Shown here: in pieces, positions 1 through 64,000 of the stretch | How positions within the stretch are numbered: position 1 is the first letter of the stretch | Layout: each line of letters opens with the position of its first letter | Notes under the pieces: model-generated | What the model saw: only the letters and a program-made list of their open reading frames with translations | What the model was told of the DNA's origin: nothing | Databases searched by the model: none | Assembly: GCF_008807375.1 (NCBI RefSeq) | Contig: NZ_CP043311.1 | Span: forward strand, 1,344,001 to 1,408,000 | Length of the DNA: 64,000 nt | From: Pseudomonas lalkuanensis | GTDB taxonomy: Bacteria; Pseudomonadota; Gammaproteobacteria; Pseudomonadales; Pseudomonadaceae | Direction of reading: 5' to 3' | Made by a program: the position numbers and the translations under genes

Positions 1-1
1 G

Positions 2-481
2 CGCGCCGAGGGCGAGATCGCCTTCAAGCTCAAGCACGACCTGGTGGGGCCCGGCGTTACCGAGCAGGACGTGCTCGACGCCACCGAATGCGTGATTCCC
101 TGCTTCGAGATCGTCGATTCGCGCATTCACGACTGGAAGATCCGCATCCAGGACACCGTCGCCGACAACGCCTCCTGCGGTGTCTTCGTGCTCGGCCGCG
201 AGCAGGTGGACCCACGCGAGCTGGACCTGCCCAACCTGCGCATGACGGTGTTCAAGAACGGCACGCAGATCAGCCAGGGCCTGGGCTCGGCGGTGCAGGG
301 CAACCCGCTCACCGCCGTGGCCTGGCTGGCCAACACCCTGGGAGCCTTCGGCATCCCGTTCAAGGCCGGGGAAATCATCCTCTCCGGCTCCCTGGTACCG
401 CTGGAGCCGGCGCGTGCCGGCGACCACTTCGAACTGACCATCGACGGCCTGGGCAGCGCCCGGGTGTCCTTCCGCGACTGA
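2..481 (+). CDS. 2-hydroxypenta-2,4-dienoate (2-keto-4-pentenoate) hydratase, 5' end cut by window
   Basis: This is the C-terminal part (159 visible residues) of a fumarylacetoacetate hydrolase-fold hydratase of the MhpD/DmpE/BphH family. It adds water to 2-hydroxypentadienoate to give 4-hydroxy-2-oxovalerate in the lower meta-cleavage pathway. The visible reading frame runs from the window edge with the family segment AEGEIAFKLKHDLVGPGVT, whose glutamates belong to the metal site in this family. It keeps the late motifs GLGSAVQGNPL and AGEIILSGS. The acetaldehyde dehydrogenase gene follows 15 bp later in the same direction and uses the next pathway metabolite, which supports the call. The start codon lies outside the window, so the full length and the upstream aromatic substrate cannot be read here. 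Confidence 0.88.
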   Translation, partial: RAEGEIAFKLKHDLVGPGVTEQDVLDATECVIPCFEIVDSRIHDWKIRIQDTVADNASCGVFVLGREQVDPRELDLPNLRMTVFKNGTQISQGLGSAVQGNPLTAVAWLANTLGAFGIPFKAGEIILSGSLVPLEPARAGDHFELTIDGLGSARVSFRD

Positions 482-496
482 CTCCGGGGAAAGAGC

Positions 497-1405
497 ATGA
501 GCAAGAAACTCAAGGCGGCCATCATCGGGCCGGGCAATATCGGCACCGACCTGTTGATCAAGATGCGCCGTTCCGAATGGATCGAACCGGTGTGGATGGT
601 GGGCGTGGACCCGACTTCCGAGGGCCTGAAACGCGCCGCCGAATTCGGCCTGAAGACCACCGCAGAAGGCGTCGACGGCCTGCTGCCCCACGTGCTGGAC
701 GACGATATCCGCATCGCCTTCGATGCCACCTCGGCGTACGTCCATGCCGAGAACAGCCGCAAGCTCAATGAGCTGGGCGTGATCATGATCGACCTCACCC
801 CGGCGGCCATCGGCCCGTACTGCGTACCGCCGGTGAACCTCAAGGAGCACGCCGAGAAGCTGGCGCTGAACGTCAACATGGTCACCTGTGGCGGCCAGGC
901 CACCATTCCCATGGTGGCGGCGGTGTCCCGCGTGCAGCCGGTGGAGTACGGCGAGATCGTCGCCACCGTGTCCTCCCGCTCCGTGGGGCCGGGCACCCGG
1001 CAGAACATCGACGAGTTCACCCGCACCACCGCTGGCGCTGTGGAAAAGATCGGCGGCGCCAGGCGTGGCAAGGCCATCATCGTCATCAACCCGGCCGAGC
1101 CGCCGCTGATGATGCGCGACACCATCCATTGCCTCACCGAAGGTGAGCCCGACCAGGCGGAAATCCGCGCTTCGGTGCTGCACATGGTCAAGGAAGTGCA
1201 GCGCTATGTGCCGGGCTACAAGCTGATCAACGGCCCGGTATTCGATGGCCGCAAGGTGTCGATCTTCATCGAAGTGGAAGGGCTGGGAGACTTCCTGCCC
1301 AAGTCCGCCGGCAACCTGGACATCATGACCGCCGCCGGCCTGCGCACCGCGGAAATGTTCGCCGAAGAGGCCCATAAGGGCGCCCTGCAACTGCCTGCCC
1401 GTTGA
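497..1405 (+). CDS. dmpF: Acetaldehyde dehydrogenase (acylating), meta-cleavage pathway
   Basis: The 302-residue protein converts acetaldehyde, NAD+ and CoA to acetyl-CoA and works in a channelling complex with the aldolase encoded next. It starts with a Rossmann motif (GPGNIG, residues 11-16). The catalytic cysteine is Cys131 in [12 protein letters not shown], and later conserved blocks [13 protein letters not shown] and [12 protein letters not shown] are present. The length matches the roughly 300-320 residues usual for DmpF/BphJ/TesF/MhpF. A GGGGAAAG ribosome site precedes the ATG, and the aldolase gene begins 13 bp after the stop. Order hydratase-dehydrogenase-aldolase is that of dmpEFG. 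The symbol is used in that generic sense, since bph, xyl, tes or hsa equivalents cannot be told apart without the upstream genes. Confidence 0.93.
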
Positions 1406-1418
1406 GTGGAGAAACAAC

Positions 1419-2453
1419 ATGAACCTGCAAGGTAAGCGCGTGCGCCTGCACGACATGAGCCTGCGCGACGGCATGCACGCCAAGCGCCACCAGATCAGCC
1501 TGGACGAGATGGTGGCCGTGGCCACCGGCCTCGACGCCGCCGGCGTGCCGCTGATCGAAATCACCCACGGCGATGGCCTGGGTGGCTCCTCGCTGAACTA
1601 TGGCTTCCCGGCCCACTCGGACGAAGAGTATTTCGATGCGGTGATCCCCAAGTTGAAGCAGGCCAAGGTCTCGGCCCTGCTGCTGCCGGGCATCGGCACC
1701 GTCGACCACCTGAAGATGGCCCACGACCTGGGTGTTTCCACCATTCGCGTCGCCACCCATTGCACCGAGGCGGACGTTTCCGGCCAGCACATCGGCATGG
1801 CCGCGAAGATGGGGCTGGATACCGTTGGCTTCCTGATGATGGCGCACATGGTCAGCGCGGAAAAACTGCTGGAGCAGGCGAAGCTGATGGAAAGCTACGG
1901 CGCCAACTGCATCTATTGCACCGACTCGGCCGGCTACATGCTGCCGGATGAAGTGACCGAGAAGATCGGCGTACTGCGCGCTGGGCTGAATGCGGGCACC
2001 GAAGTCGGCTTCCACGGCCACCACAACATGGGCATGGCGATTGCCAACTCCCTGGCCGCCATCGAGGCCGGCGCCGCGCGGATCGACGGTTCCGTGGCGG
2101 GCCTGGGTGCCGGTGCCGGCAACACGCCGCTGGAAGTCTTCGTTGCCGTACTGGCGCGCATGGGCGTGGAGACCGGCATCGACCTGTACAAGATCATGGA
2201 CGTGGCCGAGGACCTGGTGGTGCCGATGATGGACCAGCCGATCCGCGTCGACCGCGATGCCCTGACCCTGGGGTACGCCGGGGTATACAGCTCGTTCCTG
2301 CTGTTCGCCAAGCGTGCAGAGAAGAAGTACGGCATCCAGGCCCGCGAGCTGCTGGTGGAACTGGGACGCCGGGGCACCGTGGGTGGCCAGGAAGACATGA
2401 TCGAAGACCTGGCCCTGACCCTGTCGCGGCAGCGTGGGGTCATGCCGACGTAG
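1419..2453 (+). CDS. dmpG: 4-hydroxy-2-oxovalerate aldolase
   Basis: The 344-residue enzyme is a class II, metal-dependent pyruvate aldolase (DmpG/BphI/MhpE family) that splits 4-hydroxy-2-oxovalerate into pyruvate and acetaldehyde. The HMGL-like TIM barrel begins with [17 protein letters not shown]. Arg16 and Asp17 are the catalytic arginine and a metal ligand by family knowledge, and the HGHHN motif supplies the metal histidines. The C-terminal region (from about residue 285) is the DmpG communication domain that docks on the dehydrogenase. A GGAG ribosome site precedes the ATG. It is the last gene of this aromatic-degradation run, as the next gene is on the opposite strand. Acetaldehyde is expected to be channelled directly to the upstream gene product. 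Confidence 0.93.
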
Positions 2454-2486
2454 GTGGGGTTCGACGCCGTTCGTCGGGCCTCGCGT

Positions 2487-2538
2487 AGCTCGGACCAACC
2501 TGCGGGGTGATCCGAGCTGCAGGGTGGGCTTCAGCCCA
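2487..2538. terminator. Inverted repeats between convergent operons (possible bidirectional terminator)
   Basis: Two palindromes lie in the 154-bp gap between the convergent aldolase and cheB genes. AGCTCGGA pairs with TCCGAGCT across 16 bases, and TGGGCT pairs with AGCCCA across 2 bases. There is no long T-tract, so termination is inferred from position and structure only. The element may instead be a dispersed intergenic repeat. Confidence 0.35.
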
Positions 2539-2607
2539 ACGGAGTAGCAGGAGGCAGGAGGGAGGCTCCGAGCGGTCTAAGGCTTCCCTCAGCCCCGCGC
2601 GGACTAT

Positions 2608-3654
2608 TCACACCCGATTCCCACTCCCCCTTCGCCGCGCCTGCGCCAGCAGCGCGGGGCCTATTTCTTCCAACGGCAGCACCTCTTCCGCCGCGCCAAT
2701 CTCCGCCGCCTCCCGGGGCATGCCGTACACCACGCAGCTGGCCTCGTCCTGGGCGACGGTGTAGCCGCCGGCTTCGCGGATTTCCAGCAGGCCGCGCGCG
2801 CCGTCCTTGCCCATGCCGGTGAGCAGGGCGGCGATGAGGTTGCGGCCGGCGCAGCGGGCGGCGCTGTTGAACATCACATCCACCGCCGGGCGGTGGCCGT
2901 TGACCGGGGGCGCTTCGGACAGGCGGGCGACGTAGTTGGCGCCGGAGCGTGCCACTTCCATGTGCAGTCCACCGGGGGCGAGGAGCGCGGTGCCGGGGAG
3001 GATGCGGTCGCCGTCGCGGGCTTCGCTGACGCTGATGCGGCAGAGCTTGTCCAGGCGGGCGGCGAAGGAGCGGGTGAAGCCGGCCGGCATGTGCTGGGTG
3101 ATGATCACGCCGGGGCTGTCCGCCGGCAGGCCCAGCAGCACTTCCTTGATGGCTTCGGTGCCGCCGGTGGAGGCGCCGATGGCGATCAGTTTCTCGGTGC
3201 CGACGATGGGCAGGCCGCGTTCGACCGGGCGTTCCACGGGCGTGCGGCGGATCATCCGCGCGCGCGCCGCCACCTTGAGCTTGGCGCGGATTTCCTCGGC
3301 GTAGGCCTGCATGCCCTCGGCGATGCCCAGCTTGGGCTTGGCGACGAAGTCGATGGCGCCCAGTTCGAGGGCGCGCAGGGTCGCCTCGGAGCCGCGTTCG
3401 GTCAGGGAGGAGATCATCACCACCGGCGTTGGGCGGCCCTTCATCAGTTTGTCGAGGAAGGTCAGGCCGTCCATGCGCGGCATTTCCACGTCCAGGGTGA
3501 TGACGTCGGGCGAGTGCTGCTTGATCAGGTCGCGGGCGACATAGGCGTCGGGCGCCACGCCCACCAGGCGCAATTCGTTGTCGGCGCGGACGATTTCGCT
3601 GAGCAGGCTGCGGATGAGCGCCGAATCATCCACCACCAGGACCTTGATCGGCAC
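2608..3654 (-). CDS. cheB: Chemotaxis response regulator protein-glutamate methylesterase CheB
   Basis: The 348-residue protein demethylates and deamidates receptor glutamates for chemotactic adaptation. An N-terminal receiver domain (about 1-120) carries VVDDS at the start, the phospho-acceptor Asp55 in ITLDVEMP and Lys107 in VAKP. A linker leads to the methylesterase domain (about 150-345), which has a Ser162 / His188 / Asp284 triad in GASTGG, TQHMP and MGKDGA. It is the last gene of the minus-strand che operon, and its ATG is 4 bp after the cheD stop. By synteny it corresponds to cheB2 of the Pseudomonas aeruginosa che2 cluster. It should be activated by phosphotransfer from the CheA encoded 4.4 kb upstream in the operon. 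Confidence 0.96.
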
Positions 3655-3658
3655 GGGC

Positions 3659-4270
3659 TCACTCCTTGAACAGGTCGTAGGGCCCCAGCGCTTCCCCGCG
3701 CTTGAGGTAGAGGATGTATTCCAGCTCGCGCTGCAGGATGGTGTCGTTGTGCAGGTTCTTCAGTTTCTTCACTCGCACGGTGCCGCTGGTGGGGAAGATG
3801 TAGACCTTGCGCGCCTCGGCACCCATCACGTCTTCGGCCAGCAGGGGAATGCCTTCGGTATCCAGGTAGCTGTGGACGAACTCTACGGTGCGCAGGGTAG
3901 CGTCGAAGCGCAGCAGGTCGTTGGGCAGGTTGCCGGCGCCGAACACCTTGGCCTGCAATTGATGGCGGCGTGCGCCCTGGCGCAGCATCTCTTCACAGAG
4001 CTGCTCCATCATGCGCACGCCATGGTGGGTGGCGGCGCTGGCCAGGCCGCTGCCGGGGCCGGGCTCGGGCAGGAGGAACTGGTTCATGCCGCCGATGCCG
4101 CGCTGCAGGTCGAACAGGCAGACCGCCACGCAACTGCCCAGTACCGACACCAGCACCTGGTCCTCGGTGGTGGCGTAGAACTCGCCGGGCAGCACCTTCA
4201 CCGCCGGCAGCTGGATATCCGGGTCGAAGTAGCGGGTGGCGGCGATGGCGCCTGCGGTTTCTCCTTTCAT
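3659..4270 (-). CDS. cheD: Chemoreceptor glutamine deamidase CheD (catalytic His replaced)
   Basis: The 203-residue CheD family protein is expected to deamidate receptor glutamines and modulate adaptation. The core begins after a 35-residue N-terminal extension. The nucleophile motif GSCVAVC places Cys47 correctly, and AKVFGAGN and LLAEDVMG are family landmarks. The position normally held by the catalytic histidine (GMNHF in many CheDs) is glutamine here: the DNA reads GGMNQFLLP around residues 60-68. [10 protein letters not shown] at 81-90 holds other histidines, but these sit in the following helix. The ATG overlaps the cheR stop as ATGA, which fixes the start and implies translational coupling. 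A longer in-frame upstream extension overlaps cheR and is not credible. Confidence 0.92.
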
Positions 4271-5112
4271 ATCGAGGCTCCCGGCACGGGCTGGTAGACG
4301 GTGCGACTCACCAGTTTCACCACGTGGTTGGCCTGCACGAAACTTTCCGAGTGGCCGGCGAAGAACAGGCCATCCGGCCGCAGCAGGCGCACCATGCGCT
4401 CCAGCAGGCGCACCTGGGTGGGCTTGTCGAAGTAGATCATCACGTTGCGACAGAAGATCGCCTCCAGCCCGCCGCTGAGCCGCCAGTCCTTGTCCAGCAG
4501 GTTGATGCGGCGGAACTCCACCATCTGCCGCAGCTCCGGCACCACCCGTGCCAGTCCGGCGTTGCTGCCGGTGCCGCGCTGGAAGTAGCGCTTCCTCAGG
4601 GCCGGGTCCAGCTGGGCAAGGCGCTCCAGCGGGTACACACCCCGGCGCGCGGTTTCCAGCACGCCGGTATCGATGTCGGAGGCGATGATCTGTATCCCCT
4701 GGGCCCGTTCGCCCAACGCCTGGTGCAGGGCGATGGCCATGGAGTAGGGCTCCTCCCCGGTGCTGGACGCGGCCGACCAGAAGCGCAATGGCCGGCCCCT
4801 GCGCTGGGGCTCCCTGGCCAGGGCGACGAGCTGGTCGAAGTGGTGCCGCTCGCGGAAGAAGGCGGTGATGTTGGTGGTCAGCGCATTGATGAAGGGTTGC
4901 CATTCCTCGGGATGCTGGTCGAGGTAGGCCAGGTAGGCGGAAAAGGTGCGCAGTTCCAGCTGGCGCAGACGGCGCGCCAGGCGGCTGTAGACCATCTGCT
5001 GCTTGCTGGCGGCCAGGCTGATGCCGGCGCGGCGATACAGCCGCTCACGCACCTGCTCGAAGTCGTGGTCGTTGTAGCCGAATTCGTGTTCGCCCAGCAC
5101 CTGCGCATTCAT
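4267..5112 (-). CDS. cheR: Protein-glutamate O-methyltransferase CheR
   Basis: The 281-residue enzyme methylates receptor glutamates with S-adenosylmethionine. The N-terminal helical CheR_N domain (about 15-70) precedes the Rossmann methyltransferase domain, which shows FFRERHHFDQL, the SAM motif FWSAASSTGEEPYSMAI, the acidic SDID segment and FCRNVMIYFDKP. The length is typical. A GAGG ribosome site precedes the ATG and the stop overlaps the cheD start. The preceding receptor gene ends in a WEEF tether. By knowledge of P. aeruginosa Aer2 (GWEEF) this is the docking sequence for the cognate CheR, so this enzyme is probably dedicated to that receptor. Confidence 0.96.
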   Translation of the reverse strand: MNAQVLGEHEFGYNDHDFEQVRERLYRRAGISLAASKQQMVYSRLARRLRQLELRTFSAYLAYLDQHPEEWQPFINALTTNITAFFRERHHFDQLVALAREPQRRGRPLRFWSAASSTGEEPYSMAIALHQALGERAQGIQIIASDIDTGVLETARRGVYPLERLAQLDPALRKRYFQRGTGSNAGLARVVPELRQMVEFRRINLLDKDWRLSGGLEAIFCRNVMIYFDKPTQVRLLERMVRLLRPDGLFFAGHSESFVQANHVVKLVSRTVYQPVPGASI

Positions 5113-5130
5113 CGCATTACCTCAAGAACC

Positions 5131-5151
5131 CCCCGGCGCAGGGCGCCGGGG
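5131..5151 (-). promoter_or_regulatory. Strong GC hairpin between the receptor and cheR genes
   Basis: A perfect 9-bp stem (CCCCGGCGC / GCGCCGGGG) with a 3-base loop lies in the 49-bp gap between the aer2-like gene and cheR. It has no T-tract, so an RNA-stability or partial-attenuation role between receptor and adaptation enzymes is more likely than full termination. This is an inference from structure and position. Confidence 0.45.
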
Positions 5152-5161
5152 TGGAGAGGGA

Positions 5162-7561
5162 CTAGAACTCTTCCCATTCCTCTTCCTTGCTCCGCGCCGC
5201 GCGGCCGGCACTCCGGGGCGACTTCGCCGACGGTGTCTGCCGCGAGGCATTGCGCGGGGTGCCGGGTTGGCCCGCGTGGGCCGGGTCCAGCTTGAACACG
5301 GCTACCGACTGGGACATCAGCCCGGCCTGCTCCTGCAGGGCTTCGGCGGCCGCGGCGGCTTCTTCCACCAGGGCGGCGTTCTGCTGGGTCATCTCGTCCA
5401 TCTGGCTGACCGCTCCGTTGACCTCCTCTATGCCACGGCTCTGTTCGGTGGAGGCGGCGGCAATCTCCGCCATGATGTCGGTGACCCGCTTGATGGCGAT
5501 CACGATGTCGCTCATGGTCTGGCCGGCCTGGGCCACCAGGGTGTTGCCGTTCTCCACCTTGCTCACCGAGTCGGAGATCAGCGTCTTGATCTCCTTGGCC
5601 GCTGCCGCCGAACGCTGCGCCAGGGTGCGCACTTCGGCGGCCACCACGGCGAAGCCGCGGCCCTGTTCACCGGCCCGTGCCGCTTCCACCGCGGCGTTGA
5701 GGGCGAGGATGTTGGTCTGGAAGGCGATGCCGTCGATGACGCCGATGATGTCGGAGATCTTCCGCGCCGAGTCGTTGATGGCGGTCATGGTGCTGACCAC
5801 CTTCTGCACCACGTTGCCGCCTTCGGTGGCCACTTCCGAAGCGTTCACCGCCAGGGAGTTGGCCTGGCGCGCGTTCTCGGCATTGAGTTTCACCGTGCTG
5901 GTCAGCTCTTCCATGCTGGAGGCGGTTTCTTCCAGGCTGGAGGCCTGCTGCTCGGTGCGGGTGGACAGCTCGGCGTTGCCGCTGGCGATCTCGCTGGCGG
6001 CGGTGTTGATGGTGTCGGCAGCCTCGCGGATCTGCCCGAGCATGCGCGACAGGCTCTGCGCGGTTTCGTTGGAGTAGTCCTTGAGTTCGCCGAAAGTGCC
6101 CTGGTAATCGGCGCTGATGCGTTGCGAGAGGTCGCCCTGGGCGAGCGCGCCGAGCATCCGCGAGACGTCCTTGAGGCCTTTGTCGGCGGTGTCCACCAGG
6201 CTGTTCAGGCCGGTGGCCAGGTTGAGGATGAAACCGCTCTTGCCCGTTTCGTCGATGCGCTTGGAGAAGTCACCGGCAGCGGCCGCGCCGACCAGCGCGG
6301 CGACTTCGCGCTCGACCTGCACTTCCAGCGTCCGGTCGGCCCATTCCACCACCGAGCCGAGGCGCTCGCCGCTTTCGCTGAGCACCGGGTTGGCCACCAG
6401 GCCGAAGGTGCGTCCGCCCACGTCGATCTGGGTGCGGAAAGTGCTGGTGAAGGTGGCGAGCAGGCGCTTCTGGTGCTCGGGGTTCTTGTGGAACTGGTCG
6501 ATCGAACCACCCAGCAGCTTGCTCACGGAGAACGACGGCAGCGCCTTGCGCAGGTCCGCCTCGGCGTTCTGCAGCATGCTGGTGACGGTCTTGTTCATGT
6601 AGATGATGTTGCGTTCGGCGTCCGCGATCATCACGTTGGTGCTGCAGTTGTCCAGCGCGCTCTTGATCCGCGCGTTCTCCCCGGCGATGCGCTGTTCGCG
6701 CTCGCGGGCGGCCACCTGTTCGGTGATGTCCTGCCACTCCACCACGGCACCGAGGCGTTCACCGCTGGCGCTGATGACCGGGTTGGCCACCACCGTGAGC
6801 GTGCGCCCGCCAAGCTTGATCTTCGCCTCGTAGGTGCTGGTCAGGCGCTCCAGCATGCCGCGCTGGTGCCCCGGGTTCTTGTGGAAGCGATCGATGCTGC
6901 CGCCGAGGATGTCGCTCGAGCGGAAATGCGGCAGCTCTTTGCGGATGTCGGCCTCGGCGGCGCGGAACATTTCGCCTACGGCTTCGTTCATGTAGACGAT
7001 GTTGAAGTCGCGGTCGGCGATCATCACGTTGGCGGTGACGTTGTCCAGCGCGCTCTTGATCCGGATGTTTTCACCGGCGGCCTGGGCGGCGGCGTGCAAC
7101 TGGTCGCGGACCTTGTCGATGGCCTGGGTGATCTGCGCTTTCTTGCCTGGCAGGCGTTCCATGTCCTGGCTGAAATCGCCATTGCCATAGGCGGTGACCA
7201 CGCGCACCACCTGCATCTTCACCGCGATATGGGCGGCCACCAGCTCGTTGATGCCCTTGGCGATGCGCGCCTGGGTACCAGCGAAGCGGTCCACCGGAAT
7301 GATTTCGTCGATCCAGCCGTCGCTGTGCTGGCGGGTCATGTCCACCAGCGCCTGTTCCAGCGCCACGGTGCTGGCCGCGTCCGCCTTCTGTTGGCGCAGG
7401 TCTTTCTGCAGGCGGGCGAGGCTGTCGTACACCGGCGCCCAGATCGGGTCGTCACCGCTGCCGATGGTTTGTTCGAAATTGCCCTCGGCCAGGCCCTGGA
7501 TCAGGCTGGCCAGGTGTTGCGCGCGAAGCTGAGCTTGTGCTTTTCCGTTGAACAGACCCAT
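5162..7561 (-). CDS. aer2: Soluble Aer2/McpB-type chemoreceptor with two PAS domains and C-terminal WEEF pentapeptide
   Basis: The 799-residue methyl-accepting protein has no membrane segment, as expected for a cytosolic receptor. HAMP-like units fill residues 1-165. Two similar PAS domains follow (about 165-285 and 295-415), each with the block IDxFHKNPxHQ (His227/His232 and His358/His363) and VVEW (Trp276, Trp407). In P. aeruginosa Aer2 the PAS domain binds b-type heme through a helix histidine and uses a tryptophan for oxygen; two PAS-heme units are known in Vibrio Aer2. Two more HAMPs (about 415-520) lead to the signalling domain, whose hairpin tip reads [20 protein letters not shown]. 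After a flexible linker the protein ends in EEEWEEF, a CheR-docking tail. It probably senses oxygen or another heme ligand. Confidence 0.9.
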
Positions 7562-7579
7562 GGATTGTCCCCTTGCGTG

Positions 7580-8065
7580 TCAGGCTGCGGCTGCTTCGAC
7601 CAGGGCCATTTCGCGGCTGGTCATCAGCTTCTCGATATCCACCAGGATCAACATCCGCTCGGCCACGGTGGCAAGGCCCAGCAGGTACTCGGTATCGAAG
7701 CTGGCGCCGAATTCCGGCGGCGGCTTGATCTCTTCGCCCGACAGGGCGATCACGTCGGACACCGAATCCACCACCACGCCGACGATGCGCCGGCCGATGT
7801 TGAGGATGATCACCACGGTGAAGGGGTCGTAGGTGACGTCGGCGAGGTTGAATTTGATGCGCAGGTCGACGATGGGAACGATGGCGCCGCGCAGGTTGAT
7901 CACGCCTTTGATGAACGCCGGGCTGTTGGCGATGGCGGTCACCTGGTCATAGCCGCGAATTTCCTGCACCCGGAGTATGTCGATGGCGTACTCCTCGCGA
8001 CCGAGGGTAAAGGTCAGGTACTCCTGGGCCGGTTGCCCGGCCTGTTCCGCACTAGTGGAGTTCAT
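7580..8065 (-). CDS. cheW: Chemotaxis coupling protein CheW
   Basis: The 161-residue adaptor links CheA to the receptor. It is a single CheW domain with [25 protein letters not shown], the [16 protein letters not shown] core and [12 protein letters not shown] chose the ATG that begins MNSTSAEQ because AAGGAG lies 9 bases upstream; a longer in-frame start exists but would run deep into cheA. With this start the gene overlaps the cheA end by 14 bp, consistent with coupled translation. The receptor gene starts 18 bp after its stop. It is expected to work with the CheA and the Aer2-like receptor of the same operon. Confidence 0.94.
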
Positions 8066-9878
8066 GCAGCGCTGCTCCTTGTTGTTGTGCCAGGGCCGGC
8101 AGGGCGTCGACATCGAGAATCAGGGCGACGCTGCCGTCGCCCATGATGGTCGCGCCGGCGATGCCATCGACCCGGCGGAAGTTCTGTTCCAGGCTCTTGA
8201 TCACCACTTGCTGCTGGCCCACCAGGTCGTCCACTTGCAGGGCGAAATGGCGCCCGTCGGCTTCGAGGATGACCACGATGGACTGCTCCGCCGGCAGCGG
8301 CGGGGCGGACTCGCCCAGCAGGTCGTGCAGCGAGAGCAGCGGCAGGTACTCGCCGCGCACCCGGATCACCGCACCTTCCTCGCCGGCCAGGCCACGGATG
8401 TCGTCGGCCTTGGGCTGCAGCGATTCGACGATGTAGGTCAGCGGAATCACGTAGTGGGTGCGTGCCACGGCGACGATCAGGCCATCGAGGATGGCCAGCG
8501 TCAGCGGCAGGCGGATGCTGATGCGGGTGCCAAGGCCGGCGGCCGAATCGATGTCGATGCGGCCGCCCATGGCCTGGATGTTGCGCTTGACCACGTCCAT
8601 GCCGACGCCGCGTCCGGAGAGGTCGGTGACCACTTCGGCGGTGGAGAAGCCGGGCATGAAGATCAGTTGCCAGACTTCGGCATCGCTCATGCCGTCGTGC
8701 ACGGCGAGGTTCTTCTCGCGGGCCTTGGCCAGGATGCGCTCGCGGTTCAGGCCTCGGCCGTCATCGCTGATTTCCACGACTATGCTGCCGCCCTGGTGGA
8801 AGGCACCCAGGCGTACGGTGCCACTGGCCGGTTTACCGGCGGCCAGGCGTGCTTCGGGCTGCTCGATTCCGTGGTCGATGCTGTTGCGAACGATATGGGT
8901 GAGTGGGTCGCTCAAGCGTTCGATCACGCCCTTGTCCAACTCGGTCTGCTCGCCCTGCAGCACCAGTTCCACCTGTTTGCCGAGGCGTGCCGAGGTGTCA
9001 CGCACCAGGCGCGGGAAGCGGCTGAAGATGAAACTGATGGGCAACATGCGGATCGACATCACCGATTCCTGCAGGTCGCGGGTGTTGTGTTCCAGCTGCG
9101 CCAGGGCCTGGTGGATGCGCTCGTGGACGCTCGGGTCCAGCGCGTTGCCGAGCTGGCCGAGCATGGCCTGGGTGATGACCAGCTCGCCCACCAGGTTGAT
9201 CAGGCTGTCGATCTTCTCGACGCTGACGCGGATGGAGCTGGATTCCGCTTCGCTGCTGGCCGGCTTGCTGGCGACCGGCGCGGGTGCGGGCACCGGCCTG
9301 GGTGGCTCGGCGGCCACCGGGGCGGGGGCACCCGGGGCTTCATCGAAGAAGCCGAAGGCGGCGGAGGCGTCCTGGGCGGGCATGCCGGGCGCATCGTCGA
9401 AGAACCCGAAGTCCTTATCGGCGGCCGCATCCGGCGAGCCTGGCGCTTCGTCGAAGAAACCGAAGCCCGCATCTGCCTCCGCTGTCGGCGTGGCGCCCAG
9501 CAGCTCGCGCAGGCGGGCCACGGTCGCTTCCACCGGCACGCTCGGGTCTGGCGTCTGCTGGCGGTGGGCGTCCAGCAGGCGCATCAGCACATCGCGGGCT
9601 TGCAGGAAGAGGTCGACCATTTCCCCGCGCAGGGCCATCTGGCCGCTGCGGATGCGGTCGAGCAGGGTTTCCAGTTCGTGGGTCACAGCGGTCAGGTCAT
9701 CGAAGCCGAACATGCCGGCCGAGCCCTTGATGGAGTGGGCGGCGCGGAAGATGCCGTTGAGTTCTTCCGCGTCAGGCTGCTGCAGGTCGAGGCCGAGCAG
9801 CAGCAGTTCGAGGTTGGCCAGGTGTTCCTCGGTTTCCTCGAAGAACACCTGGAGGAACTGATTCATCCCGTCGCTCAT
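8052..9878 (-). CDS. cheA: Chemotaxis histidine kinase CheA with a short repeat-bearing linker in place of P2
   Basis: The 608-residue kinase phosphorylates the CheY and CheB of this operon. The Hpt (P1) domain carries His48 in [14 protein letters not shown]. The dimerisation domain begins near 215 ([14 protein letters not shown]). The ATPase domain shows the N box [11 protein letters not shown] and a G box DDGRGL, and the C-terminal CheW-like domain covers about 470-600. There is no ordinary CheY-binding P2 domain. Instead residues 130-215 are a low-complexity Ala/Pro linker carrying three copies of FGFFD(E/D)APG, spaced exactly 18 residues apart. The stop codon lies inside the cheW start region. 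The organisation resembles CheA2 of P. aeruginosa. Confidence 0.95.
9330..9464 (-). repeat. Three 54-bp-spaced in-frame repeats inside cheA (FGFFDEAPG motif)
   Basis: The cheA linker encodes [18 protein letters not shown] and FGFFDEAPG at residues 139-147, 157-165 and 175-183. The period is exactly 18 residues (54 bp). The DNA word encoding GFFDE recurs with the same spacing, so tandem duplication is the likely origin. The aromatic-acidic motifs in a disordered linker look like short docking sites, perhaps for CheY, but that is inference. Confidence 0.85.
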
Positions 9879-9899
9879 GGGAAACGCCTTGTGCTGGAG

Positions 9900-10265
9900 T
9901 CAGGGGAGGACCTTGCGGGTGACTTCCAGCAGCTTTGGCGGATCGAAGGGCTTGACCAGCCAGCCGGTGGCGCCGGCCGACTTGCCTTGCTGTTTCATGG
10001 CGTCGCTGGACTCGGTGGTCAGCATGAGGATGGGGGTGGCGCGATAGCCGGGCAGGCCACGCAGGCTGCGGATCAGGCTGAGGCCGTCCATGTTGGGCAT
10101 GTTCTGGTCGGTGAACACCAGGTTGTAGGCCTTGCTCTGTGCCTTGCCGAGGCCGTCCTTGCCATCGACAGCCTCGTCTACGGCGTAACCGGCGGCCTTC
10201 AGGGTGAAGCTCAGCATCTGCCTTATGGAGGCCGAATCGTCGACTATCAGGATCTGCTTGCTCAT
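9900..10265 (-). CDS. cheY: Single-domain chemotaxis response regulator CheY
   Basis: The 121-residue receiver has the acidic pair DD at 9-10, phospho-acceptor Asp53 in LVFTDQNMP, the Thr83/Thr84 switch in LMLTTES and Lys105 in LVKPF. It has no output domain. It lies 21 bp upstream of cheA and is expected to receive phosphate from that kinase. In the P. aeruginosa che2 cluster the equivalent CheY2 is not the main flagellar-motor regulator, so the output of this protein may not be swimming direction. The 177 bp between this gene and the preceding receptor gene show no other coding signal. Confidence 0.94.
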   Translation of the reverse strand: MSKQILIVDDSASIRQMLSFTLKAAGYAVDEAVDGKDGLGKAQSKAYNLVFTDQNMPNMDGLSLIRSLRGLPGYRATPILMLTTESSDAMKQQGKSAGATGWLVKPFDPPKLLEVTRKVLP

Positions 10266-10442
10266 CAGTGCCGCTCTCCCTTGCGATCTTTTTTCTGGTT
10301 GGACGCTTCTTGCAACCCAGTTCTGCTTTTGGAGGCTGGCCAGTGGCCATGGTTAGGTGTAGATGGGCACCGGAGGGGTGTCCAGCTACTGGCGTCAGCC
10401 ATTCGTCGCATTGATGAGCGGCGGGCGGCTGTCATCAATCGT

Positions 10443-11597
10443 TCAGAAGAGCTCGACCTCACCCGCGTTCACGCTGCTCTGGCTGACCGGGTTGGCGATG
10501 GGTTTGCGCAGCTCGGCGGCTTCCTCATCCACCTGTTGCGCCCAGTGTTCCGGCGCGACGCCGCGCAGGGCCCCGAGGCCGGCGGCGAATGCACCGAGCT
10601 TGGCGAAGTGTTTGCGCATCTGCCCGATCAACTGGCTGCTCATGTCCTGGAATTGCAGGGCGGTGATGGCCTGGTCGACGCCCGAGCCCACCTCCAGGGA
10701 AATCCGATCCAGTTCCTGGATCACCTTCAGCGTGTGGCGGTTCATGCCTTCCAGGTCTTCCAGCATGTGGTGCAACCGCTGCCTGGAGTCCAGGGCGAAG
10801 CCCATGTCCTTGTCCGCCAGTTGGGAAATGGCCGACTCGGCGTCCTGGATTTCCCGGTAGACCACATCCACGTGCTCGCGAATCTGCTCGGAGAAACCGG
10901 TGGAGCGGGTGGACAGGGCGCGCACCTCATCAGCCACCACGGCGAAGCCCCGGCCGCTCTCCCCGGCGCGGGCCGCCTCGATGGCGGCGTTCAGCGCCAG
11001 CAGGTTGGTCTGCTTGGCGATGGCGTCCATATCGTGGGTGGATTTCAGGATATCGGCGATCTTCTGCGTCACGCGGTCCATGCGCTTCACCAGGTCCTGG
11101 GACGTCTGGCTGGTTTCCAGCGTGGCCTCGACGAACAGGCCCAGGGTGTTGCGGGTGGTGGCGATGAACTCCTGGAAGTTCATCCCCTCGTCATCATTGG
11201 ACTGATTGCCGTAGCGTTCGATCAGGGAGTGGGAGTGGGTGCGCTGCTGGTCGATGCGCGCCGCGAGGCCGTGAAAGCTGTCGCCGAGGCGACCGATGGC
11301 GTCCTGCAGCAAACCGTCTACCTGTCCGGCATGGGCCTGCAAGGTGCCGAGGTGTTCGTCCATCGCATGCTGCGCCCGCTGCCAGTCGGGAGCCTCCACC
11401 GTGGGCTGTGCATCGGCGTGCGTCCCATGGGTGCGCGCATCGCGCTGCAGCCAGACCAGCGACAGGCTGGCCAGCCAGCCTCCGCCCAGGGCCAGCCACA
11501 CCGGCAGGCCGACGGCGACCATGCCGGCGCACGCCAGCCAGATCAGGGAATGCAGGGCCAGGCCCTGGATTGGGTTGGCAGGCGACGGATGCGACAT
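10443..11597 (-). CDS. Short membrane-anchored methyl-accepting chemotaxis protein
   Basis: The 384-residue receptor-like protein has two adjacent N-terminal membrane helices (about 12-30 and 31-50) with almost no periplasmic loop, so it lacks an external ligand-binding domain. The cytoplasmic signalling hairpin contains [34 protein letters not shown] split over residues around 200-235. The C-terminal part (about 260-384) resembles the helical region often seen in MCPs that act beside CheY or secretion and polarity proteins. It is the first gene of the minus-strand che operon, as PA0180 is in the P. aeruginosa che2 region, though that protein is a different size. Its stimulus is unknown; membrane state or a protein partner are possibilities. 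Confidence 0.85.
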
Positions 11598-11645
11598 GGA
11601 GCACTCCCAGCAGGGGTTAATGACCGGACGGCGGCCTTTAAAAGG

Positions 11646-11672
11646 CCATCGGCAACGCTGCTTAAAGCTAGA
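11646..11672 (-). promoter_or_regulatory. Candidate sigma-28 (FliA) promoter for the che operon
   Basis: On the minus strand TCTA and GCCGATGG are separated by 15 bases, close to the FliA pattern TAAA-N15-GCCGATAA. The -10-like element matches 6 of 8 positions and the -35-like element only 2 of 4. The predicted start would lie about 40 bases upstream of the first che-operon gene. This is a motif-level suggestion. Confidence 0.3.
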
Positions 11673-11720
11673 GGCCGCTCGTCTGCTGTCAAATCGCTAT
11701 CTGTCAGCCTGCTGCGCCAA

Positions 11721-11873
11721 TCACCCGGCTGATTCCGCCTCCTCCTCCGGGAGGCTGAGATAGCGATGGGCGCCGCAGCGCAGGCAGCGCTGGCAGATCA
11801 TCGGTACGGCACCCACGTCGGTGCGAAAACCCTCGGTCCATTGGCAACCGAGCAGGAAACAACGGATACGCAT
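11721..11873 (-). CDS. Small Cys-rich protein (50 aa)
   Basis: The 50-residue protein reads MRIRCFLLGCQW at its start and contains the cysteine pattern CQRCLRCGAHRYL, which suggests metal binding (a four-to-five cysteine zinc-ribbon-like knuckle). It looks like the small Cys-rich family widespread in Pseudomonas that NCBI names after PSPA7_2676; this is from memory of the family pattern. I chose the internal ATG because GGAGGAG sits about 6 bases upstream; a 28-residue longer frame lacks such a site and has an Arg-rich, unlikely N-terminus. It is upstream of and parallel to the che operon, but 123 bp separate them. Its function is not known. Confidence 0.75.
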   Translation of the reverse strand: MRIRCFLLGCQWTEGFRTDVGAVPMICQRCLRCGAHRYLSLPEEEAESAG

Positions 11874-12200
11874 GGCTCCTCCCCGGGGGCGTACCCCCTC
11901 GGTTCGATCCGGCAGTAGTGGTTGGAACTGCACTCGCCTTGTTCTTGTTGGAGGCATGGGTCGCCGCGAGGATCGTTCGACCGCTCTAGAACCGGCAACC
12001 TAATGCGGCGAACGGGGTGACCGTCGGTCAGGGCAGGGGAGCGGGTAGGCAGGGTGCGCCGCGCGCACCGGCGATCGAGCGCTGCGCGGCGCGGACCTCG
12101 GACTATCGGCGTGGAGAATTCACTGAGCGTCCTGAACCTTGATACCGGCGCCGCAGTCATACCCCGGCCCTTTCCCTCACACTTATCCACACGCCCATTC
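11874..12200. other. 327-bp divergent intergenic region
   Basis: This gap separates the small Cys-rich gene (minus) from the CAP-domain gene (plus). It should hold promoters for both. A short perfect palindrome (GGTGCGC / GCGCACC, 3-base loop) lies at 12053-12069 and resembles half of the larger palindrome at 33553-33607. I see no further gene, terminator or clear operator. Confidence 0.5.
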
Positions 12201-13061
12201 ATGCACCCGATCCGTCGATCCCTTCGCCTGCTCCCGTTGCTGCCCGCCGCCCTGACATCCCTTTTCGCCATTCCCGCCCAGGCGGGTGATGAGCGGCAAT
12301 TGCTGGCCGCCATCAATGACTACCGAACCCACAGCCAGCGCTGCGAATGGAGCACGATGCGGGGCGCGCCGCCGCTGGTGCTGAAATCGAACCTGGCGCT
12401 GCCGGTGGGTTACTCGGGGGCGTTGCGACGCGGCTTGCGCGATGCCGGCTACCAGGCTGGCGAGGTGCGCAGCATCCGCCTGGCCGGGGCGCGGGATGCC
12501 AGGTCGGCATTCGCCATGCTGCGCGACGACTATTGCGCCGACCTGCTCGACAGCCAGGTTTCCGATATCGGCATCAGCCGCAGCGGCAACCAGTGGCGCC
12601 TGGTATTGGCCCGGCCCATGGCCAGCGCCCAACTGGGGGATTCCCGTTCGACGGGGCAGGCCTTGCTGGCGCAGGTCAACGCCGCGCGGGCCAAGCCGCG
12701 CATGTGCGGCAGCAAGCGTTTCGCCGCCGCCCGGCCGCTGAACTGGAGTTCCGCACTGGCGAGTGCCGCCCAGCAGCACAGTCGCTCCATGGCCAACCGC
12801 GACTACTTCTCCCACCAGGGCCCGGACGGCGACTCGCCCTTCGACCGGGCACGCGATGCGGGCTTTCGAGGACGCCAGGTGGGTGAAAACATCGCCGCCG
12901 GCCAGGGCTCGCCCCGCGCGGCCATGGACAGCTGGCTGGCCAGCCCCGGTCATTGCGCCAACCTGATGAACCCGAAGTTCACCCAGGTCGGCGCCGCCTA
13001 TGCCTCACAGGTGCGCAGCGAAAACGGCATCTACTGGACCATGATGTTCGGCGCGCCCTGA
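12201..13061 (+). CDS. Exported CAP-superfamily (SCP/PR1-like) protein
   Basis: The 286-residue protein starts with a signal peptide of about 25 residues ending FAIPAQA, so it is periplasmic or secreted. After an uncharacterised N-terminal half, the C-terminal CAP domain (about 155-286) shows LNWSSALASAAQQHSRSMA, NRDYFSHQGPDG, the signature GENIAAGQ and the helix WLASPGHCANLMNP. Histidines in SHQGPDG and PGHC match the CAP cavity residues of the family. The nearest ATG to this signal peptide was chosen over an in-frame start 49 codons upstream. Cysteines around residues 50, 114, 173 and 254 may form disulfides. Bacterial CAP proteins of this type have no settled function. Confidence 0.85.
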   Translation: MHPIRRSLRLLPLLPAALTSLFAIPAQAGDERQLLAAINDYRTHSQRCEWSTMRGAPPLVLKSNLALPVGYSGALRRGLRDAGYQAGEVRSIRLAGARDARSAFAMLRDDYCADLLDSQVSDIGISRSGNQWRLVLARPMASAQLGDSRSTGQALLAQVNAARAKPRMCGSKRFAAARPLNWSSALASAAQQHSRSMANRDYFSHQGPDGDSPFDRARDAGFRGRQVGENIAAGQGSPRAAMDSWLASPGHCANLMNPKFTQVGAAYASQVRSENGIYWTMMFGAP

Positions 13062-13080
13062 TCCGGGGCGCTGCAAGGGA

Positions 13081-13545
13081 TCACTTTTCCCGCCTGGACG
13101 GCTTCAGCAGATTGTCGCGCAGCCTGGTGACGGCCTTCTGCATCTGCACGAACTCATCCGGCGAGAGACCGGTCGAGTCGTTGAGGCTGGCTTCCAGGCT
13201 CTGTTCCCGCAGGCTCCGGCCTGCCGGGGTCAGGCTGACCCGCACCTGGCGTTCGTCTTCGGGGTCGCGCTGGCGCTGGAGCAGGCCCATCGCTTCCAGC
13301 TTCTTGAGCATCGGCGTGAGGGTGTTCGATTCCAGGAAGAGCTTTTCGCCCAGGCTGCCAACGGTCTGATTGTCTTCATCCCACAGCGCCACGATGGCGA
13401 TGAATTGCGTATAGGTCAGCCCGAGCTGCTCAAGGACCGGCTTGTAGGCCTTGCCGAAGGCGAGGTTGGCTGAATACACCGCAAAACACAGGAAATCCGA
13501 GAGCGGTGCCGGTTTGCTGCCGGGCTTTTTTCCGTCGGGCTTCAT
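13081..13545 (-). CDS. MarR-family regulator, OhrR-like (reactive Cys20)
   Basis: The 154-residue protein is a winged-helix MarR regulator. The segment FLCFAVYSANLAF places Cys20 where OhrR proteins hold their peroxide-sensing cysteine (LCFALYSA), and LGLTYTQFIAIVALW, LFLESNTLTPMLKKLEAMGL and DPEDERQVRVSLT are typical of the OhrR subgroup. An organic-hydroperoxide sensor role is therefore likely. In many bacteria the target ohr gene is adjacent; here an ohr gene lies about 16 kb away and is not linked. The divergent 355-bp region toward the EAL gene is the obvious place for autoregulation. Loss of the neighbouring target makes the regulon uncertain. Confidence 0.82.
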   Translation of the reverse strand: MKPDGKKPGSKPAPLSDFLCFAVYSANLAFGKAYKPVLEQLGLTYTQFIAIVALWDEDNQTVGSLGEKLFLESNTLTPMLKKLEAMGLLQRQRDPEDERQVRVSLTPAGRSLREQSLEASLNDSTGLSPDEFVQMQKAVTRLRDNLLKPSRREK

Positions 13546-13900
13546 TTAGTTCCTCGTTGGCCATTGGGCTCATGTCCTGAAAGGAAGGACTATAGGTCGC
13601 ATGCGAGTTAGTCGGAAGGGCCGGATTTCAACTTGCCGGGAAATACCGGCGTGGATCAGGTCCTTCGGCAAGCACCCGCCTGGGTCAAATGGATCATGGT
13701 CATTTCCTCGTGCGGTCGATGGTCCCGCGTTATCGCCATCGATTTAATCGCTCGCTATGCAAATAGTCCCCATGCAAGCCACCGACCGGTACTCCCCCGG
13801 ACTTAACCGCCGACCCCTCCGCGTCGCCCTTCAATCCAATGCCAATTTGCAATCACGCGATCACCCTCAAGAATGAACAGGGTCGGCAAAGGGATTTTCC
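13546..13900. other. 355-bp divergent intergenic region
   Basis: This gap lies between the OhrR-like gene (minus) and the EAL gene (plus). A 5-bp inverted repeat, GTCCT / AGGAC with a 7-base spacer, sits at 13574-13590 just upstream of the regulator and could be an operator, though it does not match the AT-rich OhrR consensus. AAGGGA at the right end is the ribosome site of the EAL gene. No other gene is visible. Confidence 0.4.
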
Positions 13901-15295
13901 ATGACCCCCATCTCTGCATTCCCCAGGCGAGTCCAGCAGCTCTGGCTGTCCCATGACCTGGCCCTGATCGGCCAGCGTCGCGAGCGGCGCATGCGGCTGC
14001 TGGCCAGTGGGCTCATGGTGTTCATGGGGCTGTTCTGGGGCGCTTACTTCGTGCAGCGGGGTGCCTGGGGCATCGTGCTGATGGATCTGGTGCTGATCCT
14101 CTGCGGGCTCGGCGTGTTCGTCCTGACCCTGCATAACCAGGCGCGCAGCGCCAATCTGTTGCTGTTCGGCCTGCTGATGGTGGTCATCCTCGTCTCGACC
14201 CTGGTGCTGGACGTGCCGACGCCGGCGGCGCCGCGGGCGACGCACCTGTACCTCCTGCCGCTGGCCGTGGCCGCGTTGATGGCCTTTCGCGACGACCCCA
14301 GGTGGCTGCGCTATGGCGTCACCTTGCTCTGCCTGGCGCTGTTCACCGGCCTGTCCGCGACGAACTGGAGCCCCATCACGGGCTACAGCCTGCCGGATGA
14401 GGTGCGGGTGATCGGCTCCTGGGTGCAGGGCATAGCGTCGGTGTCGATGTTCTTCATGCTGCTGCACATCCTGCAGACCGACGCCGCCGAGCGTTCGGAG
14501 CTGGACCACGACCTGCGTACGGCACTGCGGGACGAACAGTTCGTCCTCTACTTCCAGCCGCAACTGGACCGCGCCCGGCGGGTGGTGGGGGCGGAGGTGC
14601 TGATCCGCTGGCGGCATCCACAGCGCGGGCTGGTGCCACCAGCCGAGTTCATCGACCACGCCGAGAAGACCGGGCTGATCATTCCCATCGGCCAGTGGGT
14701 GCTGCAGCAGACCTGCGCCCAGTTGCGGGCCTGGAAGGCCGAGCCGGCGCTGGCGGATATCGGCCTGGCGGTGAACATCAGCCAGAACCAGTTCCGCCAG
14801 GCCACCTTCGTGACTGACGTGCTGGCGATGATCGGGGAGCACGGCATCGAAGCGCGCCGGCTCGAATTGGAGCTGACCGAAACCCTGATCGTGCAGGACA
14901 TCGAGGACCTGACGCGGAAAATGACGGCGCTGGTGCAGCAGGGCGTGCGTTTCTCCCTGGATGATTTCGGCACCGGGTTTTCCTCGCTCAGCCACCTCAA
15001 GCGGCTGCCCTTGAGCACGCTGAAGATCGACCGCTCCTTCATCTGCGACGTGCTGACCGATGCCAGCAGCGAAACCATCGTGCGGACGGTCATCGCCCTG
15101 GGGCAGAGCATGGGCATGACCGTGATCGCCGAAGGGATCGAGACCGAGGCCCAGCTGCGTTTCCTGGCCAGCAATGGCTGCGGGCAGTTCCAGGGCTATC
15201 TGTTCAGCCGGCCCGTGCCGCTGGCGGAGTTCGTCGAGTTCGTGCGGCGCTGCAACCTGCCCCGTGCGGAGGAAGCGACGGTCGGGACGCCGTAA
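13901..15295 (+). CDS. Membrane-bound EAL-domain cyclic-di-GMP phosphodiesterase
   Basis: The 464-residue protein has about six membrane helices in residues 33-190 and a cytoplasmic EAL domain from about 200 to 455. The signature is EVL rather than EAL (Glu232, in GAEVLIRW). The remaining catalytic and metal motifs are intact: [15 protein letters not shown], the [10 protein letters not shown] loop, [16 protein letters not shown] and QGYLFSRP. It should hydrolyse cyclic-di-GMP, and there is no GGDEF domain. The N-terminal part resembles a generic integral membrane sensor without an obvious periplasmic domain. An AAGGGA ribosome site precedes the ATG. The neighbours give no clue to its input signal. 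Confidence 0.88.
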
Positions 15296-15385
15296 TTCCA
15301 GGCCGCGCCTACACTTGCCGGGCCGTTTTGCTCTCATCTCTCCCACCCCGCGCGACGGATCCGACTTTCCGAAGGAGGGCCCCTG

Positions 15386-15904
15386 ATGATCAACGCTCAC
15401 ACGGCCAGGATGCTTGCCCACTACAAACAATGGGTCGATGAACGGCTGTTCGATGACCTGGCCGGGTTGCCCCCGGGCGAGGTCGGCAAGGAGCGCATCT
15501 CCCTGTGCAAGAGCATCATCGGCACGCTCAATCACATCTACGTGATCGATTGCATCTGGCGTGCCCACCTGGAGGGCAAGTCACACCCCTACAAGACGCG
15601 GCTGGAAGTGCCGCACCCTGAACTGGCCGAGCTCCGGGAGGCCCAGGCGTCCATGGACGACTGGTTCATTTCATGGAGCGCCGGGCAGACGGATGCCTCG
15701 CTGGCCGAGCCGGTGGAGTTCGTCTTCTGCTCCGGCGACCCCGGCGTGATGATGGCCGGCGCCATGCTGATGCACGTGGTCAACCACGCGTCCTATCACC
15801 GGGGCAGCGTGGTCCAGATGTACGCCGAGATTCCGGCGAAGCCGCCCATCACCGACCTCCCCGTGTTCCTGCGCGAGACCCATCCCCGCTACGCGGCGGG
15901 CTGA
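15386..15904 (+). CDS. DinB-family putative metal-dependent hydrolase
   Basis: The 172-residue protein is a DinB/YfiT-like four-helix bundle. The usual metal triad is visible: His49 in GTLNHIYVID and the pair in MLMHVVNHASYHRGSV near residues 132-140. A strong GGAGG ribosome site is 9 bases upstream. Members of this family include thiol-dependent transferases, but most are uncharacterised. The 3' end overlaps the end of the convergent LysR gene by 16 bp. No functional partner is evident nearby. Confidence 0.85.
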   Translation: MINAHTARMLAHYKQWVDERLFDDLAGLPPGEVGKERISLCKSIIGTLNHIYVIDCIWRAHLEGKSHPYKTRLEVPHPELAELREAQASMDDWFISWSAGQTDASLAEPVEFVFCSGDPGVMMAGAMLMHVVNHASYHRGSVVQMYAEIPAKPPITDLPVFLRETHPRYAAG

Positions 15905-16818
15905 TTGGGCATCGGCGGCGCGGACATGTGCTTCATGATCAGCTCGCGCAGCCAGCGTTCGGCGGGATCGTTGTCGGTGCCGCTGCTCCACACCATGGAC
16001 AGCTCCGAGGTGTAGATGGGGAAGGGCGGGTCGTCGGCGCGCAGGCCGCTACCGTCGATCAGCGCGTCAGCCGCGTAGTCCGGGACCGTGGCAAGCAGTT
16101 CGGTTCCCGCCAGGATCGAGCGCAGGCTGCCGAACTGCGGCACCGCCAGCACCACGCGGCGGCTCCTTCCAACCCGTGCGAGATCGTTGTCGATGTTGCC
16201 GCTCAGGTCGCCGGAGAACGAAATCAGCGCATGCGGACGCGAGCAGTAATCGTCCAGCGTCAGCGCCCCGGGACGGTCGTCGCCGCGCAGGATCTTGCAG
16301 CGCAGGTTGCGCAGCCGCTTGCGCTTGGCGTTGGCCGGCAGCTCCGTGGTGAAGCTGACGCCTACCGAGATTTCCCCGGAGGCGAGCATCGAGGACATGA
16401 GCAGGAAGTTGACCCGGCGAACCACGACTATGGCCTCGGGGGCTTCCTCGCGCAGTTGGGCGAGCAACGGCGGGAACAGGCCGAACTCGACGTCGTCTGA
16501 CAGGCCGATGCGGAAGGTATTGCGATAGGTCGCCGGGGTGAAGTCCTTCGCCCGGCTGACGGCGCCGGAGATGGAGTCCAGTGCCGGCTGCAGTTCCTCG
16601 AGGATTTCCAGCGCGCGCTTGGTGGGTTCGAAGACCCTGCCATTGCGCACCAGCAGCGGGTCGTCGAACAGGTCGCGCAGGCGCGCCAGGGCGGCGCTGA
16701 CGGCGGGCTGGCCGAGGAAGAGCTTTTCCGATGCCCGGGTGAGGTTCTTCTCGTACATCAGGGTTTCGAAAACCACCAGCAGGTTCAGGTCCACACGTCG
16801 CAGATCGTTCCGGTTCAT
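15889..16818 (-). CDS. LysR-family transcriptional regulator (NodD/LinR-like)
   Basis: The 309-residue protein has the N-terminal helix-turn-helix with VDLNLLVVFETLMYEKNLTRAS and LGQPAVSAALARLR, followed by a substrate-binding domain from about residue 95. The layout, with FDDPLLVRNGRVFEPT after the helix-turn-helix, is that of the NodD/LinR branch. A GGGAGG ribosome site precedes the ATG. Its start faces 93 bp of untranscribed sequence upstream of the Kef-type gene, which is read in the same direction and ends before it. No divergently oriented target gene exists, so its regulon is unknown. Confidence 0.88.
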   Translation of the reverse strand: MNRNDLRRVDLNLLVVFETLMYEKNLTRASEKLFLGQPAVSAALARLRDLFDDPLLVRNGRVFEPTKRALEILEELQPALDSISGAVSRAKDFTPATYRNTFRIGLSDDVEFGLFPPLLAQLREEAPEAIVVVRRVNFLLMSSMLASGEISVGVSFTTELPANAKRKRLRNLRCKILRGDDRPGALTLDDYCSRPHALISFSGDLSGNIDNDLARVGRSRRVVLAVPQFGSLRSILAGTELLATVPDYAADALIDGSGLRADDPPFPIYTSELSMVWSSGTDNDPAERWLRELIMKHMSAPPMPNQPAA

Positions 16819-16911
16819 CCGGCGCCTCCCACAGGCTTTGGCTGAATTGATTGAAGCGCCTTGCTGGCGCCTGGCAATGGCGTTGCCGGGCGATCCCCTT
16901 GTTGTGGCGGG

Positions 16912-18717
16912 TTACTTGACCGCCTTGTCCTCGATCAGGTCGGCGTCGAACAGGTGCTCCAGTTCGGAGCGGGCCTCGCGGGCGGTCTGGATCACCGCGG
17001 CATCGTCGTCATAGACCTTGTGCTGGGCCGCCAGGACTTCCTCGTCATGGCGCTGGAAACGACGGATGCGCGCATTGGCCTGGTCTTCGTCCAGCCCCAG
17101 GCCGAGCAATGCCTGGCGGCTCATTTCCAGGGCGGAGTGGAAGGTTTCGCGCACCGGCACTGCGCCCATGTCCAGCAGGCGGTGGACGTGCTGGCGATTA
17201 CGCGCGCGGGCGATGACCTTGAGGTTCGGGTAGAGGCGCTTCACCAGCTCGGTGAGCTTGAGGTTGGTGTCCGGGTCGTCGGTGGCGATGATGAGGTACT
17301 CGGCCTTGCCCACCTTGGCCGCGCGGAGGATCTCCGGGCGCAACGGGTCGCCGTAGTAGATGGGCATGCTGCCCAGGCTGCGACCGTACTCGATCATGTC
17401 TACCGCAGTGTCCAGGGCAACGAAAGGAACCTGCTGGGCGCGCAGTACCCGCGCGATGATCTGACCCATGCGCCCCATGCCGGCGACCACCACGCGTGGG
17501 GCGTCGCTGTCGATGCGCTGGTACTCCGCCGGCACTTCCACCGGCGCCGGTGCGACGACCAGGCGGCGGAAAAACGCCAGCACCAGCAGCGGTGTGACCG
17601 CCATGGACAAGGTGATGCTGAGCACCAGCAGGCTGTGCAGGCGGGCGTCGAGCATGCCTTGCTCATGGGCCACCTTGAACACCACGAAGGCGAACTCGCC
17701 GCCGGCGGCCAGGATGATGCCCAGGCGCAGCGCGTGGACGCGGTCCAGCCCGCCGGCATAGCGGCCCGCCACGTAAAGCAGGGGCAGCTTGAACATCAGC
17801 AGCAGCACGGTCAGCACCAGCACGGCGAAGGGCTCGTTCAGCAGCAGGCTGAGATCGGCGCTCATGCCCACGCTCATGAAGAACAGGCCCAGCAGCAGGC
17901 CCTTGAACGGCTCGATCTGGGCTTCCAGTTCGTGGCGGTATTCAGAGTCGGCGAGCAGCAGGCCGGCGATGAAGGCGCCCAGGGCCATGGACACCCCCGC
18001 CAGTTCCATCAGCCAGGCGGTGCCCATGACCACCAGCAGGGCGGTGGCGGTGGAGACTTCCAGCAGCTTGGTCCTGGCGACGATGCGGAACACCGGGCTC
18101 AGCAGGTAGCGGCCGCCGATGATCACGGCGCCGATGCTGCCCACTGCCAGGAGGATGGCCTGAGGGTCGATCTCGTCCGCTTCCAGATGGCCGGCGCCAC
18201 TGAACAGTGGCAACAGGGCGATCAGCGGGATGGCGGCGATGTCCTGGAACAGCAGGATGGCGAAGGCCAGGCGACCGTGGGGACTGGTGAGTTCCTTGCG
18301 TTCGGCGAGTATCTGCAGGCCGAAGGCGGTGGAGGACAGGGCCAGGCCGAAGCCCAGCACGGCAGCGGTGTTCAGGGATTTGGCGAATACCAGCCAGGCC
18401 ACCAGGCCGACGGCCAGGGCGGTGAGCAACACCTGGGCCAGGCCCGCGCCGAACACAGAGCGGCGCATCACCCAGAGTCGTCGCGGCGAGAGTTCCAGGC
18501 CGATGATGAAGAGCAGCAGGACCACCCCAAGTTCGGAGACGCGCGCCACGCTCTCCGGGTCGGTGATCAGCCCCAGCACCGACGGTCCGATCAGCACCCC
18601 GGCCAGCAGGTAGCCCAGCACCGCCCCCAGTTGCAGGCGCTTGGCCAGGGGAACGGTGAACACGGCTGCAAACAGGAATACCACTGCTGCCTGCAGCAGG
18701 CTGCCTTCGTGGTGCAT
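16912..18717 (-). CDS. Kef-type monovalent cation:proton antiporter (CPA2) with TrkA-N domain
   Basis: The 601-residue membrane protein belongs to the KefB/KefC branch of CPA2. About twelve transmembrane helices cover residues 7-385, with GYLLAGVLIGPSVLGL and the ion-path segment LALSSTAFGLQIL and LLFQDIAAIP. A cytosolic RCK/TrkA-N NAD-binding domain follows (about 405-525) with VVVAGMGRMGQIIARVL and YYGDP. A KefF or KefG partner is not encoded beside it. The RCK domain suggests ligand or redox gating of potassium or sodium efflux. Its AAGGAG ribosome site is well placed. Whether glutathione adducts control it, as for E. coli KefC, cannot be read from this sequence. Confidence 0.88.
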   Translation of the reverse strand: MHHEGSLLQAAVVFLFAAVFTVPLAKRLQLGAVLGYLLAGVLIGPSVLGLITDPESVARVSELGVVLLLFIIGLELSPRRLWVMRRSVFGAGLAQVLLTALAVGLVAWLVFAKSLNTAAVLGFGLALSSTAFGLQILAERKELTSPHGRLAFAILLFQDIAAIPLIALLPLFSGAGHLEADEIDPQAILLAVGSIGAVIIGGRYLLSPVFRIVARTKLLEVSTATALLVVMGTAWLMELAGVSMALGAFIAGLLLADSEYRHELEAQIEPFKGLLLGLFFMSVGMSADLSLLLNEPFAVLVLTVLLLMFKLPLLYVAGRYAGGLDRVHALRLGIILAAGGEFAFVVFKVAHEQGMLDARLHSLLVLSITLSMAVTPLLVLAFFRRLVVAPAPVEVPAEYQRIDSDAPRVVVAGMGRMGQIIARVLRAQQVPFVALDTAVDMIEYGRSLGSMPIYYGDPLRPEILRAAKVGKAEYLIIATDDPDTNLKLTELVKRLYPNLKVIARARNRQHVHRLLDMGAVPVRETFHSALEMSRQALLGLGLDEDQANARIRRFQRHDEEVLAAQHKVYDDDAAVIQTAREARSELEHLFDADLIEDKAVK

Positions 18718-18816
18718 GCATCTCTCCTTGGTCCGACGTCTTGAAGGGGCGACATTCTAGAGTAGAGCGGGCACCGACGCAGGGGCCGCGCCATTACGAC
18801 GCGGCCCCTGGATGGC

Positions 18817-19437
18817 TCACTTGGTGAGGGTGTTGTAGGCGGTGATCAGGTTGCGGTAGTCGGGGATGTGGTTGGAGAACAGCGCGGCCAGGCCCTCGAT
18901 GTCGTTGCGCCAGTCGCGGTGCAGTTCGCAGGCCACGCCGAACCAGGTCATCAGTTGGGCGCCGGCGGCTTCCATGCGGCGCCAGGCGGCGTCGCGGGTC
19001 ACTTCATTGAAGGTGCCCGAGGCGTCGGCGACGACGAAGACATCGAAGCCTTCTTCCAGTGCGGACAGGGCCGGGAAGGCCACGCAGACCTCGGTCACCA
19101 CGCCGGCGATGATCAGCTGCTTCTTGCCGGTGGCCTTCACCGCCTTGACGAAGTCCTCGTTGTCCCAGGCATTGATGTTGCCGGGGCGGGCGATGTACGG
19201 GGCGTCTGGGAACTGCTCCTTCAGCTCGGGCACCAGCGGGCCGTTGGGGCCGGTCTCGAAACTGGTGGTGAGGATGGTCGGCAGCTTGAAGTACTTGGCC
19301 AGGTCACCCAGGGCCAGCACGTTGTTCTTGAACTTGTCCGGGTCGATGTCCCGCACCAGGGAGAGCAGGCCGGCCTGGTGGTCGACCAGCAGCACGGCGG
19401 CGTTGTTCTTGTCCAGACGCTTGTATTGGAAAGACAT
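18817..19437 (-). CDS. ycaC: YcaC-type cysteine hydrolase (isochorismatase fold)
   Basis: The 206-residue protein is remarkably close to E. coli YcaC as I recall it, for example in LDKNNAAVLLVDHQAGLLSLVRD and in the block NINAWDNEDFVKAVKATGKK. Asp19 in VDHQ and Cys118 in GVVTEVCVAFP are the catalytic aspartate and nucleophilic cysteine of the isochorismatase superfamily. YcaC forms octamers, and its substrate is not known. It is the first of three related hydrolases within 7 kb. A second member begins 56 bp upstream in the same direction and may share a transcript. GAGGAAA is the ribosome site. Confidence 0.9.
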   Translation of the reverse strand: MSFQYKRLDKNNAAVLLVDHQAGLLSLVRDIDPDKFKNNVLALGDLAKYFKLPTILTTSFETGPNGPLVPELKEQFPDAPYIARPGNINAWDNEDFVKAVKATGKKQLIIAGVVTEVCVAFPALSALEEGFDVFVVADASGTFNEVTRDAAWRRMEAAGAQLMTWFGVACELHRDWRNDIEGLAALFSNHIPDYRNLITAYNTLTK

Positions 19438-19493
19438 GGCATTTTCCTCGCTTGGTTGAGCGTCCGCCCTTGCGGGGCGGGCGCAGGAATTTC

Positions 19494-20180
19494 TCAGCGT
19501 TGCGAATCCAGCACTTCGTTGTCCCTGGCCACCTGCTGGGCTTTTCCGTAGCTCTCGATCAGCAGTTGGTAGTGCGGGAATACATGACTATAGGCTGCGG
19601 CCCACTCGGCGGCGTCGGGGCGGTTCCAGGTGCGCTGCACCTCGGAGCAGACGGCGGCGGTATCCATGGGCACCACGCCGGCCTGGACGACGCGCGCCAG
19701 GGTGATTTCCTGGGCCATCTTGGAGTAGGTGCCTGACGCGTCGATGACAGCGAATACCCGATAGCCGGCACTGACCGCGCTGATGCTGGGGAAGGCCATG
19801 CACACGCCGGTGATGGTGCCGGCGACGATCAGGGTCTTGCGGCCGGTGGCTTCCACCGCTGCGACGAACTCGGGGTTGTCCCAGGCGTTGATCTCACCCT
19901 TGCGTGCCACGTAGCGGGCATGGGGCGCGGCTTCGTGGATCTCCGGGATCAGCGGGCCGTTGGGCCCCTGGGGCACGGAGGCCGTGGTGATCACCGGCAT
20001 CTTTGCCAGGGTGGCAACCTTGGCCAGGGTGATGGCGTTGGAGCGCAGCTCGGTCATGGGCATGTCCTTGACCGTCTGGAACAGCCCGCTCTGGTGATCG
20101 ATCAGCAGCATTGCGGCGTCATCCGGGTCGATTCGCGGAATCTGGCCGTTGAAGTTGGCGACTTGGGCGAAGTTGTTCAT
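19494..20180 (-). CDS. Isochorismatase-family hydrolase (YcaC-like paralogue)
   Basis: The 228-residue protein is a YcaC-like cysteine hydrolase with an extended N-terminus. The catalytic aspartate is in [11 protein letters not shown], and the nucleophile in [16 protein letters not shown]. It shares [27 protein letters not shown] with the adjacent ycaC product, so the two are probably paralogues. The start was set at MNNFAQV because GAGGAAA lies just upstream and the longer frame reads into the pirin-side gap. It sits between ycaC and the pirin gene, all on the minus strand. The substrate is unknown, and amidase-type activity is only a family-level expectation. Confidence 0.86.
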
Positions 20181-20297
20181 GGCGTTTCCTCTTTTCTCCG
20201 GGTGAAGGCCGTCCTGGCCGGTGCGGTTTCCCGCCGGCCCACGCATCCGTCGTGGGGGATTGACCAGGCCGGGCAGCGCCCGGCCGGCATGTGACTG

Positions 20298-21164
20298 TCA
20301 GTCGTTCATCCGGCCGAAGCGGCCGGCCTGGAAGTCCTCGATCGCCTGGCGTATTTCGGTTTCGCTGTTCATCACGAAGGGGCCGTAGCCGACGATCGGC
20401 TCCTCGATGGGCTCGCCGGAAAGCAGCAGCACCAGGGCCTGGCCATTGGCCTCCAGCAGCAGCTCATCGCCGCCTTGCTCGAACAGCACCAGCTGCCCTT
20501 CGCGCACCAGTTCGTCACTGTTCACCAGCAAGGTGCCGCGCAGTACCACCAGCGCGGTGTTGCGGCCGGGGCGCAGGTCTAGGGTCAACGGCTTGCCGGG
20601 GTTCAGGCGGATATCCCACACGTCCATGCCGGTGAAGGTGCGTGCCGGGCCGCGCCGGCCGTCGAATTCGCCGGCGATCAGGCGCAGGCTGCCTGCCTGT
20701 CCAGGCAGGGGCAGGTTGGGGATGTCGGCATCCAGGAGGGTCTGGTAGCCGGGCGCGGCCAGCTTGTCGCGGGATGGCAGGTTGACCCAGAGCTGGACCA
20801 TCTCCAGGGTGCCGCCGCGGCGGCTGAAGGCCGGGGAGTGGAACTCCTCGTGGAGGATGCCCGAGGCCGCGGTCATCCATTGCACGTCTCCCGGGCCGAT
20901 CAGGCCGCCGGCGCCGGTGGAGTCCCGGTGTTCCAGCTCGCCCTGGTAGACGATGGTCACCGTTTCGAACCCCCGGTGCGGGTGCTGGCCGACACCACGC
21001 GGGCGCTCGGCCGGGGCGAACTCTGCGGGGCCGGCGTAATCCAGCAGCAGGAAGGGGCTGATGTGCTTGCCCAGGCTGTCGTAGGAAAACAGTGTGCGAA
21101 CCGGGAAACCATCGCCCACCCAATGGGGCCTGGGGCTGGTGTAGATGCCACGGATCTTTTTCAT
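20298..21164 (-). CDS. Pirin-family protein
   Basis: The 288-residue protein is a bicupin of the pirin family. The N-terminal cupin carries HPHRGFETVT and GDVQWMTAASGILHEEFH, which supply the three histidines and one glutamate that bind iron in pirins. Several bacterial pirins have quercetin 2,3-dioxygenase activity; others bind enzymes as regulators. The start MKKIRGIY was chosen because AGGAGG lies 7 bases upstream. The gene diverges from a LysR regulator over a 99-bp gap, the usual arrangement of a regulator with its target. It is probably the first gene of a transcript with the two hydrolase genes. Confidence 0.9.
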   Translation of the reverse strand: MKKIRGIYTSPRPHWVGDGFPVRTLFSYDSLGKHISPFLLLDYAGPAEFAPAERPRGVGQHPHRGFETVTIVYQGELEHRDSTGAGGLIGPGDVQWMTAASGILHEEFHSPAFSRRGGTLEMVQLWVNLPSRDKLAAPGYQTLLDADIPNLPLPGQAGSLRLIAGEFDGRRGPARTFTGMDVWDIRLNPGKPLTLDLRPGRNTALVVLRGTLLVNSDELVREGQLVLFEQGGDELLLEANGQALVLLLSGEPIEEPIVGYGPFVMNSETEIRQAIEDFQAGRFGRMND

Positions 21165-21194
21165 GGTGTGCCTCCTGTAGTGCATGGGGCACAT

Positions 21195-21208
21195 GTTGAA
21201 ACTGCAAC
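21195..21208. promoter_or_regulatory. Candidate LysR operator between pirin and LysR genes
   Basis: GTTG and CAAC flank 6 bases (GTTGAAACTGCAAC) in the centre of the 99-bp divergent region. Its size and partial dyad symmetry fit a LysR-type recognition site. The assignment rests on position and symmetry only. Confidence 0.3.
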
Positions 21209-21263
21209 ACTGACTCCGGTAGACCCACTAAATTGATCTCAGAGTCCTATTTGGAGAACGCTG

Positions 21264-22169
21264 GTGGAAGACCTCAACGACCTCTACTACTTCGCCCAGG
21301 TGGTGGAACATGGTGGATTCGCCCCCGCCGGGCGGGCGCTGGACATGCCCAAGTCCAAGCTGAGCCGGCGCATCGCCAGCCTGGAGGAGCGTCTCGGCGT
21401 TCGCCTGATCCAGCGTTCGACGCGGCACTTCTCGGTCACCGAGATCGGCCAGGAGTACTACCGCCATTGCGTGGCGATGATGGTGGAGGCCGAGGGCGCC
21501 GCCGAGGTGATCGAGCGCAACCGCTCGGAGCCCCAGGGCGTGGTGCGCATCAGTTGCCCGACGGCGCTGCTGGACTTCTGGGTGGGGCCGATACTGAGCC
21601 GGTTCATGGTGAAGTTCCCGCTGGTGCAGCTGCACATCGACAGCACCAACCGCCAGGTGGACCTCATCCAGGAAGGCCTCGACATCGCTCTGCGGGTGCG
21701 CTTCCCGCCACTGGAAAGCACCGACCTGGTGATGAAGGTGCTGGCCAACAGCACCCAGTGCCTGGTGGCCAGCCCGAGACTGCTGGAGAACATTCCGTAT
21801 CCCCTGGTGCCCGCGGACCTGGCGAGCCTGCCAAGCCTGCACTGGGGCACGCCGCTTCGCGAATACATCTGGCAACTGGACGGCCCCGACGGCGCCAGCG
21901 CTGCGGTGCGCCATCATCCCCGGCTGGTCACCGACGACTTGCTGGTGCTGCGTCAGGCAGCCGAAGCGGGGGTAGGGGTGGTACATATTCCGTGGGTGGT
22001 GGCGCGGGAAGAGCTGGCCAGCGGCCGATTGGTACAGGTAACGCCTGACTGGGCGCCGAGAACCGGCATCGTGCATGCCGTTTTCCCCTCCCGGCGCGGA
22101 CTGTTGCCTTCGGTACGGACGCTGATCGACTTCCTGGCGGAGGAGTTCAAGGAAAGCGGGATGATGTGA
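21264..22169 (+). CDS. LysR-family transcriptional regulator, divergent from pirin gene
   Basis: The 301-residue protein has a LysR helix-turn-helix (DLYYFAQVVEHGGFAPAGRALDMPKSKLSRRIASLEERLGVRL spans about 4-47) and a type-2 periplasmic-like effector domain from about residue 90. It begins with GTG; GGAG lies 9 bases upstream and no better ATG exists. It belongs to the AaeR/DmlR-like group that often controls a neighbouring divergent operon encoding pirin, quinone- or stress-related enzymes. It most likely regulates the pirin-hydrolase genes. The effector is unknown. Confidence 0.9.
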   Translation: MEDLNDLYYFAQVVEHGGFAPAGRALDMPKSKLSRRIASLEERLGVRLIQRSTRHFSVTEIGQEYYRHCVAMMVEAEGAAEVIERNRSEPQGVVRISCPTALLDFWVGPILSRFMVKFPLVQLHIDSTNRQVDLIQEGLDIALRVRFPPLESTDLVMKVLANSTQCLVASPRLLENIPYPLVPADLASLPSLHWGTPLREYIWQLDGPDGASAAVRHHPRLVTDDLLVLRQAAEAGVGVVHIPWVVAREELASGRLVQVTPDWAPRTGIVHAVFPSRRGLLPSVRTLIDFLAEEFKESGMM

Positions 22170-22222
22170 GAGCGGGTGAAGGGTATCGGTCTTGGGGTGA
22201 TGGCTCCTGAAACCGCCTGCCT

Positions 22223-22261
22223 TGTGGGAGCGAATTCATTCACGATTGAAATCGCTCCCGC
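22223..22261. repeat. REP-like palindrome (GTGGGAGCGAATTCATTC family)
   Basis: A short hairpin with arms TGTGGGAGCGA..TTC and GAA..TCGCTCCCGCA lies downstream of the LysR gene. The same family recurs at 26738, 29702 and 49273 and, in GGGGGCG form, at 22284, 29625 and 46515. Confidence 0.75.
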
Positions 22262-22283
22262 AGATGATGCGCACTGCTTTTCC

Positions 22284-22380
22284 TGTGGGGGCGATTTCAT
22301 TCGCTGAGCAGGCCGAAGGGCTGCCCTTCGAGGCTGCAGGGGGCAACGGTGTTGCCCTTGGCGAATGAATTCGCCCCCAC
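22284..22380. repeat. REP-like element, long form
   Basis: About 97 bp bounded by TGTGGGGGCGATTTCATTCGC and its near complement GCGAATGAATTCGCCCCCAC. An internal GGCCGAAGGGCTGCCCTTCGAGGC hairpin makes this a compound (BIME-like) element between the LysR and amidohydrolase genes, which converge on it. Confidence 0.75.
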
Positions 22381-22392
22381 GCATGGTTCCCA

Positions 22393-24369
22393 TCAGAAAG
22401 CGAAGCAGGAACAGCCCAGCGCGCCCCAGAAGCCCTGGTAATCACTCACCGGCACACTCGACTGGCGCGCCCGCTCGTGGCTGTGGGCATGCACGGCGCA
22501 GGCGCCGACGCACTGGTGCACCTGGGCGGCGAGTGGCGCGGCGGGCTTCCAGTGGCCGGGCACCTTGGCCACCGGCGACCATTCGGGCAGCACCGGCACC
22601 TGCGGCGGGCCGAGCTTGTCGAACTCGGCGGCGGCATGGACCACCTTGCCGTCGACTATGGTCAGCACCGACTCGATCCACTTGATGGCTTCTTCCTCGA
22701 CGCTGAAGAAATCCGCCGACAGGGCCGCCACATCGGCCAGTTGGCCCACCTTGATCTGCCCCTTCTTGCCCTGCTCGCTGGAGAACCAGGCGCTGCCATG
22801 GGTGAACAACTCCAGGGCGGTGGCGCGGGACAGGCCCTGGGGATACAGCTCCAGGCCGCCCACGGTCTTGCCGCTGACCAGCCAGTAGAGCGAGGTCCAG
22901 GGGTTGTAGCTGGACACCCGGGTAGCGTCGGTGCCGGCGCCCACCGGCACGCCTTCGGCGAGCATGCGCTGGATCGGCGGGGTCTGCTCGGCGGCCTTGG
23001 CGCCGTAGCGGTCGACGAAGTACTCGCCCTGGAAAGCCATGCGGTCCTGGATGGCGATGCCGCCGCCGAGGGCGCGGACCCGCTCGATGTTCTTCGGCGA
23101 GATGGTTTCGGCGTGGTCGAAGAACCAGGGCAGGCCGTTGAACGGGATGTCGCGGTTGACCTTCTCGAACACGTCGAGCATGCGCGAGATGGATTCGTCG
23201 TAGGTGGCGTGCAGGCGGAACGGCCAGCGCTGTTCCACCAGGTGGCGGACCACCGGTTCCAGCTCCTGCTCCATGCTCGGCGCGAGATCCGGACGCGGTT
23301 CGAGGAAGTCCTCGAAGTCGGCGGCGGAGAACACCAGCATCTCGCCGGCGCCGTTGTGGCGGAAGAAGTCGCTGCCGTCGCCCGGTTTCACCACCTTGCT
23401 CCAGTTCTTGAAGTCGGTGAGTTCTGCCTTGGGCTTCTGGGTGAACAGGTTGTAGGCGATGCGCACGCTCAGCTGACCCTGGTTGGCCAGTTCCTGGATC
23501 ACCTGGTAGTCGTCCGGGTAGTTCTGGTAGCCGCCGCCGGCATCGATCGCGCTGGTCAGGCCCAGGCGGTTGAGTTCGCGCATGAACTGGCGGGTGGAGT
23601 TGACCTGGTACTCCAGCGGCAGCTTCGGCCCCTTGGCCAGGGTGGCGTAGAGGATGGTGGCGTTGGGCCGGGCGATGAGCATGCCGGTGGGGTTGCCGTT
23701 GCCGTCGCGCTGGATTTCGCCGCCGGGCGGGTTGGGGGTGTCCCTGGTGTAGCCCACCGCCTTCAGCGCGGCACGGTTGAGCAGCGCGCGGTCGTACAGG
23801 TGGAGGATGAACACCGGCGTATCCGGCGCCGCGCGGTTGATCTCTTCCAGGGTCGGCATGCGCTTCTCGGCGAACTGGAATTCGTTCCAGCCACCGACCA
23901 CCCGCACCCACTGCGGGCTGGGGGTGCGCTCGGCCTGGTCCTTGAGCATGCGCAGGGCGTCGGCCAGGGAGGGCACGCCTTCCCAGCGCAGTTCGAGGTT
24001 GTAGTTGAGGCCGCCGCGGATCAGGTGCAGGTGCGAGTCGTTGAGGCCGGGAATGACGGTGCGCTGCTTGAGGTCGATGACCTGGGTGGCGTCGCCGCGC
24101 AGGGCCATGGCTTCGGCGTCGGTGCCGACGGCGAGGAAGCGGCCGTCCTTGATGGCCACGGCGCTGGCGGTGGGTTTCTCGCGGTCGACCGTGTGGAAGC
24201 GGCCGTTGAACAGGATCAGGTCAGCGGACATGGAACCCCCTGAGGTGGCATGGGCGGAGCCGGCGGCGCCGGCGAAAGGCAGTGCGGACCAGAGTGCGCC
24301 AGCGGCGCCCAGCACGGTGCTGGCGGCGAGGAACTGGCGGCGGCCGTTGCTGGTTGGGTCTTCGCTCAT
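22393..24369 (-). CDS. Tat-exported amidohydrolase (YtcJ/composite-domain family)
   Basis: The 658-residue protein opens with a twin-arginine signal (NGRRQFLAAS, hydrophobic stretch to about residue 42), so a folded, metal-loaded enzyme is exported. The amidohydrolase composite domain follows, with VIPGLNDSHLHL (metal histidines), the later FDHAETISP and GAGTDATRVSSYNPW motifs, and a C-terminal beta segment WIESVLTIVDGKVVHAA. Family members hydrolyse N-substituted amides, but the substrate is not predictable. The C-terminus is unusual: the last 60 residues contain five cysteines (QCVGACAVHAH and GCSCF), possibly a metal or disulfide site. GGAGG precedes the ATG. It is followed in the operon direction by no other gene. 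Confidence 0.87.
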   Translation of the reverse strand: MSEDPTSNGRRQFLAASTVLGAAGALWSALPFAGAAGSAHATSGGSMSADLILFNGRFHTVDREKPTASAVAIKDGRFLAVGTDAEAMALRGDATQVIDLKQRTVIPGLNDSHLHLIRGGLNYNLELRWEGVPSLADALRMLKDQAERTPSPQWVRVVGGWNEFQFAEKRMPTLEEINRAAPDTPVFILHLYDRALLNRAALKAVGYTRDTPNPPGGEIQRDGNGNPTGMLIARPNATILYATLAKGPKLPLEYQVNSTRQFMRELNRLGLTSAIDAGGGYQNYPDDYQVIQELANQGQLSVRIAYNLFTQKPKAELTDFKNWSKVVKPGDGSDFFRHNGAGEMLVFSAADFEDFLEPRPDLAPSMEQELEPVVRHLVEQRWPFRLHATYDESISRMLDVFEKVNRDIPFNGLPWFFDHAETISPKNIERVRALGGGIAIQDRMAFQGEYFVDRYGAKAAEQTPPIQRMLAEGVPVGAGTDATRVSSYNPWTSLYWLVSGKTVGGLELYPQGLSRATALELFTHGSAWFSSEQGKKGQIKVGQLADVAALSADFFSVEEEAIKWIESVLTIVDGKVVHAAAEFDKLGPPQVPVLPEWSPVAKVPGHWKPAAPLAAQVHQCVGACAVHAHSHERARQSSVPVSDYQGFWGALGCSCFAF

Positions 24370-24385
24370 GGAACCCTCCTTGGAC

Positions 24386-24943
24386 TTAGGGTCGGTTCAG
24401 CCAGCCGGCGAAAAAACGTGTCACCGGCGGCATGAAAAGATAGACAACCAGCAGCACGATGCTGGCGGTGATCACCACGTTGCTCACCACATAACCGCCG
24501 AGCCAGGGCTGCAGCTTGAACAGTGGCTGCCAGAGCAGCGGCACCAGCAGCGCCAACGGCAGGATGACCAGGAAAGTAATGCAAGCCTGTTTCCAGCGGG
24601 GCGGCTGCGGCACGTCGGCCGACATCGGGGTGAACCAGAATTCCCGCTCGGGATTGATTTCCACCTGGTCGCCATCGGCCAGCAGGTGGCTGACTTCCTC
24701 GATCAGCAGACGGCGCTCGGTGGAATCCAGCCAGGCCTGGAGCCGGGATGTGCTGGCGAAGCGCAGGACGCAGGTGAACAGGTGCAGGCCATCCTTGCGA
24801 TCCCGTACCACATCGATGCCGAGGTGGCCCGGATAACCCTTGGCGATGCCGATGATGCGGCGCAGCCAGCCTTCGTATTCCTGTTCCCGGCCTTCCTTGA
24901 CCCGGTGGCGGATCAGCAGGGTGACGATATCGTCGGTGCTCAT
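24386..24943 (-). CDS. Antibiotic biosynthesis monooxygenase (ABM) domain protein with membrane tail
   Basis: The 185-residue protein has an N-terminal ferredoxin-like ABM domain (about 5-100; VTLLIRHRVKEGREQEYEGWLRRI and PGHLGIDVV) and two C-terminal membrane helices (about 118-138 and 150-170). A GGAG ribosome site precedes the ATG. It lies 16 bp upstream of the Tat amidohydrolase gene and so probably shares its transcript. ABM-plus-membrane proteins of this type are common in Proteobacteria and lack a defined reaction. A peripheral oxidation of an aromatic or quinone substrate is a possibility only. Confidence 0.83.
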   Translation of the reverse strand: MSTDDIVTLLIRHRVKEGREQEYEGWLRRIIGIAKGYPGHLGIDVVRDRKDGLHLFTCVLRFASTSRLQAWLDSTERRLLIEEVSHLLADGDQVEINPEREFWFTPMSADVPQPPRWKQACITFLVILPLALLVPLLWQPLFKLQPWLGGYVVSNVVITASIVLLVVYLFMPPVTRFFAGWLNRP

Positions 24944-25008
24944 GGCGACGTGCTCCGTGCAAGGTGCGGAGGAAGGCCGGAGGCGCTGGTCGCCTCCGGC
25001 CTTGCGGC

Positions 25009-25653
25009 TTACTTCACCTGACGCTGGGGCGCCTTGTGCACCAGGGTGTAGGCGTAATCCACGCCCATGCCGTAGGCACCGCTGTGTTCGCGCACCAGGT
25101 CCATCACCGCGTCGTAGCTTTCGCGCTTCGACCAGTCGCGCTGGTACTCGAGCAGGACCTGCTGCCAGGTCACCGGAATGGCGCCGGCCTGGATCATGCG
25201 CTGCACCGACATGTCATGGGCTTCCTGGGAGGTGCCGCCGGAGGCGTCGGTGACGATGTACACCTCGTAGCCGGCTTCGATGGCCTCCAGGGTGGGGAAG
25301 GTCAGGCACACCTCGGTCCAGAGGGCGGCCATGATCAGTTTCTTGCGGCCGGTGGCTTTCACCGCGGCAACGAATTTCTCGTCTTCCCAGGAGTTCATCG
25401 AGGTGCGCTCGATGGGTTGCTGGTCCGGGAACACACCCAGCAGTTCCGGCCAGATGTAGCCGCTGAAGCTTTCGGTTTCGACGCTGGTGAGGATGGTCGG
25501 GACGTTGAAGATCTTGGCGCTCTTGGCCAGGGCCACGGTGTTGTTCTTCAGTTGCTGGCGGTCGATGGACTGCACGCCGAAGGCCATTTGCGGCTGGTGG
25601 TCGATCAGGATCAGGGCGGAGTTGGTCGGGTTCAGCAATTCGCGGATGGACAT
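25009..25653 (-). CDS. Isochorismatase-family hydrolase, third paralogue
   Basis: The 214-residue cysteine hydrolase has the catalytic Asp in LILIDHQPQMAFG and the nucleophile in AALWTEVCLTFPTLEAI. It shares EDEKFVAAVKATGRKKLIMA with the two hydrolases 5-6 kb away. A LysR gene diverges from it across 158 bp that contain a clear dyad. The AGGAG ribosome site is well placed. It is first in a possible transcript with the ABM and amidohydrolase genes, 65 bp downstream. A nicotinamidase-like or other amide substrate is possible, but nothing in the sequence fixes it. Confidence 0.87.
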   Translation of the reverse strand: MSIRELLNPTNSALILIDHQPQMAFGVQSIDRQQLKNNTVALAKSAKIFNVPTILTSVETESFSGYIWPELLGVFPDQQPIERTSMNSWEDEKFVAAVKATGRKKLIMAALWTEVCLTFPTLEAIEAGYEVYIVTDASGGTSQEAHDMSVQRMIQAGAIPVTWQQVLLEYQRDWSKRESYDAVMDLVREHSGAYGMGVDYAYTLVHKAPQRQVK

Positions 25654-25765
25654 GGCATTTCTCCTGGAGCGTGAGTTGTTTGATTTCTTCCTGGCCGGTG
25701 CCTCCGCGTTGGAGGCTGTTTGGTTCCGACTTGGGATGAATTCTGTACTTGCTCATTTGGAGAGA

Positions 25766-25781
25766 CAATTAGGCATAATTG
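25766..25781. promoter_or_regulatory. Candidate LysR operator (CAATTA-N4-TAATTG)
   Basis: A perfect 6-bp dyad with a 4-base spacer lies in the AT-rich gap between the third hydrolase gene and the divergent LysR gene. It contains the ATTA..TAAT core expected of a LysR box and is 31 bp upstream of the regulator start. Binding is inferred. Confidence 0.45.
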
Positions 25782-25811
25782 AACTTCATTGATTCTTTAT
25801 TGGAGACATTG

Positions 25812-26720
25812 ATGGACAGAGTCGAGTGCATGCGCGCCTTCATCGAGACCGTGCGCAGCAATGGTTTCGCCGCAGCGGCGCGGGCGCTGGACCTGCCGCG
25901 CTCCACCGTGAGCAAGCAGGTACAGGCGCTGGAGGACGCCATTGGCGTGCAGCTGCTGGTGCGCACCACGCGCAGCCTGCACCTGACCGAGGCGGGGACG
26001 GAGTACTTCGAATCGGCGCGGGACCTGCTGGCCGCTCTGGACGAGGCCGAGCAGCGGGCGCGGGATGGCGTGGGGGAGTTGCGCGGGGTACTGCGGGTGA
26101 ACGCGCCCATGTCCTTCGGTCTGCGCAAACTGGGGCCGCTGATACCGCTGTTCCACGAGCGGCACCCGCAGATCGAACTGCAACTGGTGCTCAGCGACCA
26201 GCAGGTGGACCCGGTGCGCGGCGGCTTCGATGTGACCATCCGCATCGCCAGCCTGGCGGACTCGTCCATGGTGGCGCGCACCATTGCCCCGGCGCCGCGC
26301 TACCTGGTGGCTTCGCCCGCGTACCTGGAAAGGGCCGGCATGCCGCAGTCGCCGGAGGACCTCGCCAATCACGCGTTCCTTGGATACGGCTATCTGCAGA
26401 GCGGCGTCAGCCTGGCGTTGAGCAACGGCGAAGAGACCCGTCGCGTGCAATTGAGCGGTCCACTCCAGGCCAACAACGGCGACTTCCTCGCCCAGGTGGC
26501 CGAGGCCGGCATGGGTATCGCCCTGCTGCCGAGCTTCATCGTCGACGACGCCCTGGCCGCCGGGCGGCTGGTGGCGGTGCTGTGCAAATGGCAGGCGCCG
26601 CCCATCAGCATCAACGCCGTCTACCCCTCGGCCCGCCGCACGCCACAGAAGACCCGAGCCTTCATCGACTTCCTGGTGGAGGAGATGAGCAGGGCGAATG
26701 AGCGGGTGGGGTGTCCTTAG
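25812..26720 (+). CDS. LysR-family transcriptional regulator, divergent from hydrolase gene
   Basis: The 302-residue regulator begins MDRVECMRAFIETVRSNGF and has the helix-turn-helix RALDLPRSTVSKQVQALEDAIGVQLL. It is of the DmlR/PA0477-type LysR group. GGAG stands 6 bases before the chosen ATG; a start 11 codons earlier is less well supported and would overlap the putative operator. Arrangement and the dyad in the gap suggest that it controls the divergent hydrolase-ABM-amidohydrolase transcript. The effector domain spans about 92-295. Confidence 0.89.
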   Translation: MDRVECMRAFIETVRSNGFAAAARALDLPRSTVSKQVQALEDAIGVQLLVRTTRSLHLTEAGTEYFESARDLLAALDEAEQRARDGVGELRGVLRVNAPMSFGLRKLGPLIPLFHERHPQIELQLVLSDQQVDPVRGGFDVTIRIASLADSSMVARTIAPAPRYLVASPAYLERAGMPQSPEDLANHAFLGYGYLQSGVSLALSNGEETRRVQLSGPLQANNGDFLAQVAEAGMGIALLPSFIVDDALAAGRLVAVLCKWQAPPISINAVYPSARRTPQKTRAFIDFLVEEMSRANERVGCP

Positions 26721-26737
26721 TGGGGGTGAACAACGAT

Positions 26738-26777
26738 TGTGGGAGCCAATTCATTCGCGAATGAATTCGCTCCCACA
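26738..26777. repeat. REP-like palindrome
   Basis: Arms TGTGGGAGCCAATTCATTCG and CGAATGAATTCGCTCCCACA form a near-perfect hairpin just after the LysR gene. It belongs to the family noted at 22223 and 49273. Confidence 0.78.
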
Positions 26778-26941
26778 GGCTGGGGCTGGTTCAGCGAGCG
26801 CCGACGCCTCGTCCTGCCCAGCAGAACAGGGCGTGTTCCCCACTGCGCAGGGAATCGACCGGCGTGCTGCTGTCGGACCCTGCAGGACGTCAATGCTCAG
26901 CTAGCTTGTAAGGATCGGATTCCCACACACAGGAGCGGGTC

Positions 26942-27766
26942 ATGGCGAAAGGCAAGAAAAAGGCCGCCGGCGAAGAAAAGGCGGAGCAGGCAGCACTCGG
27001 TCGCAAGGAGTACGAAAGCGAGCTCAAGCGCCTGCATGTGGAGTTGGTGAAGCTCCAGCAGTGGGTGGTGGACCAGGGACTCAAGGTCTGCATCGTCTTC
27101 GAAGGCCGCGACGGTGCCGGCAAGGGCGGGACCATCAAGGCCATCACCGAGCGGGTCAGCCCCCGCGTATTCCGGGTGGTGGCGCTGCCGGCGCCGACCG
27201 AGCGGGAAAAATCGCAGATGTACATCCAGCGCTATCTGGCCCATATGCCAGCGGCTGGTGAAGTCGTGATCTTCGATCGCAGCTGGTACAACCGCGCCGG
27301 TGTCGAGCGGGTCATGGGGTTCTGCACTGAGGCGCAAGCACACAAGTTCCTCACGGTCACGCCCTTGTTCGAGAGGATGGCGGTCGAGTCCGGAATCATC
27401 CTTATCAAGTACTGGCTGGAAGTGAGTGCCGAGGAGCAGACCCGCCGTCTCAAGGACCGCATCGACGACGGGCGCAAGATCTGGAAGCTGTCGCCCATGG
27501 ATCTCAAGTCATATGCACGCTGGGACGACTACACCCGTGCCCGCGATGAAATGTTCGCCGCCACCGATTCGTCATGGGCGCCCTGGTACATGGCGCATTC
27601 GGAGGACAAGCGGCGGGTACGGCTGAACATCATCACCCACCTGCTCAAGCAGATCCCCTACAAGGACCTGACCCGCGACCAGAAGGTGGTGCTTCCCAAG
27701 CGCGGCAAGCTTGGCAAGTACAAGCCCGCTCCCTATCCGTTCCGGCTTGTCGAGGAAATCTTCTGA
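26942..27766 (+). CDS. ppk2: Polyphosphate kinase 2 (PPK2 family)
   Basis: The 274-residue enzyme transfers phosphate between polyphosphate and nucleotides; most single-domain class I members make GTP or ATP from the diphosphates. Walker A is FEGRDGAGKGGT (about 53-64), Walker B is IFDRSWYNRAGVE and the lid module is RIDDGRKIWKLSPMD. An N-terminal Lys-rich stretch (residues 2-13) precedes the conserved YESELKRLHVELVKLQ helix. Length and single domain fit class I. The MltF-like gene starts 32 bp downstream and may be co-transcribed. An AGGAGCGGGTC ribosome site precedes the ATG. Confidence 0.92.
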   Translation: MAKGKKKAAGEEKAEQAALGRKEYESELKRLHVELVKLQQWVVDQGLKVCIVFEGRDGAGKGGTIKAITERVSPRVFRVVALPAPTEREKSQMYIQRYLAHMPAAGEVVIFDRSWYNRAGVERVMGFCTEAQAHKFLTVTPLFERMAVESGIILIKYWLEVSAEEQTRRLKDRIDDGRKIWKLSPMDLKSYARWDDYTRARDEMFAATDSSWAPWYMAHSEDKRRVRLNIITHLLKQIPYKDLTRDQKVVLPKRGKLGKYKPAPYPFRLVEEIF

Positions 27767-27798
27767 TCGCGCCGCACCGGGCGGCGAAGGCGGTTCCC

Positions 27799-29271
27799 AT
27801 GAAAGCGGTGCGTTTCCTCCTGCTGGCGCTGGCATTGCTCCTGCTGGCACGGGGGGCCTGGGCGGAGGACTTGCCCAGCGTCGAGCTGAGCGCGGCGGAA
27901 GAGGCGGAGGTGGATGCGATGGTGCTGCCTGTTCCGTCCGCCTGGAAGGGCGACTTCGAGGGCATGCGCGAGCGCCGCCTGGTGCGCATCCTGGTGCCCT
28001 ACAGCAAGACCTTCTTCGCCGTGGACAGGGGGCGGCAGCTGGGCATCAGCTATGAAATTGGCAAAGGCTTCGAGCAGTGGCTGAACAAGCAGTACCGCTA
28101 CAAGAACAAATCCTTGCAGTGGCGGGTGCTGTTCATTCCGGTCGGGCGCGACGAGCTGATTCCCAAACTGATCGAAGGAGTAGGGGACGTTGCCGCGGGC
28201 GGGTTGGCCGTTACCCACAGGCGCCAGGCCCAGGTGGATTTCTCCGAACCCTTTGCCAGTGGGATTCGTGAAGTGGTGGTGACCGGGCCGAAGAGTGTGC
28301 AGATCGGCAAGCTGGAGGACCTGGCCGGCAAGGAGGTCATGGTGCGTCCCTCCAGCAGCTATTACGAACATCTCATCGAGCTCAATGCGAGCTTCAGGCA
28401 AAAGGGGCTGGAACCTATTGTCATAAAGCCGGCCGACGAGAACCTCGAGTCCGAAGATTTGCTGGAAATGGTCAACGCCGGATTGATCAACGCCATAGTG
28501 GTGGACCGCTACATCGCCGAAACCTGGAAAACGATGCTCACGGACCTGGTGATACACGAAGACTTTCCCATTCGTGACGACACACAGATCGCCTGGGCCG
28601 TGCGCAAAGGCAGCCCGCAACTGCTCAAGGTCATGGCGCAGTTCGCCAAGGGCCACAAGCTGGGCACCACGTTCGGCAACACCATCCGCAACAAGTACGT
28701 GAAGAACAGTAAGACGCTCTACGACGCCACCGATGAGGAGGAGATGCGCCGCTTCGCCGAACTGGTGGGATTCTTCGAGAAGCACGCCAGCACCTATGAC
28801 TTCGACTATCTGATGCTGATGGCCCAGGGGTACCAGGAGTCGCAACTCAATCAGGGAGCACGCAGCCATCGTGGCGCGGTGGGTGTGATGCAGTTGCTGC
28901 CCAGCACGGCAGCCGATCCCAGTGTGGGGATCGCGGAGATCGACAAGGACGCTGACCGCAACATCGAAGCGGGCAGCAAGTACATGCGGCTGCTGGCCGA
29001 CAAGTACCTGAACGACCCCGAGCTGACGCCGCTCAACCGCACCCTGATGACCTTCGCCGCCTACAACGCAGGGCCAGGCAACCTGCGCAAGTTCCGCCGC
29101 CTGGCGGAGAGGTCGGGCCTGGACAAGAACGTCTGGTTCGGCAACGTCGAGCACGCCGCCGCGCGCCTGGTCGGGCGCGAGACGGTCGACTACGTGGGCA
29201 ACATCTACAAGTACTACGTGGCCTACAAGCTGGCGCGGGACAAGCAGGCGCGAAAGGCCACGGGTGGCTGA
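27799..29271 (+). CDS. MltF-type membrane-bound lytic transglycosylase
   Basis: The 490-residue protein starts with a signal peptide (MKAVRFLLLALALLLLARGAWA), then a type-3 solute-binding domain (about 58-305) and a C-terminal SLT lysozyme-like domain (about 330-470). The catalytic glutamate is Glu347 in GYQESQLNQGA, followed by GAVGVMQLLPSTA and AAYNAGPGN. It cleaves peptidoglycan between MurNAc and GlcNAc with anhydro-end formation. The signal peptide ends in AWA rather than a clear lipobox, so it may be soluble in the periplasm. The start was set at the signal peptide; an in-frame extension of 75 codons overlaps ppk2. E. coli MltF shares the same two-domain layout. Confidence 0.9.
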   Translation: MKAVRFLLLALALLLLARGAWAEDLPSVELSAAEEAEVDAMVLPVPSAWKGDFEGMRERRLVRILVPYSKTFFAVDRGRQLGISYEIGKGFEQWLNKQYRYKNKSLQWRVLFIPVGRDELIPKLIEGVGDVAAGGLAVTHRRQAQVDFSEPFASGIREVVVTGPKSVQIGKLEDLAGKEVMVRPSSSYYEHLIELNASFRQKGLEPIVIKPADENLESEDLLEMVNAGLINAIVVDRYIAETWKTMLTDLVIHEDFPIRDDTQIAWAVRKGSPQLLKVMAQFAKGHKLGTTFGNTIRNKYVKNSKTLYDATDEEEMRRFAELVGFFEKHASTYDFDYLMLMAQGYQESQLNQGARSHRGAVGVMQLLPSTAADPSVGIAEIDKDADRNIEAGSKYMRLLADKYLNDPELTPLNRTLMTFAAYNAGPGNLRKFRRLAERSGLDKNVWFGNVEHAAARLVGRETVDYVGNIYKYYVAYKLARDKQARKATGG

Positions 29272-29272
29272 A

Positions 29273-29590
29273 TCAGATCACTACCGCAGTGCCGCTGATG
29301 CTCACCATCAGCATGCTGCCGTTCTGCCCGACCACCTCATAGTCGATGTCGATGCCGACCACCGCGTTGGCGCCGAGCTTCTCGGCGTGCTCTGACAATT
29401 CTTCGAAAGCGATTTCCCGCGCCTTGGCCAGTTCCTTTTCATAGGCACCGGAACGTCCGCCGATGATGTCGCGAATGCCGGCGAACAGGTCGCGGAACAC
29501 GTTGGCGCCGAGTATGGCTTCACCGACCACGATGCCCTTGTATTCGCGGATGGCACGGCCTTCGAGGGTAGGGGTGGTGGAAAGGATCAT
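29273..29590 (-). CDS. YbjQ-family (UPF0145) protein
   Basis: The 105-residue protein matches the YbjQ/UPF0145 family: [21 protein letters not shown] at the start, [32 protein letters not shown] and [20 protein letters not shown] segment ([18 protein letters not shown]). The family forms a pentameric beta-rich fold with no known activity. The chosen ATG has AAGGAG 6 bases upstream; a longer in-frame extension runs through REP sequence and is not coding. It converges with the MltF gene, with one base between the stops. Confidence 0.9.
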
Positions 29591-29624
29591 GTTGCGCTCC
29601 TTGGCAATGGGAAGAGAGGCCAAT

Positions 29625-29647
29625 TGTAGGGGCGATTTCAATCGCCA
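29625..29647. repeat. REP-like half element
   Basis: TGTAGGGGCGATTTCAATCGCC lies upstream of the YbjQ gene, 55 bp from a full palindrome at 29702. Together they form a two-unit cluster between the YbjQ and Ohr genes. Confidence 0.6.
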
Positions 29648-29701
29648 AGGGCAGCGTAGCTGCCCCCGGCCACCTTGTAAGGCCGAGGTGCCCAGCTCCT
29701 T

Positions 29702-29742
29702 TGTGGGAGCGAATTCATTCGCGATTGAAATCGCTCCTACAC
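29702..29742. repeat. REP-like palindrome
   Basis: TGTGGGAGCGAATTCATTCG pairs imperfectly with CGATTGAAATCGCTCCTACA. It abuts the intrinsic terminator of the ohr gene. Confidence 0.75.
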
Positions 29743-29777
29743 AAAAAGGGCGGGCACCCCTTTCGGGATGCCCGCCC
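29743..29777 (-). terminator. Intrinsic terminator of ohr
   Basis: On the minus strand GGGCGGGCA and TGCCCGCCC form a 9-bp stem with a 12-base loop, followed by TTTTT. It begins 17 bp after the ohr stop. Structure and position make it a strong terminator. Confidence 0.85.
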
Positions 29778-29793
29778 TTGTCGATTGCGCGAC

Positions 29794-30219
29794 TCAGACC
29801 AGGGTCAGGGTCACGTCGATGTTGCCGCGGGTGGCGTTGGAGTACGGGCACACGATGTGGGCCTTGTCCACGATGGCGCGGGCTTCTTCGCGGTCCAGGC
29901 CGGGGATGTCGATGCGCAGTTCCACTTCGATGCCGAAGCCGGTGGGAATGGCACCGATGCCCACGATGCCTTCGATGGAGGTATCGGCCGGCAGCTTGTG
30001 CTTGTCGCGGGCGGCGACGAACTTCAGAGCGCCGAGGAAGCAGGCGGAGTAGCCGGCCGCGAACAGTTGCTCGGGGTTGGTGCCTTCGCCGCCGGCGCCG
30101 CCCAGCTCACGCGGGGTGGTCAGGCTGACGTCGAGTACGCCGTCGGAGGAGATGGCGCGGCCGTCACGGCCGCCGGTGGCTTCTGCGTAGGCACGGTAGA
30201 GAACGTTTTCGATGCTCAT
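29794..30219 (-). CDS. ohr: Organic hydroperoxide resistance protein Ohr (OsmC family)
   Basis: The 141-residue thiol peroxidase reduces organic hydroperoxides with lipoyl-dependent recycling. The two catalytic cysteines are in [12 protein letters not shown] (about Cys60) and [13 protein letters not shown] (about Cys124), and the arginine loop TTPRELGG is present. AAGGAAA precedes the ATG, and a clear terminator follows. An OhrR-like regulator is encoded about 16 kb away, not next door, which is unusual. A tiny exported-peptide gene lies 63 bp upstream in the same direction. Confidence 0.95.
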
Positions 30220-30282
30220 GATGGTTTCCTTTTCAGTCAGGTTTGGAGTGCGTGGTGTGCGTGGGTGGTCGGGGTGTGTGGA

Positions 30283-30411
30283 TCAGCCGTCGTGGTTGAT
30301 CAGCCATTCCGGGTACAGCGCGCCGCTGCGGCGGCTGTCCGGCTTGTCGGTATCGGCGAAGCTGGCGGAGGAAAACGCGAGGACGGCGGTGAAGGTGATC
30401 AGGGCTTTCAT
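30283..30411 (-). CDS. Small exported peptide (42 aa)
   Basis: A 42-codon frame starts MKALITFTAVLAFSSASFAD, a complete signal peptide with a probable SFA cleavage site. It continues TDKPDSRRSGALYPEWLINH and ends DG. The mature peptide would be about 23 residues. CGGAGA lies 7 bases upstream of the ATG. The signal-peptide pattern and ribosome site make coding likely despite the size. It lies between ohr and the edd promoter region and has no recognised family in my knowledge. A role in the envelope is all that can be inferred. Confidence 0.68.
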   Translation of the reverse strand: MKALITFTAVLAFSSASFADTDKPDSRRSGALYPEWLINHDG

Positions 30412-30666
30412 GGCGAGTCTCCGATATTGGTTTGTTCGTTAATCTTTTGCGCGATAACTAATTTGGTGAGGCAGAAGTTACTGCTGAGTTATTTTGCGCG
30501 CAAGTTATTTTTTAGAGCATTTCGCACTAATGCCATGTCGATTCGGTCATAAGGCTCTGGAATGCGTCATGAGTGGAATAGGTGGTGCCGCGGGGCCGGG
30601 GTTATGCTGCGTGCCGCCGCCTTGCCGGGTGGTCTATATGAATGGAAGCGGGTTCTTTCGGTTTTG

Positions 30667-30681
30667 TTGTTGTAATAACAA
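30667..30681. promoter_or_regulatory. HexR-like operator upstream of edd, site 1
   Basis: TTGTTGTAATAACAA fits the HexR pattern TTGT-N7-ACAA described for Pseudomonas putida. It also has perfect TTGTT/AACAA arms. It lies 92 bp upstream of the edd start. HexR, encoded at 42570-43439, is the expected ligand-responsive repressor, released by 2-keto-3-deoxy-6-phosphogluconate. Confidence 0.55.
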
Positions 30682-30731
30682 AATATTTTGCTTTTCCTAG
30701 TGAAGTAATGGTCGAAATGGCAGTATTGTGG

Positions 30732-30747
30732 TTTGTATAAAAACAAA
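30732..30747. promoter_or_regulatory. HexR-like operator upstream of edd, site 2
   Basis: TTTGTATAAAAACAAA has 5-bp arms around 6 bases and lies 26 bp before the edd ATG. It could occlude the promoter or early transcript. The right half also matches the AAnAAnAA Hfq/Crc motif, so the two functions cannot be separated by eye. Confidence 0.45.
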
Positions 30748-30772
30748 TTCCCCGCTACCTGGAGCTGAATCC

Positions 30773-32599
30773 ATGCATCCCCGCGTACTTGAGGTAACCG
30801 AGCGTCTGGTGGAGCGCAGCCGCGCAACCCGCGAGCGCTACCTGGCGATGATCCACAAGGCGGCCAGCGACGGGCCCCAGCGTGGCAAGCTGCAGTGCGC
30901 CAACTTCGCCCACGGGGTGGCCGGCTGCGGAGGCGGCGACAAGCAGCGCCTGCGCCTGATGGATTCGGCCAACGTGGCCATAGTCACCGCCTACAACGAC
31001 ATGCTCTCGGCCCACCAGCCCTACGAGAATTACCCGGAGAAGATTCGCCAGGCCCTGCGCGACATCGGCTCGGTGGGGCAGGTGGCCGGTGGCGTGCCGG
31101 CCATGTGCGACGGCGTCACCCAGGGCGAGCCGGGCATGGAGCTGGGCATCGCCAGCCGCGAAGTGATCGCCATGTCCACCGCTGTGGCGCTGTCCCACAA
31201 CATGTTCGATGCGGCGCTGTTCCTCGGCATCTGCGACAAGATCGTCCCCGGTCTGATGATGGGCGCGCTGCGCTTCGGCCACCTGCCGTCGATCTTCGTG
31301 CCCGCCGGCCCCATGCCCTCCGGTCTTTCCAACAAGGAAAAGGCCGAGGTACGCCAGCGCTACGCCGAGGGCAAGGCCAGCCGCGACGAGTTGCTGGAAT
31401 CGGAAATGAAGGCCTATCACAGCCCCGGCACCTGCACCTTCTACGGCACCGCCAATACCAACCAGATGCTCATGGAGGTGATGGGCCTGCACTTGCCGGG
31501 CGCGTCCTTCGTCAACCCGAACACCCCGTTGCGCGAGGCGCTGAACGTGGAGGCGGCGCACCAGGTCACGCGCCTGACCCCGCAGGGCGGGCAGTTCCTG
31601 CCCATCGGCGAGATCATCGACGAGCGCGTGCTGATCAACTCGATCGTCGCGCTGCACGCCACCGGCGGTTCCACCAACCACACCCTGCACATGCCGGCCA
31701 TCGCCCAGGCGGCGGGCATCCAGCTCACCTGGCAGGACATGGCCGATCTCTCCGAAGTGGTGCCGACCCTGGCCCACGTCTATCCCAACGGCAAGGCCGA
31801 CATCAATCACTTCCAGGCCGCCGGCGGCGTGGCCTTCCTGGTGCGCGAGCTGCTCGACGCCGGGCTGCTCCATGAAGACGTCAACACCGTCATGGGCCGT
31901 GGCCTGCGCCACTACACCCGTGAGCCTTTCCTCGATGACGGCAAGCTGGTCTGGCGCGAAGGTCCGGCGGCGAGTCTCGACGAAAGCATCCTGCGCCCGG
32001 TGGCGCGGCCGTTCTCCCCGGAGGGCGGTTTGCGGGTGATGAAGGGCAACCTCGGCCGTGGCGTGATGAAGGTGTCCGCCGTGGCCTCCGAACATCAGGT
32101 GGTGGAGGCGCCGGCGCGGGTCTTCCATGACCAGCAGGCCCTGGCCGATGCCTTCAAGGCCGGCGAGCTGGATCGCGACCTGGTGGCGGTGATGCGCTTC
32201 CAGGGCCCGCGCAGCAACGGCATGCCCGAGCTGCACAAGATGACCCCCTTCCTCGGCGTGCTGCAGGATCGCGGTTTCAAGGTGGCGCTGGTCACCGATG
32301 GGCGCATGTCCGGCGCCTCGGGCAAGATTCCCGCGGCCATCCACGTCTGCCCGGAAGCCTTCGATGGCGGGCCGCTGGCACGGGTGCGCGATGGCGACCG
32401 GGTCCGTGTGGACGGCACCACCGGCACCCTGGAAGTGCTGGTGGACGCCGCGGAGTTCGAGGCCCGTGAGCCGGCGCAGTGGGACCTGGAGCCCAACGTC
32501 GGCACCGGCCGCGAGCTCTTCGCCTTCATGCGCGAATCCTTCAGCACGGCGGAGCAGGGCGCCAGCGCCTTCACCCGCAACCTGGAGAGCCTGAAGTGA
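30773..32599 (+). CDS. edd: Phosphogluconate dehydratase (Entner-Doudoroff)
   Basis: The 608-residue [4Fe-4S] enzyme dehydrates 6-phosphogluconate to 2-keto-3-deoxy-6-phosphogluconate. The IlvD/Edd fold shows [16 protein letters not shown] near the N-terminus, [15 protein letters not shown] (Cys112), the signature [10 protein letters not shown] (Cys154) and [16 protein letters not shown]; these cysteines bind the cluster. The C-terminal half has [18 protein letters not shown]. Length is as in E. coli Edd. The ATG at MHPRVLEV follows GGAG and gives the family length; a 15-codon longer frame runs into the operator region. Its TGA overlaps the glk GTG start by 4 bp, so the two are coupled. HexR control is expected. 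Confidence 0.97.
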
Positions 32600-33552
32600 A
32601 GCTGGCGCTGGTTGGGGATATCGGTGGTACCAACGCGCGCTTCGCGCTCTGGCGCGACGAGAAACTGGAGTCGGTGCGGGTGCTGGCCACCGCCGATTTC
32701 GCAGGTCCCGAACAGGCCATCGGTCACTACCTGGCCGGCCTCGGTCTGGCGGTGGGCAGCCTCGGGGCTGTGTGCCTGGCGGTGGCGGGGCCGGTGAGTG
32801 GCGAGCATTTCCGCTTCACCAACAATCACTGGCGGCTGAGTCGCTCGGTCTTCTGCCGCACCCTGAAGGTGGACGAGCTATTGCTGATCAACGACTTCTC
32901 CGCGATGGCCCTGGGCATGACCCGCCTGCGCGAGCACGAGAAGCTGCAGATCTGCCCCGGCGTCGCCGACCCGGACAGCCCGGCGGTGGTCATCGGGCCG
33001 GGCACAGGCCTCGGCGTCGGCACCCTGCTGCCTCTGGGGGAAGGACGCTGGAAGGCGCTGCCGGGGGAGGGCGGCCATGTCGACCTGCCGCTGGGCAACC
33101 TGCGCGAGGCAACGCTCTGGCAGCAACTCCATGACCAGCTCGGCCATGTCAGTGCGGAGAATGTACTCAGCGGCAACGGCCTGCTGCAGCTCTACCGTGC
33201 CGTGTGCGCCGTGGACGGCCATGCTCCGCGCCTGGCCTCGCCGGCCGAGGTCAGCGCGGCGGCACTGGCGGGTGATCCGCTCGCCGAGGACGTGCTGGAT
33301 CTGTTCTGCGGCTGGCTCGGCCGGGTAGCCGGCAACAACGTGCTGACCCTTGGCGGCCGTGGCGGCGTGTATATAGTCGGCGGCGTGGTGCCGCGCTTCG
33401 CGGCGTTCTTCCAGAAGAGCAGCTTCGCCCGCAACTTCGCCAGCAAGGGCTGCATGAGCGGGTATTTCGAAGGGATTCCGGTGTGGCTGGTGACGGCCGA
33501 GTATCCCGGCCTGGAAGGGGCGGGGGTGGCCCTTCAGCAGACCGCGCGATGA
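32596..33552 (+). CDS. glk: Glucokinase
   Basis: The 318-residue enzyme phosphorylates cytoplasmic glucose for entry to the Entner-Doudoroff pathway. It starts at GTG overlapping the edd stop as GTGA; the first residues [19 protein letters not shown] give the phosphate-binding DIGGTN motif. The catalytic aspartate is in [10 protein letters not shown], and GPGTGLGVG and PGEGGHVDL are the later family motifs. It belongs to the Glk hexokinase group rather than ROK. It receives glucose from the gts transporter, encoded 2.5 kb downstream. Longer frames starting inside edd are not credible. Confidence 0.95.
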
Positions 33553-33607
33553 CGTAGGGTGCGCTGTGCGCACCGTCCAGGTTCGTGGTGCGCACGGCGC
33601 ACCCTAC
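33553..33607. repeat. Dispersed palindrome GTAGGGTGCGC...GCGCACCCTAC
   Basis: Arms GTAGGGTGCGC and GCGCACCCTAC, each extended by partially matching inner sequence (TGTGCGCACC / GGTGCGCACG), form a long hairpin between glk and gltR. This is a common intergenic repeat type in Pseudomonas. It may reduce readthrough from glk into gltR. Confidence 0.7.
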
Positions 33608-33619
33608 AAGGCGATAGAG

Positions 33620-33627
33620 AACAACAA
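33620..33627 (+). promoter_or_regulatory. Hfq/Crc CA motif at gltR ribosome site
   Basis: AACAACAA fits the AAnAAnAA motif bound by Hfq with Crc. It lies 12 bases upstream of the gltR GTG, next to its AAAGGA ribosome site, the position where repression of translation is known in Pseudomonas. Confidence 0.6.
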
Positions 33628-33639
33628 AGGACGGCCACT

Positions 33640-34371
33640 GTGAGCCAATCCGGAAAATCCATTCTCCTGGTGGACGACGACCAGGAAATTCGCGAACTGC
33701 TTGAAACCTACCTGAGCCGTGCCGGCTTCCAGGTGCGCAGCGTTGCCGATGGTGAGGGCTTGCGCCGCGCCATGGCCGAGGAAGCGGCGGACCTGGTGAT
33801 ACTCGATGTGATGCTGCCCGATGAGGACGGTTTCAGCCTGTGCCGCTGGGTGCGCGCGCACCAGCGCCTGGCCCAGGTGCCGATCATCATGCTCACCGCC
33901 AGCTCCGACGAAGCCGACCGGGTGATCGGCCTGGAGCTGGGGGCCGACGATTACCTGGGTAAACCCTTCAGCCCTCGCGAGCTGCTGGCGCGGATCAAGG
34001 CCTTGCTGCGTCGCGTCGGCTTCGGCCAGGAGCGCTCGGTGGTCGAGGTGCTGGCCTTCGACGAGTGGCGCCTGGACATGATCAGCCACCGCCTGTTCCA
34101 TGTCGACGGCGAAGAGGTGATTCTCTCCGGCGCCGACTTCGCCTTGTTGAAGCTCTTTCTCGACCACCCGCAACAGATACTCGACCGCGACACCATCGCC
34201 AACGCCACCCGTGGCCGCGAGGTGATGCCTCTGGAGCGCATCGTCGACATGGCGGTGAGCCGCCTGCGCCAGCGCCTGCGCGACACCGGCAAGGCGCCGC
34301 GGCTGATCCGCACCGTGCGCGGCGCGGGCTACCTGCTGGCGGCCCAGGTCACGCCGTACCACCATGCCTAG
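33640..34371 (+). CDS. gltR: OmpR-family response regulator GltR
   Basis: The 243-residue regulator has a receiver domain (VDDD at 11-14, phospho-acceptor Asp56 in LVILDVMLP, Lys near 107 in LGKPFS) and a C-terminal OmpR/PhoB winged helix (about 140-238; MPLERIVDMAVSRLRQRL and TVRGAGYLL). It starts at GTG with AAAGGA 6-10 bases upstream. In P. aeruginosa and P. putida GltR, with its kinase GtrS/GltS, controls glucose uptake genes such as oprB and gts; the gene order here is the same. It overlaps the sensor kinase gene by 8 bp. A CA motif at its start suggests Crc control of its translation. Confidence 0.93.
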   Translation: MSQSGKSILLVDDDQEIRELLETYLSRAGFQVRSVADGEGLRRAMAEEAADLVILDVMLPDEDGFSLCRWVRAHQRLAQVPIIMLTASSDEADRVIGLELGADDYLGKPFSPRELLARIKALLRRVGFGQERSVVEVLAFDEWRLDMISHRLFHVDGEEVILSGADFALLKLFLDHPQQILDRDTIANATRGREVMPLERIVDMAVSRLRQRLRDTGKAPRLIRTVRGAGYLLAAQVTPYHHA

Positions 34372-35803
34372 CCGTCTGCGCCTGATTCCGCGCTCGCTGC
34401 TCGGGCGCATGCTCTTCCTCACCCTGCTGGTGGTACTGCTGGCCCAGGCGCTGTCGAGCGTCATCTGGGTGTCGCAGCTGCGCGCCAGCCAGATGGAAGG
34501 CCTGCTCACCAGTGCCCGCAGCCTGGCCCAATCCATGGTCGCCAGCGTCAGCTACATCCGCTCGCTGCCGATCGGTTATCGCCCCATGGTGCTGGACCAG
34601 TTGCGTTCCATGGGTGGTACGCGCTTCTTCGTTTCCCTCAACGACAAGCCGCTGGAAATGCGCGTGCTTCCGGAAACCCCGCGCAAGCGTGCGGTGCTGG
34701 ACCAGGTGGAGTCGGTACTGCGCGAACGGCTGGGCAAGCAGGTGGACCTGTCCCTGCATTTCGTCGATCCGAACGACCTGCGCATCTTCAACAGCGGCCT
34801 GAAGCTCGACGAGTTGCCGCGCTCCTGGGCCCACTACGCGCTGACCCTGGAGCCGGTGAATCCGCCCATCCTGGTCACCCAGATCCAGATCGGCCCCAGC
34901 GAGTGGCTCTACCTCGCCTCGCTGATGCCCGAGCCCTACGCCAGCCTGGAAGACGAGGGCCTGCCGACCCAGCAGCTGTGGTTCATCATCCTCACCAGCT
35001 GCTTCCTGTTGCTGTTCATCGGCCTGCTGGTGCACTGGCAGAGCCGGCCACTGAAACGCCTGGCGCGGGCGGCGCGGGAGATGTCCCTGGGAGCCGAAGT
35101 GGAGCCCTTGCCTGAAGCCGGCGGCAGCGAAGTGGCGGACGTGAGCCGTGCCTTCAACAGCATGCGCGAGCGCATCAGCCGCTATCTCAACGAACGCAGC
35201 CAGCTGTTCAGCGCAATTTCCCACGACCTGCGGACCCCCATCACCCGTCTGCGCCTGCGGGTGGAGCTGCTGGAGGACGAAACCGCGCAAGCCAAGTTCA
35301 GCCGCGACCTGGACGACCTGGAGCTGCTGGTGAAGGGCGCATTGCAGTGCGTGAAGGAGACCGACATCCACGAGAACATCGAGCAGGTGGACCTTGACCA
35401 TCTGTTGCACGGCCTGGTCGAGCCCTACCTCGGCACCGGGCAGGTGACGCTGGAAGGAACGGTGCGGGCGGCCTATCCGGGTAAACCGCTCGCCCTGCGC
35501 CGCTGCATAGGCAACCTGGTGGATAACGCCCTGAAGTACGGTGAGCGTGCGCACCTGCGGATCGAGGACAGTGATGAGGCCTTCGTCCTGCATGTGGATG
35601 ACGAGGGGCCGGGTGTGCCGGAGCAGAAGCTTGGCCAGGTCTTCGAACCCCACTTCCGCCTGGCCGGGCACAAACCGGGATACGGCCTGGGGTTGGGCAT
35701 CGCGCGCAACCTTGCCCACAGCCATGGCGGTGAGCTGAGCCTGAAGAACCTGCGCGACGGCGGGTTGCGGGTGACGCTGTGGTTGCCGAGGCAGGCGGGG
35801 TGA
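34364..35803 (+). CDS. gtrS: Sensor histidine kinase of the GltR system (GtrS/GltS-type)
   Basis: The 479-residue inner-membrane kinase has a membrane helix at about 14-36, a periplasmic sensor region of about 165 residues (37-203), a second helix (about 205-226), a HAMP domain, HisKA with the phospho-acceptor His287 in SAISHDLRTP, and an HATPase domain (LVDNALKYG, DDEGPGVP, GLGLGIARNLAHSHGG). In P. aeruginosa GtrS senses 2-ketogluconate and 6-phosphogluconate. Its ATG lies inside gltR, so both are translated together. The neighbouring gts operon is the probable target. Confidence 0.91.
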   Translation: MPSRLRLIPRSLLGRMLFLTLLVVLLAQALSSVIWVSQLRASQMEGLLTSARSLAQSMVASVSYIRSLPIGYRPMVLDQLRSMGGTRFFVSLNDKPLEMRVLPETPRKRAVLDQVESVLRERLGKQVDLSLHFVDPNDLRIFNSGLKLDELPRSWAHYALTLEPVNPPILVTQIQIGPSEWLYLASLMPEPYASLEDEGLPTQQLWFIILTSCFLLLFIGLLVHWQSRPLKRLARAAREMSLGAEVEPLPEAGGSEVADVSRAFNSMRERISRYLNERSQLFSAISHDLRTPITRLRLRVELLEDETAQAKFSRDLDDLELLVKGALQCVKETDIHENIEQVDLDHLLHGLVEPYLGTGQVTLEGTVRAAYPGKPLALRRCIGNLVDNALKYGERAHLRIEDSDEAFVLHVDDEGPGVPEQKLGQVFEPHFRLAGHKPGYGLGLGIARNLAHSHGGELSLKNLRDGGLRVTLWLPRQAG

Positions 35804-35874
35804 TTGTCTCCCTTCGTCCTCCGGGAGAGCTCGTGGGAGGCACCGGTCTGCTGCTTGGCGTCCGTGCAGCGACT

Positions 35875-35915
35875 TTTGTAACCACCCCGTGACCATCCGC
35901 TATCCCTTTGTTACC
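35875..35915. promoter_or_regulatory. Candidate GltR binding region: direct repeats before gtsA
   Basis: TTTGTAACC at 35875-35883 and TTTGTTACC at 35907-35915 are direct repeats 32 bp apart (three helical turns), 86-126 bp upstream of gtsA. OmpR-family regulators bind direct repeats, which makes GltR a candidate. The spacing is wider than usual, so confidence is limited. Confidence 0.35.
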
Positions 35916-35979
35916 CGCGGGCTTGAAGGCCGTGGTTAGACTGCAGGCAAGCGCAAGCACCGACTTGCACAGTCATAAA

Positions 35980-35987
35980 AACAAGAA
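35980..35987 (+). promoter_or_regulatory. Hfq/Crc CA motif upstream of gtsA
   Basis: AACAAGAA matches AAnAAnAA and directly precedes the GAAGG ribosome site, 13 bases before the gtsA ATG. Confidence 0.55.
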
Positions 35988-36000
35988 GGTATCCCCATCC

Positions 36001-37254
36001 ATGAATGCCATTTCCCGCCTGGCCGCTGTCGTTTCCCTCGCCTCCCTGTTCCCGCTGTCTGCCCTCGCCGGCGAAGTGGAAGTCCTGCACTGGTGGACTT
36101 CCGGTGGCGAGAAGCGTGCCGCCGATACCCTGCAGAAGCTCGTCGAAGAGAAAGGCCATACCTGGAAGGATTTCGCCGTTGCCGGTGGTGGCGGCGAGGC
36201 GGCCATGACCGTGTTGAAGACCCGTGCGGTTTCCGGCAACCCGCCGTCCGCCGCGCAGATCAAGGGGCCGGATATCCAGGAGTGGGGCGAGCTGGGCCTG
36301 CTTGCGGAGCTGGACGACGTCTCCACCGAGGGCAATTGGGATTCGCTGCTGTCCCCGCAGGTTGCCGACATCATGAAGTACGACGGCCATTACGTGGCCG
36401 TGCCGGTCAACGTGCACCGGGTCAACTGGCTGTGGATAAACCCCGAGGTGTTCCAGAAGGCCGGGGCGACGCCGCCCACCACCCTCGATGAATTCTTCGC
36501 CGCCGCCGACAAGCTCAAGGCCGCCGGCTTCATCCCGATCGCCCACGGTGGCCAGCCCTGGCAGGACGGCACCGTGTTCGAGGACCTGGTGTTCAGCATC
36601 CTGGGCCCGCAGGGATACCACAAGGCCTTCGTCCTGCAGGACAAGGCCACGCTCACCAGCGACAAGATGGTGGAAGTCTTCGCCGCGCTGAAGAAGCTGC
36701 ACGGCTATGTCGATCCGGACGCCGCAGGCCGTGACTGGAACAGCGCCACGGGGCTGGTCATCAACGGCAAGGCCGGCATGCAGATCATGGGCGACTGGGC
36801 CAAGAGCGAGTGGAGCGCCGCCGGCAAGGTGGCGGGCAAGGACTACCAGTGCCTGCCATTCCCCGGCACCCAGGGCAGCTTCGCCTACAACATCGACTCC
36901 CTGGCCATGTTCAAGCTCAAGGACGACGCCAACATCCAGGCGCAGAACGACCTGGCGCGCACCGTGCTGGAGCCGCAGTTCCAGCAGTTCTTCAACCAGA
37001 ACAAGGGCTCCATCCCGGTCCGCCTGGACCAGGACATGTCGAGCTTCGACGCCTGCGCCCAGCAGTCCATGAAGGACTTCAAGGAAGCGGCGGCGGGCGA
37101 TGGCCTGCAGCCGAGCCTGGCCCACGGCATGGCCGCCTCCAGCTATGTGCAGGGCGCGGTGTTCGACGTGGTCACCAATTTCTTCAACGACCCCGCTGCC
37201 GACCCGAAGAAGGCCGCGCAGCAACTGGCCGCCGCGATCGAAGCGGTGCAGTAA
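36001..37254 (+). CDS. gtsA: Glucose ABC transporter, periplasmic binding protein
   Basis: The 417-residue binding protein starts with a signal peptide ending PLSALA and continues [18 protein letters not shown], the sequence typical of Pseudomonas GtsA. It is a family-1 extracellular solute-binding protein of the CUT1 sugar transporters. The later [15 protein letters not shown] and [18 protein letters not shown] are characteristic. It delivers glucose to GtsBC. The start is set at the signal peptide rather than 31 codons upstream. The gap to gtsB holds a stable hairpin that may keep the binding protein mRNA in excess, as is usual for such operons. Confidence 0.95.
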
Positions 37255-37342
37255 GCGGTCGGGCCGCGTAGGCGGCCCCATTCAACCTGACTGATTTCGA
37301 GGGTGCCGGCAGGCGCCAGGGGTTCCTGCTGCTCCTCGCTAG

Positions 37343-37366
37343 CCCCTCTCCCTTCAGGGAGAGGGG
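37343..37366. repeat. Hairpin CCCCTCTCCC/GGGAGAGGGG between gtsA and gtsB
   Basis: A perfect 10-bp stem with loop TTCA. Closely related palindromes occur at 42530-42551 and 63656-63679, so this is a dispersed element. Its place after the binding-protein gene suits a role in stabilising gtsA mRNA or attenuating the downstream genes. Confidence 0.75.
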
Positions 37367-37398
37367 AGTAACAGGCCCAACCCATGGAGCTAATCCCC

Positions 37399-38307
37399 AT
37401 GAGCTCAACCGCAGTCTTCGCCAAGGCCTCGCCGCTGGACGCGCTGCAACGCTGGCTACCCAAGGTGGTGCTGGCGCCCAGCGTGCTGATCGTGCTGGTC
37501 GGCTTCTACGGCTACATCCTCTGGACCTTCCTGCTGTCCTTCACCAACTCGCGCTTCATGCCCAGCTACAAGTTCGTCGGGCTGCAGCAGTACGAACGCC
37601 TGCTGGACAACGACCGCTGGTGGGTGGCCAGCCACAACCTGTTGGTCTACGGCGGACTGTTCATCGCCAGCAGCCTGGTGATCGGGGTGTTCCTGGCGGT
37701 GCTGCTGGATCAGCGCATCCGTCGCGAAGGCTTCATCCGCACCGTCTACCTCTACCCCATGGCGCTGTCGATGATTGTCACCGGCACCGCCTGGAAATGG
37801 CTGCTCAACCCTGGCCTGGGCCTGGACAAGCTGCTGCGCGACTGGGGCTGGGAGGGCTTTCGCCTGGACTGGCTGGTAGACCCGGACCGCGTCGTCTACT
37901 GCCTGGTGATCGCCGCCGTGTGGCAGTCCTCGGGCTTCGTCATGGCGCTCTTCCTGGCCGGGCTGCGCGGGGTGGACCAGTCGATCATCCGCGCCGCCCA
38001 GGTGGATGGCGCGAGCCTGCCGAGCATCTACCTGCGCATCGTCCTGCCGAGCCTGCGCCCGGTGTTCTTCAGCGCACTGATGATCCTCGCCCACATCGCC
38101 ATCAAGAGCTTCGACCTGGTCGCCGCGATGACCGCCGGCGGCCCCGGTTATGCCTCAGACCTGCCGGCGATGTTCATGTACGCCCATACCTTCACCCGCG
38201 GCCAGATGGGCCTCGGCGCCGCCAGCGCGATGCTCATGCTCGGCGCGGTGCTGGCGATCCTCGTGCCCTACCTGTATTCCGAACTGAGGAACAAGCGCCA
38301 TGACTAG
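37399..38307 (+). CDS. gtsB: Glucose ABC transporter permease GtsB
   Basis: The 302-residue permease has six predicted membrane helices and the EAA-like loop LRGVDQSIIRAAQVDGASLPSIY-type segment (AAQVDGASLPSIYLRIVLPS). I preferred the ATG of MSSTAVFAKASPLD, because GGAGC lies 9 bases upstream; an ATG five codons earlier overlaps that ribosome site. It pairs with GtsC to form the channel and with the GtsD ATPase. The stop overlaps the gtsC start by 8 bp. Confidence 0.94.
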   Translation: MSSTAVFAKASPLDALQRWLPKVVLAPSVLIVLVGFYGYILWTFLLSFTNSRFMPSYKFVGLQQYERLLDNDRWWVASHNLLVYGGLFIASSLVIGVFLAVLLDQRIRREGFIRTVYLYPMALSMIVTGTAWKWLLNPGLGLDKLLRDWGWEGFRLDWLVDPDRVVYCLVIAAVWQSSGFVMALFLAGLRGVDQSIIRAAQVDGASLPSIYLRIVLPSLRPVFFSALMILAHIAIKSFDLVAAMTAGGPGYASDLPAMFMYAHTFTRGQMGLGAASAMLMLGAVLAILVPYLYSELRNKRHD

Positions 38308-39145
38308 CCTGGCCGGAAAACCTGCCTTCAGTTTCAGTCGCCTGGCCATCCACGCCACGCTGTTCTTCGCCTGCGCCCTCTATCTGGTGCCGCTGGTGGT
38401 GATGCTGCTGACCAGCTTCAAGACGCCCGACGACATCCGCACCGGCAACCTGCTGTCGATTCCGGATGCGTTCACCGTGATCGGCTGGGCCAAGGCCTGG
38501 GCCAGCGTCGGTGGCTACTTCTGGAACTCGGTGAAGATCACCGTGCCGGCGGTGATCATTTCCACGCTGCTCGGCGCGCTGAACGGCTACGTGCTGTCCA
38601 TGTGGCGCTTCCGCGGTTCGCAGTTGTTTTTCGGTCTGCTGCTGTTCGGCTGCTTCCTGCCGTTCCAGGTGGTTCTGCTGCCGGCGTCCTTCACCCTCGG
38701 CCAGTTCGGCCTGGCCAATACCACCGGTGGCCTGGTGCTGGTGCACGTGGTTTACGGCCTGGCCTTCACCACGCTGTTCTTCCGCAACTTCTACGTGAGC
38801 ATCCCGGACGCCCTGGTGCGGGCGGCGCGGCTGGACGGGGCGGGGTTCTTCACCATCTTCGGGCGCATCCTGCTGCCGATGTCGGTGCCGACCATCATGG
38901 TCTGTCTGATCTGGCAGTTCACCCAGATCTGGAACGACTTCCTCTTCGGCGTGGTGTTCGCCAGCGGCGATACCCAGCCCATCACCGTGGCCCTGAACAA
39001 CCTGGTGAACACCAGCACCGGGGTCAAGGAATACAACGTCGACATGGCCGCCGCGATGATCGCCGGCCTGCCCACCCTGCTGGTCTACGTATTGGCCGGC
39101 AAATACTTCCTGCGCGGCTTGACCGCTGGCGCGGTGAAGGGCTGA
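38300..39145 (+). CDS. gtsC: Glucose ABC transporter permease GtsC
   Basis: The 281-residue permease is a MalG-type CUT1 subunit with six membrane helices. Its EAA loop reads VSIPDALVRAARLDGAGFF and is followed by FGRILLPMSVPTIMV. It starts inside gtsB (8-bp overlap) and ends 23 bp before gtsD. The C-terminal GKYFLRGLTAGAVKG is the usual end of this family. It should act with GtsB in the inner membrane. Confidence 0.95.
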   Translation: MTSLAGKPAFSFSRLAIHATLFFACALYLVPLVVMLLTSFKTPDDIRTGNLLSIPDAFTVIGWAKAWASVGGYFWNSVKITVPAVIISTLLGALNGYVLSMWRFRGSQLFFGLLLFGCFLPFQVVLLPASFTLGQFGLANTTGGLVLVHVVYGLAFTTLFFRNFYVSIPDALVRAARLDGAGFFTIFGRILLPMSVPTIMVCLIWQFTQIWNDFLFGVVFASGDTQPITVALNNLVNTSTGVKEYNVDMAAAMIAGLPTLLVYVLAGKYFLRGLTAGAVKG

Positions 39146-39168
39146 TGCCCTCAAGATTGGAGAGTGAC

Positions 39169-40317
39169 ATGGCAACCCTCGAACTGCGCAATGTGAACAA
39201 GTCCTACGGCAGCGGCCTGGCGGACACCCTGAAGAACATCGAGCTGTCCATCGACTCCGGCGAGTTCCTGATCCTCGTCGGCCCTTCGGGCTGCGGCAAG
39301 TCGACCCTGATGAACTGCATCGCCGGGCTGGAAGACATCAGCGGCGGCGCGATCCTGGTGGATGGCCAGGACATCAGCGGCATGAGCCCCAAGGACCGGG
39401 ACATCGCCATGGTGTTCCAGTCCTACGCGCTGTACCCGACCATGAGCGTGCGTGAGAACATCGCCTTCGGCCTGAAGATCCGCAAGCTGCCCCCGGCCGA
39501 GATCGATGCGGAGGTCGCCCGCGTGGCCAGGCTGCTGCAGATCGAGCACCTGTTGCAGCGCAAGCCCGGCCAGCTCTCCGGCGGCCAGCAGCAGCGCGTG
39601 GCCATGGGGCGGGCCCTGGCGCGGCGGCCGAAGATCTACCTGTTCGACGAGCCGCTGTCGAACCTCGACGCCAAGCTGCGGGTGGAGATGCGCACCGAGA
39701 TCAAGCTGATGCACCAGCGGCTGAAGACCACCACGGTCTACGTCACCCATGACCAGATCGAAGCCATGACCCTGGGCGACAAGGTGGCGGTGATGAAGGA
39801 CGGCGTCATCCAGCAGTTCGGCACCCCGCGAGAGATCTACAACGATCCGGCCAACCTCTTCGTCGCCGGTTTCATGGGCTCGCCGCCGATGAACTTCATT
39901 CCCCTGCGTCTGCAGCGCCGCGACGGCCGCCTGGTGGGCCTGCTGGACAGCGCCGACGGCCATTGCGAACTGCCGCTCGGCGGGGTCGACGGTGAGCTGG
40001 AAGGACGCGAGCTGATCCTCGGCATCCGCCCGGAGCAGGTGCTGGTCGGTGCTGGCGACCTGCCGGCGATTCGCGCCCAGGTTCAGGTGCTGGAGCCCAC
40101 CGGGCCGGACACCCTGGCCTTCGTCGAGATCAACCAGACCAAGGTCTGCTGCCGCCTGGCGCCCGATTCCCCAGCGCGCGTGGGCGACACCCTCGACCTG
40201 CAATTCGCTCCCGACAAGGTGTTGCTGTTCGACGCACGGAGCGGCGAGCGGCTGTGCGTGCCGGGAAAGGCGGCCGTGGCCGAGCCGGCCAGGGTCGCAC
40301 GCCTGAAGGGCCTGTAG
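39169..40317 (+). CDS. gtsD: Glucose ABC transporter ATP-binding protein GtsD
   Basis: The 382-residue ATPase is of the MalK/UgpC type. Walker A is GPSGCGKST (about 38-46), the Q-loop [14 protein letters not shown], the signature [15 protein letters not shown] and Walker [12 protein letters not shown], then the H-loop VTHDQ. The C-terminal TOBE/MalK-like regulatory domain (about 240-380) includes GIRPEQV. The ATG at [14 protein letters not shown] follows GGAGAG. A REP-like palindrome overlaps the stop codon, so downstream expression of the porin gene may be separately controlled. Confidence 0.95.
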
Positions 40318-40374
40318 GAGCGGGCTTTGCTCGCGAAGGGGCGCGCGGAGCCGGGCCGTTCGCGAGCGAGCAAA
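40313..40374. repeat. REP-like palindrome overlapping the gtsD stop
   Basis: TGTAGGAGCGGGCTTTGCTCGCGAA pairs (in two halves) with TTCGCGAGCGAGCAAA. It is a second palindrome family (GCGGGCTTTGCTCGCGA), related to one at 62225. It separates gtsD from the porin gene. Confidence 0.65.
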
Positions 40375-40389
40375 AGAAAGATCCATCGC

Positions 40390-40397
40390 AACAACAA
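40390..40397 (+). promoter_or_regulatory. Hfq/Crc CA motif upstream of the porin gene
   Basis: AACAACAA lies 18 bases before the porin ATG and 9 bases before its GGAG site, in the position used by Crc/Hfq to block translation. Confidence 0.6.
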
Positions 40398-40400
40398 TAA

Positions 40401-41638
<1,238 letters not shown>

Positions 41639-41639
<1 letters not shown>

Positions 41640-42526
41640 TGCGCAGTGCCAGGCCGCATCGGGTGAGAGCGGGGGAGGGCGTCGACCACCCCTTCGCCGA
41701 CCTGTTGCGTCCGGCAGCCGGGCAGCCGTTCCGCTGGGCCGAACACCAGGGCCGCGAGCTGCTGCTGGTGGAGCATTCGCGCTGCTCGGCGGTGTTCAGT
41801 CGCCAGGGCGGCCAGTTGCTGCACTTCCAGCCCCACGGCGAGCGCCCCTTGCTCTGGTGCGCAACGCGCTGGCCACGCATTGGCGCCATTCGCGGCGGCG
41901 TGCCGGTGTGCTGGCCCTGGTTCGGCCGCCACCCCATGGAGGGCGGCTGGCCCCACCACGGCTGGGCGCGGTTGTCCGACTGGCGACTTATCCACAAGGC
42001 CGCCGACGACAATGGCGTGCGCGTGACCTGGCGCCTGGATCTGCACGACTGGCAAGTGGAACTGGAGGCAGAACTGGGTGGGCGCATGAGTCTGCAACTG
42101 GTCACCCGTCACCGCGACAGCGAACCCTGCGTGCTCAGCCATGCGCTGCACGCCTACTGGCGGGTGAGCGACGTGGCGCGGGTCGCCCTGCTCGGGCTGG
42201 ACGGCGCCGAAGGGCGCGATCTGCTGAGCCGCGAACCCTGTCGGCAAGGGGGCGAGCTGCGCGTGATCGATGGCTGCCACCGGGTGTTCCGGCAGGGTGG
42301 CCGCGTGAAGATTCAGGATGCCGGTTGGCAGCGGCGTTTGTGCATCGATGGTGGGAACAATCCGAACACCGTGGTCTGGCATCCCGGCAGCCGTCCTTTA
42401 TCCGAAGTGAGCTGGGCGGAGGGGCTGGGATTTCTTTCCGTGCAGGGCGCGGCCTGTGGAGACGACAGTGCGGAGCTGGTGGCGGGGGAGGAGGCGAGGT
42501 TGAGTCTGGAGGCGTGGGTTGGATGA
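41639..42526 (+). CDS. D-hexose-6-phosphate mutarotase-like (aldose 1-epimerase family)
   Basis: The 295-residue protein belongs to the YeaD/galactose-mutarotase-like family, with the typical RFGRHP-type block (WPWFGRHPMEGGWPHHGWARLSDW) including the catalytic histidine, and LSHALHAYWRVSD later. It should interconvert anomers of glucose or glucose 6-phosphate, matching its operon partners. The start ATG overlaps the porin stop by one base. P. putida has the same gene order (PP_1020). Cysteines are unusually frequent, but no motif follows. Confidence 0.87.
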
Positions 42527-42529
42527 GGT

Positions 42530-42551
42530 CCCTCTCCCTGAAGGGAGAGGG
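42530..42551. repeat. Hairpin CCCTCTCCC/GGGAGAGGG between convergent genes
   Basis: A perfect 9-bp stem with loop TGAA lies between the mutarotase gene and hexR, which converge. It is nearly identical to the gtsA-gtsB hairpin. It could terminate in both directions, although no T-tract is present. Confidence 0.7.
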
Positions 42552-42569
42552 GCCGGGGGTGAGGGGGCG

Positions 42570-43439
42570 TCAGGACGGCTCCTCTTCCGCCGGATACCGG
42601 CTGGCATTGAGGCTTTCCTTGATCTTGCGCAGATGCGGCTGGAAGTCGACGCCGCGGCGCAGGGTCATGCCGGTGGCGAGCACGTCGAGCACGGTGAGCT
42701 GGATGATGCGCGAGGTCATCGGCATGTAGATGTCGGTGTCTTCCGGCAGCGGGATGTCGAGGCTCAAGGTGCTGGCTTTGGCCAGCGGCGAACCTGCGGC
42801 GGTAAGGCCGAGCACCGAGGCGCCGTTCTGGCGCGCCAGGCGCGCCACTTCCACCAGTTCGCGGGTGCGGCCGGTGTAGGAAATGATCACGAAGAGGTCG
42901 CCCGTATGGGCCACCGACGCCAGCATCCGCTGCATCAGGACATCGGAATGGGCGGATACGGCGAGGTTGAAGCGAAAGAACTTGTGCTGGGCGTCCAGGG
43001 CCACCGAGGCGGAGGCGCCGAGCCCGAAGAAATGGATCTGCCGGGCCTGGATCATCAGGTCCACGGCGCGGCTGATCAACTGCGGGTCGAGGCTCTGCAG
43101 GGCGCTGTCCAGGGAGGCGATGGCACTGCCGAAGATCTTCCGGGTGTAGGCCTCGGGACCATCGTCGGCGGCGACCGCCTGGCTCACGTAGGCGGCACCG
43201 CTGGCCAGGCTTTGCGCCAGCTGCATCTTCAGTTCCGGGTAGCCGTTGACGCCGAAGGAGCGGCAGAAGCGGTTCACTGTCGGCTCGCTGACCTGAGCCG
43301 CCTGGGCCAGGGCCGCGATGCTGTAGCGGGTGGCCTGCTGCGGGTCGCGCAGGATGACTTCGGCGACCTTGCGCTCGGCCTTGTTGAGTTCGTCGAGGCG
43401 GTTCTGGATCTGCTCCAGCAGATTGTGCACGCGGTCCAT
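42570..43439 (-). CDS. hexR: HexR, RpiR-family repressor of hexose catabolism
   Basis: The 289-residue repressor has an N-terminal RpiR helix-turn-helix (about 1-77; [21 protein letters not shown]) and a C-terminal SIS sugar-phosphate-binding domain (about 120-260; [22 protein letters not shown] and [16 protein letters not shown]). In Pseudomonas it represses zwf-pgl-eda, edd-glk and gap-1 and is released by 2-keto-3-deoxy-6-phosphogluconate. The start MDRVHNLL follows AGGAA; a 22-codon longer frame has no such site. Its promoter faces zwf across the HexR palindrome, so it is probably autoregulated. Confidence 0.96.
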
Positions 43440-43524
43440 TGGGATTCCTGGGAAGGGGCCTGCAATCGGTGGCCTATCGTACTGAGCGTACCCAGGCTGG
43501 GCCACCGTAATCTCGTATATCGGT

Positions 43525-43548
43525 AAATGTAGTTTTATTACTACATTT
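43525..43548. promoter_or_regulatory. HexR operator between hexR and zwf
   Basis: Perfect arms AAATGTAGT and ACTACATTT flank the 6 bases TTTATT. The core TGTAGT-N6-ACTACA is the type of site reported for HexR ahead of zwf in Pseudomonas. It lies 65 bp upstream of zwf and 86 bp upstream of hexR, so one site may control both. Confidence 0.82.
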
Positions 43549-43599
43549 TGTCTTGCTGTAACGGCTAGCAGGGTGTATTCATAAGCTTATGTTTGATAG

Positions 43600-43607
43600 A
43601 AGAACAA
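43600..43607 (+). promoter_or_regulatory. Hfq/Crc CA motif at zwf start
   Basis: AAGAACAA matches AAnAAnAA and overlaps the AGAAG ribosome site 5 bases before the zwf ATG. Confidence 0.5.
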
Positions 43608-43612
43608 ATATC

Positions 43613-45068
<1,456 letters not shown>

Positions 45069-45082
<14 letters not shown>

Positions 45083-45782
45083 TCTCGACCTGCCGACGCA
45101 GGTGACCGGGCTCAGCCTCGGCAGCCCCGAACAACTGGCCGGCGAGCTGGCCATCACCGTTGCCAACGCCCTGCGCGCGGCCATCGATGCCCGTGGTGCG
45201 GCCGTGCTGGTGGTGTCCGGCGGGCGCAGCCCGATCGCATTCTTCGAACGCCTGCGCGGCCAGACCCTGGACTGGTCGAAGGTCACCATCAGCCTGGCCG
45301 ACGAACGCTTCGTGCCGGTCAGCCATGCCGACAGCAATGAAGGTCTGGTACGCCACCACCTGTTGAAGGGGGAGGCCGCCAGTGCGCGCTTCCTCGGCCT
45401 CTACCACAGTGCGCCGAACCTGGATGAGGCCGCCCGCCTGGCCCATGTGGCCCTGGCCGAACTGGGCGCTATCGACGTGCTGGTGCTGGGCATGGGCGAG
45501 GACGGTCACACCGCTTCGCTGTTCCCCGGCAGCCCGAACCTCGAGCAGGCCCTGAGTACAGGCTGCGAGCGCCGCTGCCTGCCGATGCAGGCCCCCAGCG
45601 TGCCGCGCCAGCGCCTCACCCTGACCCTGCCGCTGCTGGCCAGTGCGCAGCTGACCCTGCTGGCCGTACAAGGCCAGGCCAAGCTGGCCACCCTGGCCGC
45701 CGCCCTGGCGGGCGAAGACGAGGCGGCCATGCCGATTCGCGCCTTCCTCCGCCGTCCCCTGGAAATCCACTGGTGCCCCTGA
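45069..45782 (+). CDS. pgl: 6-phosphogluconolactonase
   Basis: The 237-residue DevB-type lactonase hydrolyses 6-phosphogluconolactone. Key segments are [31 protein letters not shown] and [14 protein letters not shown], which hold the catalytic histidine and aspartate of the NagB-like fold. AGGAG lies 6 bases before the ATG of MAIFNLDLP, inside the 3' end of zwf. The arrangement zwf-pgl-eda is the conserved Entner-Doudoroff operon. The 16-bp gap to eda supports co-transcription. Confidence 0.95.
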
Positions 45783-45798
45783 GCCCGAAGGAACGCCC

Positions 45799-46488
45799 AT
45801 GACCAGCCTCCCCACCAATCGGGCCACCAGTCGCGAAGCCGTGCCGAGCATGGCCGACAAGGCTGCCCTGATCGACATTCTCTGCGGTGCGGCACGCATC
45901 CTTCCGGTGATCACCGTCGAGCGCGAGCAGGACGCCCTGCCGCTGGCCGATGCCCTGGCCGCCGGTGGCCTGCGTACCCTGGAAATCACCCTGCGTTCCG
46001 AGCATGGCCTGTCCGCGATCCGCACCCTGCGTGAGCAGCGTCCGGAGCTTTGCGTCGGTGCCGGCACCGTGCTGGATGAGTGGATGCTCGCCGAGGCCGA
46101 GGCCGCCGGCTCGCAATTCATCGTCACCCCCGGCTGCACCGCCGAACTGCTGCGGGCCGGCGTCTACAGCCCGTTGCCGTTGCTGCCGGGCATCAGCAGC
46201 GCCTCGGAAATCATGCTCGGCTACGCCCTGGGCTATCGCCGCTTCAAGCTCTTCCCGGCGGAAGTCTGCGGTGGCATCAAGGCCCTCAAGGCCTTCGGCG
46301 GCCCTTTCCCGGGTATCCGCTTCTGCCCCACCGGCGGGGTCAATCCCGACAACCTGCGCGACTACATGGCCCTGCCCAACGTGATGTGCGTGGGCGGCAC
46401 CTGGATGATGGACAAGGACTGGATCCGCAACGGCGACTGGCAGCGCATCCAGGAAACCACGGCAGCGGCATTGGAGCTGTTGCGCTGA
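45799..46488 (+). CDS. eda: 2-keto-3-deoxy-6-phosphogluconate (KDPG) aldolase
   Basis: The 229-residue class I aldolase splits KDPG into pyruvate and glyceraldehyde 3-phosphate. Lys150 in YRRFKLFPAE is the Schiff-base residue; Glu62 in LEITLRSEHG is the catalytic base. VGAGTVL, VTPGC and CPTGGVNPDN are the usual substrate-phosphate motifs. AAGGA precedes the ATG. It is followed by an intrinsic terminator, which ends the zwf-pgl-eda operon. An N-terminal extension of about 18 residues relative to E. coli Eda is present. Confidence 0.96.
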   Translation: MTSLPTNRATSREAVPSMADKAALIDILCGAARILPVITVEREQDALPLADALAAGGLRTLEITLRSEHGLSAIRTLREQRPELCVGAGTVLDEWMLAEAEAAGSQFIVTPGCTAELLRAGVYSPLPLLPGISSASEIMLGYALGYRRFKLFPAEVCGGIKALKAFGGPFPGIRFCPTGGVNPDNLRDYMALPNVMCVGGTWMMDKDWIRNGDWQRIQETTAAALELLR

Positions 46489-46493
46489 CGTAG

Positions 46494-46515
46494 GCAGAGA
46501 GCGTTCTGCTTTTTT
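46494..46515 (+). terminator. Intrinsic terminator of the zwf-pgl-eda operon
   Basis: GCAGA and TCTGC form a short stem around GAGCGT, followed by TTTTTT. It begins 6 bp after the eda stop. Confidence 0.7.
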
Positions 46516-46612
46516 GTGGGGGCGATTTCAATCGCTATGCAGGCCGCAGGCCTGCCCTTCAATCCTCCCTGGGGGCACTGCGTGCCCCATTGCGAATGAA
46601 TTCGCCCCCACA
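46515..46612. repeat. REP-like element, long form
   Basis: TGTGGGGGCGATTTCAATCGC at the left and GCGAATGAATTCGCCCCCACA at the right enclose GCAGGCCGCAGGCCTGCC and GGGGGCACTGCGTGCCCC hairpins. The layout is like the element at 22284. Confidence 0.75.
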
Positions 46613-46766
46613 GGGTCCATGCCCACCGCAGTGACTTCGTAGCCCATTCCCATATCGCACTCGGTTGCGAAACAGATTCCGCCAAACGGTTTGCTGAAAC
46701 GATTTACCTAGTAACGAAACCGCGTTAAAACCGACTTCCAGTGGTCCCGATCCTGAGGAAAGTGCA

Positions 46767-48389
46767 ATGACTAACAACAACCTCGAAGCCCTGTTCCCCA
46801 CTGCCGACCAGATTCCCGAGCGTTACCGCCCCGGCGCGCCCATCGAACAGCGCGAGTACCTGGTGAACGGTGAGCTGCTGAGTTGGCAGGGCCCGCTGGC
46901 GGCAGTGCGCAGTCCGGTGTTCCTGGCGGGCGAGAAGGGCGATGAACAGGTGGTGCTGGGCAGCACGCCGCTGCTGGATGCCGATGCCGCGCTGGCGGCC
47001 CTGGATGCCGCCGTCGCTGCCTACGACCACGGGCAGGGTGCCTGGCCGACCATGCGCGTGGCCGAGCGTATCCAGCATGTGGAGAAGTTCCTCGCCCGCA
47101 TGCGCGAGCAGCGCGAGGCGGTGGTCAGGCTGCTGATGTGGGAGATCGGCAAGAACCTCAAGGATTCCGAGAAGGAGTTCGACCGCACCTGCGACTACAT
47201 CGTCGACACCATCGAGGCGCTCAAGGAGCTGGACCGCCGCTCCAGCCGCTTCGAACTGGAGCAGGGCACCCTCGGCCAGATCCGCCGCGTGCCGCTGGGC
47301 GTGGCGCTGTGCATGGGGCCATACAACTATCCGCTGAACGAGACCTTCACCACGCTGATTCCGGCGCTGATCATGGGCAACACCGTGGTCTTCAAACCGG
47401 CCAAGTTCGGCGTGCTGCTGATCCGCCCGCTGCTGGAAGCCTTCCGCGACAGCTTCCCGGCTGGCGTCATCAACGTCATCTACGGCCGCGGCCGCGAAAC
47501 CGTCAGCGCCATCATGGCCAGCGGCAAGGTGGATGTGTTCGCCTTCATCGGCACCCATTCCGGCGCCGCCGACCTGAAGAAGCTGCACCCGCGCCCGCAC
47601 CGCCTGCGCGCGGCGCTGGGCCTGGACGCCAAGAACCCTGGCATCGTCCTGCCGAAGGTGGACCTGGACAACGCGGTCAACGAAGCCATCACCGGCGCCC
47701 TGTCGTTCAACGGCCAGCGCTGCACCGCGCTGAAGATCCTCTTCGTCCACGAAGACGTGCTCGAACCCTTTCTCGACAAGTTCTGCACCAGGCTGGCCAC
47801 CCTCAAGCCCGGCATGCCCTGGGAGGACGGTGTGGCCCTGACGCCCCTGCCCGAACCGGGCAAGGTCGACTACCTCAATGCCCTGCTGGAAGATGCCGTG
47901 GCCAAGGGGGCCAAAGTGGTCAATCCGGGCGGCGGCAGCCACCGGCAGAGTTTCTTCTATCCCGCCGTGCTGAGTCCGGTGAGTCCGGAGATGCGCCTTT
48001 ACCATGAGGAACAGTTCGGACCGCTGATTCCGGTGGTGCCGTATCGCGAGCTGGAAGAAGTGATCGACTATGTGCTGCATTCCGACTACGGCCAGCAGCT
48101 CAGCCTGTTCGGCGACGATGCGGCCCAGGTCGGCCGGCTGGTGGATGCCTTCGCCAATCAGGTAGGGCGCATCAACATCAACGCCCAGTGCCAGCGCGGC
48201 CCCGACACCTTCCCCTTCAATGGCCGGAAGAACTCGGCCGAAGGCACGCTGTCGGTACATGACGCCCTGCGGGTGTTCTCCATCCGCACCCTGGTGGCGA
48301 CCAGGTTCCAGGAAGACAACAAGGCACTGGTCAGCGAGATCATCCGCAACCGCGAGTCGAACTTCCTGACCACGGATTACATTTTCTGA
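46767..48389 (+). CDS. Aldehyde dehydrogenase-family protein, GapN-like (NADP-dependent glyceraldehyde-3-phosphate dehydrogenase type)
   Basis: The 540-residue protein is an ALDH-superfamily member with the catalytic cysteine at Cys319 in FNGQRCTALK. The N-terminal 40 residues exceed ordinary ALDHs. The place of the usual catalytic Glu and glycines (ELGGK) reads LGLDAKNPGIV at 284-294, so the general base appears to be absent or replaced by Asp287. As I recall the Pseudomonas family annotated as NADP-dependent glyceraldehyde-3-phosphate dehydrogenase has the same motif. Its place after eda, whose product is glyceraldehyde 3-phosphate, supports that call. A CA motif (AACAACAA) lies in the first codons. 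Confidence 0.8.
   Translation: MTNNNLEALFPTADQIPERYRPGAPIEQREYLVNGELLSWQGPLAAVRSPVFLAGEKGDEQVVLGSTPLLDADAALAALDAAVAAYDHGQGAWPTMRVAERIQHVEKFLARMREQREAVVRLLMWEIGKNLKDSEKEFDRTCDYIVDTIEALKELDRRSSRFELEQGTLGQIRRVPLGVALCMGPYNYPLNETFTTLIPALIMGNTVVFKPAKFGVLLIRPLLEAFRDSFPAGVINVIYGRGRETVSAIMASGKVDVFAFIGTHSGAADLKKLHPRPHRLRAALGLDAKNPGIVLPKVDLDNAVNEAITGALSFNGQRCTALKILFVHEDVLEPFLDKFCTRLATLKPGMPWEDGVALTPLPEPGKVDYLNALLEDAVAKGAKVVNPGGGSHRQSFFYPAVLSPVSPEMRLYHEEQFGPLIPVVPYRELEEVIDYVLHSDYGQQLSLFGDDAAQVGRLVDAFANQVGRININAQCQRGPDTFPFNGRKNSAEGTLSVHDALRVFSIRTLVATRFQEDNKALVSEIIRNRESNFLTTDYIF
46773..46780 (+). promoter_or_regulatory. Hfq/Crc CA motif within the first codons of the aldehyde dehydrogenase gene
   Basis: AACAACAA begins 6 bases after the A of ATG and encodes part of Asn-Asn-Asn. 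Motifs directly downstream of the start are known Crc/Hfq targets in Pseudomonas. Confidence 0.5.
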
Positions 48390-48434
48390 GGCGGATGGGT
48401 TGCCGCCACAAGGTTATTGATCGGAGATTTACCC

Positions 48435-49253
48435 ATGCCCCGCCCCATCAGCCGAGACACCCGGCTCTGCATGTCGCTGTCCGGCCGTCCCGGCAATTTC
48501 GGCACGCGCTTTCACAACTACCTCTACGAAGCCCTCGACCTGGACTTCGTCTACAAGGCCTTCACCACCACCGATCTGCCGGCGGCCATCGGCGGCATTC
48601 GCGCCCTGGGCATTCGCGGTTGCGCGGTGTCCATGCCGTTCAAGGAGGCCTGCATCCCATTGCTGGACGAACTGGATACCTCGGCTTCGGCCATCGACTC
48701 GGTCAACACCATCGTCGCCGACGACGGCCGGCTGAGGGGCTACAACACCGACTACAGCGCCGTGGCCAGCCTGCTGGCGAGCCACGCCGTACCACGGGAC
48801 ATCCGTTTTGTGGTGCGCGGCAGCGGCGGCATGGCCAAGGCCGTGGCCAGCGCCTTTCGCGACAGCGGTTACCGCCACGGCACGATAGTCGCTCGCAACC
48901 CGCAGACCGGCCCGGCGCTGGCCCGGGGCTGTGGATATGCATGGCTGGCGGAGCTGGGCGACGAGGAGCCGCAGATGCTGGTCAACGTCACCCCGCTGGG
49001 CATGGAAGGCGGCCCGGATGCCGACGCCCTGGCCTTCACCCGCGAACAGGTAGCGGCGACAGACTGGGTTTTCGACGTGGTGGCGCTGCCGGTGGAAACC
49101 CCACTGATCCTTCTGGCCCGTGAGCTGGGCAAGCCGGTGATCACGGGTGCCGAAGTCATAGTGCTGCAGGCGGTGGAGCAGTTCGTGCTCTACACAGGCG
49201 TGAGGCCGGAGGCGGAACTGATAGAGAAAGCGGCGGAGTTCGCGCGAGGTTAG
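48435..49253 (+). CDS. Shikimate dehydrogenase-like (AroE-family) protein
   Basis: The 272-residue protein has the AroE fold: SMPFKEACIP retains the catalytic lysine, YNTDYSA the catalytic aspartate and VVRGSGGMAKAVASAFRDSG a Rossmann loop. The shikimate-binding SxS motif near the N-terminus is replaced by MSLSGRPGNFGTRFHN. It is therefore probably an AroE paralogue with a different substrate (as YdiB, RifI or Ael1-type proteins are). The ATG at MPRPISRDT follows CGGAGA. It is 45 bp downstream of the aldehyde dehydrogenase gene and may share its transcript. The link to sugar catabolism is unexplained. Confidence 0.78.
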   Translation: MPRPISRDTRLCMSLSGRPGNFGTRFHNYLYEALDLDFVYKAFTTTDLPAAIGGIRALGIRGCAVSMPFKEACIPLLDELDTSASAIDSVNTIVADDGRLRGYNTDYSAVASLLASHAVPRDIRFVVRGSGGMAKAVASAFRDSGYRHGTIVARNPQTGPALARGCGYAWLAELGDEEPQMLVNVTPLGMEGGPDADALAFTREQVAATDWVFDVVALPVETPLILLARELGKPVITGAEVIVLQAVEQFVLYTGVRPEAELIEKAAEFARG

Positions 49254-49272
49254 GGCGGGGAAGCGGGTATTT

Positions 49273-49312
49273 TGTGGGAGCGAACTTATTCGCGAATGAA
49301 TTCGCTCCCACA
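49273..49312. repeat. REP-like palindrome
   Basis: TGTGGGAGCGAACTTATTCG pairs with CGAATGAATTCGCTCCCACA. It lies between the convergent AroE-like and MarR genes. Confidence 0.78.
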
Positions 49313-49335
49313 GAAGGGAAGGGGCCTTGTGGCTC

Positions 49336-49812
49336 TCAACCCTCCGGCAGATTCGCGTAGATCTTTTCCAGCGTGCCGTTGAGCTTGGCGATCTGGGCTT
49401 CGGTGAGGTCCTTGAAGCTGTTGGTGAAGATGTGCGCGGTGTTCACCTGGATCTCTTCCACCATGTGCCGGCCCTTGTCGGTGATGGTCACCTGGGTCAC
49501 CCGGCCATCGTTGCTGCACGGGGCGGTGTCCACCAGGCCGTCTTCCTTCATGCGGTAGACGATCTTGGTAACGGTGGAGAGCTTGGCGATGGCGTGCTCG
49601 GAGATTTCCGAGATGCTCGACTGGCCGTTCTCCTTGAGGATGAAGAGGATGCGCCAGCGCGGGATGTCCAGGTCGATCTTCTTCAGGGTCTTTTCCATGG
49701 CCATGTTGTAGCGGCCATAGACGCGGGCGATCCAGTAGAAGGGGAACTCCTCCTTCTTGAAATCGTCGCTGGCGGGGTTGTAACGGTTGAGGCGCTTTTT
49801 CGGGGTGCTCAT
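49336..49812 (-). CDS. MarR-family regulator, IacR candidate
   Basis: The 158-residue winged-helix regulator reads DDFKKEEFPFYWIARVYGRYNMAMEKTLKKIDLDIPRWRIL in its dimer helices and ISEISEHAIAKLSTVTKIVYRMKEDGLV in its DNA-binding region. The style (aromatic-rich N-terminal helix, IPRWRIL) is that of MarR regulators of aromatic catabolism such as HpaR, HpcR and IacR. In P. putida 1290 IacR represses the iac genes. Here the gene is last in the minus-strand series that diverges from iacH, 9 kb away, so IacR is the best guess. Its upstream gap holds a nested palindrome. The effector may be indole-3-acetate or an intermediate. Confidence 0.75.
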   Translation of the reverse strand: MSTPKKRLNRYNPASDDFKKEEFPFYWIARVYGRYNMAMEKTLKKIDLDIPRWRILFILKENGQSSISEISEHAIAKLSTVTKIVYRMKEDGLVDTAPCSNDGRVTQVTITDKGRHMVEEIQVNTAHIFTNSFKDLTEAQIAKLNGTLEKIYANLPEG

Positions 49813-49857
49813 GCGAGTGGTGCAAGGTTCCTGCTGACAGGGGGAGAGTTATAGGGG

Positions 49858-49893
49858 GTTGCGCGTGGGCTGTCGACAGCCATATGACGCAAC
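49858..49893. promoter_or_regulatory. Nested palindrome upstream of the MarR gene (candidate operator)
   Basis: GGCTGTCGACAGCC (14 bp, perfect) is flanked by GTTGCG on the left and CGCAAC on the right, giving a two-level dyad. It lies 46-81 bp before the MarR start. MarR proteins commonly bind such dyads in their own promoters. Confidence 0.5.
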
Positions 49894-49916
49894 CTTGACC
49901 CCAATCAGCACCCGTC

Positions 49917-49935
49917 GGCTGCCGCGAGGGCAGCC
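49917..49935 (-). terminator. Hairpin after the PAS-MCP gene
   Basis: GGCTGCC and GGCAGCC form a 7-bp stem with loop GCGAG, 9 bp past the receptor stop. There is no T-tract, so it may pause or protect the RNA rather than fully terminate it before the MarR gene. Confidence 0.5.
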
Positions 49936-49943
49936 GGCGGTGC

Positions 49944-51485
49944 TCAGCCGTGCAGGAACCGCTGGGCCAGGTCGAGCTGGGAGCGGGCCAGCTGGTGCAG
50001 CTCCTGGCCGATCTGGGTACTGCGCTGGGCCTGGCCGGCGCTCTGTTCGGCGAGGCCGGCGATCCGCGCGATCTGCCGGCTGATCTCCTCGGCCACCTGG
50101 CCTTGCTGCTCGATGGCGGTAGCCATCTGCAGGCTCATGCCGCTGATCTGGCCCACTTCGCCGCTGATGCGCCGCAGGGATTCGCGCACCTGTTCCACGT
50201 CGGTGGTGGACTGCTGCGCGGCCTGTTCGCCCCGTTGCGCCGTGGCCAGGGCCTGGGCGCTGCCGTTGCGCAGGCGCTCGATGGACTGCTGGATCTGGCC
50301 GGTGGAGTCGCGGGTCCGCGAGGCGAGGGTGCGCACCTCGTCGGCCACCACGGCGAAGCCCCGGCCGGACTCCCCGGCTCGCGCCGCCTCGATCGCCGCG
50401 TTCAGCGCCAGCAGGTTGGTCTGCTCGGCGATGCTCTGGATCACCTCGGCTATGCCGCTGATGGACTCGATGGATTCGGCCAACTGGCCCACCGCCATGC
50501 CGATGTCCTCCACGGAGCCGTGCAGGGTCTGCATCGAGGCCTGGCTCTGGCCGGCCAGGCGGTCGCCATCCCGTGCCAGCTCGTCCACCGCCTGGGTGGC
50601 CTGGGCGCTGTGCTGGAGGTTGCGCGACAGTTCGTGGATGGTGCTGCTCATCTGCTGGATGGCCGCCGCCGACTGCTCGGTTTCCTCCAGCTGGCGCTCC
50701 AGCTGGCCGGCCTCGCTGGCCACCAGCTCCGAGGATTCCCCGGCGCGGCTGCGCAGGATGTCGCCGTTGATGTGGATGCGCGCCATCACCGTGCGCAAAC
50801 GCAGCTGCAAGCTGCCCATGGCCATGTCCAGCAGGGCGTCGGCACCACCGCGCTGGCTGTAGGCCGGTGCCAGCAGCGGGTCGCTGTAGACCTGTGGATG
50901 ACTCGCCAGGCCCCGAATCACGCCGCGTTGGCGTACATGGGCGGCCTGCAGGCTGATGGCTCCAGTCCCGACGAGCAGGGCCAGGCCGAGACGGCCGTCG
51001 AGCTCCCCGGCCAGGGTTGCGCCGACCAGCAGCAGGCCACCGAGTGCCGCGACGCTGTGTTCGCCCAGCAGGCGCAGCGCCCGTGTCGCGGCCGGTTCGG
51101 CCGGCTTGCCCTGGCGCAGGCGCGCATAGAGGGCGTCGGCGCGCAGGCAGGTGGCGCGGTCCATGGGGTGGTAGACGGTGCCCAGGGCCACCAGCTGACC
51201 GCCCTCGAACAGTGGCACCACATAGAGGTCGCTCCAGAAGGTGCCGCCCTCGCGGTGGCGGCCCATCAGCGGGCCGTTCCAGGGCACCCCGGCGCGCAGG
51301 GTGCGCCACATGCCGTCCAGCACAAGGGGTGGCATGCCCGGGTGGTTGATCAGGTCGTAGCCCTTGCCCAGCAGTTCCTCGCGGCTGTAGCCGCAGAGGT
51401 CCAGGTAGGCGTCGTTGCAGGCCAGCACCCGGCCTTCCGGGTCCAGGCGGGAAATGGGCGGTTCGGTGAAGTCCGTCAGGCTCAT
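49944..51485 (-). CDS. Aer-like PAS chemoreceptor linked to the iac region
   Basis: The 513-residue receptor has an N-terminal PAS domain (about 8-110) in the Aer style: [33 protein letters not shown] and [18 protein letters not shown]. Aer PAS domains bind FAD and report redox state. A hydrophobic hairpin at about 141-180 anchors it to the membrane, and the cytoplasmic domain carries [19 protein letters not shown] near 350. It is encoded 13 bp after a class II aldolase gene, within the minus-strand transporter operon. Energy taxis during aromatic acid metabolism would fit this context. No periplasmic ligand domain is present. Confidence 0.88.
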
Positions 51486-51498
51486 CAGGGGCGCTCCA

Positions 51499-52266
51499 TC
51501 ACCAGTCCAGGCTGCGGCCGGCGCGCATCTTGCGCACCATGGCGTCGAAGAACTTGGTGGCGAAGCCGCTCTCGCGGATCAGCATGGCGGTGAGGTCGGT
51601 GCACTTCTGCTGGATGGCCAGCGGCAGCGGGTTGTCCTCGCCACCGAGGGCGCCGGCGGCGCACTGGATCTCCGCCGCGCGCTGCACCGTCCAGAGCAGG
51701 AAGAAGGTCTTGGCGATGCTGCTCTCGCCCACCGCGATGCCGTGGTTGCGCAGCACCAGGATGTGCTTGTCGCCGAGGCTTTCGAGCATGCGTCCCTTCT
51801 CGTCCTCGAACAGGGTGATGCCTTCGAACTCGTGGTAGCCGATGCGGCCATACAGCTGCGCGCCGTAGAAGTCGTCGTGGGCGAAGCCCTTTTTCTTCTG
51901 GACGATGGCCGAGATGGGGGTGGTGTGGGTGTGGATCAGGCAGTGGATGTCGTCGCGGGCGCCGTGCACCGCGCTGTGCAGGGCGAAGCCGGCGGGGTTG
52001 GCGTCGTAGGGCGAGTCCTCCAGCTTGTGGCCGTCGAGGTCCACCTTGAGCAGGTTGGCCGGGGTGACTTCGCTGTAGTTGAGGCCGAAGGGGTTCACCA
52101 GATAGTGGTGGGCCGGCCCCGGCAGGCGCGCGGAAATGTGGTTGAAGATGGTCTCCGTCCAGCCGAAGAAATCCACCAGGTGGTAGCAGTGGGCGAGCTG
52201 CACGCGCAGCGCCCATTCTTCGTCGCTGCAGTGGCGGGGTTGCTGGGTTGGGGCAAGGGCGTTCAT
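51499..52266 (-). CDS. Class II aldolase/adducin-family protein
   Basis: The 255-residue protein belongs to the AraD/fuculose-phosphate aldolase family. Metal histidines are in [12 protein letters not shown] and in [12 protein letters not shown], with a possible catalytic acid in NHISARLPG upstream. It lacks an obvious sugar-phosphate partner kinase. It sits between a PanE-type gene (14-bp gap) and the Aer-like receptor gene (13-bp gap) in the putative auxin-uptake operon. Class II aldolase homologues in aromatic pathways can act as decarboxylases or hydrolases. The reaction here is unknown. Confidence 0.85.
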
Positions 52267-52280
52267 CTGGACTCTCCGAT

Positions 52281-53267
52281 TCAGGGGCGGGGCTGGGCGC
52301 CGCGAAAGCGCGCCAGCGCGATCAGGTGGCGGGTGACAGGCATGGGCAGGTCAAGGCGATCGGCCAGTTCCAGCACCGCGTCGCCGATGGCGGCCAGCTC
52401 CAGGGGCCGGCCCTTGTCGTAGTCCTGGAGCATCGAGGTGCGTACCGGGCCCATGCCGGCGCCCAGGTCCAGGAAGGTCTGTGGATCGATGTCGATGCGC
52501 GCGCCGTAGGCGGCGGCGGTGAGCAGCGCCTCGCGCAGGCAGGCACCGGCCAGTTCGCGCAACCCGGGCTGGCCGTAGAGCTGCTCCAGGGTGGCGCCGC
52601 TGACCACCGAGAGCGGGTTGGAGCTGAGGTTGGCGATGGCCTTGGTCCACACCGAGTCGCGGATGCGCTCGCTGGCGCGGGCCTCGATGCCGGCGGATTC
52701 CACCAGTTCGCGCAGGTGTCGGAGGCGCGGGGAGAGGCGGTTGTCCGGCTCGCCGAAGATCATCAGGTGGGGGTTCTGCGCCTCGGCCACGGCGGGGGCC
52801 GGGCACTGCGCGGTGATGAACACCACGCAACCGATCACCCGCGCCAGGTCGAGGCCTTCGGCGAGGGCACCGTCCGGGTCCACGGCGTGGATGCGCTGGC
52901 CGGCGAAGCGGCCTTCCAGGCCGTGGAAGTACCACCAGGGCAGGCCGTTGACCACCGGCACCACCAGGCTGTCGGCCTGCAGCAGGGGCTGGATGTCGGC
53001 CACCAGGGCGGGCAGGGCGTCGGCCTTGGCGCAGAGGAAGACGATGTCCTGGGGCCCCAGGTCGGCGGCGCGGTCGCTGGCCGGCACGCGCACGAAGTGA
53101 TGGCCGTCCAGGTCATCGAGGTGGATGCCATCCTGGCGGATGGCGGCGAGGGTGGCGCCACGGGCGAGCACGCTCACCGGGTGGCCGGCGTCGGCCAGGC
53201 GCGCGGCGAGGGTGCAGCCGATGGCACCCGCCCCGGCGATGCAGATGCGGCTGGGGAAAGATGTCAT
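52281..53267 (-). CDS. PanE/ApbA-family 2-oxoacid reductase (ketopantoate reductase-like)
   Basis: The 328-residue protein has an N-terminal Rossmann motif RICIAGAGAIGCTLAARLADAG (about 7-28) and the C-terminal ApbA helical domain, with VWTKAIANLSSNPLSVVSG holding the catalytic lysine (SVWTKAIANL). NGLPWWYFHG is also typical. It probably reduces a 2-keto acid with NADPH. It is unlikely to serve pantothenate synthesis in this setting. Many PanE paralogues are found in catabolic operons with ABC transporters. Its substrate cannot be read from sequence. Confidence 0.85.
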   Translation of the reverse strand: MTSFPSRICIAGAGAIGCTLAARLADAGHPVSVLARGATLAAIRQDGIHLDDLDGHHFVRVPASDRAADLGPQDIVFLCAKADALPALVADIQPLLQADSLVVPVVNGLPWWYFHGLEGRFAGQRIHAVDPDGALAEGLDLARVIGCVVFITAQCPAPAVAEAQNPHLMIFGEPDNRLSPRLRHLRELVESAGIEARASERIRDSVWTKAIANLSSNPLSVVSGATLEQLYGQPGLRELAGACLREALLTAAAYGARIDIDPQTFLDLGAGMGPVRTSMLQDYDKGRPLELAAIGDAVLELADRLDLPMPVTRHLIALARFRGAQPRP

Positions 53268-53315
53268 GTGGGTCCTCCTTGGACGGTGGCCCGGCCTGGC
53301 GGCCGGGCCGGGGGA

Positions 53316-54107
53316 TCATCCGGCGAGCATCTCCTGGTGCTTGCTCGCCAGGCCCAGGTAGGCCTCGATCACGCGCGGGTCGTCGGCCAACTGGGCGGCG
53401 GGGCCCTGCATGGCGATCTGGCCGGTTTCCAGCACATAGGCGTAGTCGGCCACCCGCAGGGCGGCGCGGGCGTTCTGCTCCACCAGCAGGATCGACACCC
53501 CCTGCTGGCGCAGGGTGCTGATGATGCGGAAGATCTCGCGGGTGATCAGCGGCGCCAGACCCAGGCTCGGCTCGTCGAGCATCAGCAGCCTGGGCTTGGC
53601 CATCAGCGCGCGGCCCACGGCGAGCATCTGCCGCTCGCCGCCGGAGAGGGTGGCGGCCATCTGGTCGCGGCGCTCCTTCAGGCGCGGGAACAGGGTGTAG
53701 ACCTCGTCCAGGGTGTCGGCGTGGTCGCGCTTGCCGCTGCGGTGGCGCTGGAAGGCGCCCAGCAGCAAGTTGTCGGCGACCGTCATGCTGCCGAACAGCT
53801 CGCGCTTCTCCGGCACCAGGCCGAGCCCGCGGGCGACCATCACTTCCACTTCCGGCACCGCTTCCAGGCTGCCGTCGAAGGCCACCCGGCCACGGGAACC
53901 GAGCACCCCCATGATGGCCGAGAGCAGGGTGGTCTTGCCGGCGCCGTTGGGGCCGATCACGGTGACGATCTGCCCCTGGCCGACCCGCAGGCTGGCGTTG
54001 GACAGGGCCTCCACCTTGCCGTAGGCGACGGACAGGTCGCTGACTTCCAGCACCGGGCTGGACACCTGGTTCTCAGGCTGCCTGAGGTTCTCTACCTGCA
54101 TGTTCAT
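53316..54107 (-). CDS. Branched-chain-amino-acid-type ABC transporter ATPase (LivF-like)
   Basis: The 263-residue ATPase of the HAAT family has Walker [10 protein letters not shown], the signature LSGGERQML and Walker [14 protein letters not shown]. It follows the LivF pattern. It begins at the ATG that overlaps the fused permease-ATPase stop by one base (TGATG), with GGAGG 8 bases upstream. A further ATG two codons later is possible. It works with the fused LivM-LivG product and LivH. The 48-bp gap to the PanE-like gene keeps the operon continuous. Confidence 0.92.
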
Positions 54108-55906
54108 CACTCGGCTCCTCCGAGATAGGCTTCCAGCACGGCGGGGTCCTTCTGTACGTCGGCCGGCAGGCCATGGGCGATGCGCTGGCCGAACTCCATC
54201 ACCACGACCCGGTCCACCAGGCCCATCACGAAGTCCATGTCGTGCTCCACCAGGAGGATCGCCATGCCTTCGCTGCGCAGGCGGCTGAGAAGGATGCCCA
54301 GGGCTTCCTTCTCCTTGTGGCGCAGGCCGGCGGCGGGCTCGTCGAGCAGCAGCAGGCAGGGGTTGGCGCACAGGGCGCGGGCGATCTCGAGGATGCGCTG
54401 CTGACCCAGGGCCAGGCTGCCGGCCTCCGCGTGCAGGTACTCGCCCAGGCCCACCCGTTCCAGCTGGCGGCGGGCTTCGGCCAGCAGCTCGGCTTCCTCG
54501 GTGCGGTCCAGGCGCAGGGCGGCGGCGAGCACGCCCTTGTGGCCGCGCAGGTGGGCGCCGATGGCGACGTTCTCCAGCACGCTCATTTCCGCCAGCAGCT
54601 TGACGTGCTGGAAGGTGCGGCTCATGCCCATGCGGGCGATGTCGCGGGAGGGGATGCCGTTGATCTTCTGGCCACGGAACAGCACCTCGCCGGAGGTGGG
54701 GGTGTCCACGCCCGAGAGCTGGTTGAACAGGGTGCTCTTGCCGGCCCCGTTGGGGCCGATCAGGGCGAGGATCTCGCCGGCGCGGACCTCCAGGTTCATG
54801 TCGTTGTTGGCCACCAGGCCGCCGAAGCGACGGGTCACGTTGCGCGCTTCCAGCAGCACTTCACCGGCGGCCGGCAGTTCGCGGCGCGGAAGCTCGGCGG
54901 CGTCTGCCAGGGCCCTGGCGGCCTTGCGCGGCTTCCAGGACTCCGGCACCAGGCGCAGCAGCATGGGCCAGAGGCCGCCCGGGGCACGTTGCATCAGGAG
55001 CACGATGATCAGGCCGAAGACGATCACCTCGTAGTTGCCGGTGCTGCCGAAGAGTTGCGGCAGGAGGTCCTGCAGCCACTGCTTGAGCAGGGTCAGCACA
55101 CCCGAGCCCAGCAGGGCGCCCCAGACGCTGGCCACGCCGCCGATCAGCGCCATGAACAGGTAGTCGATGCCCATGTGCAGGCCGAAAGGCGTGGGGTTCA
55201 CGAAGCGCTGGGTATGGGCGTAGAGCCAACCGGAGAGGGCGGCGAAGAGGGCGGAGATGAGGAAGATCACCAGCTTGGCGCGGAAGGTGTTCACGCCCAT
55301 GGATTCGGCCATCAGCTGGCCGCCCTTGAGGGCACGGATGGCGCGGCCTTCACGGGAGTCCAGGAGGTTCTGGGTGATCAGCATGGCGCACAGCAGCACG
55401 GCCCAGATCAGGTAATAGATCTCCTCGCCCTTGTCCAGCTGCCAGCCGAACAGGGAGATCGAGGGCAGGCCGCTGACGCCGGTGTGGCCGCCGAGGGACT
55501 CCAGGGTGCCGAACAGGTAGTAGAGCGACAGGCCCCAGGCGATGGTGCCCAGCGGCAGGTAGTGGCCGGACAGCTTGAGGGTCAGGGCGCCCAGCAACAG
55601 GGCTACCGCGCCGGTGAGCAGCAGGCCCACCAGCAGGGTCAGCCAGGGCGAGGCGCTGGCCCAGGCCAGCCAGCCCGGCAGGTCCTGCACGGTGGTCAGG
55701 TAGGCGCTGGTATAGGCACCGAGGCCGACGAAGGCGGCCTGGCCGAAGCTGGTCATGCCGCCGACGCCGGTGAGCAGCACCAGGCCCAGGACCACCAGGG
55801 TGTAGAGGCCGATGTAGTTCAACAGGGTGACGTAGAAGGGCGGCAGCACCATCGGCGCGACCGCCAGCACGGCCACCAGGGCAAGGATCAGGTAGCGCGG
55901 TTTCAT
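54107..55906 (-). CDS. Fused permease-ATPase of a branched-chain-type ABC transporter (LivM-LivG)
   Basis: The 599-residue protein joins a LivM permease (about 1-330, ten or so membrane helices, with [15 protein letters not shown]) to a LivG ATPase (about 350-599; Walker [11 protein letters not shown], signature [15 protein letters not shown], Walker [12 protein letters not shown]). In most HAAT systems these are separate; fusions are known in aromatic and amide transporters. A linker of about 25 residues ([17 protein letters not shown]) separates the parts. Start and stop overlap the flanking genes by 4 and 1 bp. The substrate is likely to be an amphipathic acid. Confidence 0.93.
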
Positions 55907-56940
55907 TCATCGTCCTCCAGGTGACGGCTGGTGAGGGAGCGCCAGAGCAGGAAGGGGATGATCAGGGTGAAGACGATGATCTCCTTGTAGGTGCTGGCCC
56001 AGAACATCGAGAACGCTTCGATCAGGCCGACGCCCAGGGCCCCCAGGGCCGCCACCGGGTAGCTCACCAGGCCGCCGATGATGGCGCCGACGAAGCCCTT
56101 GAGGCTGATGACGAAACCGGAGTCGAAGTACAGGGTCGTGATGGGGGCGATGAGGATGCCCGACAGCGCGCCGATGAAGGTGGCCAGGGCGAAGGTCGCC
56201 TTGCCTGCCAGGTTCGGCGAGATGCCCATCAGCCGTGCGCCGAGGCGGTTCACCGCGGTGGCGCGCAGGGCCTTGCCGTAGAGGCTGCGCTCGAAGAACA
56301 GGAACAGGCCGATGATCATCGCCAGGGACACCGCGATCACCCACAGGGTCTGGCTGTTGAAGGTCACCGGGCCGAGGGTCAGGCTGGCTTCGGAGAAGGG
56401 GGCGGTGCGCGCGCCTTCCGGCCCGAACAGCAGCAGGGCGATGCCCACCATGGCCACGTGTACGGCGATGGAAACGATCAGCAGCATCAGGGAGCTGGCC
56501 GAGGCCAGCGGCTGGAACGCCAGGCGATAGATCTGCGGGCCAAGGGGCACTACCAGTGCCAGGGTCAGCAGCGCCTGCAGCGCCATCGGCAGTTCGGCCA
56601 GTGGCAGGGTACGCACCAGGCCCACCAGGGCCAGGGCGTAGGCGAGCTTGAGCACGATCCGCCTGGGGAAGCGGAAGCCGCGGTTGGCGCGGGTGGCGTC
56701 AAGCAGGTCCATGGCGCAGTCGGCCAGGGTCAGGGCGAGCAGCAGCCAGACCAGGGCGGTGGGCTGGCCGGCCTGCAGGGCGGCCATGGTCAGCGCGCCG
56801 TAGGTGACGAATTCGCCCTGGGGGATCAGCAGGATGCGCGTGACGGTGAAGACCAGCAGGATCGACAGGGCCAGCAGCGCGTAGATCGCGCCGTTGGTGA
56901 TGCCGTCCTGGCCGAGCAGCAGGGCTATCTGGAGATTCAT
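55903..56940 (-). CDS. Branched-chain-type ABC transporter permease (LivH-like)
   Basis: The 345-residue permease is of the LivH type, with the start NGAIYALLALSILLVFTVTRILLIPQGEFVTYGAL and late GFVGAIIGGLVSYPVAALGALGVGLIEAF. It is about 50 residues longer than E. coli LivH because of an inserted helical segment after the third helix (roughly 75-125). It overlaps the next gene by 4 bp (ATGA). It is separated by 161 bp from the binding-protein gene; that gap holds two hairpins. It should form the channel with the LivM part of the fusion. Confidence 0.93.
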   Translation of the reverse strand: MNLQIALLLGQDGITNGAIYALLALSILLVFTVTRILLIPQGEFVTYGALTMAALQAGQPTALVWLLLALTLADCAMDLLDATRANRGFRFPRRIVLKLAYALALVGLVRTLPLAELPMALQALLTLALVVPLGPQIYRLAFQPLASASSLMLLIVSIAVHVAMVGIALLLFGPEGARTAPFSEASLTLGPVTFNSQTLWVIAVSLAMIIGLFLFFERSLYGKALRATAVNRLGARLMGISPNLAGKATFALATFIGALSGILIAPITTLYFDSGFVISLKGFVGAIIGGLVSYPVAALGALGVGLIEAFSMFWASTYKEIIVFTLIIPFLLWRSLTSRHLEDDE

Positions 56941-57001
56941 GACGGGAACTCTTGTTGCGGTATGGGGCGCGCGAGGCGCTCAGTTGCGGCCGAGTGCGTA
57001 C

Positions 57002-57078
57002 GGTGGATGACGCTTTTTTCATCCACCTTCGGCGTTCGGCCGGGCTCCGCTTGGTGGACATGAAAAGCGATGTCCACC
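57002..57078. repeat. Double hairpin between the binding-protein and permease genes
   Basis: GGTGGATGA/TCATCCACC (57002-57027) and GGTGGACAT/ATGTCCACC (57053-57078) are two 9-bp stems, each with an 8-base loop; the outer edges also match (GTAGGGTGGA / TCCACCGTAC on the minus strand). This is a dispersed Pseudomonas palindrome type. In this place it may let the binding protein be made in excess over the permeases. Confidence 0.75.
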
Positions 57079-57101
57079 CTACGAGAGCCCGGGCCTGAGG
57101 A

Positions 57102-58253
57102 TCAGTTGCGGCCGAGCAGGGTCCAGGTGCCGTTCTTCACCTGGATCAGTTCGCGACCGCGTTCGTCGAAGCCGCTGTGGTCCTCGGGGGTCATGTTGTA
57201 GACGCCCTGGGTGGCGGCCACTTCATGGCTGGCTTCCAGGGCGTCGCGCAGGGCCGCGCGGAACTCCGGAGTGCCCGGCTGCGCCTTGGCGGCGGCCTCG
57301 GGGATGGCCTTCTGCAGCAGGATGCCGGCGTCGAAGGTGTTGGCGCCGAATGTGGCCGGCTTGCTGCCGTTGAGCTTCTCGTAGGCGGCCACGTATTCGC
57401 CGGCGATGGTCTTGGACGGGTGGGTGTCGGGCATCTGGTCGAGCACCAGCATCAGGCTGGCGGCGAGGATGGTGCCTTCCACCTTCTTGCCGCCGAGCTT
57501 GAGGAAGTCCGGCAGGGCGGCACCGTGGGTCTGGTACATCTGGCCACGGTAGCCCTGGTCGAACAGGGTGGTCTGCGGGAGCACCGCGGCGCTGCCCGGT
57601 GCGGCTACGAGTACGGCGTCGGGGCGGGCGGCGAGGACCTTCAGGCTCTGGCCGGTGACCGAGGTGTCCTGGCGCTGGAAGCGCTCGGTGGCCACCAGCT
57701 TGATGCCGTGTTCGGCGGCCATGGCGGCCATCACCTTGGACCAGTTCTCGCCGTAGGGGTCGGCAGTGCCGATGAAGCCCAGGGTCTTCACCCCACGGGC
57801 GTTCATGTCCTGCACCAGGGCCTTGGCGATCAGGTCGTCGTTCTGGGTGGTCTTGAACACCCACTTCTTCTGCTCGTTCATCGGCAGCACCACGGCGGCG
57901 GTGCCCACCGGGGCCAGCAGCGGCACGCCGGCCTCGGCGGCGAACTGGATCACGCCCATGGCATTCGGCGAACCGCTCGGGCCGATGATGGCGTCGACGT
58001 TCTCTTCGCTGATCAGTTTCTTCAGCGCCTTCACGGTGGCGGTGGGGTCGCTGCCGTCATCCAGCTGGATGTAGGTGACCTTCTGCTCGCCGGCCTGGGT
58101 GGGCAGCAGCGGCACCGAGTTCTTCTGCGGAATGCCGACCAGGGCGATGGGGCCAGTGGAGGAGGTGATGACGCCGACCTTCACGTCCGCCTGGGCATAG
58201 GCGAAGCAGGCGGCACTGAGCAGCAGGGTGGACACGGCTTGTTTGAAGTGCAT
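57102..58253 (-). CDS. Branched-chain-type ABC transporter substrate-binding protein (LivK-like)
   Basis: The 383-residue periplasmic protein has a signal peptide ending CFAYAQA and a type I periplasmic-binding fold: VGVITSSTGPIALVGIPQKN and IIGPSGSPNAMGVIQFAAEAGVPLLAP. It is the first gene of the minus-strand transport operon. CGGAG precedes the ATG. The binding family includes aromatic acid and amide receptors as well as leucine receptors. Upstream lie a sigma-54-like promoter and an AACAACAAGAA motif in the leader. The shared promoter region with iacH suggests indole-3-acetate or a related compound, which is inference. Confidence 0.9.
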   Translation of the reverse strand: MHFKQAVSTLLLSAACFAYAQADVKVGVITSSTGPIALVGIPQKNSVPLLPTQAGEQKVTYIQLDDGSDPTATVKALKKLISEENVDAIIGPSGSPNAMGVIQFAAEAGVPLLAPVGTAAVVLPMNEQKKWVFKTTQNDDLIAKALVQDMNARGVKTLGFIGTADPYGENWSKVMAAMAAEHGIKLVATERFQRQDTSVTGQSLKVLAARPDAVLVAAPGSAAVLPQTTLFDQGYRGQMYQTHGAALPDFLKLGGKKVEGTILAASLMLVLDQMPDTHPSKTIAGEYVAAYEKLNGSKPATFGANTFDAGILLQKAIPEAAAKAQPGTPEFRAALRDALEASHEVAATQGVYNMTPEDHSGFDERGRELIQVKNGTWTLLGRN

Positions 58254-58344
58254 GACGTACTCCGGGTTGCAAGGCTATTGGAGAGGCAATGATCCGCAGG
58301 GCGCGGCTGGCTCCTTCGGGCCGCTGCGCGGATGGCTTGCCGCC

Positions 58345-58355
58345 TTCTTGTTGTT
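58345..58355 (-). promoter_or_regulatory. CA motif in the leader of the binding-protein transcript
   Basis: On the minus strand AACAACAAGAA contains two overlapping AAnAAnAA matches. It lies about 92 bases before the binding-protein ATG, further than most characterised Crc sites. Confidence 0.35.
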
Positions 58356-58407
58356 CTGGCGCCTGTTGGCGCTACCGGCGGGTAACCCGCTCGGCGGGAT
58401 CAGCAAC

Positions 58408-58423
58408 TGCACCTCCCGTGCCA
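58408..58423 (-). promoter_or_regulatory. Sigma-54-like promoter of the transporter operon
   Basis: On the minus strand TGGCACGGGAGGTGCA has GG and GC ten bases apart, the exact -24/-12 spacing of RpoN promoters (consensus TGGCAC-N5-TTGCA; one mismatch in the -12 box). Transcription would start about 145 bases before the binding-protein ATG. A sigma-54 activator is required but not encoded in the window. Confidence 0.55.
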
Positions 58424-58555
58424 GAAAAATCCGCGCCGTCCTGGTGCGCGCCCCGTTTCGCCGTCTCGGCGCCTTCCGATCCCGGCCCACGTCCGGGGGC
58501 TTCGGCGCCCTTCGCCGGGGCCGCTCCGGGCAGCCCCTGACACCAGACGCCACAG

Positions 58556-58588
58556 GCCCTCCCATGCCATTCGGAGGGCGCTTTTTTT
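58556..58588 (+). terminator. Orphan intrinsic terminator on the plus strand
   Basis: GCCCTCC and GGAGGGC form a 7-bp stem with a 10-base loop, followed by GC and seven T. No plus-strand gene ends nearby, so it may end a small RNA transcribed from 58254-58555 or cut readthrough into the iac promoter region. Confidence 0.65.
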
Positions 58589-58666
58589 GGGTGAAAAATA
58601 GAGAATTAAAGGCAATAAAAATGCTGTTTTTTGGGGTGAAAAATTCGCGATGAACTGCAAAAAATA

Positions 58667-58683
58667 TGTTCGATAAACGAACA
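58667..58683. promoter_or_regulatory. PcaR/IclR-like palindrome
   Basis: TGTTCGATAAACGAACA is a perfect 6-bp dyad around ATAAA. Its core differs at two places from the PcaR site GTTCGATAATCGCAC of P. putida. It lies 300 bp upstream of iacH and 414 bp upstream of the binding-protein gene, in the AT-rich part. Confidence 0.5.
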
Positions 58684-58891
58684 GGAGTACGGACTGTTTC
58701 TAAGGGGTGTTTCGCTTCATATAAACGAGAGTGGTTCTCTTTTTGTTCATATATTACTGAAAAATAAGGGTTTTATTTTAAATTTTGAGTGCGTGAAGAA
58801 TTTTTGCGCTGTTACAAAACTGCACGAAACTGGTGCCCTGATACGTGAAAGTGCACCGAATCTACACACTATTTTTCCAGTGATAATTCAA

Positions 58892-58920
58892 TTGACATTT
58901 CACGTAATTCTTCCGATTCT
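58892..58920 (+). promoter_or_regulatory. Candidate sigma-70 promoter of the iac operon
   Basis: TTGACA is followed after 17 bases by the weak -10 GATTCT. TTTCACGTA, half of an inverted pair with TACGTGAAA 47 bp upstream, covers the spacer, so a repressor such as the MarR protein could block this promoter. The -10 box is poor. Confidence 0.35.
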
Positions 58921-58962
58921 GAATTTACGCAATCGACACCCCGCCCGGGGTGCTCGGGCACC

Positions 58963-58970
58963 AACAAGAA
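58963..58970 (+). promoter_or_regulatory. Hfq/Crc CA motif at the iacH start
   Basis: AACAAGAA matches AAnAAnAA and ends 12 bases before the preferred iacH ATG, the same distance as the motif at gltR. Catabolite repression of indole-acetate use would follow. Confidence 0.5.
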
Positions 58971-58982
58971 CGCCAATGGGTG

Positions 58983-60101
58983 ATGCAGATGACGATAGTG
59001 GTCGAGCGACTGGAGCTGGGTGGCACGGGGCGAACCGTGATGGTGAAAGACACCATCGATATCGCCGGCCACCCGACCCGCGCTTCCAGTCGTGCGCTGG
59101 AGGAAGCGCCCGACGCCGAGCGCCATGCCGACGTGGTCCAGGCCCTGCTGGACGCCGGCTGCCGCATCATTGGCAAGACCAGCCTGCATGAGCTGGCCTT
59201 CGGCACCACCGGCCTGAATGCCTGGACCGGCACTGCGGAAAATCCGCGTTATCCCGGCCGCATTCCCGGCGGTTCTTCCAGTGGATCGGCCGCTGCCGTG
59301 GCCGCCGGACTCTGCGACTTCTCCCTGGGCACCGATACCGGTGGCTCGGTACGCGTGCCTGCTGCTTGTTGCGGTGTGTTCGGCCTGAAACCCACCTTTG
59401 GCCGCGTCAGCCGTGCCGGCGTGATGCCGGCCGAGACAACCCTCGATTGCGTGGGGCCCTTCGCCGCCAGCATCGGCCTGCTGATCGAAGCCATGACTGC
59501 CATCGATCCTTCCTTCAGTGCGCTGCCCACCGTCAGTGGCATTCGCATCGGCGTCGTGCCGGTGGCGGCCAACCCGGAAGTGCAGGCCGCCCTGGACGCC
59601 GTGCTGGAAGCTGCGGATTTCCCCCTGGAAGTCATGCCGCTGCCAGGCATGCAGGCCGCCTATGACGCGGGCCTGGCCATCATCAACCGAGAAACCTGGA
59701 ACGGCTGTGGTCACCTGGTCGAAACCGGCCTGGTGGGCGCCGACATCGCCGCCCGCCTGCTGGCCGCCAGCAACACCAGCGATGCTGCCCTCGCCGATGC
59801 CGAATCAGTACGCGCTGCCTTCACCGCCGAGGTGGATGCCGCCCTGGCGCGCTGCCCCATCCTCGCCCTGCCGACCATGCCGGATTACCCGGCGTTGGTG
59901 GCGGATGCCTTTGACACCCGTGCGGCCATCGGCATGACCGCCTTCGTGCGGCCGTTCAATCTCACTGGCCACCCGGCACTGAGCATTCCCTTCGAGGGCG
60001 CCTCGAAGCTGCCGGTGGGCCTGCAACTCGTTGCCGCCAAGGGCGCGGACGAACTGTTGCTGGCAGTCGCCCGCGAGCTTGTGCAGCGCCTCGAACAATA
60101 A
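58983..60101 (+). CDS. iacH: IacH-type amidase-signature protein
   Basis: The 372-residue protein belongs to the amidase-signature family. The Ser-cis-Ser-Lys triad is readable as Lys22 (MVKDTID), Ser98 (GGSSSGS) and Ser122 (DTGGSVR), and GTDTGGSVRVPAACCG is the signature core. It is first in the order iacH-iacA-iacB-iacI-iacC-iacD known from P. putida 1290 indole-3-acetate catabolism; its exact step there is not settled. The start is uncertain between two ATGs two codons apart (and a GTG 11 codons earlier); there is no strong ribosome site, only the CA motif. It is short compared with most amidases (about 450-500). Confidence 0.86.
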   Translation: MQMTIVVERLELGGTGRTVMVKDTIDIAGHPTRASSRALEEAPDAERHADVVQALLDAGCRIIGKTSLHELAFGTTGLNAWTGTAENPRYPGRIPGGSSSGSAAAVAAGLCDFSLGTDTGGSVRVPAACCGVFGLKPTFGRVSRAGVMPAETTLDCVGPFAASIGLLIEAMTAIDPSFSALPTVSGIRIGVVPVAANPEVQAALDAVLEAADFPLEVMPLPGMQAAYDAGLAIINRETWNGCGHLVETGLVGADIAARLLAASNTSDAALADAESVRAAFTAEVDAALARCPILALPTMPDYPALVADAFDTRAAIGMTAFVRPFNLTGHPALSIPFEGASKLPVGLQLVAAKGADELLLAVARELVQRLEQ

Positions 60102-60126
60102 CCAAGAAGCCCACCTGGAGAGCCCC

Positions 60127-61299
60127 ATGTCTTCGCTAAGCGAGCTGGATTACCAGCGCCCCACCCCGATTACCGCGAGTGAAGGATTCCAGGCACTGCT
60201 CGCCGACATCCGCGAGCGTGCCCGGCGCGAGGAATTCGACCGGCAGAAATTCATTTCCCAGGACGTGATCGAGCGCTTCAAGGAACTCGGCGTCTACCGT
60301 GCCCTGGTGCCCACACGCTTCGGCGGCGACCAGCGCTCGCCGATGGAGTTCTGCCAGATGGTGGAAGAGATTTCCGCCGCTGATGGTTCCGCCGGCTGGG
60401 TCGCCAGCTTCGGCATGAACCCGGTGTACCTGGCCGCACTGCCGCTGGCGACCCTGGAAAAGGTCTATGCCAACGGCCCGGATGTAGTCTTCGCCGGCGG
60501 CATCTTCCCGCCGCAACCGGCCGCCTTCGTCGAGGGCGGACTGGAAGTGAACGGGCGCTGGAAGTTCTCCAGTGGCTGCATGGGCGCCAACCTGATCGGT
60601 GTCGGCATCAGCCCGAAGAACGGTGACACCGTCGGCCTGCCGCGCCTGGCCGTGATGCCGCGCGAGAAGGTGAAGATCGAGGAAACCTGGGACGTGATCG
60701 GCCTGATCGGCACCGGCAGCCACGATGTGGTGATCGAAGGCGTGGTCGTGCCGGAGGAGTGGACCTTCGTTCGCGGTGGCCCGGCCAATCTCGACGAACC
60801 GATGTTCCGCTATCCCTCGCTGTCCTTCGCCACCCAGGTGCTCTCGGTGGTCGGCCTGGGCGTTGCCCGCGCCGCCCTGGATTACCTCTCCGGCATGGCC
60901 ACTGGCCGTTTCTCCGTCACCGGTGCCCCGGCTCTGGCCGACCGCCCGCTGGCGCAGATGCAGATGGCCAAGGCCGAAGCCGAGCTGCGCGCCGCCCGCG
61001 CCTGGTTCTTTGAGGCCATGGAAAACGCCTGGGCCACCCTGCTGGCCGGCGACCCGGTGAGCGTGGAGCAGACCAACCTGCTGCGCCTGTCCTCCACCCA
61101 CGCCACCCGCGTATCCGCCGAAGTGGCGCGCACCGCGCAAATGCTCTCCGGCATGACCGGCGTGTACCGGGACAACCCCCTGTCGCGCTTCGTCAACGAC
61201 ACCCTGGTGGTTACCCAGCACGCGTTCATGGGCGACATGACCTACCAGAACGCCGGCGCGATCTTCTTCGGCAACAAGCCGCTACCCGGCTACCTGTGA
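60127..61299 (+). CDS. iacA: IacA: acyl-CoA-dehydrogenase-fold flavin monooxygenase of indole-3-acetate
   Basis: The 390-residue protein has the acyl-CoA dehydrogenase fold of group D flavin monooxygenases. Segments EEISAADGSAGWVASFG, KFSSGCMGAN, VIGLIGTGSHDVVIEGVVVPEEWTF and LARTAQMLSGM-like helix (VARTAQMLSGMTGVYR) are typical of IacA, HsaA and related hydroxylases. IacA hydroxylates indole-3-acetate at position 2, starting its degradation, and needs reduced flavin from IacG (beyond this window). GGAG lies 8 bases before the ATG. The 25-bp gap to iacH and the next gene support one operon. Confidence 0.9.
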   Translation: MSSLSELDYQRPTPITASEGFQALLADIRERARREEFDRQKFISQDVIERFKELGVYRALVPTRFGGDQRSPMEFCQMVEEISAADGSAGWVASFGMNPVYLAALPLATLEKVYANGPDVVFAGGIFPPQPAAFVEGGLEVNGRWKFSSGCMGANLIGVGISPKNGDTVGLPRLAVMPREKVKIEETWDVIGLIGTGSHDVVIEGVVVPEEWTFVRGGPANLDEPMFRYPSLSFATQVLSVVGLGVARAALDYLSGMATGRFSVTGAPALADRPLAQMQMAKAEAELRAARAWFFEAMENAWATLLAGDPVSVEQTNLLRLSSTHATRVSAEVARTAQMLSGMTGVYRDNPLSRFVNDTLVVTQHAFMGDMTYQNAGAIFFGNKPLPGYL

Positions 61300-61326
61300 A
61301 TTCCAACTGACTGATCGGTGATTGTG

Positions 61327-61689
61327 ATGAGCGATAAGAAAGCCCTGCGCGTCCTGTTCTGCATGGGTATCAACCAGAATTTCTTCGACGCCCCGCGTGA
61401 GGAACAACTGCAGGTCTGGGCCGCCTTCAGCGAGATGTGGAACGGCATCCACGACCTGCCCGGCGTGAACGTGTTCGGCAACATGGACGACGACCAGAGC
61501 ATGGTCGGACCAAGCACCGGCTACCCCTGGACCACCTACCTGCTGGCCGACGTGCCGGACATCGAGACCGTCCACGCCGCCTGCAACCTGTTCCGCACGA
61601 CCCCGGTGGGCGAGGGCACCTACAAGCTCTGGCGTTACTGCAAGGTCGAGGCCCGCACCGGCCGCGAACTGATCATCCAGCGCGCGTGA
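61327..61689 (+). CDS. iacB: IacB family protein
   Basis: The 120-residue protein reads ALRVLFCMGINQNFFDAPREEQLQVWAAFSEMW and has the later FRTTPVGEGTYKLWRYCKVEARTGREL. It matches the small IacB protein that always accompanies iacA, as I recall the family. No catalytic residues are defined; it may help IacA. The ATG at MSDKKALR follows a weak GTGATTGTG stretch; an ATG three codons earlier is possible. The start lies 27 bp after iacA and the stop touches the next gene. Confidence 0.84.
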   Translation: MSDKKALRVLFCMGINQNFFDAPREEQLQVWAAFSEMWNGIHDLPGVNVFGNMDDDQSMVGPSTGYPWTTYLLADVPDIETVHAACNLFRTTPVGEGTYKLWRYCKVEARTGRELIIQRA

Positions 61690-61694
61690 CCGCC

Positions 61695-62210
61695 ATGAGC
61701 CAAGCCCTCGAACAGCGCCTGCGCCAACTGGAAAACGAACACGCCGTGCGCGCCTGCATGAACCGCTACATGGAGCTGTGCGACGCCCTCGACGCCCGCA
61801 CGCCCCTGGATGAGCTGGCCGGCCTGTTCACCGCCGACGCCGTCTGGGAAGGCAAGGGCGCGAAGTACGCCAAGAGCTTCGGTGGTTACCGGGGCCGCGA
61901 GGCGATCCGCGCCATGTTCGCCACCTATATGCCGGAGCCGGCGCACTTCGCCCTGAACGTGCACTTCCTCTGCTCGGAGCTGATCCGTGTCGAGGGCGTG
62001 GAAGCCACCGGCAGCTGGGTGATGTTGCAGACCTCCACCTTCGCCAGCGGCGCCTCGCACCTCAACGCGGCGCGCCTGACGGTGAAGTTCCGCGAGGAGG
62101 AGGGCGCCTGGCGCATGGCGCATTTCCAGACCGAGAACCTGTTCAGCCGCCCGGTGGAGGCGTGGAACAGCGACGCGCACCTGCCGGTGCCCGAGCGCGA
62201 CGGGCAATAG
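61695..62210 (+). CDS. iacI: IacI: SnoaL/NTF2-like protein
   Basis: The 171-residue protein has the cone-like NTF2/SnoaL fold: HAVRACMNRYMELCDALD, LAGLFTADAVWEGKG and GYRGREAIRAMFATYMP, then HLNAARLTVKFREEEGAWRM. IacI in the iac cluster is a predicted isomerase or dehydratase-like protein that acts on indole intermediates. The ATG is 5 bp after the iacB stop; a GTG overlapping that stop is the alternative. The 147 bp after its stop hold a REP-like element before iacC. Confidence 0.83.
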   Translation: MSQALEQRLRQLENEHAVRACMNRYMELCDALDARTPLDELAGLFTADAVWEGKGAKYAKSFGGYRGREAIRAMFATYMPEPAHFALNVHFLCSELIRVEGVEATGSWVMLQTSTFASGASHLNAARLTVKFREEEGAWRMAHFQTENLFSRPVEAWNSDAHLPVPERDGQ

Positions 62211-62224
62211 GACGACGCGGAATG

Positions 62225-62299
62225 CAGGAGCGAGGGGGACGCCGAGTTCTTGCTTGCGAAAAAGTGGTATCCGAGGTTCGCGAGCAAGCTCGCTCCTAC
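62225..62299. repeat. REP-like palindrome inside the iac operon
   Basis: CAGGAGCGAG...TGCTTGCGAA at the left pairs loosely with TTCGCGAGCAAGCTCGCTCCTAC at the right. It separates iacI and iacC and may stabilise or attenuate the RNA. It is like the element at 40313. Confidence 0.6.
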
Positions 62300-62309
62300 G
62301 GATGCCGCC

Positions 62310-62317
62310 AACAAGAA
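62310..62317 (+). promoter_or_regulatory. CA motif upstream of iacC
   Basis: AACAAGAA matches AAnAAnAA, 40 bases before the iacC start. The distance makes a Crc role less sure than at iacH. Confidence 0.3.
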
Positions 62318-62357
62318 ATTTGAGTGAGTCGGCGCATTGCGCGGACGAGGAGTGATC

Positions 62358-63632
62358 GTGACCAACCTGATCGAAACCGTGAACCTGGCCAGCTCGCCGG
62401 CCGACCTGGTACTGCACGACCGCGTGCACACCTCCCTCTACACCGACGCCCGCATCTTCGACGAAGAGCTGGAGAAGGTCTTCTACAGCACCTGGATCTG
62501 GGTGGCCCACGCCAGCGAGATTCCCGATAACGGCAGCTACAAGAGCACCTACATCGGCAAGCAGCCGGTGATCGTCGTGCGCGACCGCAAGAAGGACGTG
62601 CATGTGCTGCTCAACCGTTGCCGCCACCGTGGCGCCACCGTTTGCGAACACAAGAAGGGCAAGGCCAACAGCTTCGTCTGCCCCTACCACGGCTGGAGTT
62701 ACGCCCTGGACGGCAGCCTGCGCGGCGTGCCGCACCCGGAGAGCTACGCCGACTGCCTGGACAAGGGCGAACTGCCCCTGGTCAGCCTTCGTGTCGAGCA
62801 ATACAACGGCATGATCTTCGCCACCTTCAAGGACGACATCGAGCCGCTGGTGGACTTCCTCGGCCCGGCCAGGAAGTGGATCGATCTGTTCATGAAGCAG
62901 GGCGCCGGCTACGGCGTGAAGGTTTCCGGTGAGCACCGCTTCCGCTTCCCCGGCAACTGGAAGATCCAGCTGGAAAACACCACCGACGCCTACCACTTCC
63001 CGCTGGTGCACAAATCCTTCCTGTCCTCGGTGGACGAGCAGACCCTGGAACTCTTCGACTTCGTCGAAGGCCCGGGCTACGTCGAGGATCTCGGCAACGG
63101 CCACAGCGTGATGGTGATGATCCCGGACCTCGTGGACCTGGAAGCCGACCTGGACAAACCGATCCCCGAGCGCTTCGAGGCCCTGGCCATCGATCTGCGC
63201 GCCGAGGGCATCGAGGAGCAGCAGGTGCGCCGCATCGTCCGTGCCGTGGGCGGCTCGGGCTTCAACCTCAACCTGTTCCCCAACGTGGCCTGCTCCATGG
63301 CCTTCTTCCGCGTGCTGCAGCCGATCTCGGTGAACGAGACCGAGATCCACCACGCGGTGATCACCATGGATGGCGGCCCGGCCGTGGCCAACCGCTACCG
63401 CCTGCGCCTGCACGAGCACTTCCAGGGCCCCATGGGCTTCGGTACCCCGGACGATTCCGAGGCCTGGGAGCGCGTGCAGAAGGGCGCCCAGGCGGGCACC
63501 GACCTCTGGATCATGCTCAACCGCGGCCTGCCCGGCGAGAAGCCGAGCGAGGACGGGCTGATCAGCGACGTGAGCGCCGAGACCGGCATGCGTGCGGCCT
63601 ATCAGCAGTGGAAAAAGATGATGTCCGCCTGA
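62358..63632 (+). CDS. iacC: IacC: Rieske ring-hydroxylating dioxygenase, large subunit
   Basis: The 424-residue alpha subunit has a Rieske [2Fe-2S] domain with Cys88-X-His90 and Cys108-X2-His111 (17 residues between), and a catalytic domain with the mononuclear iron ligands near Asp210, His213 and His218 (TTDAYHFPLVH). IacC with IacD hydroxylates an oxidised indole-acetate intermediate on the way to catechol. It starts at GTG with GAGGAG 5-6 bases upstream; no good ATG exists in the first 40 residues. IacD follows after 88 bp that include a palindrome. Confidence 0.9.
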   Translation: MTNLIETVNLASSPADLVLHDRVHTSLYTDARIFDEELEKVFYSTWIWVAHASEIPDNGSYKSTYIGKQPVIVVRDRKKDVHVLLNRCRHRGATVCEHKKGKANSFVCPYHGWSYALDGSLRGVPHPESYADCLDKGELPLVSLRVEQYNGMIFATFKDDIEPLVDFLGPARKWIDLFMKQGAGYGVKVSGEHRFRFPGNWKIQLENTTDAYHFPLVHKSFLSSVDEQTLELFDFVEGPGYVEDLGNGHSVMVMIPDLVDLEADLDKPIPERFEALAIDLRAEGIEEQQVRRIVRAVGGSGFNLNLFPNVACSMAFFRVLQPISVNETEIHHAVITMDGGPAVANRYRLRLHEHFQGPMGFGTPDDSEAWERVQKGAQAGTDLWIMLNRGLPGEKPSEDGLISDVSAETGMRAAYQQWKKMMSA

Positions 63633-63655
63633 CCCTCATCCGGCGCCTCGCGCCA

Positions 63656-63679
63656 CCTTCTCCCGCGAGCGGGAGAAGG
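63656..63679. repeat. Hairpin CCTTCTCCCG/CGGGAGAAGG between iacC and iacD
   Basis: A perfect 10-bp stem with loop CGAG. It is related to the palindromes at 37343 and 42530. It may set the IacC:IacD ratio. Confidence 0.7.
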
Positions 63680-63720
63680 CAAGGGGTTGGCTACGCAACG
63701 CACTTTCTAAGAGACGAACC

Positions 63721-64000
63721 ATGAACCTTGAATTGCTCAACCACGTCAGTGCCTTCATCTGGCAGGAAGCGGACATGCTCGACCACGGCGACTTCGACGC
63801 CTGGCTGAACCTGTGGACCGAGAAGGGCACCTACATCATCCCGATCGATCCGAACGAGACCGACTTCGAGAACACCCTGAACTACGCCTACGACGACCAC
63901 CATATGCGTCAGTTGCGCGTGCAGCGCCTGATCGGCGGCGAGTCCATCTCCACCAGCCCACGCGCCCGCACCGTGCGCGCCCTGTCGCGCTTCCGCGTGC
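63721..64000 (+). CDS. iacD: IacD: ring-hydroxylating dioxygenase small subunit, 3' end outside window
   Basis: The 93 visible residues (MNLELLNHVSAFIWQEADMLDHGDF...) fit the NTF2-like beta subunit that partners IacC. WLNLWTEKGTYIIPIDP and DDHHMRQLRVQRL are usual early segments of such subunits. A weak AGAGACG site precedes the ATG. The rest of the iac operon (E, F, G expected) lies beyond the window. Confidence 0.88.
   Translation, partial: MNLELLNHVSAFIWQEADMLDHGDFDAWLNLWTEKGTYIIPIDPNETDFENTLNYAYDDHHMRQLRVQRLIGGESISTSPRARTVRALSRFRV

Follow-up and report, generated by a model that had tools for sequence, protein, structure and literature searches.

A locus of Pseudomonas lalkuanensis, lying in the 64,000-nucleotide stretch of DNA analysed here (the window), is likely, judging from its sequence and gene neighbourhoods, to be an iac-type locus for the uptake and breakdown of indole-3-acetic acid (IAA), with proposed roles in import, control and taxis. 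The host genome is a single contig of 6.06 Mb, of which the window spans positions 1344001–1408000. Reading frames and family profiles show a leftward and a rightward set of genes. The leftward set (minus strand) consists of iacR, a MarR-family regulator of 158 aa (49336..49812; Pfam MarR and PDB matches); a PAS-type methyl-accepting chemotaxis protein (MCP) of 513 aa (49944..51485; Pfam PAS and MCPsignal); a class II aldolase/adducin-family protein of 255 aa (51499..52266; NF005451, Aldolase_II); a PanE/ApbA-type 2-oxoacid reductase of 328 aa (52281..53267; NF005089, ApbA, ApbA_C); and a complete Liv-type (HAAT) ABC importer. The importer comprises a livF-like ATPase (263 aa, 53316..54107; LivF/UrtE-type matches, synteny), a LivM permease fused to a LivG ATPase (599 aa, 54107..55906; BPD_transp_2, ABC_tran, BCA_ABC_TP_C), a livH-like permease (345 aa, 55903..56940; UrtB/LivH matches) and a livK-like periplasmic binding protein of aromatic-acid type (383 aa, 57102..58253; Peripla_BP_6). 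The rightward set (plus strand) begins with iacH, encoding an amidase-family protein (58983..60101; amidase models, synteny), and continues with iacA, for a flavin-dependent oxygenase related to HsaA/HpaH (60127..61299; profile matches); iacB (61327..61689), which is without a Pfam match and has an 83% homologue annotated 'IacB protein' in Acinetobacter; the SnoaL-like iacI (61695..62210; SnoaL_4); iacC, for a biphenyl-dioxygenase-like Rieske dioxygenase alpha subunit (62358..63632; Rieske, Ring_hydroxyl_A); and iacD, for the beta subunit (63721..64197, crossing the window end at 64000; reading frame, synteny). Past that end, iacE, iacF and iacG extend iacHABICD rightward, and all nine genes iacA to iacI stand in one cluster. 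An OprD porin, a NIPSNAP protein, a CatM/BenM-like LysR regulator, muconate cycloisomerase and catechol 1,2-dioxygenase are also encoded there. The iacHABICDEFG pathway converts IAA to catechol, and the catechol genes lie downstream of the iac genes. Every gene named in the original prediction (iacHABICD, the Liv-type transporter, the PanE-type reductase, the class II aldolase, the receptor and the MarR regulator) was thus present, open and oriented as given. A synteny comparison showed that the gene order recurs in other species, so the order is not due to chance.

The best PDB match of the MarR protein is 7kua (E 4e-63), followed by 7l19 and 7l1i. Since a paper on MarR regulators of auxin catabolism lists these three codes (PMC9613470), we assign the protein to the IacR type. 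The oxygenase does not fall with the iad-type IadD/IadE enzymes: IacC of the window matches 7yls over partial length at E 4e-38, compared with 2.5e-195 for the IadD of an iad locus from another genome (L147). The other 20 iad loci considered below were identified at 79–85% IadD identity.

The distribution of the transporter follows that of iac. In a family sample of 248 genomes, LivK at 76% identity or above was found in 23 of the 25 genomes with a close IacA (at least 73%) and in 1 of the 223 others (Fisher p 4e-29, with relatedness ignored). All 24 family genomes with such a LivK also carry an IacA, so a transporter widespread without iac, named in advance as a refuting outcome, was not observed, and the idea of a genetically dedicated Liv-type transporter is supported by these patterns. 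The reverse does not hold: this LivK is missing from 30 of the 54 IacA-positive family genomes, which shows that iac can do without the importer. The synteny comparison covered all of these 54 except 13, whose IacA identity is 51–53%. A class-wide search of 369 genomes returned the genome itself and two distant LivK matches (48% and 43%), and no iac cluster was found around either of the two. Flanking DNA was examined for the best 80 of 273 LivK relatives: 53 adjoin iac, 21 adjoin iad and 6 neither. The presence of one transporter next to two different auxin pathways argues for auxin as the ligand. The transporter genes were seen in three arrangements: divergent from iac, in the same direction as iac with livK following iacG (Zoogloea and relatives), and adjacent to iad. 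On one Acinetobacter plasmid the order is iac-OprD-liv-panE-aldolase. At one locus (L122), livK stands beside iac and livH, livMG and livF are not in the next 10 kb. Azospirillum B510 has iacH (61%), liv and marR together, with iacA–G not in the stretch examined and IacC not on that plasmid.

A general importer of branched-chain amino acids or amides that lies beside iac by accident is a highly improbable reading of the transporter. Permease genes of its relatives are annotated as branched-chain amino acid transporters, but iac or iad adjoins LivK in 74 of the best 80 loci, LivK and IacA co-occur at the significance given above, LivK matches at E ≤ 1e-70 occur in just 3 of the 369 class-wide genomes, the own genome included, and the binding protein is of the aromatic type. 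Its PDB matches are 3sg0 (2.5e-102), 4dqd (6.7e-101) and 7ylt (2.2e-82). Scores against the aromatic-acid group, including 4fb4 and 7ylt, range from 2e-79 to 2.5e-102, whereas the best branched-chain-type match reaches 1e-14; seven distinct chains at E ≤ 1e-60, 4fb4 and 7ylt among them, place LivK in the aromatic-acid (B-III) subgroup. Binding of branched-chain substrates only, named in advance as an outcome that would speak against dedication to auxin, is therefore disfavoured by the LivK scores. A branched-chain amino acid transporter was rejected on these scores, its class-wide rarity, the co-occurrence and the linkage to auxin genes.

LivK-LivHMGF is probably an importer of auxin. The nearest solved relatives of LivK, 3sg0 and 4dqd, presumably hold aryl 2-oxo acids, so LivK may instead bind a 2-oxo or 2-hydroxy acid carrying an indole ring. 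The ligand of 4fb4 is caffeate, and Variovorax IadK2, which we infer to be 7ylt, binds IAA at nanomolar level (PMC10374108, 2023). The Variovorax iad operon resembles our locus in combining auxin degradation with an aromatic-type ABC binding protein (LivK against 7ylt, E 2e-82); it differs in that its pathway leads to anthranilate (PMC10374108), and IadK2 is dispensable there (PMC10374108; PMC12633357). Binding proteins encoded next to Achromobacter-type iad loci share 72–76% identity with our LivK. Three of six mapped IadK2 pocket positions are identical in LivK (S95, R194, F302) and three are changed (F168 to T163, W172 to Y167, Y311 to N305). The structure that AlphaFold predicted for LivK, given 15 close sequences, was of low quality (mean pLDDT 55), and we set it aside.

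These pocket changes also bear on a reading that we consider unlikely, in which the transporter, PanE and aldolase serve a related substrate (indole-3-lactate, indole-3-pyruvate or an auxin amide) that is made into IAA for the iac or iad enzymes. Some PanE-family reductases act on aromatic 2-oxo acids, which counts in its favour, as does the gene set of Azospirillum B510. The panE-aldolase pair follows livF in loci with iac, in an iad locus (L147) and in two Acinetobacter plasmids, indicating that the pair follows the transporter rather than one pathway. The aldolase occurs in 13 of the 248 family genomes, all with the locus. Against this, the aldolase is missing from 12 of the 25 close-IacA genomes, 10 of which retain the transporter; among the best 80 of 273 LivK relatives, the pair is not seen in 24 of the 53 loci linked to iac and in 20 of the 21 linked to iad, although some contigs end early. 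IAA itself, or a very close auxin relative, is the substrate we favour.

The original prediction held that a transporter linked to iac had not been described, but this combination has been published. The iac locus of Pseudomonas sp. BG33R, reported as an IAA uptake and catabolism locus, contains iacR, an ABC transporter, iacHABICDEFG and a dedicated porin, as here (PMC3390384, 2012). The paper's text on that locus names no chemoreceptor, PanE or aldolase, and in BG33R the genes are carried by an integrative conjugative element (Island 3), whereas ours are chromosomal and without island signs. In Marinomonas sp. NFXS50 and MWYL1, iacR, a class II aldolase, a 2-dehydropantoate reductase, an ABC ATPase, a permease and a binding protein precede iacABICDEFG, in the same order as here (PMC11373566, 2024). 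In that report, a gene labelled metal-dependent hydrolase stands where ours has livMG, there is no MCP, iacH is at the far end, and the transport genes are called of unknown function. The iac region of P. putida 1290 also includes genes for an MCP, an OprD-like porin, an ABC ATP-binding protein and an MFS protein, with cat genes upstream; it differs in its order, iacABCDEFG-R-HI, and its description does not mention a Liv operon or state the MCP type (PMC6624763, 2019). The link between transporter and iac is therefore already known, and what appears new relative to the literature searched is a receptor at this place. That search gave no report of a PAS receptor within an iac/liv operon; Donoso 2017, Scott 2013, Leveau and Gerards 2008 and Greenhut 2018 may add prior art.

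The receptor is specific to the locus: it is present in 16 of the 25 close-IacA genomes, missing in the other 9, and found in 0 of the 223 remaining family genomes. It has a PAS domain (residues 12–104), a weak hydrophobic hairpin (about 144–184) and an MCP signalling domain. Searches of its domains and hydropathy gave no periplasmic sensor domain and no long segment inside the hairpin. This layout is shared with E. coli Aer (8dik/31cj) and Pseudomonas Aer2, which likewise have an N-terminal PAS, a short hydrophobic hairpin and a signalling domain without a long periplasmic segment. The PAS domain is closest to 3ewk, to 8dik and 31cj of Aer, and to 2gj3, all of which we take to be flavin PAS domains. 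In Aer numbering, R57, D60 and N85 presumably contact flavin, and N34, H58, W70 and W79 are further Aer positions. Across 29 distinct locus receptors, N34, W70 and W79 are kept in all and H58 in 25, whereas R57 is replaced in 29 (by N in 27), N85 in 29 and D60 in 28. R57, N85 and D60 are all retained by each of 4 Aer-like paralogues from the same genome. Of the proposed Aer-like, redox-type receptor, the PAS type and architecture thus stood, and 'redox-type' is unproven because the flavin-contact positions are mostly lost.

It is doubtful that this is an ordinary flavin-binding, Aer-type energy-taxis receptor encoded here by chance. The top PAS matches and the retained N34, W70, W79 and H58 agree with such a receptor, but the loss of flavin contacts that the paralogues keep does not, and its confinement to a catabolic locus counts against a general energy sensor, which needs no such link. 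A new class of auxin receptor is also no better than a tentative idea: an Aer relative without flavin that would bind IAA or an iac intermediate in the cytoplasm, so that auxin taxis would be gated by the cell's own importer and degradative operon. Signalling from loaded LivK to the receptor was rejected, given the receptor's lack of a periplasmic domain. IAA taxis in P. putida 1290, which runs through a different receptor, PcpI, and persists in an iacA mutant (PMC9543091), counts against our reading of the locus. PcpI carries a ligand-binding domain of its own, and a gene for an amino-acid ABC transporter lies downstream; compared by description, that domain (residues 38–174) is outside the cytoplasm, while our PAS precedes the hairpin. 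In favour of that reading, chemotaxis proteins and membrane transporters are listed among the proteins raised by IAA in strain LY1, with the locus unnamed (PMC8383072). Against it, IAA is reported to lower flagellar and chemotaxis genes in a Pseudomonas and an Achromobacter isolate (PMC11630574).

The two operons were predicted to share one control region. The intergenic region is real (58254..58982, 729 bp; 563–796 bp in 40 hand-picked divergent loci) and has a GC content of 0.53, compared with 0.66–0.68 in the flanking 2 kb blocks, but its conserved site is at the iacH side only, and no operator shared by both operons was found in the 40 loci. The one strongly conserved site, TCAATTGA overlapping TTGACA, is present in 35 of the 40, 84–112 bp upstream of iacH and about 600 bp from livK. 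Here it reads TTCAATTGAC (58887..58896, plus strand), a palindromic core and candidate IacR operator of the iac promoter. No second TCAATTGA copy with up to one mismatch was found across the window, and by itself the ten-base pattern occurs there no more often than chance predicts (1 match, where 1.63 would be expected if one mismatch is allowed). Position 58668 carries an IclR-like palindrome, which we do not claim as a site because it occurs in only 7 of the 40 loci. Joint control of both directions from the livK-iacH region is plausible. We propose that IAA entering the cell would release IacR from the site at 58887, whereupon the iac operon would fire rightward and the liv operon leftward. 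LivK-LivHMGF would import IAA or a very close relative at low external concentration. The PAS chemoreceptor, co-produced with the transporter, would report on an effect that IAA entry or oxidation has inside the cell (a metabolite, or redox/energy state), as suggested by its lack of a periplasmic sensor domain, and its output would steer cells toward usable auxin. PanE and the aldolase would accompany the transporter, probably converting another imported auxin-like acid.

The term 'island' was not supported. No tRNA was found in the window; the shikimate-dehydrogenase-like neighbour also stands next to marR, at full length, in 8 of 40 other loci, while in a ninth it is cut; and IacA is present in 16 of 18 genomes of the genus within the sample, the own genome included. 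Recent acquisition as an island was rejected for this genome on these three grounds. Mobile copies exist elsewhere, on the BG33R integrative element (PMC3390384) and on Acinetobacter plasmids.

IAA binding has been shown for IadK2, yet in the literature searched no importer was shown to be needed for bacterial auxin uptake, and IAA taxis has been elucidated in a single strain. With a transporter cassette that occurs beside two auxin pathways, and a receptor that occurs with just one of the two, there are concrete genes for study. If our reading is true, many species of the Pseudomonas group would inherit the uptake, perception and breakdown of a plant hormone as one unit, which would help to tell which bacteria at the root are able to dampen the effects of auxin.

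The locus, with two divergent arms, is real, and its catabolic half was already known. It lies in a one-contig genome of 6.06 Mb that contains the 64 kb window at G000:C1:1344001-1408000. From the middle outward, the leftward arm carries livK (57102-58253, minus strand), livH, a fused livM-livG, livF, panE, a class II aldolase gene, a PAS-type mcp (49944-51485, minus strand) and marR (49336-49812, minus strand). The rightward arm starts with iacH (58983-60101, plus strand) and comprises iacHABICD in the window, then iacEFG past its end. The gene set and order of the original prediction, iacHABICD with a divergent Liv-type transporter arm holding panE, aldolase, receptor and marR, were thereby borne out. 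Further downstream lie porin (OprD) and NIPSNAP genes, a gene for a regulator resembling CatM/BenM, and the genes of muconate cycloisomerase and catechol 1,2-dioxygenase; this set fits catechol as the end product of the iac pathway for indole-3-acetic acid (IAA) breakdown. Beside the locus, at 45799-49253, are KDPG-type aldolase-like and aldehyde dehydrogenase-like genes, as judged by eye, and a shikimate-dehydrogenase-like gene whose position is kept in 8 of 40 fetched loci.

The best structure matches of the MarR protein were 7kua (4e-63), 7l19 (4e-43) and 7l1i (9e-25). All three are in the accession list of a study of auxin-catabolism regulators of the MarR type, which describes structures from P. 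putida, E. soli, B. japonicum and A. baumannii (PMC9613470). We take the window MarR to be IacR on these matches. The control region (58254-58982 in the window) was compared across 40 divergent loci: 23 in family genomes, counting the own genome, and 17 chosen from a species scan, some of them from the same genome group. The livK-iacH gap measured 563-796 bp, and TCAATTGA with an overlapping TTGACA (at 58887 in the window) was found 84-112 bp upstream of iacH in 35 of the 40, making it a natural candidate for an IacR site. A separate element, GTTCGATAAACGAAC, is present at 58668-58682, with its pattern in 7 of 40 loci; it resembles the sites that IclR-type regulators use in aromatic catabolism.

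The linkage of a transporter to iac, part of an arrangement originally thought undescribed, is already in print (PMC3390384, PMC11373566). For this chemoreceptor inside the liv-iac locus, no report was found in the open-access literature searched. In P. putida 1290, an MCP of unstated type lies upstream of iac (PMC6624763), and according to PMC9543091, PcpI carries IAA taxis in this strain independently of IAA metabolism, and the iac genes alone gave KT2440 no movement toward IAA (Scott 2013, cited therein). IAA was reported to lower chemotaxis genes in a Pseudomonas and an Achromobacter and to raise them in a Variovorax and a Sphingopyxis, in a passage that does not name the liv-iac locus (PMC11630574). 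For strain LY1, the abstract lists chemotaxis proteins and transporters among IAA-raised proteins with the locus unnamed, and the text does not mention the leftward arm and states that the degradation genes have no regulator upstream of them (PMC8383072). The record Pseudomonas composti strain LY1 (L080), probably the strain of that paper going by its name and the paper's PCLY tags, has the same mcp-aldolase-panE-liv arm as the window. Locus L078 of P. resinovorans DSM 21078 combines iac genes with transporter, panE, aldolase and receptor genes, marR being absent from the stretch inspected.

A sample of 248 family genomes was searched with IacA, LivK, the mcp product and the aldolase. IacA was found in 54 (E <= 1e-60), at identities of at least 73% in 25, hereafter the close-IacA genomes. 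LivK at no less than 76% identity occurred in 24 of the 248, namely 23 of the close-IacA genomes and G009, whose IacA (62%) is on a different contig; a 25th match, at 48%, came from G085, likewise IacA-positive. Wide occurrence of the transporter without iac, which would speak against the original prediction, was not seen in this sample, as none of the 194 IacA-negative genomes had LivK at E <= 1e-100. Outside the 23, the remaining close-IacA genomes were G011, which kept iacR and iacH-G with the transporter gone, and G135, with a gene order like that of P. putida 1290. Among the 29 other IacA-positive genomes, 28 were without LivK at the 76% level, and liv adjoined iac in none of the 16 inspected for synteny. 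Orthologues of the mcp product (E <= 1e-135; 16 genomes) and of the aldolase (E <= 1e-80; 13 genomes) fell exclusively within the close-IacA genomes, of which 11 had both, five mcp without aldolase, two aldolase without mcp, five the transporter with neither, and two no transporter. Fisher tests of co-occurrence, which ignore genome kinship, gave 4e-29 for LivK, with 3e-19 and 3e-15 as the further values. One of the five genomes with the transporter alone (L037) holds an mcp remnant (7% of the gene) between marR and livF, and its receptor was probably lost. In L053 (G143), ~5 kb of DNA not belonging to the locus separates livK and livH, the remaining locus being kept. The IacA of L057 (G108) was matched as two overlapping pieces (residues 2-279 and 273-391), a split that reads as a frameshift or sequencing error.

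A scan with the LivK alignment across one genome per species (84,980 species) gave 273 relatives, of which the best 80 were analysed. These adjoined iac at 53 loci, the different auxin pathway iad at 21 and neither at six. Assignment to iad was by IadD: the L147 protein matched 7yls, which we infer to be Variovorax IadD, at 2.5e-195, and the other 20 loci had IadD proteins 79-85% identical to that of L147, whereas the window IacC matched 7yls at only 4e-38. Of the six loci adjoining neither pathway, two (L077, L086) are in genomes with IacA elsewhere and four (L138, L148, L151, L152) lie on contigs that are short or cut. Members of the Pseudomonas group and of two marine genera (L135, L136) have the divergent arrangement; Zoogloea and relatives have a co-directional one, with iacG then livK; and in Achromobacter, Bordetella, Azoarcus and others, liv lies downstream of iad genes. 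An Acinetobacter NCu2D-2 plasmid carries cat genes, marR (36%), iacHABICDEFG, OprD, liv, panE and aldolase, its IacG being merely 29% like that of the window. The livH/livMG/livF set was incomplete in 13 of the best 80 loci, 12 of which have just 0.2-2.5 kb past livK; in L122 (from 11140), livK adjoins iac and all of livH, livMG and livF are absent from the next 10 kb, so its LivK may pair with a different permease, or with no permease at all. The transporter half thus goes closely with auxin loci and is common to two pathways.

Several of these loci hold further genes. In L147 (15134-18672), panE and a class II aldolase gene follow the transporter beside iad, and the next genes encode a CoA-ligase-like protein and a MarR protein. 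In the Zoogloea locus L118, iacG and livK are separated by a tautomerase gene (9233-9637), and livF and marR by one for hemerythrin (14870-15469). In P. entomophila WZ006 (L077, 5593-9110), a receptor-aldolase-panE-liv arm stands away from iac and adjoins OprD, NIPSNAP and MFS genes.

LivK matched 3sg0 (2.5e-102), 4dqd (6.7e-101), 7ylt (2e-82) and chains of 3uk0, 4fb4, 4jb0 and 3ukj (6e-81 to 2e-79); the next-best match, of branched-chain type going by its label, reached only 1e-14. With regard to branched-chain binding, which would tell against the original prediction, the LivK sequence thus favours the aromatic-type group (<=2e-79) over the branched-chain type (1e-14). According to PMC10374108, the Variovorax binding protein IadK2 has nanomolar affinity for IAA, and its nearest fold is 4FB4, with caffeic acid. 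7ylt appears to be IadK2, because F168, W172, R199 and S104 fit its chain at offset 27; Thr125 does not fit at this offset. The window LivK is identical to IadK2 at S104, R199 and F308 (S95, R194, F302), but F168, W172 and Y311 are replaced (T163, Y167, N305). Among the best 80 of 273 relatives, S95, Y167, R194, F302 and N305 were invariant (80/80), and position 163 was T in 57, L in 22 (18 of these beside iad) and S in one. The invariant positions and the three replacements together indicate a conserved LivK pocket, akin to that of IadK2 yet distinct.

We name IAA as the predicted LivK ligand mainly because IAA is what iac and iad share, rather than any intermediate peculiar to one of them. 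Counter to this reading, Azospirillum B510 pAB510b has iacH, livKHMGF and marR, with no iacA-G within the 29 kb read and no IacC match at 1e-30 plasmid-wide; another plasmid of this strain has an IacA match (51%). In this locus (L169, 11963-19418), iacH (61%) is divergent to livKHMGF, followed by marR (57%), an arrangement hinting that IacH may act together with the transporter. Genes for hemerythrin and ACC deaminase are close by.

The receptor consists of an N-terminal PAS domain, a weakly hydrophobic hairpin (~144-184) and a signalling domain. The nearest matches of its PAS domain are 3ewk, Aer and 2gj3, which we take to be flavin PAS domains; the locus receptor family is Aer-like in build but may or may not bind flavin. 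R57, H58, D60, F66, N85, N34, W70 and W79 of Aer are assumed here to be flavin contacts. Four mcp paralogues in the own genome, with a full-length similarity of 37-48%, all kept R57, H58, D60, F66 and N85. The locus receptors (29 distinct from 37 rows, identical ones removed) kept H58 in 25 of 29 and N34, W70 and W79 in every case. Unlike in Aer, R57 (0/29; N in 27), D60 (1/29), F66 (0/29) and N85 (0/29) were nearly all lost. The receptor is a locus-specific variant.
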